Source: Deroplatys truncata
Taxonomy: Eukaryota > Arthropoda > Insecta > Mantodea > Mantidae
Assembly: GCA_030765065.1 (NCBI GenBank)
Contig: CM060988.1
Span: 195,608,565 to 195,672,564 of the forward strand
Reading direction: 5' to 3'
DNA: 64,000 bases
Every line of letters starts with the position of its first letter. The first letter of the stretch is position 1. Made by a program: the position numbers and the translations under genes. The notes under the pieces were generated by a model. That model did no database searches. It worked only from the letters and a program-made list of their open reading frames with translations, and was not told the DNA's origin. This document shows positions 1 through 64,000 of this stretch, in pieces.

Positions 1-640
1 GCTATCCAAAAACCAACATTTAATACAGAGATAACAACAAGCCATTCAGACAGCTCTATACAACCGAACCAAAATCATTACTTCATGCAAAAATATATGG
101 TCTCAAAAAACAAGCTGATTACTGTAAAAGGATCTTCAAACAACAAATGTATTTTTACAAACTTAAACAGGAAACATCAAGTTATCATTACCAGCTTAAG
201 AATTGGAAATACAAAGATGACACACTCTTATCTGATCAGCACAGAAACTTGGCTGCAGTGTTGAACATGCAAAACTCCATTGACAGTTTCCCATGTACTT
301 GCAGAATGCCAACATTATAACCCACACAGGAAAATATATAACATCCCAAATAATATTAGCTGTCTTAATGATTCAAAAATGTAGAAAAAGATTATAATGT
401 TCTTACAAACTATACAAATGTGTAATGAGATTTAAAACAATTGTAATACTATTAAAACTGTTCTTTAATTGTATTGTTCACATAAGAAAAGCTATATCTG
501 TGTATTATCAAATGATATTATGTATGTATATTCCTAGAAATCTATTAATGTTCATCCACCACTATATGAATGTAAGAGTTGCGAATAGACCTTTGTGAGT
601 TAAAGCGACTTAAAGTAAATAAATTAAAAAAGAAAGAAAG
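1..640 (+). mobile_element. Possible 3' end of a LINE-like retroelement
   Basis: A mostly open stretch runs from about 90 to 318 on the plus strand and encodes a Lys/Gln/Tyr-rich peptide ending in a Cys-x-Cys motif. A stop-rich AT region follows and ends at 615-650 in an A-rich tail (AAATAAATT then GAAAG repeats). An A-rich tail after a decayed frame is what a retroelement 3' end looks like. No RT motif is visible because the fragment starts at the window edge. It could equally be unannotated intergenic DNA. Confidence 0.3.
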
Positions 641-1383
641 AAAAAAAAAGCATGTGCACTAATGCAATCGCATTTGTCAGACACATTGACTGTTTAACTA
701 GATCACACAAGAACAGTTATGGCACTCCCCATGTCTATAGCAATAATATGTGAAGACTTATGGCACCTTAACTCAGCAGTGTTCATCAAAATATGGAGCA
801 AGGACCAGTTCCTGATAAATCAGCATATACAGCACCTGTAGAAACAAAAGACAAGTGGTCATTTCTAGCCAAATATTCGATGTACATAGTTCCTGTGATG
901 ATGCTTGTGGTACTTTCTGGTGCTGGTGGGGGTGGAGCCGGATGGTAACAGCATCAGAGCATAGGCATGGGGGTGCACTCAAGTGTGTTGGTGCAAGTGT
1001 TTCAGGTTTTTATTCCGATTTAAAACACAGATCACAGAAACTGTAAAAGATTTGTTTGGAGCTCTGAAACACTAGATATTTTGCTTTAGAAACATGTTGT
1101 CTATTAATAATAAGAAAAAAAGTGTAATGTAACTATTTCTGCAAAGGCTTATTTGGATTAAAATGTAGTAGACAGAAAAATATGCTTTAGTATGTATGTA
1201 TATACTTATTTCTATAATGCTATACAAAATTCTTAGTTTTTTTATACATTACTTTGAGTTGCTATTTTATTGTTTAGTCTATCATGCATTTTAACACCGT
1301 GGTTATTTATGCATGGTGGGTCATAACAAATTCATATTGCTTTCTTTTTCTAAACCATTTTTCTCTTACTTATATTCTCCTAT
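641..1383. other. Unassigned AT-rich stretch
   Basis: No coding, RNA or repeat feature could be supported here. The open frames at 773-1046 on both strands overlap each other and carry no recognisable motif. Confidence 0.4.
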
Positions 1384-2255
1384 TTTTACTTTCTCTACTA
1401 CGTATAGTAAGTAGGGGAAGTATTGCATTCCACCCAAAAATTTGATACCGAGATTTCACCGGAAATACATGTTTTGAGACCTCCTGAATCCAAAAAAAGC
1501 ATTTTTGGAAACATGTCCGTGTGTGTGTCTGTGTGTGTGTCTGTCTGTCTGTGTGTGTGTGTGAACAGCATAACTCAAAAACGAACAGTCGGATAAACAC
1601 CAAACTTGGTATTTAGGTTCAGTATCTTCCAGAGATGCGACACGAAGGTTTTCAAGAAAATCCCCCCACCCCAGACTACCCTTTACATGGAACATTTTTC
1701 GAAAATTTTAATTTTCTCAAAAATGGCTCTAACGATTTTGATTAAAATATCATATGTTTAAGATAATGTCATGAGAAATGAAATGTATATCTCGAATTTT
1801 CTGGGAATGTCTCCAAAAGTATTCTTCATTGTGAACGACTTTTGCATAAGTGGTAAACCATAAGAGATAGACAAAATTTTACTACACAAAAAATGTAGAT
1901 CTCGTTAAAATACACAACTTATGTCATATACATTTCTTTTGTTGAGTGAACCGTTTTCGAGATATTGCTTGTTATTCCCTTAAATTTTCCAATACTTATA
2001 CTTTTTCTCAAATTGGTTATTCATTTTTTTATGTCCTGGACTTGCAAAGAGAATGGAATGCGCGCATAGCAACCAGCGTTAAAATATTTGACCATCGCTT
2101 AAAAGCTACTATATTCCCCTTGCATCTACAAGAAAATTAGCAATAAGATTGGCATCTCGATATCTCGATTAACATAAAGCATATGGAGAATAGGCGTTTG
2201 TAAAGATAGATTGTACAAGAGTAGAGAAAGTCATGTGAGTGTAACACATCAGATT
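1384..2255 (-). mobile_element. X-family element, full-length copy, minus
   Basis: Reading the minus strand, the copy starts with TCTGATGTGTTACACTCACATG at 2255 and has the subterminal ACTTTCTCTAC motif about 25 nt in. It ends with a GTAGAGAAAGT motif and an A-run at 1384. A TG/CA microsatellite lies at 1516-1563. The short open frames around the microsatellite (Thr-His repeats) recur in every X copy and are not regarded as genes. No target duplication is evident. The copy abuts a LINE fragment at 2262. Confidence 0.8.
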
Positions 2256-2261
2256 TTTTTT

Positions 2262-3118
2262 ATATTCCTCTCCTTTTGTATTTTCATTACCCTAACTTTT
2301 AATACTTCTTTGTTAACATTCTCCCATTCTTTAGGTAAAAACTGATCTCTCCACAACTTAGTTTCTTCACATTCAATTATATAATGCAAATCATTATTTG
2401 CCTCTCCACAAAGAGGACACCTATTCAAATTCGCTCCCTTCCTATCTCCCTTTAGTCTATGTGCACTTAATCTAGACCAGGCCCCTCACTAACCTATTAC
2501 CTACATCCACATACTTCTCTCCTCCCCAGTCCACCTTTAATTGTCTATATAGTTCCAAACTTTGAAATAATTCTTGTTTCTCTATATCTTCTACTCTGTT
2601 CCTCATTTCTTTCCTGAAACTTTTAACTAACCCCTATCTCTCCTCCCATAAGTTACCCATTCCTATAGGATTCTCCTTATTCCTTGAGCCCAGTTCGTCC
2701 CATCACTGAATTTTTCTTGCATTATTAAACATTGCCTCAAGATATTATACTCGTCCAATGATTTCAATCTATGTCAATATTTAAGTATCCTTTCTACTAT
2801 AATGCCCTTGCTACCTACTCTTCCCAACTCCAACATTACTGCTCCATTTGATGATGAAATATATAAACCTAATATACATTTACACAACGATCTATGTACT
2901 TTATCAATCATCTCCCATCCTTTTTCACTTCCCCAAATCTCTGATCCATAGACCATTTTTACTTCAACTACAGTTTTGTAAACCCTTTCCAACCATTTAA
3001 TTTGCATATCTGGTATTTTCTTTAAACATATTCTTATAGCAGTCATTGCTAATCTTCCCTTAGCTAAGGCACTTATCTTGTGATCATTCCATCTCCCATT
3101 ACTGCTTATTCTCAGAGT
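2262..3118 (-). mobile_element. LINE fragment, C-terminal region, decayed
   Basis: The minus strand encodes the end of a non-LTR retrotransposon ORF2. A frame at 3046-2774 has the post-RT thumb signature (YGSEIWG, then a helix with CKCILG and ELGRVG). Further on, at about 2425-2340, comes a C-terminal zinc knuckle of form C-x2-C-x8-H-x4-C, beginning CPLCGEANND. Between them the frame is broken. The RT catalytic core is absent, so this is a 5'-truncated, dead copy. The family is uncertain within LINEs with a C-terminal CCHC motif. Confidence 0.65.
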
Positions 3119-3120
3119 AA

Positions 3121-3184
3121 TTTATGTACCCATTAAAAATGATAGAGGGTAGAGAAAGTCAAGTGAATGTATTACATCAGATCT
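3121..3184 (-). mobile_element. X-family 5'-end fragment
   Basis: The sequence has the X start and subterminal motif (GTAGAGAAAGTCAAGTGAATG on the plus strand) joined to the CCCTCTAT variant also seen at 10675 and 20770. Only about 65 bp of the 5' end remains, immediately beyond the LINE fragment. Confidence 0.6.
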
Positions 3185-3229
3185 TTTTTAGATTATTACA
3201 GTAGGTAAAATCTTAAACCTCTGTACTTT

Positions 3230-3494
3230 CTCTCCGCGGTCCAGTGGTAACATGCTAGCTTCTAGTTCCTGAGGTTGCGGGTTCAAACCCGGCAGAGGGC
3301 GATGGATTTGTTCAGGCATAAAAATCCTTAGCATAGCTTCCTTCGGAAGCTAAGTAAAGTCGGTGGTTCCGTGTCATAGATTTACGGCACGTAAAAAACG
3401 TCAAGCCTGATAAAGAGGCCTCTGAACAAAATTACCAGTCTTTCACGCCCAAAATAAAATGGGACACTAAGAACTATAGCAGTTAAAGAGCGTC
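3230..3494 (+). mobile_element. tRNA-derived SINE (family A), copy 1
   Basis: The head resembles a tRNA gene: an A-box-like CCAGTGGTAACATG and a B-box GGGTTCAAACCC, with matching CCGC/GAGGGC ends. The body shared by all copies follows (AAATCCTTAGCAT, TAGATTTACGGCACGTAAAA, CCTGATAAAGAGGCCTCTGA). The start is slightly altered from the GTCCTCCGTGGTGTAG consensus. No clear TSD is visible. Confidence 0.8.
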
Positions 3495-4400
3495 TTCTGC
3501 TTTCTTAGATGCCAAATCGTGACCATATACATTATGAAGCAGACTATGATCCAAGGTTATTGGGAGGCCGGTGCTGGGCGGTCAAAGATAAACAGTGATA
3601 AGTAACACTTGCCAGCGTAAGCACTGGAAGCGCTATTGCTAGATAATCTAAATCTTCTGAATGTTTCTTCTTCTCAAATGTTCGAAAACCATGTGAAATT
3701 TCCATTGGCTATATAAATGAGTGTTCTCGCAAGCAAATCAGTCAGTCAGAGAGGGAGTTTCCAGTGCGATGAGGGGTGCTGTTCTCTGAGCGAGAGATTG
3801 TGGAGGTCTTGTGTTCAACTCCCCAGTGAATGAACCATTTAGAAAAAGTGGCTACTTCACAAAGGAAGTGAAGTTATGCAGAATCCAACTAGTTCACCTC
3901 AGTGAAGTGAGTATGAACCAAGTGAAGTCCCTGTGAAAGTTGAACTAGATAAAAAGAAAAGTGACAAGAGAGAACTTAGTAGAGTGACATTTGAAAAACT
4001 GAAGAAAGTTACAATATTATTGATTGGAATGAAGTATTGGCGGCATTTGTCTTATTTTACATGCATTTTCTGCGCAGTAATAGCAACTATTTTGTACTCC
4101 ATGCAAATCTTAACACAGCCTTCTCTGCGAGTATGTACTCGTGTTCGTATTCTAGTACATTTGCTTTGTAAATACTTCTTAGTCTTTTGTTAATTTATGA
4201 CTTGAAATTATAAATCAAAATCAGATGAATGATTTTGCACGCACGCACATGCATACTAGTAGAGTTTGGTTTATTACTACACATCATTGCCTCACCCTCT
4301 CTCGATACATAAAATGATTGTTCCCCTGACCCACAAGGCATTCAGCACTTCCCCTAACTGTACTTTATCCTCTAGCAGCCAAATCTCTGTAAGGAGTATC
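3495..4400 (+). promoter_or_regulatory. Candidate TATA/Inr core promoter at 3709-3745 in otherwise unassigned DNA
   Basis: A CTATATAAATG box at about 3709-3719 is followed roughly 28 bp later by the repeated initiator-like TCAGTCAGT at 3738-3746, the spacing expected for an arthropod RNA polymerase II core promoter. The downstream 150 bp is GA-rich. The 86-codon frame at 3933-4193 has a hydrophobic middle but no recognisable domain. This may be the promoter of an LTR or a lost gene; nothing else could be assigned between 3495 and 4400. Confidence 0.35.
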
Positions 4401-5098
4401 TGAATCTTATTATTTTGGTTTTCTATCCAGAATCAAAGATTTCTGAAGTTTAAGTAAAGATGTAATGGTAATACTGGTCAAAATATGATACTTCTATAAT
4501 GGATATCACAAAAATATTATGACGTGTATGTGTGTGTATTGTCATGAGAGACACATTACTGCGTCGTTGGCAACAGCACTGTTGAGGTAATTCTTTCGGC
4601 TGGGGTTTTGAAGTTTCGTCAGGCATGGCGATTCGCCATCGTCTAGCTAGCGGTGGAGAGTGGTGGAAGTGAGTGTTAGTTCTTTGTGTGGTGTGTGGTT
4701 AGCGTCACTTTTAGGTCAAGTGTCTGGTGTGGAAGGTTATATGTGAATCTTATTATTTTGGTTTTCTATCCAGAATCAAAGTTTCCTGAAGTTTAAGTAA
4801 AGATGTAATAGTAAGACTAGTCAAAATATGATACTTCTAAAATGGATATCACAAAAATATTATGACGTGTATGTGTGTGTATTGTCATGCCAGACACATT
4901 ACTGCATCATTGGCAACAGCATTGTTGGGGTAATTCTTTCGGCTGGGGTTTTGAAGTTTCATCTGGCATGACGATTCGCCATTGTCTAGCTGGTGATCCT
5001 AGCTAGCAGTGGAGAGTGGGGGAAGTGAGTGTTAGTTCTTTGTGTGGTGTGTGGTTAGCGTCACTTTTAGGTCAAGAAGGTGTGGAAGGTTATATGTG
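4401..5098. repeat. Tandem direct duplication, about 342-bp unit
   Basis: Two adjacent copies start with TGAATCTTATTATTTTGG at 4401 and 4743 and share the same order of landmarks (AAGTTTAAGTAAAGATGTAA, ATTATGACGTGTATG, TTCTTTCGGCTGGGG, GTTAGTTCTTTGTGTGG). They differ by scattered substitutions and small indels. No coding content is apparent. The sequence from 5099 to about 5510 is unassigned. Confidence 0.85.
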
Positions 5099-5548
5099 AA
5101 TCGTGTGAATGTAGTCTCGTGTGTGCAACATCTCCCCTCAATTTTCTTCCTTTTATCTTTTGTGTGTGATGTAGGGGCACCAGGCATTACCACAGGTAAT
5201 GTGATTAACATAAAAATTCTGTGTATTTGTTATAACTATCCCACACCTGCTCTGAAACATGTAGTTTAAGATTCTGGTCCTCTTGTTGCTTCTGCAGCTA
5301 TGCTTCCCAATGCATATGCCGGGGTAACTAAAACTTAATATCTAGCTGCAAATCTTTTTGGACTAACCCCGTTATATAACAATATTTGAAGATTTACACT
5401 TTTTTTATGTGTATTTCATGCTTGTGATTTATTCCAAGGTTTACAAATATAGCTGTATGTGCTCTAATGAAGATAAAACTTCCATACAATTATAGAAAAA
5501 TTGAGTCGGAGTTGAAACACTTAACATCACTTACATTTTTTGTATCTT

Positions 5549-5586
5549 GACCGGTTTCGAGACCTACTTGGTCTCATTGTCAAAGC
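5549..5586 (-). ncRNA. Degenerate hammerhead-ribozyme-like motif
   Basis: On the minus strand a TTGACAA (consensus CTGANGA) is followed by a stem GAGACC-aagta-GGTCTC, then GAAA and the palindrome ACCGGT. Penelope-like elements are known to carry type I hammerhead motifs with palindromic stem III near their ends. The CTGANGA box is mutated, so activity is unlikely. Confidence 0.4.
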
Positions 5587-5637
5587 TGACAGTGGCTCCT
5601 GGTGGTACTGTCCGCAGTGATGAATTTCCATAGTGGA

Positions 5638-5929
5638 GTCATCCTCTGTGGTTAAGGGGTACCATGCTAGCGTATAATTCCCAATGTTGTTGGTTCAAAT
5701 CCAGTGCAGGGCAATGGATATTTTTGAGCATAAAAATCCTCAACATGGCTTCCTTCAGAAGGGAAGTAAAGCTGGTGGTCCTGTGTCATAGATTTACGGT
5801 ATGTAAAAGAATCTCAAGCCTCGTAATGAGGCCTCTGAGCAAAATTTCCAGTCTTTTGTGCCCAATATAGAATGTGACACTAAGAACCATAGTAGTAAAG
5901 AATGTCCATAAATAAAACTCAATTTCATT
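5638..5929 (+). mobile_element. tRNA-derived SINE (family A), copy 2, with 13-bp TSD
   Basis: The copy starts GTCATCCTCTGTGG and ends in the AAATAAAACTCAATTT-type tail. It is flanked by a perfect 13-bp target duplication TTTCCATAGTGGA at 5625-5637 and 5930-5942. It landed inside the Penelope remnant. Confidence 0.9.
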
Positions 5930-6440
5930 TTTCCATAGTGGATTTGGCGACTGCAATTAAAAATTCATTAAATGGTATTTGTGTATTATGATTAAAATCT
6001 TTTCCCAAGAATTCAATTCTGTTGTATATTTTGCAGCTTTTAGGTGTGTTATGTTAAATGTGATCTGGTTGGTCGTCTAAAGGTGGTGTGCAACTGCAGG
6101 TTTATCAGCCTGTTTGTATTTGATATATCTCATATGCAGCTCCATGAAACAAACCACGATAGAGAAATTACTCTGCAACAAATAGAAGGACCAGATACTT
6201 CAGAGCAAGCAAGAATCTATCAGAGCAGTTGCCCAGAATGTGACCAAATTTATACAGGAAAAACTAAAAGAAGTTTAGAAACCGATTAATTTTTCTATAA
6301 TTTCAAATTCACATCACAATTAGTAGCTTATTCAAATATTATACAAATTTCCATACAACTTTATTTTTCAACTGCTATTTATTTCTTTTTGGGGGGAGGG
6401 GCTTAAATGTCCTCTTAGAAAACTGTAAGCAACAGAAAAT

Positions 6441-7119
6441 ATCTGATGTGTTACACTCACATGACTTTCTCTACTCTTGTACAAACTATTTTTACAAACG
6501 CTTATGCTTCATGTTAATCGAGATGTTAATCTTATTGCTAATTTTCTTGTAGATGCAAGGGGAATTAATAGGTTTTAAGCGATAGTCAAATATTTTAAGA
6601 GTTGGTTGCTATGTGGAGTATTCCATTCTCTTTGCATTACCAGGACAAAAAAAAATGAATAACGAATTTGAGAAAAAGTATAAGTATTGGAAAATTTAAG
6701 GGAATAACAAGCAATATCTCTAAAATAGTTCACTCAACAACAAAAATGTATATGACATAAATTGTGTATTTTAACGTGATCTACATTTTTTGTGTAGTAA
6801 AACTTTGTCTATCTCTTATGGCTTACTAGTTATGCAAGAGTCGTTCACAATGAAGAATACTTTTGGAGACATTCCCAGAAAATTTGGGATATACATTTTA
6901 TTTTGCATGAAAATATGTTAAACATATGATAATTTAATCAAAATCGTTAGAGCCATTTTTGAGAAAATTAAAATTTTCGAAAAATGTTCCATGTAAAGAG
7001 TAATCTGGGGTGGGGGGATTTTCTTGAAAACCTTCGTGTCGCATCTCTCGAAGATACTGAACCTAAATACCAAGTTTGGTGTTTATCTGACTGTTCGTTT
7101 ATGAGTTATGCTGTTCACA

Positions 7120-7156
<37 letters not shown>

Positions 7157-7286
7157 ACATGTTTCCAAATGCTTTTTTTGGATTCAGGGGGTCTCAAAAC
7201 ATATATTTCCGGTGCAATCTCGGTATCGAATTTTCGGGTGGAATACAATACTTCCCCTACTTACTATATGTAGTAGAGAAAGTAAT
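6441..7286 (+). mobile_element. X-family element, full-length copy
   Basis: The copy starts ATCTGATGTGTTACACTCACATG and ends GTAGTAGAGAAAGTAATT. A CA microsatellite lies at 7121-7155. The 101-codon frame at 6984-7289 reads straight through the microsatellite and is the recurrent X pseudo-frame, not a gene. Confidence 0.85.
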
Positions 7287-7873
7287 TAAATGCACATTTA
7301 GACAATATTATACTGAACCTACAAAAGCTCTTAGAAATAACCTCCATACTCTTATATAATTATTCATTATTGAAATGATGGAGAGAGCACATTTGTATAA
7401 TTTAACAGAACTTAGGAGTTGTTTTAACTCAGAGGAAACTTCCTTTTTGTCCATGTACCTTTCCGTCATAGGAAAATTACTTCGTTTAACAAGATATTTT
7501 CCCTGTTATGGCTTTTGTGTTAAGCGTAGGATTGAAATTCTCTGTTGTGAATAAAATAAACATTCACAATTTGTTTTAAGAGTTATTTTTGGAACAATAC
7601 AGAGAAACAAAATCTTTCAATTGTCTTATTTTTCACATGGAATGACCCTACTAATTAATTATTTATGTTGAGCTCAAGTTTTGCAAATGTTTTGGATTCT
7701 AGAAGCCACTACTGTATGTTAAGATCAAAAGCAATAAGCCTGTTGGAAATGTACGTGTGACAGAACAGATCCAGCCAGCATGACGTGGTCCTGATTCAGG
7801 TTGTCTTAACAGGTATGTTTCTTTCTGTAATGATTAATGATGGTGATGGTTTAAAGCAAGTCTTACCCGCAAA
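7287..7873. other. Unassigned AT-rich stretch
   Basis: No coding or repeat feature was recognised between two X copies. Confidence 0.4.
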
Positions 7874-8642
7874 AGAGTGTTACATTCACATTATTTTCTC
7901 TACCCACAGTTGTTTATTTCTATAGAGCTTTGACAAACTATTCCAACAAAAGCTTATATTCTTATCTACTTATGTTAATCAAGATAAACTTTTGCAGAAA
8001 TAGCGAATTGATAGTCAAATACATAGCAGGACACTTATGCTGGCTTTGAAATTACACTCTTTCTCTGACACTGCGACAAACAAAGAATAGCGATGGCAAT
8101 TTGAAAAATGACAAAGTATTGAAACAATCAAACCAATAACAAAGGATATCTCGGAAATGGCTGACCCTATAAAAATGTATTTCAAATAACTTGTGTATTT
8201 TAAAGAGATCTACATTTTTTGTATGGTACATTTTTGTCTCTTTCTTAATGTTTACTAGTCATAAAAAATTTCCTTTGAATAAAGATGACTTCATAAGCTT
8301 TCCTAGAAAATCCCAGATATACCTTTTACTTGTCACGTAAATATCTTAAATATATGGCATTTTAATCAAAGTCGTTAACAGTCCTTTTTGGGAAATTAAA
8401 AAATTACAATAAATGTCTCCATAAAGGGTAGTTTGGGTTGGGCGGGATTTTCTTGAAAATCCTTGTGACACATCTTTGGGAGATACTGAACATAAATACC
8501 AAGTTTGATATATAACTGACTTTTTGTTTTTGAGTTAATAGCAGACACATACACAGAACTTTTTTCTAAAAATGCTTTTTTGAGATTTAGGGAGTCTGAA
8601 AAGGTGCATTTCCATTGAACTTTCCGTATCAAACTTTTGGAT
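7874..8642 (+). mobile_element. X-family element, divergent copy, left part (interrupted by a LINE)
   Basis: Older X copy: GTGTTACATTCACATTATTTTC start, then the usual landmarks (CATTTTTTGTATGGTAC, GTTTGGGTTGGGCGGGATTTTC, GAGTCTGAAAAGG). It stops at TCAAACTTTTGGAT (8629-8642). The same 14 bp recurs at 10353-10366 followed by AGAATGCAGT, a degraded X 3' end up to about 10395. The copy was therefore split by the LINE insertion. Confidence 0.75.
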
Positions 8643-10352
8643 TTGTACAATTGAATGAATGGATTTATTGCACAATTTGGTTTACAATATACACAATGCA
8701 TATTCGTTTATACCCCTACATCTATTGTACAATTTGTCTGGTGCTTGATTTCTTATTGGGCCACTCAGATTGCTTGGCTCCCTGGCCTTTTCGCTGAGTG
8801 GCCCTTGCTTCTCTTACTTTTCTATACTATTTTTCCTTTACCTTACATAATATTCTTCCATGTCCTTGATTTTGTTTCTTAGAACCTTTTATTGAGTCGG
8901 TCATAACTTAAACATTTCATCTTCCTTCATTTTCATACATTTAACCAAACTTTTTTAAACTTCTTTCTACTACTGTCTTTTTCTCCTCGTTCTAGTAATG
9001 CAACCTCTCCTGGTGCTGCTCTTGGTAGTCCAATTAATTCTTTATAAACCATTCTATAATTTTGGTCAATTTTCCTACTTCATCTCTAATTTCCCTGCTA
9101 TTACTCAACCTTACTCCTAAATAGTCATATTCTTTGACTGCCTCCAGTTCTTGACCACCTAGATACCATTTTTCTTCTTTCCTCCGTTTATCACTTAGTA
9201 CTTATTTATATTTACTGTAATTCCCCATTTTTCAGACATTCTTGAATCTCATTTGTAACCCTATTATCGATATGGAGCCTACCATAAAATCATCTGCGTA
9301 AAATGAACCTGAACCTGTAATCTCCTTATCTCTTATTACTGGACAATGCTAATTTCTTATTTTTACTCTTTCTAATATCTCATCTACGAATAGGTTATAA
9401 TACTGATCTCAGTTTACATCCCTGTCTTAATCCTATTTTCTTATTGCATGTCAATTTACTCCCTTTCCCTATTTGTTCTTTGTTTTATCATGATACGTAA
9501 ATTATTCCATTGCTTTTCTAAGTCTAGTACATCTGGATACCAGGTTGACACTTTTCTCCCCTTGTAGCATTACCCTCCTTTCTCTCAAATCTATTATTTG
9601 ATACCCTCCCATTCTTGCAATTTCTTCCGCTTCACTAACCGTTCTCACTCTTATTACTTCCCACTTCTCACTCGTATCGCTCCTGACTCCGCATCTGCAT
9701 TTCTTGCTGCACTGTTAATCATCTGTTCTCTCGGCTTTTCCCCACTTCTCCTCCTTTGTATCTCTTCTCGCCCTGCCTCTACAACCAATGTTACCTCCTC
9801 CTCCTCCCCCTCCCTAGCTGCTGATTCTTCCCCCCTATTTTCTTCTGTACTCCTTTCATGGCTGTTTCCCTCCTCCGCATATGCATTTCTTAATGCAGTC
9901 ATCTATTCTTTCGGCTTATCCCTACTTCTCCTTCTTTGCATTGCATCTCTTCCCGCCCCGCTACTGCTGGATTTTCTTCTGTTCTTCTTTCATGACTGTT
10001 TCTCGTGTCTGTCGAGTTTGTGATTTGATCAGCTGTTTTCTGCTCCTTTCTTCTCCAAACTCAGCTATTCCCTCGGTTCTTTGACCTGTATGTGTCCTGG
10101 GCTATTCCTTCTGCTGACGTTCGCACATTTTTTCTCGTTCATTCCTCCGTATGTTCTACTCCATTCTTCTCCTTCCACGAATACGTTTACACCTTTCAAA
10201 GATGTCTTTTTCCCAGCTGCTCTTGCTTCTTTCATCCTGGCAATTAGTTCTTTTTTCAAAATTTGTTCCTCTCTTGTATAGTCCTGCTCTATAAAAATGT
10301 TTGAGCCTCTTAACCTCCTGGTGTTCCTTAAAATTCCCCCCCCCCCTTTTTT
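8643..10352 (-). mobile_element. 5'-truncated LINE inserted in X, 14-bp TSD
   Basis: Minus-strand LINE copy flanked by a perfect 14-bp TSD (TCAAACTTTTGGAT, 8629-8642 and 10353-10366). Around 9440-9280 the translation has RT motifs: a GLRQGC segment and then FYADDFMVGS, the catalytic Y-x-D-D type box. A post-RT KEYDYLGVRLS (thumb) and a GLPRAAPGEVALLE helix follow near 9150-9000. Upstream (10350-9650) is a Glu/Arg-rich stretch with an imperfect internal duplication (NSHER-TEEN seen twice). Many frameshifts and stops make it a dead copy. The 3' end (left) has an ATTCATTCAATTG-type tail. The plus-strand 141-codon frame at 9598-10023 is antisense to this and not a gene. Confidence 0.8.
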
Positions 10353-10366
10353 TCAAACTTTTGGAT

Positions 10367-10395
10367 AGAATGCAGTGTTCCAATTTTTGCGAGTA
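10367..10395 (+). mobile_element. X-family element, right remnant after LINE insertion
   Basis: This short remnant continues the X copy at 7874-8642 beyond the LINE target duplication, matching the GTGGAATACAATACTTCC region of other X copies with substitutions. The sequence from 10396 to 10536 is unassigned. Confidence 0.5.
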
Positions 10396-10536
10396 GATTT
10401 TACGATCATGATGTCATTTTATAAAGCAATTAATGATGTTTCTTTGTGTATATTAATTTCAAGAATGATGTTAGATGTCCAGTGATGTGGTTAAAAATTT
10501 CATAGAACAGGGAAGACTGATATTAGGCAAAATGCC

Positions 10537-10646
10537 TTTTTACTTTCTCTACCAGGTACAAAGTAGGTAGAAAAGGTATTGCATTCCACCCAAAAATTTA
10601 TACCAAAATTTAACCAGAAATACATATTTTGAGGCTCCCTGAAACA
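10537..10646 (-). mobile_element. X-family 3'-end fragment, minus
   Basis: It starts TTTTTACTTTCTCTACC and runs through CATTCCACCCAAAAATTT to GGCTCCCTGAAAC, which is the last 110 bp of X in minus orientation. It ends in an A-run directly abutting a plus-strand X copy. Confidence 0.75.
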
Positions 10647-10655
10647 AAAAAAAAT

Positions 10656-11468
10656 ATAATGATACATTCACATGACTTTCTCTACCCTCTATTGTTTATT
10701 AGTGGGCATACAAACTATTCCTACTAAAGCTTATTTTTCTATCTACAACATTTTAATCCAAATAAACCTTTACAGAAACAGCTACATTACACATTTTATT
10801 ATAGATACAAAGAGAACAACGATAGTCAAATGTTTAAGAACTGAATGCTATACGCTGGCCTTAAAATTCCATACTGTTTCCATGATATCACGAGAAACAA
10901 CTGTAAATTGATGGGACTTGAAAAGTATGACAAAGTATTGAACAAATCGAACCTTTAATAATAGATATCTCAGAAATTACTGAGGTTATTAAAAAATGTA
11001 TTTAAAATAAATTGTATGTTTTTTTGTACAGTACGTTTTTGTCTATCACTGACTGTTTACCAGTTATATAAGATTATACAAAACTTTCTTCCAAATAAGG
11101 CGGGCTTCACCAGGCTATTTACAGAAAATACAAGACATCATTTTATTTTTCATGTAGATTTCTTTAATATATGGTATTTTAATCAAAATCTTTACATTTT
11201 TTTGAAAATAAAAAATTTAAACAATATACCATGTTAAGGGTAGTCTGGGGTGGGGGTATTTTCTTGAAAATCTTCGTGTCGCATCTGAAATATCAACTTT
11301 GGTATTTATCTGACTTTTCGTTTTTGAGTTATGCTGCTCACAGACACAAACACTGACCTTTTTTTTTGAATTCAGGGACCTCAAAACATGTATTTCCAGT
11401 TAAATATTGGTTTCAAATTTTTGGGTGAACTGCAACACCTTCTCTATCTGCTATATATGTTGGGGAAG
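10656..11468 (+). mobile_element. X-family element, divergent copy
   Basis: It starts ATGATACATTCACATGACTTTCTCTACCCTC and runs to CTATATATGTTGGGGAAGGG. It has the usual internal order of landmarks, and its microsatellite segment is reduced to CACAGACACAAACAC. It belongs to the CCCTCTATT subfamily. A partial X copy in inverse orientation lies immediately to its left. Confidence 0.75.
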
Positions 11469-12040
11469 GGAAGGGATATGTATAAAAACACATGTAAGGA
11501 AGCAAGAGAAACTATAGCATTGGTAAGATGATTGTGAAGGTTAAAAGGAATGAGAATGGGAATAACACAAAACCAACGCCCTTTATGTGGAGGGAGGAAC
11601 AGATAAGTGACAAATGGTTGGCCTGAACAATGCAATTAAGGAAATATTTATGAAGGACTATGAGAAAGTTGGAGTGTTTAAGAATAAAGTGAGAAGCAAT
11701 CGGTTATGGATAGTGAAAAGAAGTAATTAGATCATAATACAGTTATTAATTAGAAGCAAGAATAGAGTTATAATTGTTATAAGTTCTCAAGAGTGGGAGA
11801 GGCAAATGAGTCTGGGCTGAACGCCAATCCCACTTGTGGCTTGTATACATCTAAACACAATTAATGCATTACTATGTATATGGTAGAGTAAGTAAAGAAC
11901 AAAATTAAATCATGAGTTTAAGCAAAATTGAACAATCACAGGTACTCAAATATCCAACATAAATTGAGAACATTCACTAAACCAGCATGGGAAAGCAAGG
12001 TATCAGAAACGTTTAGGCTATACTTGGCTAATTATACAAA
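11469..12040. other. Unassigned, possibly LINE-derived
   Basis: Short broken frames around 11640-11800 are lysine- and glutamate-rich but no motif can be trusted. Confidence 0.3.
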
Positions 12041-12390
12041 ACCTATAATAAAGTAATAAAAATGCAAAGAAACTTCATAATGATAAATTAATAACGGCAT
12101 CAGCCAATAAATCCAAAACAATATGCAAAATTATAAATCAGGAAACAAAGAATGAAAGACAACATCTGAAATACAAACTACGGAAGGGTGATACAGTTGT
12201 ATCCAAACCCGGGTCAGTAGCTAAAATGTTTAGTAACTACCTTTCTGGGGTAGCCAAATCACTAAGAGGAAGAGCAAAAAATCATATCCCACAATCTTTC
12301 TTCCACCCACAACAAAAGATAAAATACTCTCTGTAATAAAACATACAAAGAACAAAACATCATTCAGCATACACGGGCATCTAAACGTTC
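12040..12390 (+). mobile_element. LINE pre-RT fragment, decayed
   Basis: The plus-strand translation around 12105-12300 has the pattern that precedes the RT domain in Jockey/R1-type LINEs (SANKSKTICKIINQET, then a polybasic stretch and MFSNYLSGVA). Stops and frameshifts follow. The RT-like remnant at 18224 may belong to the same or a related element. Confidence 0.5.
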
Positions 12391-12547
12391 TGCTTAAACA
12401 ATGCTGTACCTAGTGACGTGCCAACCAAATGTTTTCATTTGATAGTAGCATAGTAGATTTTGCAGTACTATTTGGTTCTGTGTTGTTTTTAAATGATATT
12501 CGCAGCACAGATGCAAACGCGCCGTTAAAGTGGTCCTGGAAATGGAA

Positions 12548-12842
12548 GTCGTCCTCTGTGGTGTAGTGATTACCATGCTAGCCTCTAGTTCCCGAGGTCA
12601 TGGGCTCAAACCCAGCAGAGGGTGATGGACTTTTTTAGGGCATAAAAATCCCGCCATGGCTTCCTTTGGAAGGGAAGTAAATATGGTGGTCCCGTGACAT
12701 CGATTTATGGCACGTAAAAGAACCTCAAGCCTGATGAAGAGGCCTCTGAGCAAAATTACTGGTATTTCACGCCCATTATAGAATGAGAAGCTAAGGATCA
12801 CAGCAGTTAAAAGCGTCCATAAATAAAACTCAATTTCAATTT
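12548..12842 (+). mobile_element. tRNA-derived SINE (family A), copy 3, with 12-bp TSD
   Basis: Full copy with A-box TGGTGTAGTGATTA and B-box GGGCTCAAACCC, then the family body and an AAATAAAACTCAATTT tail. The TSD CTGGAAATGGAA is perfect at 12536-12547 and 12843-12854. Confidence 0.92.
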
Positions 12843-12854
12843 CTGGAAATGGAA

Positions 12855-14289
12855 TTTTGGCTGTGAAGTTGTAATTGTTAAGTAATCAATGAACTTAAAT
12901 ATGTACACTACGCAGCTATAAATTGCTCAGTTTATTCATAATGTATATTGATATGCTGCATTACGTTATAATCGTTGAAATGTAATTATAATTTTGGAAA
13001 GTGAATGGCGTGCTGAAGGATAATAGCAATTTGACTTTGTTTTTAGTCGAGTATGAATAAATAAATGCCTATAAAATCCAAACATGTTATTCAGTTTTTA
13101 TAACCCTTTTTTACTACAATTTGTCACAGCATTTTTCTGTTGTTGCTCTTTAACTAAAATTATAATAAATTGTTTATGATTTAATACCAATTATTTGCAA
13201 AATTCACAGTACGAGCCAATAAGAAAAATTCATTACTAAACAGTGCAATGCTAGAGGAACGTTTTTACTTATTTATATTATTTTTTTTTCATGCATCCCT
13301 AGAGTGGTCAAGTGAGTGACATTTGAAACAAAGCTCAGATATCATTCATGCATTTTGTAGAGTATTAGAACTTGAACAGTACCAACAGTGCCAATACACA
13401 CAAAATTATCAAAATAGCATTTCTGTATTTATACTCAGTATTGCAGCACACACCACGTTATTTGTGGCATTTATTCTAAGCACTTTTATAAGTTTACTTC
13501 ATATTAAAATTAAGTACCTAACTGAATTTACTGTTGCTTGCAGAAATCCAACTCTGTGCAATTTAACCTCCAAAATTTACCATGTACTATTATAACCCAA
13601 ACAGATTAAACATTTTTATTTTGTTTAATTGATTTATTTCCCTTTTGTTACCTGATTTATGCAGCAATATTAATTTTATTGACATTTATTTTGAAATGTA
13701 ATTAACAGGGGGAAAAAACAAAATTTTATTAACTAATTTGTATTATTGTAATTCACACTGAAGTCACCGACATTACTGCAGTCTTAAGATGAGTTAAGTA
13801 ATTTCCTATTCTTAATTTTCACCATCCCCTTCAATTTAAGTTAATACAATATCTTATTTGCTAATTCCTTCATGGCTATGATTGCATGGCTATCAGTGAA
13901 TATATTCCAACATACACACAACAGGTTGTGATTATGAGATTCAGAGATGAGGGTTAATGATTTGAAAATTTCTCAGCAGATGACAGCATTATCTGTATGT
14001 GATTGGTATTAAAATTACTGGCATGGGAAAGTGTGCTATTCTATGTTTAGGTGTACTAATGTAAATGGCAGGATCGAATGCTGACGGCAACTACTGAATA
14101 ATTCGGTTGCTTGTAAGTGTTAAATAATTTGATTATTTTCATTCAAATTGTCCAGCACTAGCTGTACATACACAGTCAAACCTTTAACGTATATAATAAA
14201 CTTATCTATGAGTGAAGGCAGTTTTCCAGAATACTTAAGAACTACAAAAATAAAATACAGTTTATAGACGAGTTATATCACAGATTAGA
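12855..14289. other. Unassigned AT-rich stretch
   Basis: The 90-codon frame at 13323-13595 has hydrophobic segments but no recognisable family. The last 50 bp (14240-14289) can be read as LINE sequence continuous with 18224 onward (see the SINE B entry). Confidence 0.35.
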
Positions 14290-14400
14290 TGAATCAGATT
14301 AATAATTATTATTATTATTACTCTACTTATTTTACGTTGCTTTAACTACAAGGTCATATCGCGACAGATCTGTTAAATGATAACTCTTAGATCGATGTGT

Positions 14401-15047
14401 GCTTTCATATAGAAAGACAGTTAGCCTTCTAGGTCTCATTCCTGTAACCATGTCATCATGCTTTGTCATGTGTCCACAGAGACCCTAGTGCATAGTAACC
14501 AGATCTTCTGCTTTATGCCGTACAGATGGCATTAGGGTGCCGTACAGTCTACCTGCTTTCATATAGAAAGGCAGTTAGCCTTCTAGGTCTCATCTCTGTA
14601 ACCATGTCATCATGCTTTGTCATGGGTCCACAGAGACCCTAGTGCATAGTAACCAGATCTTCTGCTTCATGTCTTGCAGATGGCATTAGGGTGCCGTACA
14701 GTCCATCTGCTTTCATATAGAAAGGCAGTTAGCCTTCTAGGTCTCATTCCTGTAACCATGCCATCATGCTTTGTCATGGGTCCACAGAGACCCTAGTGCA
14801 TAGTAACCAGATGTTCTGCTTCATGCCTTGCAGATGGTATTAGGGTGCCGTACAGTCTATCTGCTTTCATATAGAAAGGCAGTTAGCCTTCTAGGTCTCA
14901 TTCCTGTAACCACCTCATCATGCTTTGTCATGGGTCCACAGAGACCCTAGTGCATAGTAACCAGATCTTCTGCTTTATGCCTTGCAGATGGCATTAGGGT
15001 GCCGTACAGTCTACCTGCTTTCATATAGAAAGGCAGTTAGCCTTCTA
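14401..15047. repeat. 154-bp tandem array, left block, about 4.2 units
   Basis: The landmark GCTTTCATATAGAAAG recurs at 14401, 14555, 14709, 14863 and 15017, exactly 154 bp apart. Units are 95% or more alike by eye. Each has GGGTCCACAGAGACCC, a perfect short hairpin. These units carry the GCCGTACAGTCTACCTGC linker variant. Confidence 0.95.
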
Positions 15048-16163
15048 CTGTGTTTTTCAAATGGGATGATGTTTGTCCTTGAGCGCGGCCAGAGCGGCAA
15101 CCAATCGGAGTTCCGCTGTGTTGTCATATTGCATTCGCTGTAAGCTAAGCATGACGTGCGCTAGGCGAATCTGTTTATAATAAATATAATTTGCGCTAAG
15201 ACAAAAATTCAAATTTTGCAAAAAGCAACCCACTAGAAAGTAGGGAGTAATTTTCGTAACACAACCGTAAAAACCACATATTTTTAGCTCAAATAGTTTT
15301 CATAATACAAACGAATAAACATACCCATATGTTATATCATAACCACGTAAGCACTGTAATGGTCACATTATTTGTATGTATGGATTATTGTATACATTAT
15401 GTATGTATATTTGTAATTATATAGCACTACTGACTTGATGGTGATAAAGAATTATGTTGAAAAACCAAGGCGTTTGTTAAAGCTGAGAGAGAGCAAACAG
15501 CCCACACAGCTCACTTGTGTTACTTGTAGAATGCTGAATCTGCAGAACGTGAGCCGTCACATGTTTATTATTGTGTGTTGTTTCTAAATCTGGGTTGGAG
15601 TTTATTTACCCTACACAGTTAATATCAGTATGCAGTTGTTGTTCAGAGAGCAAGCAGCAAGAGTAAAATAGTGCAGTGGCCTATTGTGGTGAATTTAGTG
15701 GCGAGTCAAAGAGGCAGGTATTGCGAAGTCAAGCTCGAAATATTATATTTAGGGTCTACTCGTTTTTTAAAAAATACAACAATGAGGAACACAGAAATCA
15801 ACTTGATTTCAAAAATCCTCAACACTACTAAAGCGTGTGGTGTCGGTAAAGCAAGTGTGTCTAGCATTTGCGGAGAGGCAAGATTAAAAGCACAGGTAAT
15901 TCATAACCTATAATTATATAACACTTAAAAAATATGTACGTAACATGCGAGTATATTCCCAATTATGAGTTTAAACACCAGGAGAATTATAAAAGTTTAG
16001 AAAATTCAGTTTGGGTTGCTGTACTTCGACCATTCTAGCGCCAGGCCGATGTGTGAGTGAGAGGGAAATATGAAAAGAGTGGGGATAACGAGGCGGCAAC
16101 GCTGTGCATGCAAATGCACCTCATTCGCTGCAGCTCAGAACTCTTCCCATTTGAAACTAATAA
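15048..16163. mobile_element. 1.1-kb insertion in the array, probable non-autonomous DNA transposon
   Basis: The array breaks after CCTTCTA and resumes with TAGGTCTTATTCC. The insert ends are imperfect inverted repeats: GTTTTTCAAATGGGATGA on the left, and the complement of the right end gives TAGTTTCAAATGGGAAGA. The flanks are consistent with a TA duplication. The CTGTGTTTTTCAAA start also resembles hAT ends, but no 8-bp TSD is seen. Base composition is more CpG-rich at both ends, with GCGGCAAC shared in direct orientation. The 80-codon frame at 15671-15913 has no recognised domain. Confidence 0.6.
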
Positions 16164-17990
16164 TAGGTCTTATTCCTGTAACCATGTCATCATGCTTTGT
16201 CATGGGTCCACAGAGACCCTAGTGCATAGTAACCAGATCTTCTGCTTCATGCCTTGCAGATGGCATTAGGGTGCAGTTCAATCTAACTGCTTTCATATAG
16301 AAAGGCAGTTAGTCTTCTAGGTCTCATTCCTGTAACCACATCATCATGCTTTGTCATGGGTCCACAGAGACCCTAGTGCATAGTAACCAGATCTTCTGCT
16401 TCATGCCGTTCAGATGGCATTAGGGTGCAGTTCAATCTAACTGCTTTCATATAGAAAGGCAGTTAGTCTTCTAGGTCTCATTCCTGTAACCACATCATCA
16501 TGCTTTGTCATGGGTCCACAGAGACCCTAGTGCATAGTAACCAGATCTTCTGCTTCATGCCTTGCAGATGGCATTAGGGTGCCGTACAGTCTACCTGCTT
16601 TCATATAGAAAGGCAGTTAGCCTTCTAGGTCTTATTCCTGTAACCATGCCATCATGCTTTGTCATGGGTCCACAGAGACCCTAGTGCATAGTAACCAGAT
16701 CTTCTGCTTCATGCCTTGCAGATGGCATTAGGGTGCAGTTCAATCTAACTGCTTTCATATAGAAAGGCAGTTAGTCTTCTAGGTCTCATTCCTGTAACCA
16801 CATCATCATGCTTTGTCATGGGTCCACAGAGACCCTAGTGCATAGTAACCAGATCTTCTGCTTCATGCCTTGCAGATGGCATTAGGGTGCAGTTCAATCT
16901 AACTGCTTTCATATAGAAAGGCAGTTAGTCTTCTAGGTCTCATTCCTGTAACCACATCATCATGCTTTGTCATGGGTCCACAGAGACCCTAGTGCATAGT
17001 AACCAGATCTTCTGCTTCATGCCTTGCAGATGGCATTAGGGTGCAGTTCAATCTAACTGCTTTCATATAAAAAGGCAGTTAGTCTTCTAGGTCTCATTCC
17101 TGTAACCACATCATCATGCTTTGTCATGGGTCCACAGAGACCCTAGTGCATAGTAACCAGATCTTCTGCTTCATGCCGTTCAGATGGCATTAGGGTGCAG
17201 TTCAATCTAACTGCTTTCATATAGAAAGGCAGTTAGTCTTCTAGGTCTCATTCCTGTAACCACATCATCATGCTTTGTCATGGGTCCACAGAGACCCTAG
17301 TGCATAGTAACCAGATCTTCTGCTTTGTGCCGTTCAGATGGCATTAGGGTGCAGTTCAATCTAACTGCTTTCATACAGAAAGGCAGTTAGTCTTCTAGGT
17401 CTCATTCCTGTAACCACCTCATCATGCTTTGTCATGGGTCCACAGAGACCCTAGTGCATAGTAACCAGATCTTCTGCTTCATGCCTTGCAGATGGCATTA
17501 GGGTGCAGTTCAATCTAACTGCTTTCATATAGAAAGGCAGTTAGTCTTCTAGGTCTCATTCCTGTAACCACGTCATCATGCTTTGTCATGGGTCCACAGA
17601 GACCCTAGTGCATAGTAACCAGATCTTCTGCTTCATGCCTTGCAGATGGCATTAGGGTGCCGTACAGTCTACCTGCTTTCATACAGAAAGGCAGTTAGTC
17701 TTCTAGGTCTCATTCCTGTAACCACGTCATCATGCTTTGTCATGGGTCCACAGAGACCCTAGTGCATAGCAACCGGATCTTCTGCTTCATGCCTTGCAGA
17801 TGGCATTAGGGTGCCGTACAGTCTACCTGCTTTCATATAGAAAGGCAGTTAGCCTTCTAGGTCTTATTCCTGTAACCATGCCATCATGCTTTGTCATGGG
17901 TCCACAGAGACCCTAGTGCATAGTAACCAGATCTTCTGCTTCATGCCTTGCAGATGGCATTAGGGTGCCGTACAGTCTACCTGCTTTCAT
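16164..17990. repeat. 154-bp tandem array, right block, about 12 units
   Basis: This continues the 154-bp array. Two linker types are intermixed: GCCGTACAGTCTACCTGC (as in the left block) and GCAGTTCAATCTAACTGC. In the second type the linker pairs with the downstream GGCAGTTAG across TTTCATATAGAAA to make a longer hairpin. The type-two units are clustered in the first two thirds of this block, suggesting local amplification. Arms are contiguous with no unique spacers. Confidence 0.95.
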
Positions 17991-18223
17991 TGTCTGTGGA
18001 TAGATGGCACAGCATTCACTATTACCACCTAATTTTCATTTTTACTGTTGTTTTAGACTTAAGGTGGCACTTTGGATCATGGTATTAAATATCCAATCCT
18101 GTATTTACCTTGATGGCCGAGGGAAACCACCAAAAAACTCAGTCAGATTGGTTGGCCCCGGGATTTGAATCTGGGGCAGAGATGTTACTACCTGAGCCAT
18201 CCTGCTCGGTGAATCAGATTAAT

Positions 18224-18975
18224 GTGTTGGTATTATATTTTGGACTTATCCAAGGCATTTGATCTAGGTGTTCACAGTATACACTGGATAAATTATCACA
18301 CTATGCGATAAGAGTTGTAGCACAAAAATGGTTTCAATCATATTTAAGAGGGCGAAGGCAAGTTACAGACATAGATTATCATGATAACAAGGCAAATGAA
18401 ATAAGGACAAAACAGTCAAAAACTAATAATGTGGTGTACCTCAGGGCTGAGTACTAGGGCCTTCATTTTGTATTATATTTATTAATGAACTCACAATAAA
18501 AAAACCCAAACAGTTAAACAAAACTTTCACTATTTGCCGATGACCAAGCATTTTAATTTCAGGATGGAATGAAGACAAAGTTGAAAACAATATAAACAAT
18601 AGCTTGAAACAGATAAAATAATTGGTTCCTCATTAATAAGCTGGTTATAAACAAAGACAACAGTCAGATATTAGGATTCTACATTCAAATAAATAAAGCA
18701 ATTAACTACCCAAAAATTGAACTACATAATAATGAATTAATTATGTACAAAACACAAAGTTTTTTGGTGTTTGGGTGGACATAAATCTAAATTAGAAAAT
18801 GCATATTGAATCTCTACTGAAGAATCTAAGTAAAACATGTTAGCAAATTTCTGTCCTAAAACCAAGCCTAAATGGAAATATCCTAAGAATAGTATATTTT
18901 TCACATTTTCACTCATTCTTAACATACAGAATAACATGGGACTTATAACTGCTTGGCTGTCAGTGCATATTTAGG
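18224..18975 (+). pseudogene. Decayed LINE reverse transcriptase region (Jockey/CR1-like)
   Basis: Broken plus-strand frames give the expected order of LINE RT motifs: a degenerate DLSKAFD-like start, W-F-Q-S-Y-L-R-G-R-R-Q-V near 18330, a VPQG-like stretch near 18440, LFADDQA (the catalytic box) at about 18530, then INKLVIN and a late KFLGVW-type segment near 18760. Stops and frameshifts are frequent. The left flank of the SINE B block (FIDELYHRLDES at about 14250-14295) appears to be the upstream part of the same element. Confidence 0.65.
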
Positions 18976-19077
18976 GGTTTGGGCCTCAATATAAAAGGTG
19001 ACAAGAGAGCGAAGCTAAAAGCATGTGTTCCGTGCAGTTGCAAGAAATAAGTGAATATTGTCTGGGTCTTAAAAAAA

Positions 19078-19642
19078 GTGATCAAGTGGTGAACAATTCG
19101 AACCATCAATAACGGATATTTCAGAAATGGCTTATGCCACAAAAAATGTTGCTTAAAATAAATTGTGTGTTTTAAAGAGAACTACATTTTTTGTGTAGTA
19201 CATTTTCGTCTATCGCTTAGCATTACCAGTTATATAAGATTATACAAAATTCCTTTCAAATGCAGAGGACTTCATACACTATTCCAAGAAAATTCAACAA
19301 GTAAATAACTTTAATATATGGTATTTTAATAAAAATATTATGGCAATTTTTAGAAAATAAAAAATTTTGAAAAAGGTTTCATTTAAAGGGTAGTTAGGGG
19401 TGGGGGGCATTTTCTTGAAAATCTTCCGTATCACATCTTTGGAATATATTGAACTTAAATACTAAGTTTAGAATATATCTGACTTCGTTTTTGAGTTATG
19501 CTGTTCACAGACACACTAAACCTTTTTCTAAAAACACTTTTTTTGGGCTCAGGGGGTGTCATTTCAGGTGAAATGTTGACATTCAATTTTTGGGTGGAAA
19601 ACAATACTTCCCCTACTTACTACAAGCAGAAGAGAAGGTAAA
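19078..19642 (+). mobile_element. X-family element, 5'-truncated copy
   Basis: Shared X landmarks start at about 19078 and run to the end motif AGAAGAGAAGGTAAAAAT at 19642. The microsatellite is reduced to ACAGACACAC. The following region to 20734 is unassigned apart from ordinary AT-rich sequence. Confidence 0.7.
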
Positions 19643-19644
19643 AA

Positions 19645-20734
19645 TATGAAATTAATAATTAAAATTTGTTTTAATACATGAGGACTCAAGTAACGTCCTT
19701 AAAAGTGTGCGGAAATGTGAAACAATATATCACGAACCATTGCAAAAAAATCTTAACACAATGGCTTCAAAATTGATGAGAGTGGAAACCTTTGTGTAAA
19801 ACTGTTTTACCTTACTTAGGATAGGGCTGGAGCTTAAGCAGTATCATAGCTTAGCAGCTAAAGGGTTAAGTATCATATTGCATACACTCGGGCTCTGAAG
19901 TTTGATATATTTGTAAATGTAATGCTTATGCAGTATTCTAGGATCAGAAATTGCACATTTTCATTTTGAATGTAGAAAGTATATACAAATATGTATTTGA
20001 AATGCAGCTAGCTATATATCTTAATAAAGCCTATTAAGGCTGGTTCACAACCGCCCAAGAACGGTAACCAGAATGGAAACAAGAACGGGAATACATACCG
20101 ATCACAAAGTGAAAGTTGATTTTGCGCATTGGAATTTCATTTGTTTTTAACTGACCAATGATATTTTTTCACCTACTTTCAATTTAGCCATGCCAACGTC
20201 AAAATTTGATAGAGTAAACATTATCTAAATACATATCCATTACATTTCTGATCCCTCTAGTCGCACCAAGCTTTCATTCCTTTATTTGGCATACATTAAA
20301 GCTGTTTATTATTCTTTTTTAATTTCCACTGGTTTTAGCTGTTTTTTTGTAGCTTTTACCATTGTTATTTTTAGGTAATAGCCAGTTTTGAGTTGCATAT
20401 AAACAAACTACAAATGACTTGGATTTGCGGGTGTCGGGATCAGTTAGGAAGCACATTTACTACTAATTCCTTCCAGTTTCATGTTTCCAGCTTGCGACTA
20501 TAGAAGCACTAGTGGATGTTTCATGTCACGGCCGTGTAGAATAACCTCTAGAGTGAAGAGTCTAATATGCACAATATGGATCTAATATACCTTGCCTGGG
20601 AAGGCTTCCTGTCGATTGTGAATGCTCCCATTTGAATACATGTATTTCAACTTTCTCATTCTGGTTACTGTTCTCGTTGGTTGTGAACGAGCCTTTACAG
20701 TAGACTTGCGATTAACCGATGGGGAGGGGGGGAA
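19645..20734. other. Unassigned stretch
   Basis: No gene or repeat was recognised. A TTACTGTTCTCGTTGGTTGTGAACGAGCC segment near 20664-20692 is roughly complementary to GGCTGGTTCACAACCGCCCAAGAACGGTAACC at 20039-20070. This suggests a 0.65-kb inverted-repeat element that I could not identify. Confidence 0.35.
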
Positions 20735-21709
20735 GAAGACTAATGTGACACATACACATAGTTTTCTCTGCCCTCTATCATTCATTAGTGGGTATACAAA
20801 CTACTCTTTACTCTTACTAAAGCTTCTTTTTCTATCTACTACATTTAATTCAAATAAACCTTTGCAGAAATAGTTACACATTTCGTTATAGATACAAAGA
20901 GAACAGCGATAGTCAAATGTTTAACAACTGGACGCTATATGCTGGTCTTAAAATTCAATACTGCTTCCATGACATCGCGAGAATAAAAAAAGCTATTTAA
21001 AATAAACCGTGTGTTTTAAACAGGTCTACATTTTTGTCTATCGCTTAACGTTTGCCAATTATACAAGATTATACAACATTCCCTCTTCATAAAGAGGACT
21101 TCATAAGCTATTCCCAGAAAATTTATGATATACATGTTATTTTTCATCTAAATATCTTTAGTGTTTTAATAAACACTGTTAAAAGCCATTTTTTAGAAAA
21201 TTTCGAAAAATGTTCTTTTTTTTTTATTTTTTTGGATGCTCTTTAACTACTACGGTCCTTAGCATGCCATTCTATATTGGGCGTGAAAGACCGGTAATTT
21301 TGCTCAGCGGTCTCTTTATCAGGCTTGAGGTTCTTTTATATGCCGTAAATCTATGACACAGGACCACCGGCTTTAGTTACCTTCCGAAGGAAGCCATGCT
21401 AAGTATTTTTATGCCTGAAAAAATCCATTGCCCTCCACCAGGTTTGAAACCGAGACCTCGGGAACTAGAGGCTAGCATGGTAATCACTACAAAAAATGTT
21501 CCATGTAAAGGGTAGTTGGGTTGAGGAATTTTCTTAAAAATGTTTGTGTCACATCTCTGGAAGGTAATACATGCACACAGACCTTTTTCTATAAATGCTT
21601 CCTTTGGGTTCAGGGGGGCCTCAAAACATATTTTTGGTGAAATCTTGACATCCAATATTTAGGGTGGAAAACAACACTTCCCCTAGTTACTATAGGTACA
21701 TATTAGAAA
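20735..21709 (+). mobile_element. X-family element, divergent copy interrupted by a SINE
   Basis: It starts TAATGTGACACATACACATAG with the CCCTCTATC subfamily motif and ends TACATATTAGAAAAAGTAAT. A family A SINE on the minus strand splits it at 21216-21490. The sequence from 21710 to 22080 is unassigned. Confidence 0.75.
21216..21490 (-). mobile_element. tRNA-derived SINE (family A), copy 4, minus, with 10-bp TSD
   Basis: Minus-strand copy lacking the first dozen bases of the tRNA head. The target duplication AAAAATGTTC is at 21206-21215 and 21492-21501. The 92-codon minus frame at 21655-21377 fuses SINE and X sequence and is not a gene. Confidence 0.88.
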
Positions 21710-22079
21710 AAGTAATAACCTTGTACGTTTATTATCTCTCAACTCTTCCAGCTAGCTAATGAGCTACCTACCAGTGGAAACGTCAATTGAAAATGAAGAT
21801 GTCCTCGAGTGATGTAACTAAGGTCAACAAATGATGTTATTGTTGGTGTGGTCATCAATCAGGAGCATGACACCTGGAAATATCACATTCTGAGGGACTA
21901 AAGATGATTGAAGCTGCTGTAGCGTTCGTTGAACAGCAACAAGAGTCTACCTTCCATACAGTATGGGTGTTACATCACAGCATTTGAGTGAAGGCAAGAG
22001 GTTAGCACATAAAAACTATGAAAGACTTCTACAAAAAGTAATCTCATTTTATATTGTAATCTGCTGTGTAAAATTAAGG

Positions 22080-22262
22080 ACCAGTTGAAGAAGAGTGGAT
22101 TAGGTTACTGGGACAAAGACATGCAATGGTACAGAGATTTTGGAAATATGCCCGATCTACGTTTGAAGATATTTGGGCTGAGATGAATGAGAAGAGATCA
22201 TTAAGCTTTTATAAAATGATTAAGACAGACCCAAACAATGATAAGCATTTAGATATATGCAA
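22080..22262 (+). mobile_element. Possible LINE post-RT fragment
   Basis: The plus frame from about 22085 encodes GPVEEEWIRLLG, then IWAEMNEKRSLSFYKMIK, a pattern seen after the RT domain in LINEs. It ends at an X copy at 22271. The fragment is short and the family uncertain. Confidence 0.35.
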
Positions 22263-22270
22263 TAAAAAAA

Positions 22271-23223
22271 ATCTGATGTGTTACACTCACATGACTTTCT
22301 CTACTCTTGTACAAACTATTTTTACAAATGCTTATTCTCCATCTATTTCATATTAATCGAGATAAATATTTGCAGAAACGATCTTTTAACATGCAAAGAG
22401 AATTACATTTTACACATAGCGACCAGTTCTAAAAATATTTGACTATCGCTTAAGGCGTACCATGTTCCCCTTGTTTTGTATTTGCAAGGGCAATATAAAA
22501 ATACAGTAGCCTTTAAGCATAGACATATCTCTTAATAGCTGGTTGATAGGTGCAGCACCATTCTCTTTGCCACAGATTAATACTCTTTGCATATCCAAGA
22601 CAAAAAAAAATGAATAACGAATTCCCATTTGAGAAAAGAAGTATTAAAAAATTTAAGAGAATAACAAGCAATATCTCGAAAATGGTTCACTCAACAAAAA
22701 AAATGTATATGACATAAATTGTGTATTTTAATGTGATCTACATTTTTTGTGTAGTAAAATTTTGTCTATCTCTTATGGTTTACCAGTTACGCAAAAGTTG
22801 TTCACAATGAAGAATACTTTTGGAGACATTCCCAGAAAATTCGAGATATACATTTTATTTGTCATGGAAATATCTTAAACATATGATATTTTAATCAAAA
22901 GCGTTATAGCCATTTTTGAGAAAATTAAAATTTTCGAAAAATGTTCCCTGTAAAGGGTAATCTGGGGTAGGGGGGATTTTCTTGAAAACCCTCCATGTGG
23001 CATCTCTGGAAGATACTGAACCTAAATACCAAATTTGGTGTTTATCCGGCTGTTCGTTTCTGAGTTATGCTGTTCACAGACACACACACGGACATGTTTC
23101 CAAAAATGCATTTTTTTTTATTCAGGGGGTCTCAAAACATGTATTTCCGGTGAAATCCCTGTATTGAATTTTTGGGTGGAATACAATACTTCCCCTACTT
23201 ACTATATGTAGTAGAGAAAGTAA
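22271..23223 (+). mobile_element. X-family element, long subfamily
   Basis: It starts ATCTGATGTGTTACACTCACATG and ends GTAGTAGAGAAAGTAAAAAT. It carries an extra block (GCAAGGGCAATATAAAAATAC through GCCACAGATTAATACTCTTTG) shared with the copies at 52075 and 60659. This defines a longer subfamily of about 900-950 bp. Confidence 0.85.
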
Positions 23224-23225
23224 AA

Positions 23226-23820
23226 ATGGCTTAGATGTAATAGAGTTGTAGTGATTAAGAAAATGTTAACAGATCAGTCACAGTTAAGGCAATAAAGAGA
23301 ATTTCTTTGAAATGTCAGGATGAAATGGAAATGATCTGTTGACAAATGCTAGTTTGGTAATCTCATTACTGTAAATAGGATTGAAAATAGCATATAGAGA
23401 AAAGTAAAATACATATAATCATTGGATGACTATGGAATAAGTGGCCAGAGCCAGTTCCTATAGACTCCATTATATAATGAGCTTAACAGTAAATAAAAAA
23501 TTATTATTATTATTATTATTATTATTGTGAGACATATTAAAAGCTTCAACAATTTTGAAGGAAGATTGTTTATAAATTAGGAAAGGGAACAGATTTCAAG
23601 ATGAAGACATTGTTAGAAAATAATCAAAATGTTTAAAATTTATTACTTTGTGTCAAATTAGTAACTCATAAAAATTATAAGATTTTTGTTTATTCAAAGC
23701 AATATTTCTATATTATTGAGATAGTTAAAAACATCTGGAATATTAAGAAAAAGAGAAAAACATAATTATATTAATAGATTTCATAGTCAACCATAATGAA
23801 ACTCATCATTATGAAAAAAA
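23226..23820. other. Unassigned stretch with ATT microsatellite
   Basis: An (ATT)n run lies at 23503-23527. No other feature was recognised. Confidence 0.4.
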
Positions 23821-23821
23821 A

Positions 23822-24655
23822 ATCTGATGTGTTACACTCACATGACTTTCTCTACTCTTGTACAATCTAATTTTACAAACGCCTATTCTCCATATGCTTC
23901 ATGTTAATCGAGATATCGAGATGTTAATCTTATTGGTAATTTTCTTGTAGATGCAAGGGAAATAGGGTAGCTTTTAAGCGATAGTCTTTAACGCTGGTTG
24001 CTATGTGGCGCATTCCATTCTCTTTGCATTTCCAGGACATAAAAAAATGAATAACGAATTTGAGAAAAAGTATAAGTATTAGAACATTTAAGGGAATAAC
24101 AAGCAATATCTCGAAAACGGTTCACTCAACAAAAGAAATGTATATGACATAAGTTGTGTATTTTAATGCGATCTACATTTTTCGTGTAGTAAAATTTTGT
24201 CTATCTCTTATGGTTTACCAGTTATGCAAAAGTTGTTCACAATGAAGAATACTTTTGGAGACATTCCCAGAAAATTCGAGATATACATTTCATTTCTCAT
24301 GACAATATCTTAAACATATGATATTTTAATCAAAATCGTTAGAGCCATTTTTGAGAAAATTAAAATTTTTGAAAAATGTTCCATGTAAAGGGTATTCTGG
24401 GATGGGGGGATTTTCTTGAAAACCTTCGTGTTGCATCTCTGGAAGATACTGAACCTAAATACCAAGTTTGGTGTTTATCCGACTGTTCGTTTCTGAGTTA
24501 TGCTGTTCACAGACACACACACGGACATGTTTCCAAAAATGCTTTTTTTGGGTTCAGGGGTCTCAAAACATGTATTTCCGGTGAAATCTCGGTATCGGAA
24601 TTTTTGGGTGGAATACAATACTTCCCCTACTTACTATACGTAGTAGAGAAAGTAA
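23822..24655 (+). mobile_element. X-family element, full-length short subfamily
   Basis: It starts ATCTGATGTGTTACACTCACATG after an A-run and ends TACGTAGTAGAGAAAGTAAAAA. This is one of the best-preserved copies. The end hairpin TACTA-TACG-TAGTA is intact, 10 nt from the terminal GTAA. Confidence 0.88.
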
Positions 24656-24699
24656 AAACTATATAAGGCTTGCTCAGAGAAGAGGGGATTCATTTAGTT

Positions 24700-24963
24700 G
24701 TCCTCCGTGGACTAGCCTCTAGTTCCCTAGGTCGCAGGTTCAAACCTGGCGGAGGGCAATGGATTTTTTTGGGCGTAAAAATCCTTAGCATGGCTTCCTT
24801 CAGAACAGAAGTAAAGCCGGTGGTCCCGTGTTGTAGATTTACAGCACGTAAAAGAACCTCAAGCCTGATAAGATGTCTCTGAGCAAAATTTCCGGTCTTT
24901 CATGCCCAATATAGAATGGGATGCTAAGTTCATAGTAGTTAAAACTCAATTTAACTCAATTTT
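24700..24963 (+). mobile_element. tRNA-derived SINE (family A), copy 5, A-box deleted
   Basis: The copy runs GTCCTCCGTGG straight into ACTAGCCTCTAG, losing about 20 bp including the A-box, so it could not be a source copy. A near-perfect TSD (GGGGATTCATT) is at 24684-24694 and 24964-24974. Confidence 0.85.
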
Positions 24964-24975
24964 GGGGATTCATTC

Positions 24976-26114
24976 ATAGTATCTCTTTACAGCATTACAC
25001 ATGTTCTCATAACTTGCAAATGGGATTGCAGCTAGGAAGTATTGTTATCAATATTCCAGACATGCATTGGGGGTGAAAATATTCTGAAATTACATAAACA
25101 AATGTGAAAATCATTATTTATTGATTCAGTTGTTATTTTGAAGAAACATCGAGATTTTCAGAATGAATTACAAATTTCTCAGAATTCATAACTTATTCAT
25201 ATTACCTTCCCGTACCATAGCTCCCATAGCTCAGGCATTACAAATTAAACAATGCAGCATGAGAAACGACGGAAAAATAACAGGATCCCAGTGAGAGAGA
25301 TACATCGAAGAGAAAAGTTGACGCATTGAGATCATCAACCTTGGTGAGTATCATAAATTTGAAAGATGCCACCAGAAACAGCTGCTAAGCAAAATATGTT
25401 AAATAAAAAATCAGCAATCAACAGAGTCGTAGTTGCATGAGCAAAAACACGCACAGTATAAATCCTGTTATAATTTTTTATCTTTTAATTAAACCGTACA
25501 AGGTATTAAATGCAAATTTTACGGAATTATGTTGTTACAGACATGTTTGGTTATTTACAACCCATAACATTTATCTCTGCATTATCTGAGTTTTTCTGTA
25601 TCTGAGGTAGTCTCTGCCCCAATTAGCTTGGATAATTGCATGTCTACTGTAATTATGTTATTCCATATTAAAGTAAAACAATTGAATCATGTTTATTTGT
25701 ACATTCAACAACAAGAGTATATTTACTGCATATTTATAAACTTTTTGAGCAGAATACCAGTTTGAGTTTTCTGAACTTCAAAAAACCTATGTTAATGTTG
25801 GGAATGCAGGTGAATAGAGTCTTTGTTTATCCTCTTTGTCTTTTCCATTTATTGTGCATTTCTTTAAGATGATGTAATGAGATAATTAGGATGCCAAAAG
25901 AAAGTTCAAGTAAGATGTTGAGTCGGAGAGCTTGAAGGGCTTGCTTTATTCTGTCATCGAAAGTGTAGACACAGCAAGTAGCAATAATGTAAAGAAGAAA
26001 ATGGCAAACACTGGCAAAATACTGAGTCCTTCAAGGTTCTTATGCTGATGTGGACATTAACATTAATTTATTGTTTTAACACAACACTTGATGGGAAACA
26101 CAGTGAAGTAGGTA
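24976..26114. other. Unassigned AT-rich stretch
   Basis: No coding, RNA or repeat feature could be supported. Confidence 0.4.
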
Positions 26115-26159
26115 AAATATTAATAAAAATCTAGTGGCAACTCACTCTAACTTCACTTG

Positions 26160-26195
26160 AATGTGTTTCGAAGACAACTTGTCTTCATCATCACT
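26160..26195 (-). ncRNA. Hammerhead-like motif in inverted arm
   Basis: The minus strand reads GTGATGA, a GAAGACAA/TTGTCTTC stem, then GAAAC. It mirrors the copy at 27762 with the first C of CTGANGA changed to G, which should inactivate it. Confidence 0.45.
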
Positions 26196-26635
26196 AAGAG
26201 CCACTAACTAGTCTGTCAGCTCTGGTGTAGAGGTAGCCGTTGGGCTTCCTGACGTTAACGTCATTTTCAGCTTGATGTATTTAAAGATGAGATCCTTTTC
26301 CGGAGGGAAATTGAAATTCATTAGCTGGCTTTTGTTTTTGTGTATGAGGAGTTTTTCCCATATCGTCAATTCTATTGGATTTTGGATCGACTTGATTAAA
26401 TTTATTTATTATGGATGTTGTGGTTTGAATTCCAGAAATGATATGCAATGGCAGATTTTTCAGTTTCATTGTGTCTTATATTTCTAAAATGTTCTTTCAG
26501 TCTCACCCCTATGTTCCTTTTTGTTTTACCTATATATTTAAGTTTACAATCACTACAATTTATCTGGTTCTCATTGATACATTACTTTATGTATATCTTG
26601 CTCTGATAAAGTTATGTATCAATGAGAACCATTTT

Positions 26636-27229
26636 ACATTTACAGATGAATAATATTGCCAAATTGATGGACTAGTGATGGGAAATACATTGTCCCCATT
26701 TCTAGCCAATTTGTTCATAAGTTTTCTGGAGACCCACACAACAAATGCATTCCCATTTTTATTTAAACGATGGTTCAGATATGTTGACGACATCTTTGCA
26801 GTAGTTAACAAGAAACTTGCCGAAGATACCTTGAAGTTACTTAATTATATAGACAGCTCGGTAAAATTCAGAATGGAAATAGAATCAGACAACAAACTCC
26901 CTTTCTTGGATATAATAGTCATCAGAACTAATAATAAATTAGAATTTGGCATTTTTAGAAAACCTACTCACACGGATAATTACATAAAGAACAAAGGATA
27001 TAACACAAGACCACATAAACATGCTATTTTCAAGTTTGGTCTTCAGATTGGTAAACATACCCTGAAAGATGAGGAATATAAGAAAGAACTCCAAACCATC
27101 ATAGAGGTAGCCTACAAAAATGGCTTTGCAAAAGAATTAGTATGCAAGAAAATCCAAAAATTTAAAAACGATAAAGAAAAAAAGGAAATTACCACACTAC
27201 AAAAAATAACAGAAGACAATAGTTTTTAA
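26636..27229 (+). pseudogene. Penelope-like reverse transcriptase, 5'-truncated
   Basis: The clean 184-codon frame (ATG at 26675) lacks the N-terminal half of the RT. Homology begins just upstream with a YCQIDGLVM segment after an in-frame stop. It carries MGNTLSPFLANLF, then the catalytic YVDDIF (residues 36-41), LPFLDIIVIR and FRKPTHTDNYI, a combination specific to Penelope-like elements. The frame breaks after 27229, and the GIY-YIG domain continues in another frame from 27370. It is non-functional because the fingers/palm start is gone. Confidence 0.85.
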
Positions 27230-27369
27230 AAGTTCACATTTCATCCTTGGGCACATAAAATATTCCAAAAGATATTCAAGCAGTGGAACATCAAACTAGC
27301 ACCCATCAATAAACATAGTTTAAATAACATATAAAGGACAACACAAAAGATAAACTTCCTAGAACTAAA

Positions 27370-27549
27370 ATGCCAGGCATTTACCAGATAAATTGTAGTG
27401 ATTGTAAACTTAAATATATAGGTAAAACTAAAATGAACATAGGGGTGAGACTGAAAGAACATTTTAGAAATATAAGTCACAAAGAAACTGAAAAATCTGC
27501 CATCGCATATCTTTTCTGGAATTCAAACCACAACATCCATAATAAATAA
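27370..27549 (+). pseudogene. Penelope GIY-YIG endonuclease domain fragment
   Basis: The frame starting MPGIYQINCSDC continues with KYIGKTKMNIGVRLKEHF, the GIY-YIG core with the C-x2-C pair typical of Penelope-like elements. A frameshift separates it from the RT at 26675-27229. The catalytic Arg (VRLKEH) is visible. A mirror copy sits on the minus strand at about 26460-26560. Confidence 0.8.
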
Positions 27550-27761
27550 ATTTAATCAAGTCGATCCAAAATCCAATAGAATTGACGATATGGGACAAAC
27601 TCCTCATACAAAAAAAAAAACAAAAGCCAGCTAATGAATTTCAATTTCCCTCCGGAAAAGGATCTAATCTTTAAATACATCAAGCCGTAAATGACGTCAA
27701 CGTCAGGAAGCCCAACAGCGCCCTCTACACCGGAACCGACAAACTAGTTAGTGGCTCTTAG

Positions 27762-27797
27762 CTGAGGATGAAGACAAGTTGTCTTCGAAATGCGTAC
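27762..27797 (+). ncRNA. Hammerhead ribozyme-like motif at Penelope 3' end
   Basis: CTGAGGA matches the CTGANGA core. It is followed by an 8-bp stem GAAGACAA/TTGTCTTC and the GAAA box. TGCGTAC, where stem III would lie, is no longer a clean palindrome. Established knowledge: Penelope-like elements contain type I hammerhead motifs in their terminal repeats. Activity cannot be judged from sequence alone. Confidence 0.6.
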
Positions 27798-28059
27798 AAG
27801 GTAATTATCTTGAAAGAGTGAGGTTAGAGTGGGTTGCTACTAGATTTTTATTAATATTAATCTATTGGCCAATTTTAATTTTGTCCCATTACTTCATGTG
27901 ATGTTCAAAGGACAATTTCTGCTCATAAGTAATTTTTACAGACAGAAGGAATAAGCTAGAATTAGAAACTATTGTATTTCATAGTTTTTTCAGTTGAGGT
28001 TGTTTAATATGAAAGGTTAGGTTAGGAATAATTTCTAAAGGTGTTCATTTTTACAATTG

Positions 28060-28444
28060 AAATTTTGAATATGTGATGTTTTATTGCTATATGAATATGT
28101 ATATTCTTAGCAGGTATCGTCTTCATAGATGTATCAACTTTTTCAAACATCTTGGAACAATGAAAAAGTATATTCGTTGTCATTCCCATCATGCCTTCAT
28201 ATGACATTTCACTGTTACAAAAAACAACTGCAGGACCTTTACAAGCGCTTCCCAACTATTCATAACAAGTTGTTTTCTAAGCTATAAGAACATATTAAAA
28301 TTTGTATTGTGCATGTTTACCAAACCTGCTCTTTTTAGCTACTAAGCTTATCACATATTAACTCTCCATGTTCAAATTATTTACAACAATCAGCAGTTTT
28401 CATGTTCAGTCAACTTATGTCAAGTGCTAATATCCACCTTTTAA
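28060..28444 (-). other. Predicted 3' UTR of the RING-finger gene
   Basis: After the stop codon of exon 3 the minus strand has no long frame of note. A possible polyadenylation signal AATAAA lies at 28084-28079 (TTTATT on the plus strand). The 77-codon minus frame at 28255-28022 lies inside this interval without recognisable features. Confidence 0.45.
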
Positions 28445-28492
28445 TCACATTCTTGCAGGCTCACGGCATACTGGACACCACAGACTCCCTCC
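28445..28492 (-). CDS. RING-finger membrane protein, exon 3 (terminal)
   Basis: Sixteen codons in phase 0 encode GGSLWCPVCREPARM and a TGA stop. The preceding minus-strand sequence is an excellent acceptor: a long T-rich tract ending TTTTTTATAG. The CPVC supplies the last two zinc ligands of the RING that begins in exon 2 (35919-35772), whose donor (AAT|GTAAGTG) is also in phase 0. With exon 1 the coding length is exactly 348 bases. The predicted protein has 115 residues, and its RING sits at the extreme C terminus. Assembled by eye; the shortness of the exon is the main weakness, but phase, splice sites and zinc-ligand order all agree. Confidence 0.7.
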   Translation of the reverse strand, partial: GGSLWCPVCREPARM

Positions 28493-28499
28493 CTATAAA

Positions 28500-29700
28500 A
28501 AACAAAAAAAAATAACAACAAAGATTAACATCACCACGAAGAAGGGGTACAGATGTTATTTATCCTCTTACTAGGTGATTCTATGTGTACAAATAAATGA
28601 ATTATAATACTATTTTAATCTTTAAACTCAGAAAAAGTATTATGTGTTACTTAATATGTGTATTGACTTTCTCTACCCATTCTTCAACTATTATTATGAA
28701 AGCTTATTCTTAGCATGTCTAACGCTTAAGACAGTACAGGTTAAATGAGGTTCACTGTTGCCACATGTACTATATGTAAGCTTGCAATTTTGGCATGCCA
28801 CTGTGATCAGTCTACCAGTTTAATGTCATCTTGTGAATGATGCATCACCAAATAGTGAAATATTTGCACTGCTATTTAAGGCAAGACATTTAATTTTCAT
28901 GTCTCCTTTTTGTATTTTTGGTACTTCAAAATATGATTTTACAGGCATAAAAATATATATTATCATAGATATATGGAGAAATAAAAGATATAACATTATA
29001 GGCTATCTTTACTGTTTATGCTTGACAAAATCAGATTCAACATGGGTGGAAGGTTTTCAAACAGCAAAGAATGAACAATGCACCGCACTCAGCTTTGCTT
29101 TATTCCATTATATTGCACTAACCTAGCATGGTTTTGTTTCCCCCACACATTTTGCTTATGGCGTCCTTAGAGGTTCTTTCATTTGCTCCTTTTTTATCCC
29201 TATTCACTACTATTTTTGAACATTCGGTAACCTTAGCTGTTTCTATTACTGGCTCACTAACGCTAATTTTACTTGAATAATACTGGTCAACATTGATTCT
29301 GTCGTATAAAGGAAAATATGTGACTTTAATGGAAATCAGCGCTCTGATTTAAAAAATGAAGTCTGTTTTTGGCTATCACCGCTAGTTTTTATGATATGTG
29401 CATATATGTCTATGGTGCTAAATTCATTCAGCTTATACAGCTGACTGCTGTGTTTCATTATGTTATTCTAAATCTGTTGTTGATTTTCTTCCTAATCTGA
29501 TCACTTCCATCCTCCCTTATCACCCAGATGTTTATGTTTATATTCCCAGCACTTAGCAGATTTGTTCTGTGTGCCAGGTCTGTCTTCTTGTGAGGTATTT
29601 ATGTTTACATTTAGAGCTATCATAGATCTCAACTTCAGTTGAGCTGAAAGCTTATGTTAATATGCACATTCATCTTCTATATGTATATGCTAAAACAAAA
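28500..29700. other. Unassigned intronic sequence
   Basis: This is part of intron 2 of the RING gene. The 97-codon frame at 28833-29126 has no recognisable domain. A truncated X-like motif (TTGACTTTCTCTACCCATTC) appears at 28663. Confidence 0.35.
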
Positions 29701-30317
29701 GTTTGAGTATGACTTTTACATCAGGATTACGCAGGAGACAGTGTCCTCAGAAGTTTTGTTACATTTGTGGGTGTAATGTGTTTGATGGGAAGGTATGTAC
29801 AACAGACTCACAAACAAAGAAGCTATATTACTCATATTTCAAAGAGAAAGTTGGTGATCAGGATAAATCGCCTCATATTGCATGTAACCGTTGTGTTGAG
29901 GGATTACGTTATTGGTGTGAAGGAAAACAGAAGACAATGCCATTTGCTAAACCAACGATATGGAGAAAGCAGCAGAATCACCATGATGATTGTTACTTTC
30001 GCATGTGCAAAGTTGCTAGCTAAATTAAATATTCAAATCTGAACTCAGCTACACGGACTATTCCTCATGGACCCGAACTACCCATACCTATACCACCAGC
30101 AGATCTCAGTTTTAGTGAATCTGAAAGCAGCTTCATGACTTCTGACAATGAGTTTGTTTTCTGATCCAGAAGAATTTGACAATTCACCACAACACTTTAA
30201 TCAATTTGAGTTAAATGATTTAGTGAGGGAATTAGGCCTCACAAAACAAAAAAGTGAATTACTGGGCTCGAGACTACAAGAGAAGAATTTGTTATCACTT
30301 GGCGCTACTTTTCGTGG

Positions 30318-30520
30318 TATAGGAATAGCAAAATACAGCTCCACAAGTACTATGCAAAATATCAACTTGTGTTTTGTGTGGAATTCAGTTGAGAGCAAAT
30401 GCTGACGATGGGAACAAGCCGTCTCCCGAAACGCGTTCAAGTAAGATTATCATAGTGATGTAGTGTAACAACCCTCAACTCTCTATTTTAAATTAAAATA
30501 TAAAAGAGTGTAATCTTATT
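30318..30520 (+). mobile_element. Short Penelope-end insertion with hammerhead-like motif
   Basis: The sequence interrupts the coding order of the surrounding pseudogene. It carries CTGACGA (30402), a GGGA/TCCC stem, GAAA (30428-30431) and the palindrome ACGCGT followed by TC (30431-30438). This is the canonical layout of a minimal hammerhead as found in Penelope-like elements. Edges are approximate. Confidence 0.55.
30402..30438 (+). ncRNA. Hammerhead ribozyme-like motif with palindromic stem III
   Basis: All three signatures are present and undamaged: CTGACGA, GAAA and ACGCGT plus TC at the predicted cleavage position. Stem II is GGGA/TCCC with a 10-nt loop. Such a short palindromic stem III is expected to work better as a dimer. 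This is the best hammerhead candidate in the window. Confidence 0.55.
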
Positions 30521-31040
30521 CAACAGTTGAACAGGAAAGCATATGAGCCATGTAACTGGCATCGTTTATTGATTCTTCCAAGCAAAGTCTTAAGGCAGTA
30601 TTACTTCATAATGGCAAGAAGTTAGCTTCAATACCGCTTGCACATTCTATGAACATAAGAGAGTCTTATGAAACTCTGAAGTGTGTTCTTGAGAAAATTA
30701 AGTACCGCGACCCTGAGTGGCAAATATGTGGTCACTGGTCTGTTGCTAGGCAACAGGGAGAAAGCACAAAATTCCCTTGTTTTCTTTGCAAATGGGATAG
30801 CAGGGCGATGGACAAACACCGGGAAACTGACCAATGGCCTGAGAGGCAGCAACTGGAACCTGGATCAAAAAATGTTACTAATGTGCCTCTTGTTGATTAT
30901 CAAAAAATTCGACTACCTCCGTTACACATAAAACTTGGCATGATGAAACAATTCGTAAAAGCACTTGACAAAAGTTGCCCTTGTTTCCAGTACTTATGCA
31001 CAAAGTTTCCATCATTGTCACAGGCTAAAATCAGAGAGGG

Positions 31041-31342
31041 GGAAAATTAAATTAAATTGAGTTTTATTTATAGACACTCTATAACTGCTATGGTCCTTAG
31101 CATGCCATTCTATATTGGGCATAAAAGATCGGTAATTTTGCTCAGAGACCTCTTTATCAGGCTTGAGTTTCTTTTACGTGCCATAAATCTACGACACGGG
31201 ACCACCGCCTTTACTTCCGTTCTGAAGGAAGCCATGCTAAGGATTTTTACAGCCAAAAAAATCCATCGCCCACTGCCAGGTTTGAACCCGCGACCTTGGG
31301 AGCTAGAGGCTAGCATGGTAACCACTACACCACGGAGGACAA
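31041..31342 (-). mobile_element. tRNA-derived SINE (family A), copy 6, minus
   Basis: Full-length minus copy with head GTCCTCCGTGGTGTAGTGG and B-box GGTTCAAACC. It interrupts the pseudogene between KIREG and the following VFDGPHI-like codons. Degenerate TSD around CAGAGAG on both sides. Confidence 0.88.
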
Positions 31343-31759
31343 CACAGAGAGCGGGTATTTGATGGACCACATATAAGGAAATTGATGAAAGATGTTAATT
31401 TTACCAGCTCTACGAATGAAATTGAAAAAGATGCATAGAATGGATTCAGAGAGGTTGTTAACAAACTTCTGGGCAATGTGAAAGACCCTCAGTACAAAGA
31501 AATCGTAAGAAATATGCTGGAAAATTTCATTGCTCAGCTGTAATATGAGTTTAAAGCTTCATTTCCTCAAGTCGCATCTTGACTACTTCCCGTTGAATTT
31601 AGGAGCTGTTAGTGAAGAGCCAGGGAGATTGGGACGTACATATAATGGCTGGTTACTGCTGGTGTCTTGCACACAACGAACCTACCAGAGAACACTCGAG
31701 AAAATCATGTACACTGAAGTTCCATACGAAAAGAAAAAGGGGTACACAAAATAACTAAC

Positions 31760-32145
31760 ATACATTCTCAAATTCAGGTACACTTTAATGTTATTATTAT
31801 TCTTTATTTTCTTTAAAAGTTGTACAATTATGTTTTCATGAAACATTGTCATATTGTCAAAACAAGCTGTGCTATGGAATAACGGAATGCATTTTTTAAT
31901 TCTGTACACTGAAATTAGTAAAATACACATATTTTTAATGTACAGCAGAAAAACTGTTTTCATTTGTAATCTAATGTAACCTAACATCTTCATTATTATT
32001 TTGAAATTTCTTCTTAGTTTACCAGCATTTCGTCTCTTTCTAGCTTCTCCCTCCATAGCTATGAATATTTATGTAAAATAGCAAATCATTAACCTACATA
32101 ACATTTCCTTATATCTAATGTTACAGGCATGAAGCAGAACTTAAA
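31760..32145. other. Unassigned stretch
   Basis: The 124-codon minus frame at 32056-31682 is low-complexity (Lys/Asn/Ile-rich) and overlaps the pseudogene tail in antisense; not accepted as a gene. Confidence 0.35.
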
Positions 32146-32372
32146 ACCTGGTGGAGGGCGTGGATTGTTTTTCGGGTGTAAAAATCCTTAGCATGGCTTC
32201 CTTTAGAAGGGAAGTAAAGCCGGTGGCACTGTGTCATAGGTTTACAACACGTAAAAGAACCTCAAGCCGGATGGAAGCCTCTGAGCAAAATTTCCGGTCC
32301 TTCATGCCCAATATAGAATGGGACGCTAAGAAACACAGTAGTTAAGGAGCATCCATAAGTAAAACTCAATTT
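32146..32372 (+). mobile_element. tRNA-derived SINE (family A), copy 7, 5'-truncated
   Basis: It begins within the B-box (ACCTGGTGGAGGGCG) and continues through the shared body to GTAAAACTCAATTTA. The tRNA head is lost. Confidence 0.8.
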
Positions 32373-33355
32373 ATCTTAGAAGGCAGTTCATGCTTGGTGC
32401 CTTTTATCTGAATAGATGGATGAGTTTTGTTTGTGTTATACAATAAATGCAAGAAGGTGCATGATTTCAGTTTCTTTTAAAAACTGTCTCCAACCCTCCA
32501 ACATTTTTTCTTGCTTGGTCCCTGTTGTAAACCCAACAACAAAGAAGTTTCTTGCTGGCTAACTTTTTTACTGCACAGGTATAGAATTCTCTGAAAATAT
32601 TTAATTAAAAAAATTATAATGCTTATCTTATTTAAAGATAGAAAACTTAAACTTGGCAGGTATCAGCATTCTAGTCCACTCTAGCTGAGAAAAAAGTATT
32701 GTTGCATTCTATTTATTAGTTATTGGTGATAAGCACAGGAACAGCAAATATTGGACTTTTACTGAAAAACTCCTTTTCTTTATAAATTTGTGCCCACAGG
32801 AATCTATAAAGGCTCTAAAAATGATATAAAGTGATAGAGAAAGTGTTCTGTATAGGATAATGTATTGAAAGCTGAAAATTATAACAACTGAATATTTACA
32901 CCATGTTATTAGAAACTTGGTGACAGTGCAAGAGTAGAAAAGGGAGAAGCTAATGGCAACATGTATGCATTGGATGGAGACAAGGATATCCCATTTGTCT
33001 CTATACTGTCTTTTAAGGTTGAGACAAACTATACTTCATATTAATCAAGATAAACATTTGCAGAAACTGTCTTATTGCATTCTTCCTTGTAGCTACCAAG
33101 AGACCCAATCAACTATGGACCAGCTGTGCTGAGTTTTCCCACTGGGCATGTGTTTCCTGTCGCTACTGCAATCAAGGTCATGCTAATTGCGTTGACCGTG
33201 ATGTGTCGTAGTTCAGTGTGAGTCAGTGCAGTGCAGTTGCTACGAGCTATTTATTATTGTGACCTGTATTTAGTCACAATTATGGTGCAGCATATGTTTA
33301 CTACTGCACAGCATGTATTTATGTATGATTTGTATACGTTAACACAGTCAGCTGG
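32373..33355. other. Unassigned intronic sequence
   Basis: AT-rich. A 50-bp X-like segment (AATCAAGATAAACATTTGCAG) is seen at 33044-33064. No gene was found. Confidence 0.35.
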
Positions 33356-33359
33356 TCAA

Positions 33360-35110
33360 GTGCAATGATTTGCAGAACGATTCCTGGGTGTAAAGGTTCC
33401 AGGCGTACAACAATCTATAATCTGCATTATAAATTTCAACCCAAAGGTAGTGTTCCATCTAAGAAACTAACAGCCGCATAGGATTCTTACCAATGAAACA
33501 TTAAACGACATCAGTCATTGTTTGGAGGCTTCCCCCAAAAAGTCATTTAGGCATTGTAACATGCTCTTTAACCAGGTGATTGTGTACGTAGGCACACATT
33601 TTGTGAGTGAAGTTTCAGTAGTATACAAATGGCAAACTAGACCCATACTTAATATTCTTCTTGGATGAGGCCTGGTTCCACCTTCATGGATATGCATGTA
33701 CATAAAATAATCATTATCGGAGCTCTGACAAACCTAATATTGTTCACTAACTAAGCCTTCATGATGAAAAAATTTGTGTATGGTGTACCATGAGCGGATA
33801 ATGAATTATAGGTCCCATTTTTTTTGAGTCAGCAGTTAATGCCTCCACATTGTGAATACAATTCTGCTCCCATCTTTAGAGAACTAACATACAGAGGGTG
33901 TGCCTTTGCCCTTTACCAAAAAGACCAATTTGAGACAGTATTTTTATCACTTAAAATGATATCAGTCTAATTATATACTATTTAAAAAAATAACAGCCTG
34001 CCTAAACGCAATATGCATATGTTATAATATATAAAATATATATTACAGTCATTTTATTATGTTTATTTTATTACGTATATGTATAAAATGTTGTGTGAAT
34101 GTATTAAGTAGTTTAACAATGTAGGAGGTGTGAGAATAGAAGCAAACAGAATTACATAGCAGAAGCTGAAAGTTGCTAACAAAGGTAACCTTAAGACAAC
34201 AATAAATTATAAAGTTAAAAAGACTACTAATAGTCCTTGGAACAATACTAATGTAACATTTAAAACAGTTTATAAATAGTCACATGGATGTGGAAAGAAA
34301 AGCCAGGGTAAAAATAAAATATTCTATTGGAGTAGGCTTAGCCAATCAGAAACTAGAAATACAGAAATGTACAAATTCAAAAGGTTGACACTAGTAGATA
34401 GCGTACCCACGCAGTTAGGTTCGGTATGGATTCAGTAATTGTATGTGAGACATGATAATTCACTGCGGTGAGGATAATAAAAATGTTTACCAGTTAAAAG
34501 TGTAATTAAAAATAATCTCACAGCTCTATAGTAAGATACATCAGTGAAGTGTTATTTAACCGTGTGAAGGATTAATAAAAAAAAAAGTACAATACAAAAA
34601 TTATAATTTGTGTAAGCCTTGTTCTTTAGCCATACCAGCCCTAATAAGAGATACTTGTTCTAAAAAATACTACTGACGCAGCTAAGGCATAAATAATAAA
34701 TAAATAAACATTAAAGTAATTATTACACATAAAATAAACACACGACACTGCTGCAAAAGTTGGTTCCTAAACGTGGGGCAAAGACCACCGGAAAGTTTGT
34801 ACCTAAAATGTGGGGCGAACACTCCTAGAAACATAACTCCCGCAAATTGGCATCCATTACATATGTGGGGCAATAACTCCTTCAAGTTGAAAGTGTGTTT
34901 GAGGACAGAATTAGTAGATTAGTGCCCCCTTAGTCCCATGATCTAACCCTCTGCGACTTTTTTCTCTGGGGTAAATTAAAACAAAGTATACAAGACAAAC
35001 CCTCACACCCTGAAAATATCCATAAAAATTGTAAGCATTTTAGGTGAACTATGGCATGTGATGGGTACTTTCTTAATGAGGTGCCAAAAATATATGGACA
35101 ACAAGATGCC
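33360..35110 (+). pseudogene. Decayed Tc1/mariner-superfamily transposase, interrupted
   Basis: Plus-strand fragments align in order with the DDE transposases common in insects. A helix-turn-helix-like start comes first (CRTIPGCKGSRRTTIYNL near 33375). A catalytic FLDEAWFHLHGYA lies at about 33655, then KICVWCTMSG and IIGPIFFESAVNA near 33770-33830. After a gap come the C-terminal LTLCDFFLWGKLKQ segment near 34945 and a ENIHKN helix. The catalytic Asp/Asp spacing cannot be checked because about 1 kb (33905-34895) separates the halves. That spacer has no coding signal. There are many stops. Confidence 0.65.
33905..34895. mobile_element. Unidentified insertion between the transposase halves
   Basis: About 1 kb that breaks the transposase between its second and third catalytic regions. 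It has a right part with repeated GTGGGGCAA/GTGGGGCGA motifs (34770-34875). I see no TIR or TSD that I trust. Confidence 0.35.
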
Positions 35111-35771
35111 AACTTCAGCACTTCTTTTTATAATGTTCGTAACCAAAGCCTTTAAATATAGTAAAGGAAATTGTGTATGGCTGCATCAGATCATTCAATG
35201 ACAGCTGCAACACTGCGCAGCTGGTTCATAGTTTATTGGGTCTCACTGTCCAAGGCGATTATGTAAATACAGTAGGCTTTAAGCGATAATCAAATCTTTT
35301 AACAGTAGGTTGCTTTGTGATGGTTTTGAAATTTCATCCTCTTTGCATCGCCATGGAGGGGAAAAAAAAAAATCTCTTTAGGAACCTATCCATCACTATA
35401 GTGATGGCCAAAAATATATATTGACAACGACGGTGGCCAGTTTCAGATTTCCTTTCATAAAGTTGGTAAGTAAAGCCTTTAAAAGTAGTTTTAAAAAAAT
35501 GTTATAGTATGGTTTCATCCGCGCCTTTCTATGATAGCGGCAGACAGCAACGAGTGCCGAGGACGTGGACAGGAAAAACACTGCGTGGTGGTTCGTAGTT
35601 TTTTGGCTCACCCTGTAGTTTCTGTGTAAATTTGTAGTTACATTATTGAAGCACAGTTACCCCTTGTTGTTCTGTATTTGGTGATTCATTATTTTCTAGT
35701 TCTGCTAGTTTTCCAAAGGAGGGGGGTGATATACACAAACAGTTAATGTTGAGAACCAAATTATCACTTAC
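35110..35771. other. Intron 2 start of the RING gene, with transposon-like duplicates
   Basis: The stretches around 35080-35230 and 35405-35610 share the pattern AAATATATGGACAAC / ATATTGACAAC ... TGCCAACTTCAG / GGCCAGTTTCAGA ... CTTTAAA. They look like two related C-terminal ends of the same transposon class as at 33360. No intact gene. Confidence 0.35.
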
Positions 35772-35919
35772 ATTTACTGACTGCTCTGCAAACCACCTTT
35801 GTATGCACTTTTTGTGGTACTTATGCCTGCAACTCAGCGTTTGGAGTTGCGTAGGGTCACACAGCATACTGTCATGACATATTGGACATGTGACTTGCTC
35901 GTAGTTTTTACTTTCTCTC
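35772..35919 (-). CDS. RING-finger membrane protein, exon 2 (RING core)
   Basis: 148 bases on the minus strand, preceded by an acceptor ending TTTTGTTTCAG and followed by the strong donor GTAAGTG. After one base that completes a split codon, 49 codons encode CPICHDSML, then LSCRHKYHKKCIQRWF. This is C-x2-C-x15-C-x-H-x2-H-x2-C, the first six zinc ligands of a C3H2C3 RING. The last two (CPVC) come from exon 3. Such RINGs recruit ubiquitin-conjugating enzymes, so the product is probably an E3 ubiquitin ligase, which is an inference. An ATG-started reading from 35867 runs through the donor into the intron and is an artefact. Confidence 0.8.
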
Positions 35920-35943
35920 CTGAAACAAAATTATAAATCATCA

Positions 35944-36426
35944 TAAGTTATTTAAACCTTCTTACTACCTACCTGTAGTAAGTAGCAACTATTGCATTTC
36001 ACCCAAAAATGTGATGCCAAAATTTCACTGAAATACGTGTTTTGAGACTCCCTGAATCCAGTTAAAGAATTATTAAAACAAAAGGGTTCTTGTGAACAGT
36101 ATAACTCATAAACAAAAAGTTGATTAAATACCAAACTTGGCATTTAATTTCAACATCTTCCAAGAATGCAACATAAAGATTTTTAAGAAAATCCCCCACC
36201 CCAAACAACCCTTTACACATAAACATTTTTGTTACTTTTGATTTTCTCAAAAATGGCTCTAAATGATTTTGATTAAAGTACTATGTGTTTTAAGATGTTT
36301 GCATAAAAAAATAAACTTTTCTTGAATTTCCTGGGAATGGCCTATGAAGTCCTCTTCATTCTGAATGACTTTTGTAAAATTGGTGGACCTTGAGAGATAG
36401 AAAAAATCTTAACTACAGAAATAAAT
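35944..36426 (-). mobile_element. X-family 3' part, minus, truncated by mariner
   Basis: The minus X copy runs from the terminal region (about 35944) inward to AAATCTTAACTACAGAAATAA, where it meets the mariner left end at 36429. Its terminal region lies only about 25-45 bp from the exon 2 acceptor. Confidence 0.7.
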
Positions 36427-36428
36427 TA

Positions 36429-37625
36429 CGAGGGTCGCCCAGGAAGTAATGCATCACATTTTTTTTTCAACAATTATTTATTGAACATAATGAAACTTAC
36501 ACACAAGAATGAATGATGTTTCTTGTACACTCCCAATTTTTTCACGTAATCTCCTTCCGGTTCTGTGGCCTTCCTCCAGTGAGACACAAAGGCGTGTATG
36601 CCCTGTCAGTACCATTTGTTCTGATCACAAAGCCATTTCTTCATTGTGCGAATCACCTCATCATCCTCAAAATGTCTTCCACAAATGGCATCCTTTAATG
36701 GCCCAAGCAAGTGGAAGTCTGAGGGAGCTAGGACAGGACTGTAGGGTGGATGGGTTAACACTGTCCAACCCTGTTTGGTGATGTGTTCCGAAATCCTCAA
36801 ACTTGTGTGAGGCCGAGTGTTATCATGTTGAATCAATCACCTGGGTTGTTATGGCGCCCAATTCACTGGAAGCGCTTATTGAGTTTTGTTAATGTGTTCA
36901 CATATGCTTCAGAATTAATGGTGCTGCCTCTTGGCATCATATCAATGAGTGTGGCACCCTCAAAGTCCCAAAACACAGTGATCATGACCTTACTGGTGGC
37001 AGCAGTTGCTTCGAATTTTTTCTTCTGCGGAGATTGAGGATGACGCCATCCCATCGAATGTCATTTTGTTTCGGGCTCAAAATGGTGAACCCAGGTTTCA
37101 TCACCTGTCACAATCCAGGACAAGCAGGCTATTCTCTCAGCTTCAAAATGTTGCAGCAACTCCCGTTGTAAGACAGTGCAGAAACCATAGTGCACAAACT
37201 TTTGAGTAACCAAGAGCAGGAATGACTGCATCCACATTTCCTTTGCTGTTTGACAGCTTCAGCACCAACTGCTGAGTTGTTATGCATCGGTCCTCACGAA
37301 CGAACACATCAGCAAGCTGCATCCTGTCAGGTGTGACAGCCGTGGATGGCCTTCCCTAACACTGCAAATCTTGGAGCTCTGCCGAACTGCCTTCTAATGG
37401 CCTCACCCTCTGTGCCCAGCAACTAACTGTACTTGTGTCAACCGCAGAAGCTCCATAAACACAAGCATTTGTGATTGTTCCCAACAGTTTCTTTCTCCAC
37501 AGTGAGAAATTCAATGACAATATGCTGCTTGTAACATGCATTGCTGCAGCTACACTGTCTGTCGGAGGAAATTGTTGTTGGCAGAGAAAAAACAATGTGG
37601 TGCATTACTTTCTGGGCGATCTTCG
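36429..37625 (-). mobile_element. mariner element with TIRs and TA duplication
   Basis: The left end CGAGGGTCGCCCAGGAAGTA matches the complement of the right end (CGAAGATCGCCCAGAAAGTA) over more than 30 bp, both flanked by TA (36427-36428 and 37626-37627). It is 1197 bp long, close to the usual 1.3 kb. The transposase on the minus strand is broken into several frames. Confidence 0.92.
36606..37595 (-). pseudogene. mariner transposase (SETMAR-like type), broken
   Basis: In order on the minus strand: N-terminal helix-turn-helix remnants (37595-37356), then DRMQLADVFVREDRCITT, and VTGDETWVHHFEPETK with the first catalytic Asp near 37110. VFWDFEGATLIDMMPRGS comes next near 36970, and finally IQHDNTRPHTS and LAPSDFHLLGPLKD in one clean 76-codon frame (36836-36606). 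The Asp in HDN and the Asp in SDF are separated by 34 residues, the mariner D34D signature. All three catalytic residues survive, but frameshifts separate the parts. Confidence 0.88.
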
Positions 37626-37639
37626 TAGATTTTGTTAAA

Positions 37640-38004
37640 GCACAGAAAATCCAACATTTACATTTTATTTGTCATTTAAACACCTTAAATATATGGTATT
37701 TTAATCAAAATCACTGGACCATTTTTTGAGAAAACCAAAAATTTCAAAATTTTTTCCACCTAAAGGGTAGTTTGCAATGGGGCATTTTCTTGAAAATCTT
37801 CACGTTGCATCTTTGGGAGATACTGAACTTAAATACCAACTTTGGTGTTTATTGAACATTTTGTTGAGTTAAACTGTTCCCTCTCTCACATGCACACACA
37901 CACAGATGGACCTTTTTCTCAAAATGCTTTTTTTGGGTTCCAGGGCTTCAAAACATGTATTTCTGCTGAAGTCTTGGTATTCATACATGGTAGAGAAAGT
38001 AAAA
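37640..38004 (+). mobile_element. X-family 3' part, plus, right of mariner
   Basis: Begins at ACATTTACATTTTATTTGTCAT and ends GGTAGAGAAAGTAAAAAAG. It is opposite in orientation to the X part on the left of the mariner, so the two halves are not one interrupted copy. Confidence 0.75.
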
Positions 38005-38829
38005 AAGGAGGTGATGGGTGTGTTTAATTGCATGTATTTCATGATACTGCATAAAGATTAGCAATTTTTTGCAAATGTAACATAGCATGAAATGCTCATA
38101 AAGGCTTGTACTACTCTTGTATTTTCATTTTTCATGACTTTTAAACCATGTTTAATGTGTTTTGAAAATGCAAAATTGACTCCACATGTGAAAATTATAT
38201 TAAAAGGTAATATAAATGCGAAATGTGTTGCAATTCACGGACTGTTTTCAAATGAAAGTGTAAAATGCAAAATAAAAACTTGTTTATAGAATGTTTGCTT
38301 AAGAATTAACAAGAGGTTGAGCAGTTGCACTGAAGAAAACATGAGAAACATTTTTTTTTTTCTGTAAGAGGTTGGTAAACTTTTCAATCCTGTCAATGGT
38401 GGCCGAGTATTGTCAGTAGATTTAAAGATTCAAGTGAACATAAAAGATCCCATTTTCTCAAGCTGTTTTTCTTTCTTTGTTTTTAGGGATGTGAATATTT
38501 TCATTCCTAAATGATACAGGTTTTGAAGAAAAATAAATTTGCAGACTGCCTGTAAATTCTGTTGACTGTTAAACTCATAATACCCAGTGTTTGCTTAAGC
38601 AGTTCTGTAATGCAAAGCGTTGTTCAATAAATTCTATGACTGACGTTTATAAATCTGTGGGAACATTATCAATCTGCCATCTATAGACACATATCTATAC
38701 TAGAAGGTACCCTTAATTGTTAGCTTTAGCTACAGTTTTCTGATCCCCATCATTCTTCAACAGTAGCAGTTTAAAAGTTGGCAAGGAGTAAAGCTGTCTG
38801 TAAACTGTCGGAAATGAGAGAACCATCTG
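38005..38829. other. Unassigned intronic sequence
   Basis: No gene or repeat recognised. Confidence 0.4.
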
Positions 38830-40561
38830 TGTCTTGTTAGACAAGACTGTTACAAAAATGCTTGAAGGTCTTTGTACAGCCTATGGTAGATAAACAATGT
38901 CCCGTGCTGAATGTTTCAGTAGGATAAAGCATTTAAAAATGGACGGGAAAGTTGAGAGCTGGAAGGAGAGGGAGCGCCCACCACTGCTGCCATCATTGTG
39001 TGCACGAATCCATGTGTAACTGTTACCGAACTTGCAAATATGCTAGACATATCGGTGGAAACATTCACACAATTTTAAGGGACCAATTAAACATGTCAAA
39101 ATTATGTGCTTGCTGGATTCCCAAAGTACTAACTTGTTCAAAAGCAGCTTCGAGTTGATATGTGTAACCAATGGAAACAGTGAGTCCAAGAGAAAGAGGA
39201 TGACTGATGCAAAAACATTTTCACTATTGATGAGTCATGGGCATACTGCTATGACTAGAAATGAAGAGACAAAGCACAGAGTGGGTTGAAAAGAGGCAAA
39301 CATGCCTCAAAAGGCATACGTTCACAAATCTGCAAATATGGCATTAGTGATCACATTTTTACTTTCTCTGCTACGTATAGTAAGTAGGGGAAGTATTATA
39401 TTCCACCCAAAAATTTGATACCGAGATTTCACCAGACATACATGTTTTGAGACCCCCTGAATCCAAAAAAAGCATTTTGGAAACATGTCCGTGTGTGTGT
39501 GTGTGTCTGAACAGCATAACTCAGAAACGAACGGTCGGATGAACACCAAACTTGGTATTTAGGTTCAGTATCTTCCAGAGATGCGACACGAAGGTTTTCA
39601 GGAAAATCCCCCCACCCCAGATTACCCTTTACATGGAACATTTTTAAAAAATTTTAATTTTCTCAAAAATAGCTCTAACAATTTTGATTAAAATATCATA
39701 TGTTTAAGATATTTTCATGACAAATAAAATGTATATCTTGAATTTTCTGAGAATGTCTCCAAAAGTATTCTTCATTGTGAATGACTTTTGCATAACTGGT
39801 AAACCATAAGAGATAGGGAAAAGTTTACTACACAAAAAATGTAGATCGCGTTAAGATACACAATTTATGTCATATACATTTTTTGTTGTTGAGTGAACCA
39901 TTTTCGAGGTATTGTTTGTTATTCCCTTAAATTTTCCAATACTTATACTTTTTCTCAAATTCATTATTCATTTTTTTTTGTCCTGGTAAGGCAAAGAGAA
40001 TGGAATACTCCACATAGCAACCAGCTCTTAAAATATTTGACTATAGCTTAAAGCCTACCAATTCCCCTTGCATCTACAAGAAAATTAGCAATAAGATTAA
40101 CATCTCGATATCTCAATTAACAAGAAGCATATGGAGAATAAGCATTTGAAAAAATAGTTTGTACAAGAGTAGAGAAAGTCATGTGAGTGTAACACATCAG
40201 ATATTTTTTTTTATTGTCGTGGCATGGTGTATACACATCAGGTCCCCAGAGGTGACAGTTTTGCAATCGTAGTGTCCTTTACCAACTGATTGAAGGTCAC
40301 ATCCCAAAAAATGGAGAGATTTGGTTGCCAAGTGGAAGCTTTATCATGACAATACACGTCCTCACATGACACCAGCTATTACAATCTTTCTGGCCAAGAA
40401 ATATATCTCCACGGTTCCTCCACCCTATAGCCCAGTTCTGGCACCATGAGATTTTTTCTTTTTGTTTTGTTTCCAGCTGCCCAAAAGGACCTCAAAGGAT
40501 GATTGTTTGACTTTGAGAATGAAGGAGTGAAAGCTTTAGAGGCAATTTTGAAGTACTTAAA
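38830..40561 (+). pseudogene. Ancient mariner transposase, split by an X insertion
   Basis: The left part (38830-39352) encodes remnants of CVTVTELANMLDIS, an RDQLNMSKLCA helix-turn-helix and IDESWAYCYD with the first catalytic Asp at about 39230. The right part (40206-40561) encodes KWKLYHDNTRPHMT and VPPPYSPVLAP with a stop where the Cys before the third Asp should be, then DFFLFVLF. The X element at 39353-40205 lies exactly between MALVITFF and the next conserved segment (a CRGMVYT-type reading). Frameshifts and stops are numerous. Confidence 0.75.
39353..40205 (-). mobile_element. X-family element, full-length, minus, inside a mariner
   Basis: Minus copy running from TATCTGATGTGTTACACTC (40205) to the terminal AAAGTAAAAA (39353). 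The interrupted target was a run of T on the plus strand. There is no duplication longer than that run, so this copy is useful for defining true X ends. Confidence 0.88.
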
Positions 40562-41112
40562 AAAATCTAATGTGTTGCACTCACATGACTTTCTCTACTC
40601 TTGTACAAACTATTCTTAAAAAAGCTTATTCTCCATCTATTTCATGTTAATCGAGATAAACACTTGCAGAAGCTATCTTATTGCTAATTTTCTTGTAGAT
40701 GGAAGGGGAATTGGTAGTCTTTAAGCGATAGTCAAATGTTGCTGGTTGCTATGTGGAGCATTCCATTCTCTTTGTATGTCTAGGACATAAAAAAATGAAT
40801 AACAAATTCCCATTTGAGAAAAAGTATAAGTACTGGAAAATTAAAACAATCCCGGAAATAGTTCACTCCACAAAAAGAGTAAGCGACATAAATTGTGTGT
40901 TTTAACGAGATCTACATTTTTTGTGTAGTACAATTTTGTCTATCTCTTACAGTTTACCAGTTATGCAAAAGTCATTCAGAATGAAGAAGACTTTTGGGTA
41001 CATTCCCAGAAAATTCAAAATATACATTTAATTTGCCACGAAAATATCTTAAACATATAATATTTTAATCAAAATCGTTGGAGCCATTTTTGAGATAATC
41101 AAAATTTTTCAT
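40562..41112 (+). mobile_element. X-family element, 3'-truncated
   Basis: Starts ATCTAATGTGTTGCACTCACATG after an A-run and stops at CAAAATTTTTCATGG, before the microsatellite. Confidence 0.75.
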
Positions 41113-41282
41113 GGTCATAAGCTTAAAAAATAGAAGCCATTACCTATTTATCAGTTATATGTTTTTCTTACATATGTATAAATGCTGCTAAATGTACAAA
41201 TCAACATGTTAAATTTCTTATTTCAAAATGCTTATCATCACCACCCGTAATAATGATGTGACGTTCACTGTCCCTGAGTGTA

Positions 41283-41569
41283 GTCATCCTCTGTGGTGTA
41301 GTGGTTACCATGTCAGCCTCTAGTTCCCGAGATCACGGGTTCAAACCCGGCGGAGGGCGATGGATATTTTAGGGCATAAAAATCCTTAGCATGGCTTCCT
41401 TCGGAAAGGAAGGTTGTCCCATGTCGTAGATTTACAACACGTAAAAGAACCTCAAGCCTGATAAAGAGGCTTCTGAGCAAAAGTTCGGATATTTCACACC
41501 CAATTTAGAATGGGTCACTAAGGACCATAGTGGTTAAAGAGGTGTCCATAAATAAAAAGTTCAATAATA
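41283..41569 (+). mobile_element. tRNA-derived SINE (family A), copy 8, with 10-bp TSD
   Basis: The most complete tRNA head in the window: GTGGTGTAGTGGTTACCATG (A-box) and CGGGTTCAAACCCGGC (B-box). TSD TGTCCCTGAG at 41269-41278 and 41570-41579. Confidence 0.92.
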
Positions 41570-41579
41570 TGTCCCTGAG

Positions 41580-42918
41580 CGTTGCTTACTGTGGACTTAA
41601 TGAACAAAATCAAACAAACCTATGCAATGGTTTCTTTCCGAAGCTGTTTAGTAGAAACATTTCAGACTACACACATTTCCCACCGACAAATAACATTTAA
41701 AAGCAGTTGCACTAAGGCCAGGAAAAATATTGCACATGTTGATTTTTTCATAAACCTCAATCAGGTATTCTAAAACATTTTTGCAAGAACATATGAGGAG
41801 CTTAGGAACAAAACGCACTAACTCCACGGTGGATGAAGTATATTTTTATTTGGATTCCCCCTATTTTGATACTGTTGAATCGATCTGTGTGATCCATTCC
41901 TTTCATATAGCATTCCTTCCTATTGTAAAATGATTTCAAAATACACTGTTTGATTCAGTAAGCTTAGTTCACAGGCAGATGGAACAAAATGCAGTTTTAC
42001 AGAAGCAAAGAAATGCTTATGCAATGTTGTGTACATACATGCCTTTGACTGCTATATTTGTGTTCTGTGAAACTAGAAATGCTGCCAAACAGTATCACAT
42101 ATTGTCTTCTTAGGTATATTACGTCAAGCTAAATGAACAAATGTAAACGAATCTCCTTACTTGAAGGTCTGAGATTGGGAGCTGTGTCAAGGAAGCACTA
42201 ATAGTAGATTTGTTAAGTATTACAGCATGGAAAAGGAAATAATTGTGGCAGGTAACAGTAATGGTACCAGAAAGAGAATGAAAATGCAGGAAACGAAAAG
42301 CAGCAAAGAAGTAAAACCGAGGTAAATAGCTTGTATCACGTCTTAAAACGTATTTTTATATTACTATCATGCAAATAAATGCAGTGGAACACCTGCAAAG
42401 GATACTGAGATGACGTACTATGTTGTTTTGTCTTTCATGCTAGTTTTTAAAAAATAGCAAAATGTATTAAGTTCTCTCTTTTTTTGCATTATCCTTCATA
42501 TACAGTGATAAGATCCAAACCTAATGAACTTTTTGTCATCCCTCTAAAACCATTCATATCTCCACTTAATTGGGGGTTACATTTGAGTGTATACCACAGG
42601 TCCAGGGTTTAGCGTTCTGAAGCAGAGTCAATATAGCAAAGAAGATGTTGATGCATTCTTACAGAAGAGGTTCTAAAGCAAATGGAGATGTGAGGCTTAT
42701 CTGAATTTTATGTGGATGAAGATGGCACCAGTATCATATATGTCAATAACGCTATAGCATGCATAATACTTATGAATTAATGAAATTCAATATGTAGAGG
42801 AATCTAGAAGTAATGAGTTGATTTAGTAGATGTTGCCTGGACAAAATAATTTGGGCCCAAATTAGTTGTCTCGTTTATATGCAAAATCTGGTAACTTTTG
42901 AAGTAGGTTCTGCAAGTG
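41580..42918. other. Unassigned intronic sequence
   Basis: No feature supported beyond AT-rich intron of the RING gene. Confidence 0.4.
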
Positions 42919-43500
42919 TTAATCCTCCATTGGTCGCTAGAGGCCAGAGAGACCCCTGGCATTATTTAAATTTTATAATTTTCGAATGAACACACCTATG
43001 CAATTGCCTGACATCTAACATTACACCTTGTTCGATTGTTTACTGAAGCAACAACCTTATCTATTTATTTGTTTGGCTGGAAGAATCACTAATCTGTAGT
43101 TATGTGTCGCACAGGTCAATCAGACCCCCGTGCCTGCTCTCATTACATATTGCTGACAGATTTGTTCCTCATTAGCTGTACAATATTGCTTTGCCATTGC
43201 AAGGAGCTGTTACTGCTTTGTCATGAACACAAGTAAAAGGTACGCTCTACAAAATCCGAATAATTTGGAAGAAATACATCGCCTACTTTGCGATGCTGAT
43301 GCTTTGCTCGTGATGACAACTTATATGAATCAGATGATTCTGAAGATGAAGAAGAAGACGACAAAAGCAGCTTGTGTGATAACATGTATTTTATAGGTAA
43401 CATCATATGCTTCTTCTTCTTCTTCTTATCATCATCATCATCATCGACAATACATTCTGCCATTGTTTACAAGAAGAAATGGAACTAAATTAAAAAAAAA

Positions 43501-44355
43501 AATCTGATGTGTTACACTCACATGACTTTCTCTACTCTTGTACAAACTATTTTTACAAACGCTTATTCTCCATATGCTTCATGTTAATCGAGATATCGAG
43601 ATGTGAATCTTATTGGTAATGTTCATGTAGATGCAAGGGGAATATGGTAGGCTTTAAGCAATAGTCAAATATTTTAACGCTGGTTGCTATGTGGCGCATT
43701 CCATTCTCTTTGCATGTCCAGGACATAAAAAAATGAATAACGAATTTGAGAAAAAGTATAAGTATTGGAAAATTTAAGGGAATAACAAGCAATATCTCGA
43801 AAACGGTTCACTCAACAAAAGAAATGTGTATGACATAAATTGTGTATTTTAACGCGATCTACATTTTTTGTGTAGTAAAATTTTGTGTATCTCTTATGGT
43901 TTACCATGTTATGCAAAAGTCGTTCACAATGAAGAATACTTTTGGAGACATTCCCAGAAAATTCAAGATATACATTTTATTTGTCATGAAAGTATCTTAA
44001 ACATATAATATTTTAATCAAAATCGTTAGAGCCATTTTTGAGAAAATTAAAATTTTCGAAAAATGTTCCATGTAAAGGGTAGTCTGGGGTGGGGGGATTT
44101 TCTTGAAAACCTTCGTGTCGCATCTCTGGAAGATACTGAACCTAAATACCAAGTTTGGTGTTTATACGACTGTTCGTTTCTGAGTTATGCTGTTCACAGA
44201 CACACAGACAGACACACACACGGACATGTTTCCAAAAATGCTTTTTTTGGATTCAGTGAGTCTCAAAACATGTATTTCCGGTGAAATCTCGGTATCGAAT
44301 TTTTGGGTGGAATACAATACTTCCCCTACTTACTATACGTAGTAGAGAAAGTAAA
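43501..44355 (+). mobile_element. X-family element, full-length, inside piggyBac
   Basis: From ATCTGATGTGTTACACTCACATG after an 11-bp A-run to TAGTAGAGAAAGTAAAAAC. Well preserved, with the end hairpin and a CAGACAGACACACACACG microsatellite. Confidence 0.9.
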
Positions 44356-45083
44356 AACACTTTGCAAAGTAACACAAACAAGGGCTCACAACATTTTGGC
44401 CAAACTTTTTGGTGTAGTAGGAGCTGCCAAAAATGTGAAAACAGAAATGGATTGTTACTGAAGATATAGTTGATTTGATTGTTTAAAGCTCAAATACTTA
44501 AATTACCAGTGTGCAGCACAAATTTGATCATGAAAGAGATGGCAGACCTACAGATGTAATAGAAATAGAAGTTTTCCTAGGCTTATTTACTTGGCAGGAA
44601 ATTTTCGTAGTGGACGCCAGAATATTCACGATTTTTGGAAAGCCGATTATGATGGAATTCCTCTTTTTCGAATGGCTATGTCCGAAAAATGATTCAGTCT
44701 TCTAACACACTGTATTCGCTATGATGAAGAAAGCTCAAGACTGAAGCGACAAAGATTGGATAAATTGGCTGCTGTTAAATGTTTGCATTGTTTTTGTAAA
44801 CTGTCAGAAGCATTATTCTCTTGGAAAAAATTCACTATTGACGAACAGCTGCCAGCATTTCGTCTTCGATGTTGTTTTAGACAATATATACCATCCAAGC
44901 CAAACAAGAATGGCATAAGAATATTCTATTTGAGCGATGCAAAGCTGTTTTATACCACTAATATGGATATTTATTGTGGACAGCAGCCAGACAAACCATA
45001 TTTGCAAACTAATTCGGCAGAGGCTGTAGTGCCGAGACTAACTGAACCAATCTCAGGCACTGGACGAAATGTTACTGCAGATA

Positions 45084-46199
45084 CAGTAGAATCTCGTTAG
45101 CATGTTTTTACAGGAACCTAAGGATTTGGACATCATAGATAGGAAAACGTGTTAACAAAAAGACAAAATATGCAATTTAAGAACATAGTTATGTAATAAA
45201 ATCTAATAATTACTACGTCTCCATGGGTAATTGAAATTGATTTCGAGTACAATCTGTGTTGAATTCATTACATGTTCAAATGGATTTGGATACACAAAGC
45301 CTGAGAATAAATAATTCAAGCTTTTATGTTGGTCAACTTGGATTTTTGAGGTTATGAAGCTTTTTGAGAAAATAAATTGCGAATTATGGAAGCAACAAGA
45401 GTGGCTTTGCTGTGCATTTTATTACACATGTGATAACAATTTCCGCTAAAAAAGAAAAAAAAAATTACAAGTGTGCATCATGTTATGAGTGCAATAGGCA
45501 AATGTATCTTTGGCGTATTCAATACGATTTGAATACAGTAAGTGTTTCCATGCAACAAATTTCATTCTGATCCTCTTCTGATCCTATTTTCCAAGAGGAA
45601 AGTTTTGTTTTTGCATTTTTCCCTTCTTTAAAAGCAGTTTTAATCAAACAATTGCATTTAAGGTTGACGGAGGAATGTTTAACTTCCGCACTATATCCAC
45701 ATGTTTCATATTTGGATTGTGATCTATTTCAAGGATTTTCAGTTTTTCACTATTGGTTATTTACTACAGTTTCTTTTTTTCATTGCAAATGAAAAGTTAA
45801 AATACAATCTACGTATGTTTGCTCAACACTCAACAGTAGAAACTATCGTTGGCATTTACGACGCCAAGGTAAATCATTCTCTATCCCGCCCACACAAATA
45901 TTTACATACATGCATGTGATTGGCTGCCGGTATCCACCCCGTGACCGAGGATTGACCAAAGTAGCCAATGAGGACGTCAAACTTTGAACGTGTTAAGCGC
46001 CTTCTCCCACTGGACCGATCAAGGATTGGCCAAAGCAGTGAATGAGGACGTCAAACTTCAAACGTAGTAAGCGGGACCAGGAAACACACTAAGCAAACGT
46101 TATTTGTTACATTTGGTGATTTGGTACCGGGACTTTTATAATTGAACGTAATAAACGGAAAAACGTGTTAATGAGGAACGTGCTAACGAGATTCCACTG
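45084..46199. mobile_element. pogo/Tigger-type non-autonomous element, TA TSD
   Basis: The left end CAGTAGAATCTCGTTAGCAT and the complement of the right end (CAGTGGAATCTCGTTAGCAC) match over about 20 bp with two differences. Flanks are TA (45082-45083 and 46200-46201). The insertion site is proven: with one TA removed the piggyBac frame reads straight through the codons for D-N-W-F-T-S. No transposase is encoded. An internal direct duplication of about 85 bp (the AGGATTGACCAAAGTAGCCAATGAGGACGTCAAAC type) lies at about 45945-46060. Confidence 0.9.
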
Positions 46200-47310
46200 T
46201 AATTGGTTTACCAGTGTATCGCTTGTGAATGAATTGCGCAAAGGACAACTTTCTTTCATCGGTACAGTACAACAGAACACTAATTTCACTTATCGAAAAG
46301 GTCTCAGTCAGTACAAAAGCATATTTGACTTCACAAAAAATGAAACACTTGTTTCATATGTTCCAAAACAGTAGTTTTGATCTCAATTCTACATGTTTCA
46401 TCCAAACAGTTATAAGAAGGTGCTGAGAAAAAGCCTGAAATAATCCTGCATTACGACACTAAATCTGGAGTTGATGTACTAGATAAACTGTGTGCCACAT
46501 ACAATGTACCCAGAACAACAAGAAGGTAGCCCATTGTAATTTTTTACCATATCTTGAACATTGCAGGTATTAATTCTAGGGCTATCTTCCTTGGAAACCA
46601 AAATAAATATTCCACAAGGTAGGAGGAGTATTTGAAAGCACTGTCTTTAGCTTTACTATTGCAACAGCTACAAAGGAGAGCAACAAAGAAGTATTTAATT
46701 ATCAATTTTCCTTAAAATAAGTAAGAAACAAATCAATTGTAATCAAATCTACCCGGTGATTTGAAAGGCCTTTTGACAATATATAAACCTGAAGAATCCG
46801 CAGTAGATGAATTGTCAAATACACCGCTATCCACATTGAAAAGTAAACGATTGAACCCTGCATCAAAGACAAAAAGAATTGCAAAGCTAAATATAATATG
46901 GGAAATGCAACACTCCCCCCTGTTTGAACCAATGTGCTAAAATTATTGGCGATAGTTGCTTAGTCAGGGTAAACATGGAGAGGTAGTAGGCGATTCTGAG
47001 TAACTGAACATTTGAAATTACAAGTTGCATGCATACCTGAAAATGGCAATGTATTTCCATATATTTATTGTAATACAATTTATAACGTATATGTACTCAT
47101 ATTTTAGCTCGTCTTTTTATGTTGTAAGATAATACCTATTAATGAAGGCCGTGTATACTTAACCTAAATAACAGTAAACATAAGAAAAAAAGGAAAATAC
47201 GCGAAAGAAAAAATAAATACAAACAATAACAACAAATAAACAGTGCGGGTCTACTAAGCCCCTAGCGACCAACAGTGTTCTACCAAAGCGTGCGCCTGAC
47301 GGAGGGTTAA

Positions 47311-47639
47311 GGAACGCATGCAAGCAAAGTGAGTGTGCTTTGGTATAACCACTGGTTGCTAATTAACCTAAGTTTATATACAAAAAAAACTAACCTAAAC
47401 CTAACCTGTCTTGAATCAGAAACCTACACTTATAATATCGTTAAGGAATGCTGTAGTCGCTATGTTTTGATCTACAATGTTGACAATAAAAGGAAAGCTC
47501 CCACAATGCCTCGGGTGGAATGTGTGCACATGAGATGCCAATGTAAACATGTTTTACATTAGTGAACATATATGTGTTAATTTTGTTCTGTTGCAATTTG
47601 TTAAGCTTTGCGAACAAGGAATACATGTGTTCATTGTAA
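47311..47639. other. Unassigned stretch with CCTAA-type repeat fragment
   Basis: A segment at 47370-47440 (TTATATACAAAAAAAACTAACC, GAATCAGAAACCTA) matches the 60-bp unit tandem at 50290 and 52980. The start of the next LINE frame lies in this flanking DNA. Confidence 0.5.
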
Positions 47640-49261
47640 TAAATGATAAGGAAAAGGCGAACATATTAAATGCACATTTTGTATCGGTCTTTCATCAAAT
47701 GGATGATAGTCCTGAACGGGAAAATAGGAGTGGTGGAGAATCGCTTTTTCAAATAATGGCGCCAAAATTACGTAAAAGGATCAAGATGCTACAGAATCGA
47801 AAATCAAGAGGGCCGGACAACGTACCTACTGAAATATTAAAAATAGGGGGAGAAGCCATGATTCCCTACCTAATGCTATTGTTTAACATGTCAATTAACA
47901 ACCGTGCACTACCGGAAGACTGGAAATCCGCTATTGTAGTTCCAATATACAAAGGGGGTAATAAAACAGAAATAAATAATTATCGGCCTGTTAGCCTAAC
48001 GTCGGTAGTGTGTAAAGTAATGGAGCATCTAATTGCAGAATACATACGGGAGGATTTAGAAAACAAACAGTGGTTCAACAAAGCGCAACATGGGTTTAGA
48101 TCCGGGTATTCATGTGAAAGTCAAACAACTTCATTAATTCAAGATTTGGCAGATGAGGTGGATGCAGGGGGAAGGACTGATGCAGTGGTGATAGATTTTT
48201 CTAAAGCTTTTGACGTAGTGCCACATAGTTTACTCATCCGGAAACTAGCAAATGCGGGACTTGATAATCGCGTTGTATTGTGGGTAGAACAATTTTTGAA
48301 AGGGAGGACGCAAAGAGTAAGAGTAGGTAGAGAACTGTCAGAAGGGGGGACCGTAAGTTCGGGCGTGCCCCAAGGTTCGGTACTGGGCCCGTTACTGTTT
48401 CTTATCTTTGTTAATGATATCCATATAAACATTAAATGCCAGATAAGACTGTTCGCAGACGATTGTATTATTTACAATAAGATTAGGAATTCCATGCATG
48501 AGACTGCTCTTCAGGACGACCTAAATGAAATCAGGCGGTGGGCCGAAGCAAACAAAATGACAATTAATGCTGGGAAAAGTAAGTCCATTGTTTTTAGCAG
48601 AACTAAGGGGAAGATTATACATAACTATCAAATGGGCGGGGAACCAATTCCACAGGTGGACAGCTGCAAATATTTGGGAGTGTGCTTGTCAAGTAATGCT
48701 GGATGGGGGGAACAGATAAATAGTACATCTAGGAAAGCGTGGAAAGCATTGCATTTCGTAATGAGAATACTGAAAAAGGGGAGCGCAAAGACCAGGGAAC
48801 TAGCCTACAAATCTTTAGTGCGGCCGGTTATGGAATATGGAGTAGCATGTTGGGACCCATACAGAGTCAATCAGATTGATTCCTTAGAAAAAGTGCAGAG
48901 AAGGGCTATAAAATTCATAAGGAGAGGTAAAGATTTTGGGTTTACAAAAGGTAAAGAGAATGAATGGGAACCGCTAAAAGTTAGGCGTAAAAAACATAGA
49001 TTAGTTGCGTTATTTAAAGCTTATACTGGTTCATATGCTTGGGCGGATGTTAGAGAAAGGTTAGAGAATCCAGCACACTACGGTCGAAACGATCATCTGT
49101 TTAAAATTAGGGGTAGAAAGTGCAGAACCGACGTGGGAAAATTTTCTTTTGTTAATAGAACCATTGAGGAATGGAATGAATTGCCTGTAGCAGCCTTTCA
49201 GGGCTGTCCTCTGACCTTAAAGCAGTTCAGAAATAATATTAGCAGAATAAATGTTGGTTAA
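47549..49261 (+). CDS. LINE reverse transcriptase, intact 3' frame (CR1/Jockey-type)
   Basis: A single unbroken 570-codon frame. Homology begins at about residue 32 (NDKEKANILNAHF); the earlier residues are probably flanking DNA, so the true ORF2 is 5'-truncated and its endonuclease is missing. Motifs in order: KSRGPDNVPTEIL, LPEDWKSAIVVPIYK, NNYRPVSL, VIDFSKAFD with catalytic Asp 216, GVPQGSVLGPLLF, and FADD with catalytic Asp 304-305. Thumb-type KYLGVCLSS and YGVACWDPYR follow, and a basic C-terminal region comes last. The lack of any stop in 1.7 kb suggests a recent insertion. It would have copied itself by target-primed reverse transcription. Confidence 0.9.
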   Translation: MFYISEHICVNFVLLQFVKLCEQGIHVFIVINDKEKANILNAHFVSVFHQMDDSPERENRSGGESLFQIMAPKLRKRIKMLQNRKSRGPDNVPTEILKIGGEAMIPYLMLLFNMSINNRALPEDWKSAIVVPIYKGGNKTEINNYRPVSLTSVVCKVMEHLIAEYIREDLENKQWFNKAQHGFRSGYSCESQTTSLIQDLADEVDAGGRTDAVVIDFSKAFDVVPHSLLIRKLANAGLDNRVVLWVEQFLKGRTQRVRVGRELSEGGTVSSGVPQGSVLGPLLFLIFVNDIHINIKCQIRLFADDCIIYNKIRNSMHETALQDDLNEIRRWAEANKMTINAGKSKSIVFSRTKGKIIHNYQMGGEPIPQVDSCKYLGVCLSSNAGWGEQINSTSRKAWKALHFVMRILKKGSAKTRELAYKSLVRPVMEYGVACWDPYRVNQIDSLEKVQRRAIKFIRRGKDFGFTKGKENEWEPLKVRRKKHRLVALFKAYTGSYAWADVRERLENPAHYGRNDHLFKIRGRKCRTDVGKFSFVNRTIEEWNELPVAAFQGCPLTLKQFRNNISRINVG

Positions 49262-49712
49262 TTAACTAGTGTACTCATTTCACAAACTATACTATTAAAG
49301 TTGACACTACCAGGTTGAAAATACTGGTAACTAAATATAAGGACCAATTGTAAATAGTTAAGTACCTCGAAAATAGTTACGTACTTTGTAAATTGTTAAG
49401 TACTTTGTAGATAGTTAAGTAAATTGAGAATAGTTAAGTAAATTGTGAATAGTTAAGTAAATTGTGAATAGTGAAGTAAATGGTGAATAGTTAAGTAATT
49501 GTGAATAGTTAAGTAAATTATAAATGGTTCAGTAATTAGGGATTTTAAAAGCTTTGTTAATATTTAAAATTAATCATTTTGTATTGTTAGTCTTGTTTAT
49601 TATTATTATTATTGTAAGCTAGTCATGGTGATGTAAATTTTGTACGGTTTAATTCTGCCACCGGGAAGTACCCAATTGCAGAATAAATAAATACATACAT
49701 ACATACATACAT
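47640..49712 (+). mobile_element. 5'-truncated LINE copy with short tandem 3' UTR and ATAC tail
   Basis: It includes the RT frame, then a 3' UTR with a run of TAGTTAAGTAAATTG-type repeats (about 10 units, 49350-49530). It ends GCAGAATAAATAAATACATAC followed by an ATAC microsatellite, a typical LINE 3' end. No TSD was identified with confidence. Confidence 0.85.
49350..49530. repeat. Short tandem repeat in LINE 3' UTR
   Basis: About ten variants of a 16-18 bp unit GAATAGTTAAGTAAATT. Noncoding. Confidence 0.85.
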
Positions 49713-50289
49713 TATGTTTACTCACTCAGCTAAGCATTCAGATGTGTGAGTGTTATTGGTATAGCAATTCACAGACCGACTGACAGATACCATACAATAT
49801 CCGATGAAGAAAGAGTCTGCATTCTGCAGCAAAATCCAAAATGAAGAAGAATTTGACTATTTGGAGAAAGAAATGGGCATTGTTTAAATACGGGGCAAAT
49901 CTGCTCTTAGTTCTCTATGTTGAAAACGGTTATGAGTGCAATGGGAAAGTGAATAAATAACCTTAATAGTGAGTTTAGAAGTTGATGCGATCCCTTCAAT
50001 AGCTGGTGCCCACCCCTTTTGGTTGTGTTACTTTTATAGGCAATTCGCGTTATGAACACAATAAACATAGCCATTCTTTTCCCTAAATCACATGCAAAGT
50101 GGGAACTGCCAACCTCAATGAAAAGGTGAAATCCGCTAAATATGCGATGTGTTTTTGTTCTTAGTACTATTTCTTCTTCTTTGTCTAGTGGTGCCACTGA
50201 AAAAAATGCAATGCATTCATATTAATAATACTAATCAAAATGGTGTGCAGAGGATGTGAGAATACAGTATATAGCATTGTATATAAGCT
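49713..50289. other. Unassigned stretch
   Basis: The 96-codon minus frame at 50197-49907 has no recognisable domain. Confidence 0.4.
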
Positions 50290-50345
50290 TATATAAAAAA
50301 TAAACTAACCTAAGAGTAACCTTGCGTGAATTCAGAAACCTAAGC
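50290..50345. repeat. 60-bp CCTAA-containing repeat unit
   Basis: One copy of the unit (AAACTAACCTAAGAGTAACC, TTGCGTGAATTCAGAAACC, TAAGCTTATATAAAAAA) that is tandem at 52980-53120. It lies directly before an X copy. Confidence 0.7.
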
Positions 50346-50356
50346 TTATATAAAAA

Positions 50357-50587
50357 ATCTGATGTGTTACACTCACATGACTTTCTCTACTCTAGTACAT
50401 ACTATTTTTACAAATGCTTATTCTCCATATGCTTCATGTAAATCGAGATATGGAAAGGTTAATCTTATTGATAATTTTCTTGTAGATGCAAGGGGAATTG
50501 GTAGGCTTTAAGCTATAGTCAAATATTTTAAGAGCTGGTTGCTATGTGAAGCATTCCATTCTCTTTAGATTACCAGGACAAAAAAAA
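50357..50587 (+). mobile_element. X-family element, left part, interrupted by another X
   Basis: First 230 bp of an X copy, ending in the ACCAGGACAAAAAAA tract. The continuation resumes at 51444 with TTAATAACGAATTTGAG, exactly the next X segment. Confidence 0.85.
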
Positions 50588-51443
50588 TCTGATGTGTTAC
50601 ACTCACATGACTTTCTCTACTCTTGTACAAACTATTTTTACAAACGCTTATTCTCCATATGCTTCATGTTAATCGAGATGTCAATCTTATTGGTAATTTT
50701 CATGTAGATGCAAGGGGAATATGGTAGGTTTTAAGCGATAGTCATATATTTTAACGCTGGTTGCTATGTGGCGCATTCCATTCTCTTTGCATGTCCAGGA
50801 CATAAAAGAAAAATGAATAACGAATTTGAGAAAAAGTATAAGTATTGGAAAATTTAAGGGAAGAACAAGCAATATCTCTAAAACGGTTCACTCAACAAAA
50901 AAATGTATATGACATAAATTGTGTATTTTAACGCGTTCTACATTTTTTGTGTAGTAAACTTTTGTCTATCTCTTATGGTTTACCAGTTATGCACAAGTTG
51001 TTCACAATGAAGAACACTTTTGGAGACATTCCCAGAAAATTCGAGATATACATTTCATTGGTCATGACAATATCTTAAACATATGATATTTTAATCAAAA
51101 TCGTTAAAAGCCATTTTTGAGAAAATTAAAATTTTCAAAAAATGTTCCATGTAAAGGGTAGTCTGGGGTGGGGGGATTTTCTTGAAAACCTTCGTGTCGC
51201 ATCTCTCGTAGATACTGAACCTAAATACCAAGTTTGGTGTATATCCGACTGTTTGTTTCTGAGTTATGCTGTTCACAGACACACACACACAAACACACAG
51301 ACAAACACACGGACATGTTTCCAAAAATGCTTTTTTTGGATTCAGGGGGTCTCAAAACATGTATTTCCGGTGAAATCTTGGTATCGAATTTTTGGGTGGA
51401 ATACAATACTTCTCCTACTTACTATACGTAGTAGAGAAAGTAA
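50588..51443 (+). mobile_element. X-family element, complete, nested in an older X
   Basis: TCTGATGTGTTACACTCACATG to TAGTAGAGAAAGTAA. The host X resumes immediately. The host target was an A-run followed by an AT-rich tract, and there is no clear duplication. Confidence 0.88.
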
Positions 51444-52055
51444 TTAATAACGAATTTGAGAAAAGTATTATTGGAAAATTTAAGGAAATAACAAGCAATA
51501 TCTCGAAAATGATTCACTCAACAAAAAAAATGTATATGGCATAAATTGTGTATTTTAACGCATCTACATTTTGTGTGTAGTAAAATTTTGTCTATCTCTT
51601 ATGGTTTACCAGTTATGCAAAAGTCGTTCACAATGAAGAATATTTTTGGAGACATTCCCAGAAAATTCAAGATATACATTTTAATTGTCATGAAAGTATC
51701 TTAAATATATGATATTTTAATCACAATCGTTAGAGCCATTTATGAGAAAATTAAAATTTTTGAAAAATGTTCCATGTAAAAGGTAATATGGGGTGGGGGG
51801 ATTTTCTTGAAAACCTTTGTGTCGCATCTCTGGAAGATACTGAACCTAAATACAAAGTTTGGTGTTTATTTGACCGTTCGTTTCTAAATTATGCTGTTCA
51901 CAGACTGACTGACACACACACGGACATGTTTCCAAAAATGCCTTTTTTGGATTTAGAGGTCTTCAAAACATATATTTCCAATGAAATCTCAGTATCGAAT
52001 TTTTGGGTGGAATACAATACTTCCCCTACTTACTATATGTAGTAGAGAAAGTAAA
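51444..52055 (+). mobile_element. X-family element, right part of the interrupted copy
   Basis: Continues the copy begun at 50357 and ends TAGTAGAGAAAGTAAAA plus an A-run of about 20. The microsatellite is reduced to GACTGACTGACACACACACG. Confidence 0.85.
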
Positions 52056-52074
52056 AAAAAAAAAAAAAAAATAA

Positions 52075-52976
52075 TCTGATGTGTTACACTCATATGACTT
52101 TCTCTACTCTTGTAAAAACTATTTTTACAAACGCTTATTCTCCATCTACTTCATGTTAATCAAGATAAACGTATGCAGACTCTATCTTATTGCTAAGTTT
52201 CTTGTAGATGTAAGGGGAATATATATATTCACAAGGGCAATATAGAAATACAGTAGCCTTTAAGCATATACATATCTCTTAATAGCTGGTTGCTAGGTGC
52301 AGCACCATTCTCTTTGCCACAGATTAATACTCTTTGCATATACAAGACAAAAAATGAATAACGAATTCTCGTTTTAGAAAATAAGTATTGAAAAATTTAA
52401 GGGAATAACAAGCAATATCTCGAAAATGGTTCACTCAACAGAAAAACTGTACATGACATAAATTGTGTATTTTAATGCGATCTACATTTTTTGTATAGTA
52501 GAATTTTGTCTATCTCTTATGGTTTACCAGTTATGCAAAAGTCGTTCACAGTGAAGAATACTTTTGGAGACATTCCCAGAAAATTCAAGATATACATTTC
52601 ATTTGTCATGAAAGTATCTTAAACATATAATATTTTAATCAAAATCGTTAGAGCCATTTTTGAGAAAATTAAAATTTTCGAAAAATGTTCCATGTAAAGA
52701 GTAGTCTGGGGTGGGGGGATTTTCTTGAAAACCTTCGTGTCGCATCTCTGGAAGATACTGAACCTAAATACCAAGTTTGGTGTTTATACGACTGTTCGTT
52801 TCTGAGTTATGCTGTTCACAGACACACAGACAGACACACACACGGACATGTTTCCAAAAATGCTTTTTTTGGATTCAGTGAGTCTCAAAACATGTATTTC
52901 CGGTGAAATCTCGGTATCAAATTTTTGAGTGGAATACAATACTTCCCCTACTTACTATACGTAGTAGAGAAAGTAA
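52075..52976 (+). mobile_element. X-family element, long subfamily
   Basis: Separated from the previous copy only by an A-run. It contains the extra ATATACAAGACAAAAAATG block of the long subfamily and ends TAGTAGAGAAAGTAAAAAA. It is nearly identical to the copy at 43501 in its 3' half. Confidence 0.88.
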
Positions 52977-52979
52977 AAA

Positions 52980-53125
52980 AAGCTAACCTAAGGCTAACCT
53001 TGCGTGAATTCAGAAACCTAAGCTTATATATAAAAAAAAAAACCTAACCTAAGGCTAACCTTCCGTGAATTCAGAAACCTAAGTTTATATAAAAGAAAAC
53101 CTAACCTATTCATAAACCTAAGGTT
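52980..53125. repeat. Tandem CCTAA-containing repeat, about 2.5 units of 60 bp
   Basis: Units of form CTAACCTAAGGCTAACC, CGTGAATTCAGAAACC, TAAGCTTATATA. The CCTAA motif recalls the insect telomere repeat (TTAGG on the other strand), but the unit is not a pure telomeric array. Confidence 0.8.
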
Positions 53126-53807
53126 GTATAAGATCCCTCGGTTATGCCCTTTGTCGTTTCACAGTTGCGGAGCTTTGCAGCATTAATTATTCATATGTTG
53201 GCAGCATTGTATTAGAGCTAGCATATGACACAGTGACATCGGTTGAGCTAGCGTATGACATAGAATGACATCTGTTGGACATATAACACATCATTTTCAT
53301 CACCAAGGAAGAGGACTAAGAGCAGATTGTCAAAATACAGAAATATAGTTGTGCCTGCTGAAAGAAACACTGACATTAAAGCGTTTAAGACAAAGTGACA
53401 AGGAAATTTGAAGACTTTTTTTCATAATATATTCACAAAGCAAAGCATAAAGCTGCTTTTGTAAATGGAATTGAAATTGCTTACTAAAATATCATAAGTG
53501 TATTTGGCTAAAATGCCTCTCATAAATGATAATGTGCAAACAATAACTGATTTTGGTGATAACAGTATTTAGGAAACTGGTATTTCCACTACAGTTAGGT
53601 GTGTAGAACTTTTAAAAGACCTTAGTATGTTTAAGATGTATCAGTTTTTCGTTTTTCCTCTCTCCTGAAAACCTGTTTATTATGCATCTAGAGCTTTTTG
53701 ATTCTATGCTTCTCAAATATTCAACTTTCTCGTGCAGAGTTACATTCTTATAACCTACGTGTGAAAAGCATTTACACTTGGAGTTCATTTTTTGGCGATA
53801 TACTGAC
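53126..53807. other. Start of intron 1 of the RING gene
   Basis: The minus frame that runs through exon 1 into the intron (to 53612) is intronic beyond the donor at 53808. Nothing else recognised. Confidence 0.5.
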
Positions 53808-53959
53808 CTATTACGATTATTATATCCTTCATGTCGCCTTCTAGTTCCTTCACCATGTAATTGAGGTTGTTCCCATTGTGTACTGGCAATGAACATACCA
53901 ATAGCGAAAGCTAGTCCAACACCCAACACAGCAGCAAAAATTAAACCTTGATATGGCAT
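53808..53959 (-). CDS. RING-finger membrane protein, exon 1 (start codon and membrane segment)
   Basis: ATG at 53959 in the context GAGAAAAATGC is the first ATG in this frame; an in-frame stop lies about 110 bp upstream. Fifty codons follow, with residues 5-25 (GLIFAAVLGVGLAFAIG) a hydrophobic signal-anchor or membrane segment. A basic linker (GTRRRHEGYNNRN) follows. The exon ends two bases into a codon at the consensus donor AG|GTCAGT. Exon 2 starts with the third base of that codon, so the phases match. Together with exons 2 and 3 it predicts a 115-residue membrane-anchored RING protein, probably with the RING in the cytosol. The function is an inference from domains. Confidence 0.75.
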
Positions 53960-54509
53960 TTTTCTCCTGTGGTATGATTTCCAAATCACTAAAACTTCAA
54001 CGAAGTTTCGTATATCTACACATTGACATTTCGCTTCATTTGTTATGGCACTACGTATGCTTTGTTTTTATCACATCTTTGTTTCCTGTTTACGTGTTGA
54101 CATTGTGTATATAATAGCGGGAATTTTGATAAAAGTTGTTATACTTCATCAGCTGATTCCTGCTCTTTTAGAATCGATTTATTATCGAACTAATCAGTAA
54201 TACAACCGTCCAACATAAAATTGCCCAAGTGAAAGAAAACTTGCAGAATATTTTCGAGAGTTGGGGTCGGACATTGGCGCTGCAGTCGGAAAAGAATGTG
54301 AGCGCGGCAAGTCCGTTGCTACTCCAATATCAAGCTGGCGTACCTTTTCCAAAAAGCATTCTGTATTTTCGAAATCATAAGCTGGCGCATCGCCATGAGA
54401 ATTGACAATAAAACATGTTCCTGCGCAATCCAATTTTTTCCAATAGAGGGTTCAATTGCTCCCTAAACTTTTAGCACACAGCAATAATACAATTAAGTCT
54501 TGGCAACTT
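53960..54509 (-). other. Upstream region of the RING gene, CpG-rich, with a 79-codon frame
   Basis: The minus strand has a frame at 54433-54194 (starting MDCAGTCF) in a CpG-richer patch. A TATATA lies near 54110, and a CAGCTG E-box near 54150. The frame is not recognised. It could be a promoter/CpG patch, an upstream exon or a TE relic. Confidence 0.35.
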
Positions 54510-54660
54510 ATTTCACATAGTGTTGCCAAACCCGTTGGAGCGAAAAAAGTAGAGCGAACCGAAAAAAAAAGGAGAAAAAAGTAGGATTTCTAATGGCATT
54601 TGCAACAGGAACAAACTATGGCTGTCCATCGCTCGGTGACTTCAGCCAATCTATTCCACA

Positions 54661-54662
<2 letters not shown>

Positions 54663-54748
<86 letters not shown>
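54663..54748. repeat. ATT microsatellite
   Basis: About 28 uninterrupted ATT triplets. The plus frame through it encodes poly-Tyr and is an artefact. Confidence 0.97.
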
Positions 54749-54750
<2 letters not shown>

Positions 54751-55612
54751 GCTGCATATTTATTTAGCAGTGACGAGATTATAACACGAAATTTGTAAGT
54801 AATATTATTTTTTAAAGTTATTTTACAGAGTTTAAGCGTTTAACAAAGAATAGTTTCCCTATGTTGCAACGAATATCATGATGCTTAAATCTCAACACCC
54901 AACGTAAATATAGGCCTATTAACACAAAATAAGTTGTTCTTAAACACTCATCAATGTAGCTCATGGTGTCCAGCACACTTAGTGGGCTCCTTTAGCGTTG
55001 TCAGTATCATTAATTGTCCTCGCCATCATACATATCCACTCTTACCCTATCTGTCAAGGACCTATCCACTACAAATGAATGACAGACTTCTTGTGCCATA
55101 AGTCTTTTCGTACGAAGTAAGCCACAGGTTGTATTTGTGCCTAGCCTATTTCATTGTTTAGTTTTCGTTAGGTTTATAGAAGAAACACTTGCTCTACACT
55201 AGCATTTGAATGTAATAGACACAAAACACGTCACACGAATTTTTCCAAGGATGGAAACACCGATTTTCCATCAGGATACTTTTTTTTATTTTACACATCT
55301 CCAGAAACGTTGCACTGAATCACTCTGTGCTTCAATATCGGTGTTCCTTAATAACCGCATTCAGTGTCAATCTTTTGGATTTAAGTTTCTTCAACAAGAT
55401 TGGGGAACTCGGATATCAAGGGTCCTATGGATAGAACATCTTTTATTTTCTGAGGATCCAAACGTTCTAGATTCCTGAAAATACTGTCACGGAGAGGAAA
55501 GCGTTGACAGATCTGATCTATGGCCTCAGTGTAAAAATCTAGGCATTTTAATTTGAATATCTTTGTGCCACTTTCAGGAAGTTTTAATTTACATAATGGC
55601 GTAGATTCAGAT

Positions 55613-55867
55613 TCAGATTTCTTTATTACGGAATAGTGACCTGGTGCCGGTACATAGGGCCCGGCTAACAGGCAAAACTTTACATGAAATACATATGTCT
55701 TATTGTTTATGAGATGAGTTGACAGAAAAATAAAGAAAAACCCATACGGCAATCATGCTTAGGTTGCCGAGAACAGTTTTTTTGTGCATGTTATTGTTTC
55801 TTTTTTCAATTTGAAAACAATTTTTTTTCTTACACACATACATACATTACACATATATATACACGCT

Positions 55868-55929
<62 letters not shown>

Positions 55930-56300
55930 CACTCACGCATTCCTGGTCATGCGCTGCACGTCCCAGTTCCGACACACGGAAGCACTAGCACACGAAATAA
56001 ATAAAAAACACTTAACACTGACTATATACAATATATACAAGTCCGCGGTTTTGCTGTGCGGCAGCTTGTATCCTCCATGGAGGGAACGCCATCTGGCTGG
56101 GGCCTCTGCCGTATCTGTGAGTGGCCTTGGGCCGGGTGAGATGGGCGCGCAAAGTAGCGAACCAGTGTTGTTTCAGAACATTTTGATTCGCGCATGTTTG
56201 CGGTGTTTTGGCTCGCCACTGCCGATGTTGGAAATGAGATGATTGTCATGTCGTCGTATGCGCGCCCATACGGAGCAGCCTCTTTTTGTTATTGCATCTG
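55613..56300. other. Foreign segment inside hAT, with CA microsatellite
   Basis: Interrupts the hAT coding order. At 55613-55650 the minus strand ends in AATAAAGAAATC plus TGAATC repeats, like a LINE 3' end. (AC)n lies at 55874-55925. A CpG-rich patch (56040-56270) resembles neither neighbour. Confidence 0.5.
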
Positions 56301-57132
56301 CTATTGTTGGCATGTTTGTTTCTTCATGTAGGGTTCTATTGTTTGTGAAGAAGGGGACTTGGAGAATTTTCCTGAGGGAAATGTTTTGAACAGTCTGGAA
56401 GCAACTTGAGCGCCGAAATACATAGTTTCTAACGGTTGAAAGTGTCTGGGATTTTTAAAATCAAATTCACTTTCCCCTATTTTAATGACATATTCATGTC
56501 TTAGATAACAGTCTGCAATGGTTTTTATCGCTACACATACATTTTTTCTTAAGCGATGTATCTGGGATTTTTCACTTTCAATTTGTTTATTTAAGTTGTT
56601 AAATACTGGCAAAATAAAATCCAGAAAGTCTAAGTACAAATGGTTCCAAGGATCATTTAGCTTCTGGAGCTGCTAATTTCTCAGTTGCCTGCGCGTGTGT
56701 GAAATACAGTTTCAACACACTGTACTGTTCGAACACGAGATGCAAAGACATTCAACGCGTCTGGGAAGGTTGCAATAGTTTCTGAGGAGCAACTTGCACA
56801 AACGCTTGAAATTCTTTTAATGCTTCTGTGCATTTTACACTCATGTGAAAATTTACACACATACCAGGTGAGTTAGCTGCTCCTAGGTATTCATATCTAT
56901 GCAACCCGCAGTTTACAGTCTAATGTGAAAACATTGATCCTTTTAGCAAACAAACTGTTATTGTAGCTCTGCCCTTCTATTCGGTACTATACGCAACCAT
57001 CATTACTGATTAAAGGCCTAAATGAGAACCAAGGATCTGCGAAAGCCATAAAAAATACGGTTTTCATGGATATAATGCTTGCAAGGAGGTAGAGGAATGT
57101 TCTCCCGAAGAGCGGTACAGAATATATGCGTG

Positions 57133-57207
57133 CTGGTCGGGTGGGTTAGCTACCGGATTGTGGTGAAGCAAAGGTTAACTTCGGAGGTTCGAATCTAATA
57201 CAAACCT
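57133..57207 (+). other. tRNA-like sequence
   Basis: Box A-like TGGGTTAGCTACCGG and box B-like GGTTCGAATC at typical spacing. Stems do not close well, so a tRNA-derived SINE head or pseudogene is more likely than a tRNA gene. Confidence 0.3.
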
Positions 57208-57832
57208 CGAGTTGTTTTGATTCTTTTTTTTTTATCTTTCTGCTTGTGTTAATTTTCTGTATTTTAGTATACTAATTAATTTACTTTTGTAATTGGCTTT
57301 CCTGTGAGCCAAAGACACAAGAATTACAAGCAGATGATTGTGTATCATGTTTACCCTAATAATCTATACCGTATCTGGTGTTGTAAACCGTGTTACGTAG
57401 TTAGCTTTCATTCTTTTGGGCGCATATCGACGATATTAAATCTAACGGTTTTTGTTTCATGTTTAAACCCTATGTTTTGCTTCTTCTACTGACAAAGGAG
57501 TTGTAAATGTGCTAAGTTCATGGGCAAACAGAATAATAAATTGTTAAAGAGCGTGGATTTCATCAAGGAAGTAAATGTTCAAAATGACGACTCCCTTCAT
57601 CAGTGCACATTTGTGTACGTTGCCGGAGAGACTTTGCATGCTTTAACTTGCGGGGTGTAATCTGCTTGCATTCTTCAAGTATGAGTGCAGGTAGATGATT
57701 TGGGCTTTGCGGTGGAAAACATGGCGATTATACTATTTTGCACACATTTATGTTATAAAAATGTTATTTGTATCATAATATCGAATTATAGGCCCAAAGG
57801 GCGAAAAAAGGTAATAAAATGTTTGAATTCAA

Positions 57833-57907
57833 CACGAAGGATTTGAACTTGAACTGATGTGGCACAGCATTAAAGCAACAAAGATAATACCATTCGGCCA
57901 AAGCTAC
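57833..57907 (-). other. tRNA-like sequence
   Basis: The minus strand has a perfect A-box TGGCCGAATGG and a B-box GTTCAAATCC 40 nt later. Acceptor ends do not pair convincingly. Probably a tRNA-derived SINE head or pseudo-tRNA. Confidence 0.35.
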
Positions 57908-59762
57908 CTTGCGAGCAGAGATTCCTACACGAATTAGTATTCGCAGAACTAGACCCCACCTCGAATCTTTACACGCTTTTTGCAGCTTCATACAGTGTTT
58001 TGAGCTCGGTTTAGTACTTTTAACTCAAATAAATAAACTACACCAGTCATTAAAATTACTGTATGATTTGAAATACGCCATGGTTTTGACATAAGCGAAA
58101 TTATCTCCCTATTACTAAGCATTTTTTGACAAGGCTGTATAAAGTTGACTGACAGCTTAAATCCAATTGGTCGCACTGCATAGATATGCCATTTTGTTTT
58201 CAAATGGTTTTGTCAACCGATGCATGTGATAGGTTGTTCCTTCAGGGGCGTTTTCAAAGGTGTGCATTAATGTATGCTAAAGAATAAGAGTTTATAAAAT
58301 TGGCTAAAAGTGCTACTCAGCTTCCAGTGTAAGGGGGTGATGTTTTTTGTATCTATATATATAGCGATTGCATTCTGTCCTTCAAACACTTACGCACTGA
58401 GTTATCTATCCTTCCTCCATAGTGTTATGCAAATCAGTCATCAGAAGGCATACAAGAAAGGCATAAGTCAAATATATCGCTTTGCACGTTGCATAAATAA
58501 ATAGGCGCAGCTGACTCGCCTGGTATATACCATGCGTCAAGTCTTCAGGAGTCCTTGGAAGTTTTGAGCATGTATAAGAGGCACAGAGGTTAAATGAGTG
58601 GCAAATACACCTCATAACGTAAAAATTTGGAATATCAGCTTGGAGAAGTGTACTAAGAGATTGTTTCTTACCCATAATTGCAGAAGCATTGTTTGCTGCA
58701 AATGCACTAACGATTTGTTGACGGAGTTGCTGTGTTGTTCCATCACTTACAGGCAAAAGATCACAAAAAGCATCAATAATATCGTTCTCTACATCAACAC
58801 GTGTGACAAGTGTTTTGTGGGCTTAAGCCTGTCCAGAAGTAGAGAAAAATTATTTTCTCGGAGCACTAGGAACAGCCTATGTTTACTTTCAGCACCAGTA
58901 ACGCGCATTTGTCCGCCCGCAAGTAACCATTTTTGTAAGCTCCGAATCTGGACAAATTGATTTAATCAATTGTGGCATATGTTCCATTACATTGAAAGAA
59001 AGATTGTGTTTGCAACAAACGCACTCAATCCAACTTCCGTTACTTTTACCTAGTGGTTTAATGTTGAAGTTGCACTTACTAAAGACATTAGTGTCTCCTG
59101 ACCTACAAGTCTTTTAGCGTTACTTATATGTTTGTTACTTTCTGCATGTTTTTCTAGTCCTGTTTTACCTACAGAAGGATGTCTATGGCACATGGCTTGG
59201 TATATGCAAATGTATCTCCTTTTTTTTACTATTCATTAACCATCCTTTTAAGTTAATGGGTTGTTCCCATTCTGATTTGTAAGTTTGTGAGTGCTTAGCT
59301 TTTTTCCTGGGTCCTTCACTCATGGTCACTAATCACTATATTTTACACATAAATTTCACACAACAAAGAAAACCACTACTGCACGGTGAAACACGCATGT
59401 AACTACGGGATAATTATAAGAAACTGACTGAACTGCTGCAATACGCAGGTGCGAGCTGTGAACTGTGATTAATAAGGTGAAACTTCTCAACGCTTCACTT
59501 GGAGGCATTACCAAAAGTTGAATCAACTCGTGCTTTCCATGAGCCCGAGAGAAAGGGACCTCACTGTAGTAATGTAGATACATGTCATTACAACATTATG
59601 AATTACGTTTAAAAAGGATAAAAATAAGTAGATTTACGTGGATTTTTTTAAAAAAGAAGGAAATTTTGTATTGTTTTAGTTTAGCGAAAGTAGAAAAGTA
59701 GATTTGCAAAAAATAAGAATTTTTCCTTATAAAAAAGTGGACATGGCAACACTGATTTCACA

Positions 59763-60655
59763 TACTGTTTATATATTATAGGATTGCCATAATTGTTTTC
59801 CATAAAACTGGACAAAGGTGAAAGGTTAAGTTATTATGAGTAGTACTTTATTAGACTACATGAGAACTTGCTGTACAAATTACAATCCATACGTTTATTA
59901 TGGAGCGGATTTTGATTTTTTACAGTTAAACATATTTCAACTCTATATGATCATTGCGTATTCTTATACCAAGTATACTTATCATAGGATTTTTACAGAA
60001 TCTAGATACTTTGACATTTCACTATTTGTAATTAATTTATAAAGTTCATTACAACTCTTTGACATATTAGCATTGTGCCCAGGGAGAGAAAAGTAAATGT
60101 AAACAGTTTTTAAAAGCGCAAAATACTGTTCTTCTGAGACACAACTTTTGAAAAATATTGCCCACTTCTTACTGGCTAATAAATGATAAATTATACATTT
60201 GTTTCACTTTCTCTGGCGAAAGATTTTAATTTCACTGCCTGATCAAACAAACTACTTTCATTCAATTTGCAACAGCTCTTCTCACTCAACAATTTAAAAC
60301 CTTTTTTCAACATCAACCCACACAACTGGCTTCTGCAAAAGTATCTAATCAAAATGTTTTAGTTCAGTGAAAGGTTCACTCTATTTCAATAATCAATGAC
60401 AGAATCATAGAAAGACATGCATTCATTATGAAATTTTACTTTCAGTGATTCTGGCACTCGTATAAATAAATCTGTAGCTTTAGTACTAATAAAACTAGCA
60501 TTCTTTCTTTTCAAGTGTCAATTACATCCAACAATATTAATTTAAGCTCATTTACTGAAATATCTTTAATCTCAATCTTTTCAGTGGACTTTTTAAACAA
60601 GCTCATTTGTACTATAATAAACCAAAAATAAGCTTCCCCAACTTTACTAGAGAAA
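59763..60655. other. Unassigned stretch
   Basis: The 68-codon plus frame at 59836-60042 has no recognisable motif. No repeat was identified. Confidence 0.4.
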
Positions 60656-60658
60656 GAA

Positions 60659-61597
60659 TATGATGTGTTACACTCATATGACCTTCTCTACTCTTGTACA
60701 AACCCTTATTATCCATCTATTTCATATTAACCGAGATAAACATTTGCAGAAACGATCTTTTGACATGCAAAGAGAATTACATTTTACACATAGCGACCAG
60801 TTCTAAAAATATTTGACTATCGCTTAAGGCGTACTATGTTCCCCTTGTTTTGTATTTGCAAGGGCAATATAGAAATACAGTAGCCTTTAAGCATAGACAT
60901 ATCTGTTAATAGCTGGTTGCTAGGTGCAGCACAATTCTCTTTGTCACAGATTAATACTTTTTTGCATATCCAAGACAAAACAATGAATAACTAATTCCCA
61001 TTTGAGAAAAAGTATAAGTATTGGAAAATTTAGGGGAATAACAAGCAATATCTCGAAAATGGTTCACTCAACAAAAAAAAGTATGACAAATTGTGTATTT
61101 TAACGCGATCTACATTTTTTGTGTAATAAAATTTTGTCTATCTCTTATGGTTTACCAGTTATGCAAAAGTCGTTCACAATGAAGAATACTTTTAGAGACA
61201 TTCCCAGAAAATTCGAGATATACATTTTATTTTTCATGAAAGTATCTTAAATATGTGGTATTTTAATCAAAATCGTTAGAGCCATTTTTGAGAAAATTAA
61301 AATTTTCGAAAAATGTTTCATGTAAAGGGTAATCTGGGGTAGGGGGGTTTTCTTGAAAAACTTCGTGTCGCATCTCTGGAAGATACTGAACCCAAATACC
61401 AAGTTTGGTGTCTATCCGACTGTTCGTATCTGAGTTATGTTGTTCACAGGCAGACACACACACGGACATGTTTCCAAAAATGTTTTTTTCTGGATTTAGG
61501 GGTCTCAAAACATGTATTTCCGGTGAAATCTCGGTATCGAATTTTTGGGTGGAATACAATACTTCCCCTACTTACTATACGTAGTAGACAAAGTAAA
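60659..61597 (+). mobile_element. X-family element, long subfamily
   Basis: TGATGTGTTACACTCATATGAC to CGTAGTAGACAAAGTAAAAAG. Carries the long-subfamily block (GGGCAATATAGAAATACAG). The terminal motif has one change (GACAAAG). Confidence 0.85.
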
Positions 61598-61598
61598 A

Positions 61599-61923
61599 AG
61601 GTACTGTTCCTTTTTTTTACGAAAAAAAGCGCCACAAACAGACCACTGCTTCATTACGAATGCCGGTGCAGAGCCGAACTGAGCGAAGGGTGCCACTGCA
61701 CATACACGGAGAATTCATTGGAAATACATTGTACCTTATTTGAGGTGTTCTGCATAAAAAAATTAAAAGTAAAGGCCCAGTGAACAGCTAGTTCCCTTTT
61801 TTTACATACTAGTGAATGAGATGTCTACCATTAATGAGTAGCTAAATGAGCCAAGAGTTCAGAGAGCTTGCCGCTACTGAATGTTTATTTAGGACAAAAG
61901 AAAAACCAGAAGGAAAAAAAAAA
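61599..61923. other. Unassigned stretch between X copies
   Basis: Short open frame to 61783 with Cys residues (CRCRAELSEGCHC) but no recognised domain. Confidence 0.3.
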
Positions 61924-62637
61924 TTCTGATGCGTTACATTCACACGACCTTTTCTATTCTCTATCATTTACTAATGGGTATAAAATTACTCTTACAAAAT
62001 CTTATTTTTCTATCTAGTTCATTTTAATCGAGACAAACCTTTCTAGAAATAGGTACACTACACATTTCGTTACAGATACAAAAGGAACAGCGACATCTCG
62101 GAAATGGCTGATGCCATAAAAACGTCATTTGAAATAAATCGCGTCTTTTAAAGGTACCTACATTTTTTGTGCACCATGTTTTGTCTATCGTTTAACGTCT
62201 ACCAGTTATACAAGATTATGCAAAATTCATTCTGAATGAAGAGGACTTCACAGGCTACTCCCAGAAAATTCAAGATATACGTTTTAGTTGTCATGTAAAT
62301 ATGTTCAATATATGATATTGTAATCAAAATCGTTGAAGCCGTATTTTGGAATATAAAAAAAATCTAAAAATGTTCCATGTAAAGTGTAGCTGGGGGAGGG
62401 TGGGTTCCTGAAAACTTTCGTATCGCGTCTTTGGAAGGTACTGAACCTAAATACTATGTTTGGTATTCATCCGACGTTTCGTTTCTGAATTATGCTGTTC
62501 AAACACACGTCAGACGGCCCTTTTCCTAAAAATGATTTCTTTGGCCCTCAAAACATTATTTCCGTGAAATCTCGGTATCAATTTTTAGGTGTAATGCAAA
62601 ACCACCTCTGCCTACTATGTGCATGGTAGAGAAAGTA
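61924..62637 (+). mobile_element. X-family element, divergent copy
   Basis: TCTGATGCGTTACATTCACACGACC to GGTAGAGAAAGTAAAAATG. The microsatellite is nearly gone. Two additional copies of its 3' end follow directly. Confidence 0.8.
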
Positions 62638-62857
62638 AAAATGTTTTTTATTCAAGGGACCTCAAAACATACATTTACAGTGAAATCTCGGTATCGAATT
62701 TCTAGGTGGAATGAAATACCTTATCTACCTATGTACGTGGTACAGAAACTAAAAAGTTTTTTATTCCAGGGACCTCAAAACATGCATTTCGGTATAGAAT
62801 TTTTTAGTGGAATGCAATACCTTCTCTACATACTATGCATGTGATAGAGAAAGTAAG
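62638..62857 (+). repeat. Two extra tandem copies of the X 3' end
   Basis: After the element end at 62637, two further units run from a T-rich start (ATGTTTTTTATTCAAGGGACC at 62641; AGTTTTTTATTCCAGGGACC at 62755) through CTCAAAACATACATTT / CTCAAAACATGCATTT. Their ends are GTACAGAAACTAAAAAG (62754) and ATAGAGAAAGTAAG (62857). Each is about 110 bp, and each starts within the GGATTCAGGGGGTCTC region of X. Confidence 0.85.
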
Positions 62858-62865
62858 AAAAACTT

Positions 62866-62945
62866 ATTGTGGTAACTCGCCCCGAACTCAGAACCTTCAG
62901 ATTAGGAGGCAAGACATTCTAAACCCAGACTACAGGGATCCGATT
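62866..62945 (-). other. tRNA-like remnant
   Basis: The minus strand has GTAGTCTGGGTTTAGAATGTC and an anticodon-loop-like GCCTCCTAATCTGAAGG, then GTTCTGAGTTCGGGGC. This suggests a degraded tRNA or SINE head. Confidence 0.3.
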
Positions 62946-63312
62946 CGGCTCTCTCCGCCGGCATTCGTGATATGAAACCGTTTGTTTTCTCGTCTGGCTG
63001 TAACGTCAAGTCATAACAATAGAACATGGCGACTTGTCTGGAACATTTATTGCTTCATCTACAATGCACGGATAAAATGAGGTTTTGTCCAAACTTGAAT
63101 GTATACATTCACAGACCTCATTTATACAACCAGTTCGTCCTGCATAGTCCTTGAAAATCCGCCTAAATAACCCATTTTGTTCCACTGCGTTTTCAAGTCC
63201 TCGTTTCTATTTACAAGTCAAATCATGGCTATGAAATTTCCAAGATTAGGGTTCTCTGTCTTGTAATGACCTCTGAAAGCCGGCTCTTGCTTCCACAAGA
63301 GACTTGTGATGT

Positions 63313-64000
63313 AGGGGAAGGTGGGGCAAGAGTGCCATGTTAAGGTTCGAACACTATTTTCTTCCTCTAAACAGAATCATACGTATTTTTCCCCCGTATA
63401 TTAGATAAGCTATCATTACACAAGAACATGATAAAGTATTAAGACAGACTCTCCCAAACATTCTGAGATATTTTGATTTACATAAAGAAACATCAGCTGA
63501 CACTCTTACCCCATAGGCTGGGGTAAGAGTGTCACATACATTGAACAAACTGAGACATCATTATTCCCTACAAATATAGGTTTCTTTCACGTCATTAAAG
63601 TCTGTAAAATCTGTATGAGACCATCATTTACATTCTTGACACTGAACCATTGGCTCATCAGGTGGATCTGATAACCTTTCTTGGCAAATTAAGCAAAAGT
63701 AGACAACGTCTTTTTTCTGGTCTTCAGTAGTTCTCTGTGACGTTGCAGTATCACACCTTGGTTTCTTCTTCTGTATCTTTGATTTTAACAGAACCTTTGT
63801 GGTAGTTGAGCGATTAGTACAAGCTTGTTTGCTTTCAAGCATTTTTTATGCGGGCTGCTGGTCAGGATAACCGATTTATCAGGTTTTCTTCCTCTTAGGG
63901 TTGGAGTTTTAGGAAAAGGTCTTCTATGAATTGGAAGTGGGGAAATATTTTCAATGCTGGAGTTTTGGAAACAGCTTTAATTTTATCTGCTTCCTTTTCA
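63313..64000 (-). pseudogene. pogo/Tigger-type transposase C-terminal region, runs off window
   Basis: Three minus frames together give the C-terminal signature of this DDE family. GRKPDKSVILTSSPHKK lies near 63870, and a basic linker follows. Then FCLICQERLSDPPDEPMVQCQECK at about 63700-63630 is the start of the PHD-like C-x2-C, C-x2-C finger found at the end of such transposases. Frameshifts indicate decay. A possible left end is TAGGGGAAGGTGGGGCAAGAGTG at 63312, whose motif recurs as CTGGGGTAAGAGTGTCAC at 63517-63534. The catalytic core would lie beyond 64000. Confidence 0.55.

Follow-up and report, generated by a model that had tools for sequence, protein, structure and literature searches.

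A putative three-exon gene for a small membrane RING-H2 protein, spread over 25,515 bp

The window analysed here, a stretch of 64,000 nucleotides with a G+C content of 35.6%, holds on its minus strand three short predicted coding exons separated by two long introns. These are given below in the order of transcription, with the two neighbouring features that bear on them.

53808..53959, minus strand: predicted exon 1 (coding part), with start context AGAAAA-ATG, membrane segment at residues 6–25, basic linker and donor TAG/GTCAGT, phase 2
35920..53807, minus strand: predicted intron 1, 17,888 bp, 36% repeats shared within the window; holds the plus-strand reverse transcriptase
47534..49258, plus strand: reverse transcriptase open reading frame (RVT_1, E 2.5e-34), inside intron 1
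35772..35919, minus strand: predicted exon 2, with RING ligands 1–6, acceptor TTTCAG/G and donor AAT/GTAAGT, phase 0
28493..35771, minus strand: predicted intron 2, 7,279 bp, 9.6% repeats shared within the window
28445..28492, minus strand: predicted exon 3 (coding part), with ligands 7–8, R110 following them, the stop codon and acceptor TTATAG/G
28080..28085, minus strand: AATAAA, a possible polyadenylation signal some 360 nt past the stop codon and the first of five AATAAA/ATTAAA in the 944 nt that follow that codon

When spliced in silico, the three minus-strand exons proposed in an earlier note on this DNA were found at their positions (53959–53808, 35919–35772 and 28492–28445), and the summed coding length of exactly 116 codons claimed for them was reproduced (152 + 148 + 48 nt = 348 nt, stop included, in a single open frame), giving a product of 115 aa. 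Both introns are GT–AG with phases 2 and then 0, as had been described, intron 1 splitting an arginine codon and intron 2 falling between codons. The same agreement was obtained for the division of content, with the start and membrane segment in exon 1, ligands 1–6 in exon 2 and ligands 7–8 with the stop in exon 3, and for the coding density, which had been put at 1.4% and was computed as 1.36% of 25,515 bp. The three coding exons are likely to form a real gene for a 115-aa single-pass membrane RING-H2 protein, most likely a ubiquitin ligase.

The ligands of the predicted RING are C62, C65, C81, H83, H86 and C89, encoded by exon 2, and C106 and C109, encoded by exon 3. They complete the C3H2C3 spacing C-x2-C-x15-C-x-H-x2-H-x2-C-x16-C-x2-C, that of a RING-H2 domain, and the 115-aa product matched the Pfam family PF13639 (zf-RING_2) with an E value of 2.3e-10 and 41 bits (cut-off 27.3). 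I64, W93, P107 and R110, which we take to occupy the E2-contact and linchpin positions, are all present. The hydrophobic segment extends over residues 6–25, with a mean KD of 2.61 over the 19 residues from residue 6; no charged side chains precede it, and residues 26–60 hold seven K/R and five D/E, a distribution that mildly favours a cytosolic C-terminus, the location that a RING needs. Within the helix, small residues fall at every fourth place (A9-G13-A17-G21-A25), with F-L-L-I-I in another register. When the residues of the helix were permuted, 1.5% of the arrangements gave the full small-residue register; this pattern, noticed after the fact, suggests helix–helix packing. The earlier suggestion of an undescribed small membrane E3 ligase is thus upheld in part, as regards the gene model and the reading as a small membrane RING E3, both of which are supported by the ligands, the Pfam match, the E2-contact residues and the hydrophobic segment.

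Splice sites were scored with approximate animal consensus matrices. On the minus strand, donors 1 and 2 ranked 58th and 39th, respectively, of 3491 GTs, and acceptors 1 and 2 ranked 21st and 2nd, respectively, of 3627 AGs. The first half of the RING was matched a single time in the six frames of the 64-kb window. CPxC was matched four times; one match starts the RING first half, one is the CPxCR of exon 3, and the remaining two (6230, plus; 2419, minus) have no arginine. Both halves of the RING are on one strand and in the correct order, and their joining phases match. In dinucleotide shuffles of the minus strand (n = 200), the RING first half was never found, CPxC[RK] was present in 47, and CPxC[RK] open behind an acceptor scoring at least 9.84 was present in one. 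Assembly of the RING by chance from two halves was ruled out by the single occurrence of each half, the splice ranks and the shuffle controls. As a prediction, the exon 2–3 join is regarded as near certain.

The join of exon 1 is quite likely, as judged from splice signal, phase and protein content rather than from homology, and it is without evolutionary support because the searches made gave no homologue of the membrane part. The explanation that competes with it most directly is that exons 2 and 3 belong to a real RING gene with its true first exon elsewhere in intron 1 or beyond position 64000, the frame at 53959–53808 being a chance frame or part of another transcript; this appears unlikely. 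Candidate first exons upstream of exon 2 were defined by an ATG and a phase-2 donor scoring at least 5.5, which gave 12 rows with 10 distinct ATGs, nine of them additional to that of exon 1 and including one at 41751 with a hydrophobic start. Six other rows carry stronger donors than exon 1, but these span 32–86 nt and lack a strong membrane segment; the candidate at 41751 has donor scores of 5.52 and 5.98 against 6.99 for exon 1, and that at 39641 sits within a repeat block (39351–40216). No row but exon 1 joins a hydrophobic segment to a length of more than 100 nt and a donor score exceeding 6.5. It also supplies a start codon and the ordered small-residue membrane segment, and at 151 aa its stop-to-stop frame is longer than any other on the minus strand of the window; counting both strands, the window has 48 frames that reach 90 aa. 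A different first exon is favoured by one possible internal phase-2 exon at 44423–44334 and by the unspliced reading of exon 1, which reaches a stop at 53612 and likewise yields 115 aa. Among the 200 shuffles, three produced a comparable first exon (at least 150 nt, KD at least 2, donor at least 6.9), and nine did so when the length limit was lowered to 60 nt with the same KD and donor limits. Exon 1 alone had no match among PDB chains up to E 10, and its one Pfam match (E 6.1) was meaningless. Further upstream, the 341 nt preceding the start codon contain eight ATGs, so that short upstream frames would be present in any long 5' UTR, and a site resembling an acceptor (54279, score 8.96) may leave room for an untranslated exon beyond it.

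Self-comparison showed that 33% of the window matches elsewhere within it, and that the three coding exons have no such matches. At such exon lengths this comparison has little power. Membership of the coding exons in a repeat family detectable in the window was rejected, none of them overlapping self-repeats, with low power for the 48-nt exon. The reverse transcriptase in intron 1 is, in our reading, LINE-type. Among the best 120 of its 7948 matches, at least six are named Periplaneta americana (best identity 60%), three Mycteria americana (a bird) and one Candidatus Thiodiazotropha, most being without an organism name. These names suggest, without proving it, that the DNA, probably that of an insect, comes from a relative of the cockroaches. 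Scans of the 64-kb window for tRNAs and Rfam families found nothing. For the American cockroach PMC5861062 gives a median intron of 3 kb, and for the locust twice that; the introns in the large genomes of stick insect and locust are longer than those of most other sequenced insects (PMC5691397). Beside these cockroach, locust and stick insect values, intron lengths of 17.9 and 7.3 kb are high yet not strange, if the window belongs to a genome of this kind. The coding density of 1.4% reflects long introns ordinary in large insect genomes more than the protein itself. The length of the introns would come at least partly from accumulated mobile elements, more clearly so in intron 1; in intron 2, with its low repeat share, mobile DNA is less well shown as the cause.

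Searched against proteins, the 115-aa sequence had three matches (E up to 10) among eight candidates, the best with an E value of 0.013, and a second search, with a wider length range and a padded query, gave six among 38 candidates, the best with 3.7e-5. One match was common to both searches, and the best alignments of the eight distinct matches all lay over the RING. The best match, P0124 (E 3.7e-5), contains a pair of RING-like stretches; second comes P0125 (E 1.6e-3), a Clytia protein bearing the name RING finger protein 32-like. A hydrophobic segment is present in P0127 (from residue 103, KD 2.72), but the alignment of P0127, with 32% identity, starts at its residue 146, past that segment. 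A relative sharing the membrane part was not found among the candidates of the two protein searches or in viral and prokaryote contigs; the viral contig scan gave one pattern match and the scan of prokaryote genome contigs 17, with none confirmed in either. The absence from the protein searches is weak evidence; the database covers some insect proteins, such as those of Periplaneta americana, but perhaps incompletely. No mention of five peptides of the protein was found in the literature. Among the best 60 of 79 PDB matches, solved RINGs of the ligases RLIM (1.3e-6), RNF165, TRIM21 and MEKK1 were matched with E values from 1.3e-6 to 5.1e-5, which we attribute to the common RING fold rather than to orthology.

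An alternative reading is a membrane RING protein without ubiquitin ligase activity, such as a decoy or an adaptor binding only an E2 or another RING. Its second RING loop is long (16 residues; among eight protein matches measured, the loop has 10 residues in four and 11, 12, 14 and 16 in the others), and ligase activity is here predicted from sequence. However, the presumed E2-contact and linchpin positions are intact, the TRIM30A-like match P0128 also has a 16-residue loop, and in the match to the MEKK1 RING the two aligned stretches are almost equally long (64 and 65 residues, from ranges only); a protein of this non-catalytic kind is held to be very improbable. A dead gene or fossil copy, its exons intact by chance or through recent death, is more improbable still, for although the surroundings are repeat-rich (33% self-repeat) and no full-length relative was found in the two protein searches, the three exons have no stop or frame break, the four splice sites are near consensus, all eight ligands are kept, and a processed copy would be without introns.

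For the preferred reading, a membrane-anchored ubiquitin ligase, the layout would comprise the N-terminal helix (residues 6–25), a linker, partly basic, of some 35 residues, and a RING-H2 predicted to be cytosolic. The helix would hold the protein in what is presumably an endomembrane, and its small-residue face would perhaps pair with its own copy or with a membrane substrate. The RING would recruit a ubiquitin-loaded E2, and nearby membrane proteins, in cells expressing the gene, would presumably receive the ubiquitin mark. A bolder version of this scheme, namely that the protein is a lineage-restricted minimal ligase whose helix, by its A-G-A-G-A face, self-associates or reads membrane substrates within the bilayer, and which lacks orthologues beyond its own insect group, seems quite unlikely; if true, it would place anchor, substrate reader and catalyst within 115 residues. 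If the helix reads substrates, the protein would be a very compact ligase, and otherwise one more small membrane RING protein. In our judgement, annotation of large insect genomes readily overlooks genes so small and so spread out, and, if the gene is confirmed, the gene sets of such genomes would seem to lack small membrane ligases.

Several groups of RING ligases resemble the predicted protein in part. The plant ATL ligases share with it an N-terminal hydrophobic helix and a RING-H2 domain (PMC5764321). The 115-aa protein, read by eye, has no GLD motif, the Leu after ligand 2 is replaced by H66 and the Asp second after ligand 6 by Q91, which sets it apart from the ATL family as described in that source, where nearly 90% of ATL genes have no introns in coding DNA (PMC5764321). 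The CTL ligases (RNF111, RNF165, RNF38 and RNF44) likewise have a RING-H2, RNF165 and RNF38 being among the PDB matches listed. The YEELL motif of the CTL group is absent, by eye, from the 115 aa, and the protein group that defines CTLs is, in the same source, without a membrane segment, unlike the protein predicted here (PMC5764321). The MEKK1 (MAP3K1) RING (9p40) probably has a similarly long second loop, as far as the 64- and 65-residue match ranges alone can indicate. MEKK1 is a large kinase whose solved piece comprises SWIM and RING domains, whereas the present product is a 115-aa membrane protein. Ligases of the PA-TM-RING type (goliath, RNF13) carry a protease-associated domain before the transmembrane segment; here only five residues precede the helix and no PA domain occurs among the 25 of 26 Pfam families listed, which places the protein outside that type. 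RNF24 and RNF122 (148 and 155 aa, respectively) are tabulated as single-pass transmembrane RING-type proteins in PMC10357820, the text of which, unlike its Table 1, mentions two predicted transmembrane domains. As in these two, the protein is small and combines a transmembrane segment with a predicted cytosolic RING (PMC10357820). Its RING is not closest to that of RNF24, the solved form of which (2ep4) matches at E 0.012 only, far weaker than RLIM (1.3e-6), and among the best 60 of 79 matches RLIM, RNF165, TRIM21, MEKK1 and others score better; RNF122 does not occur among these 60. The protein is most likely a further small single-pass membrane RING-H2 E3 of a known kind, with a predicted architecture like that of RNF24 and RNF122, a likeness that does not imply orthology.

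The following features were located within the introns and on either side of the three-exon candidate gene for the membrane RING protein:
14400-15047, 154-bp tandem repeat array, 4.2 copies, 95-96% matches
16164-17990, second 154-bp tandem repeat array, 11.9 copies, 95-96% matches
26654-27226, plus strand, reverse transcriptase fragment downstream of exon 3, matching RVT_1
29694-31050, plus strand, pair of open frames within intron 2, 109 and 164 codons long
47534-49258, plus strand, reverse transcriptase frame in intron 1, 575 codons open
54279, minus strand, acceptor-like site upstream of exon 1, score 8.96 with approximate animal consensus matrices
55381-58822, minus strand, three open frames lying upstream of exon 1

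The acceptor-like site may mark the boundary to an untranslated first exon. The three frames upstream of exon 1 gave no Pfam match at E 0.01 but resemble fragments of a decayed hAT/ZMYM-type transposase. Likewise, no Pfam match at E 0.01 was found for the two frames of intron 2, which in our judgement resemble mobile elements. Similar frames were also observed to recur at 6972, 24373, 39641, 51130, 51764 and 61343, sharing the string ...GWGDF.ENL.VASLEDTEPKYQVWC... and its variants, and self-comparison within the window placed these GWGDF-type frames inside or adjoining blocks present in many copies.

The fragment downstream of exon 3, which looks Penelope-like, matched RVT_1 with an E value of 7.6e-5 and 22.9 bits, under the curated cut-off of 29.6. 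For the intron 1 reverse transcriptase, the top-scoring relative among the 120 matches listed of 7948 was 58% identical, and the best named relative among them was from Periplaneta americana, with 60% identity over a shorter stretch.
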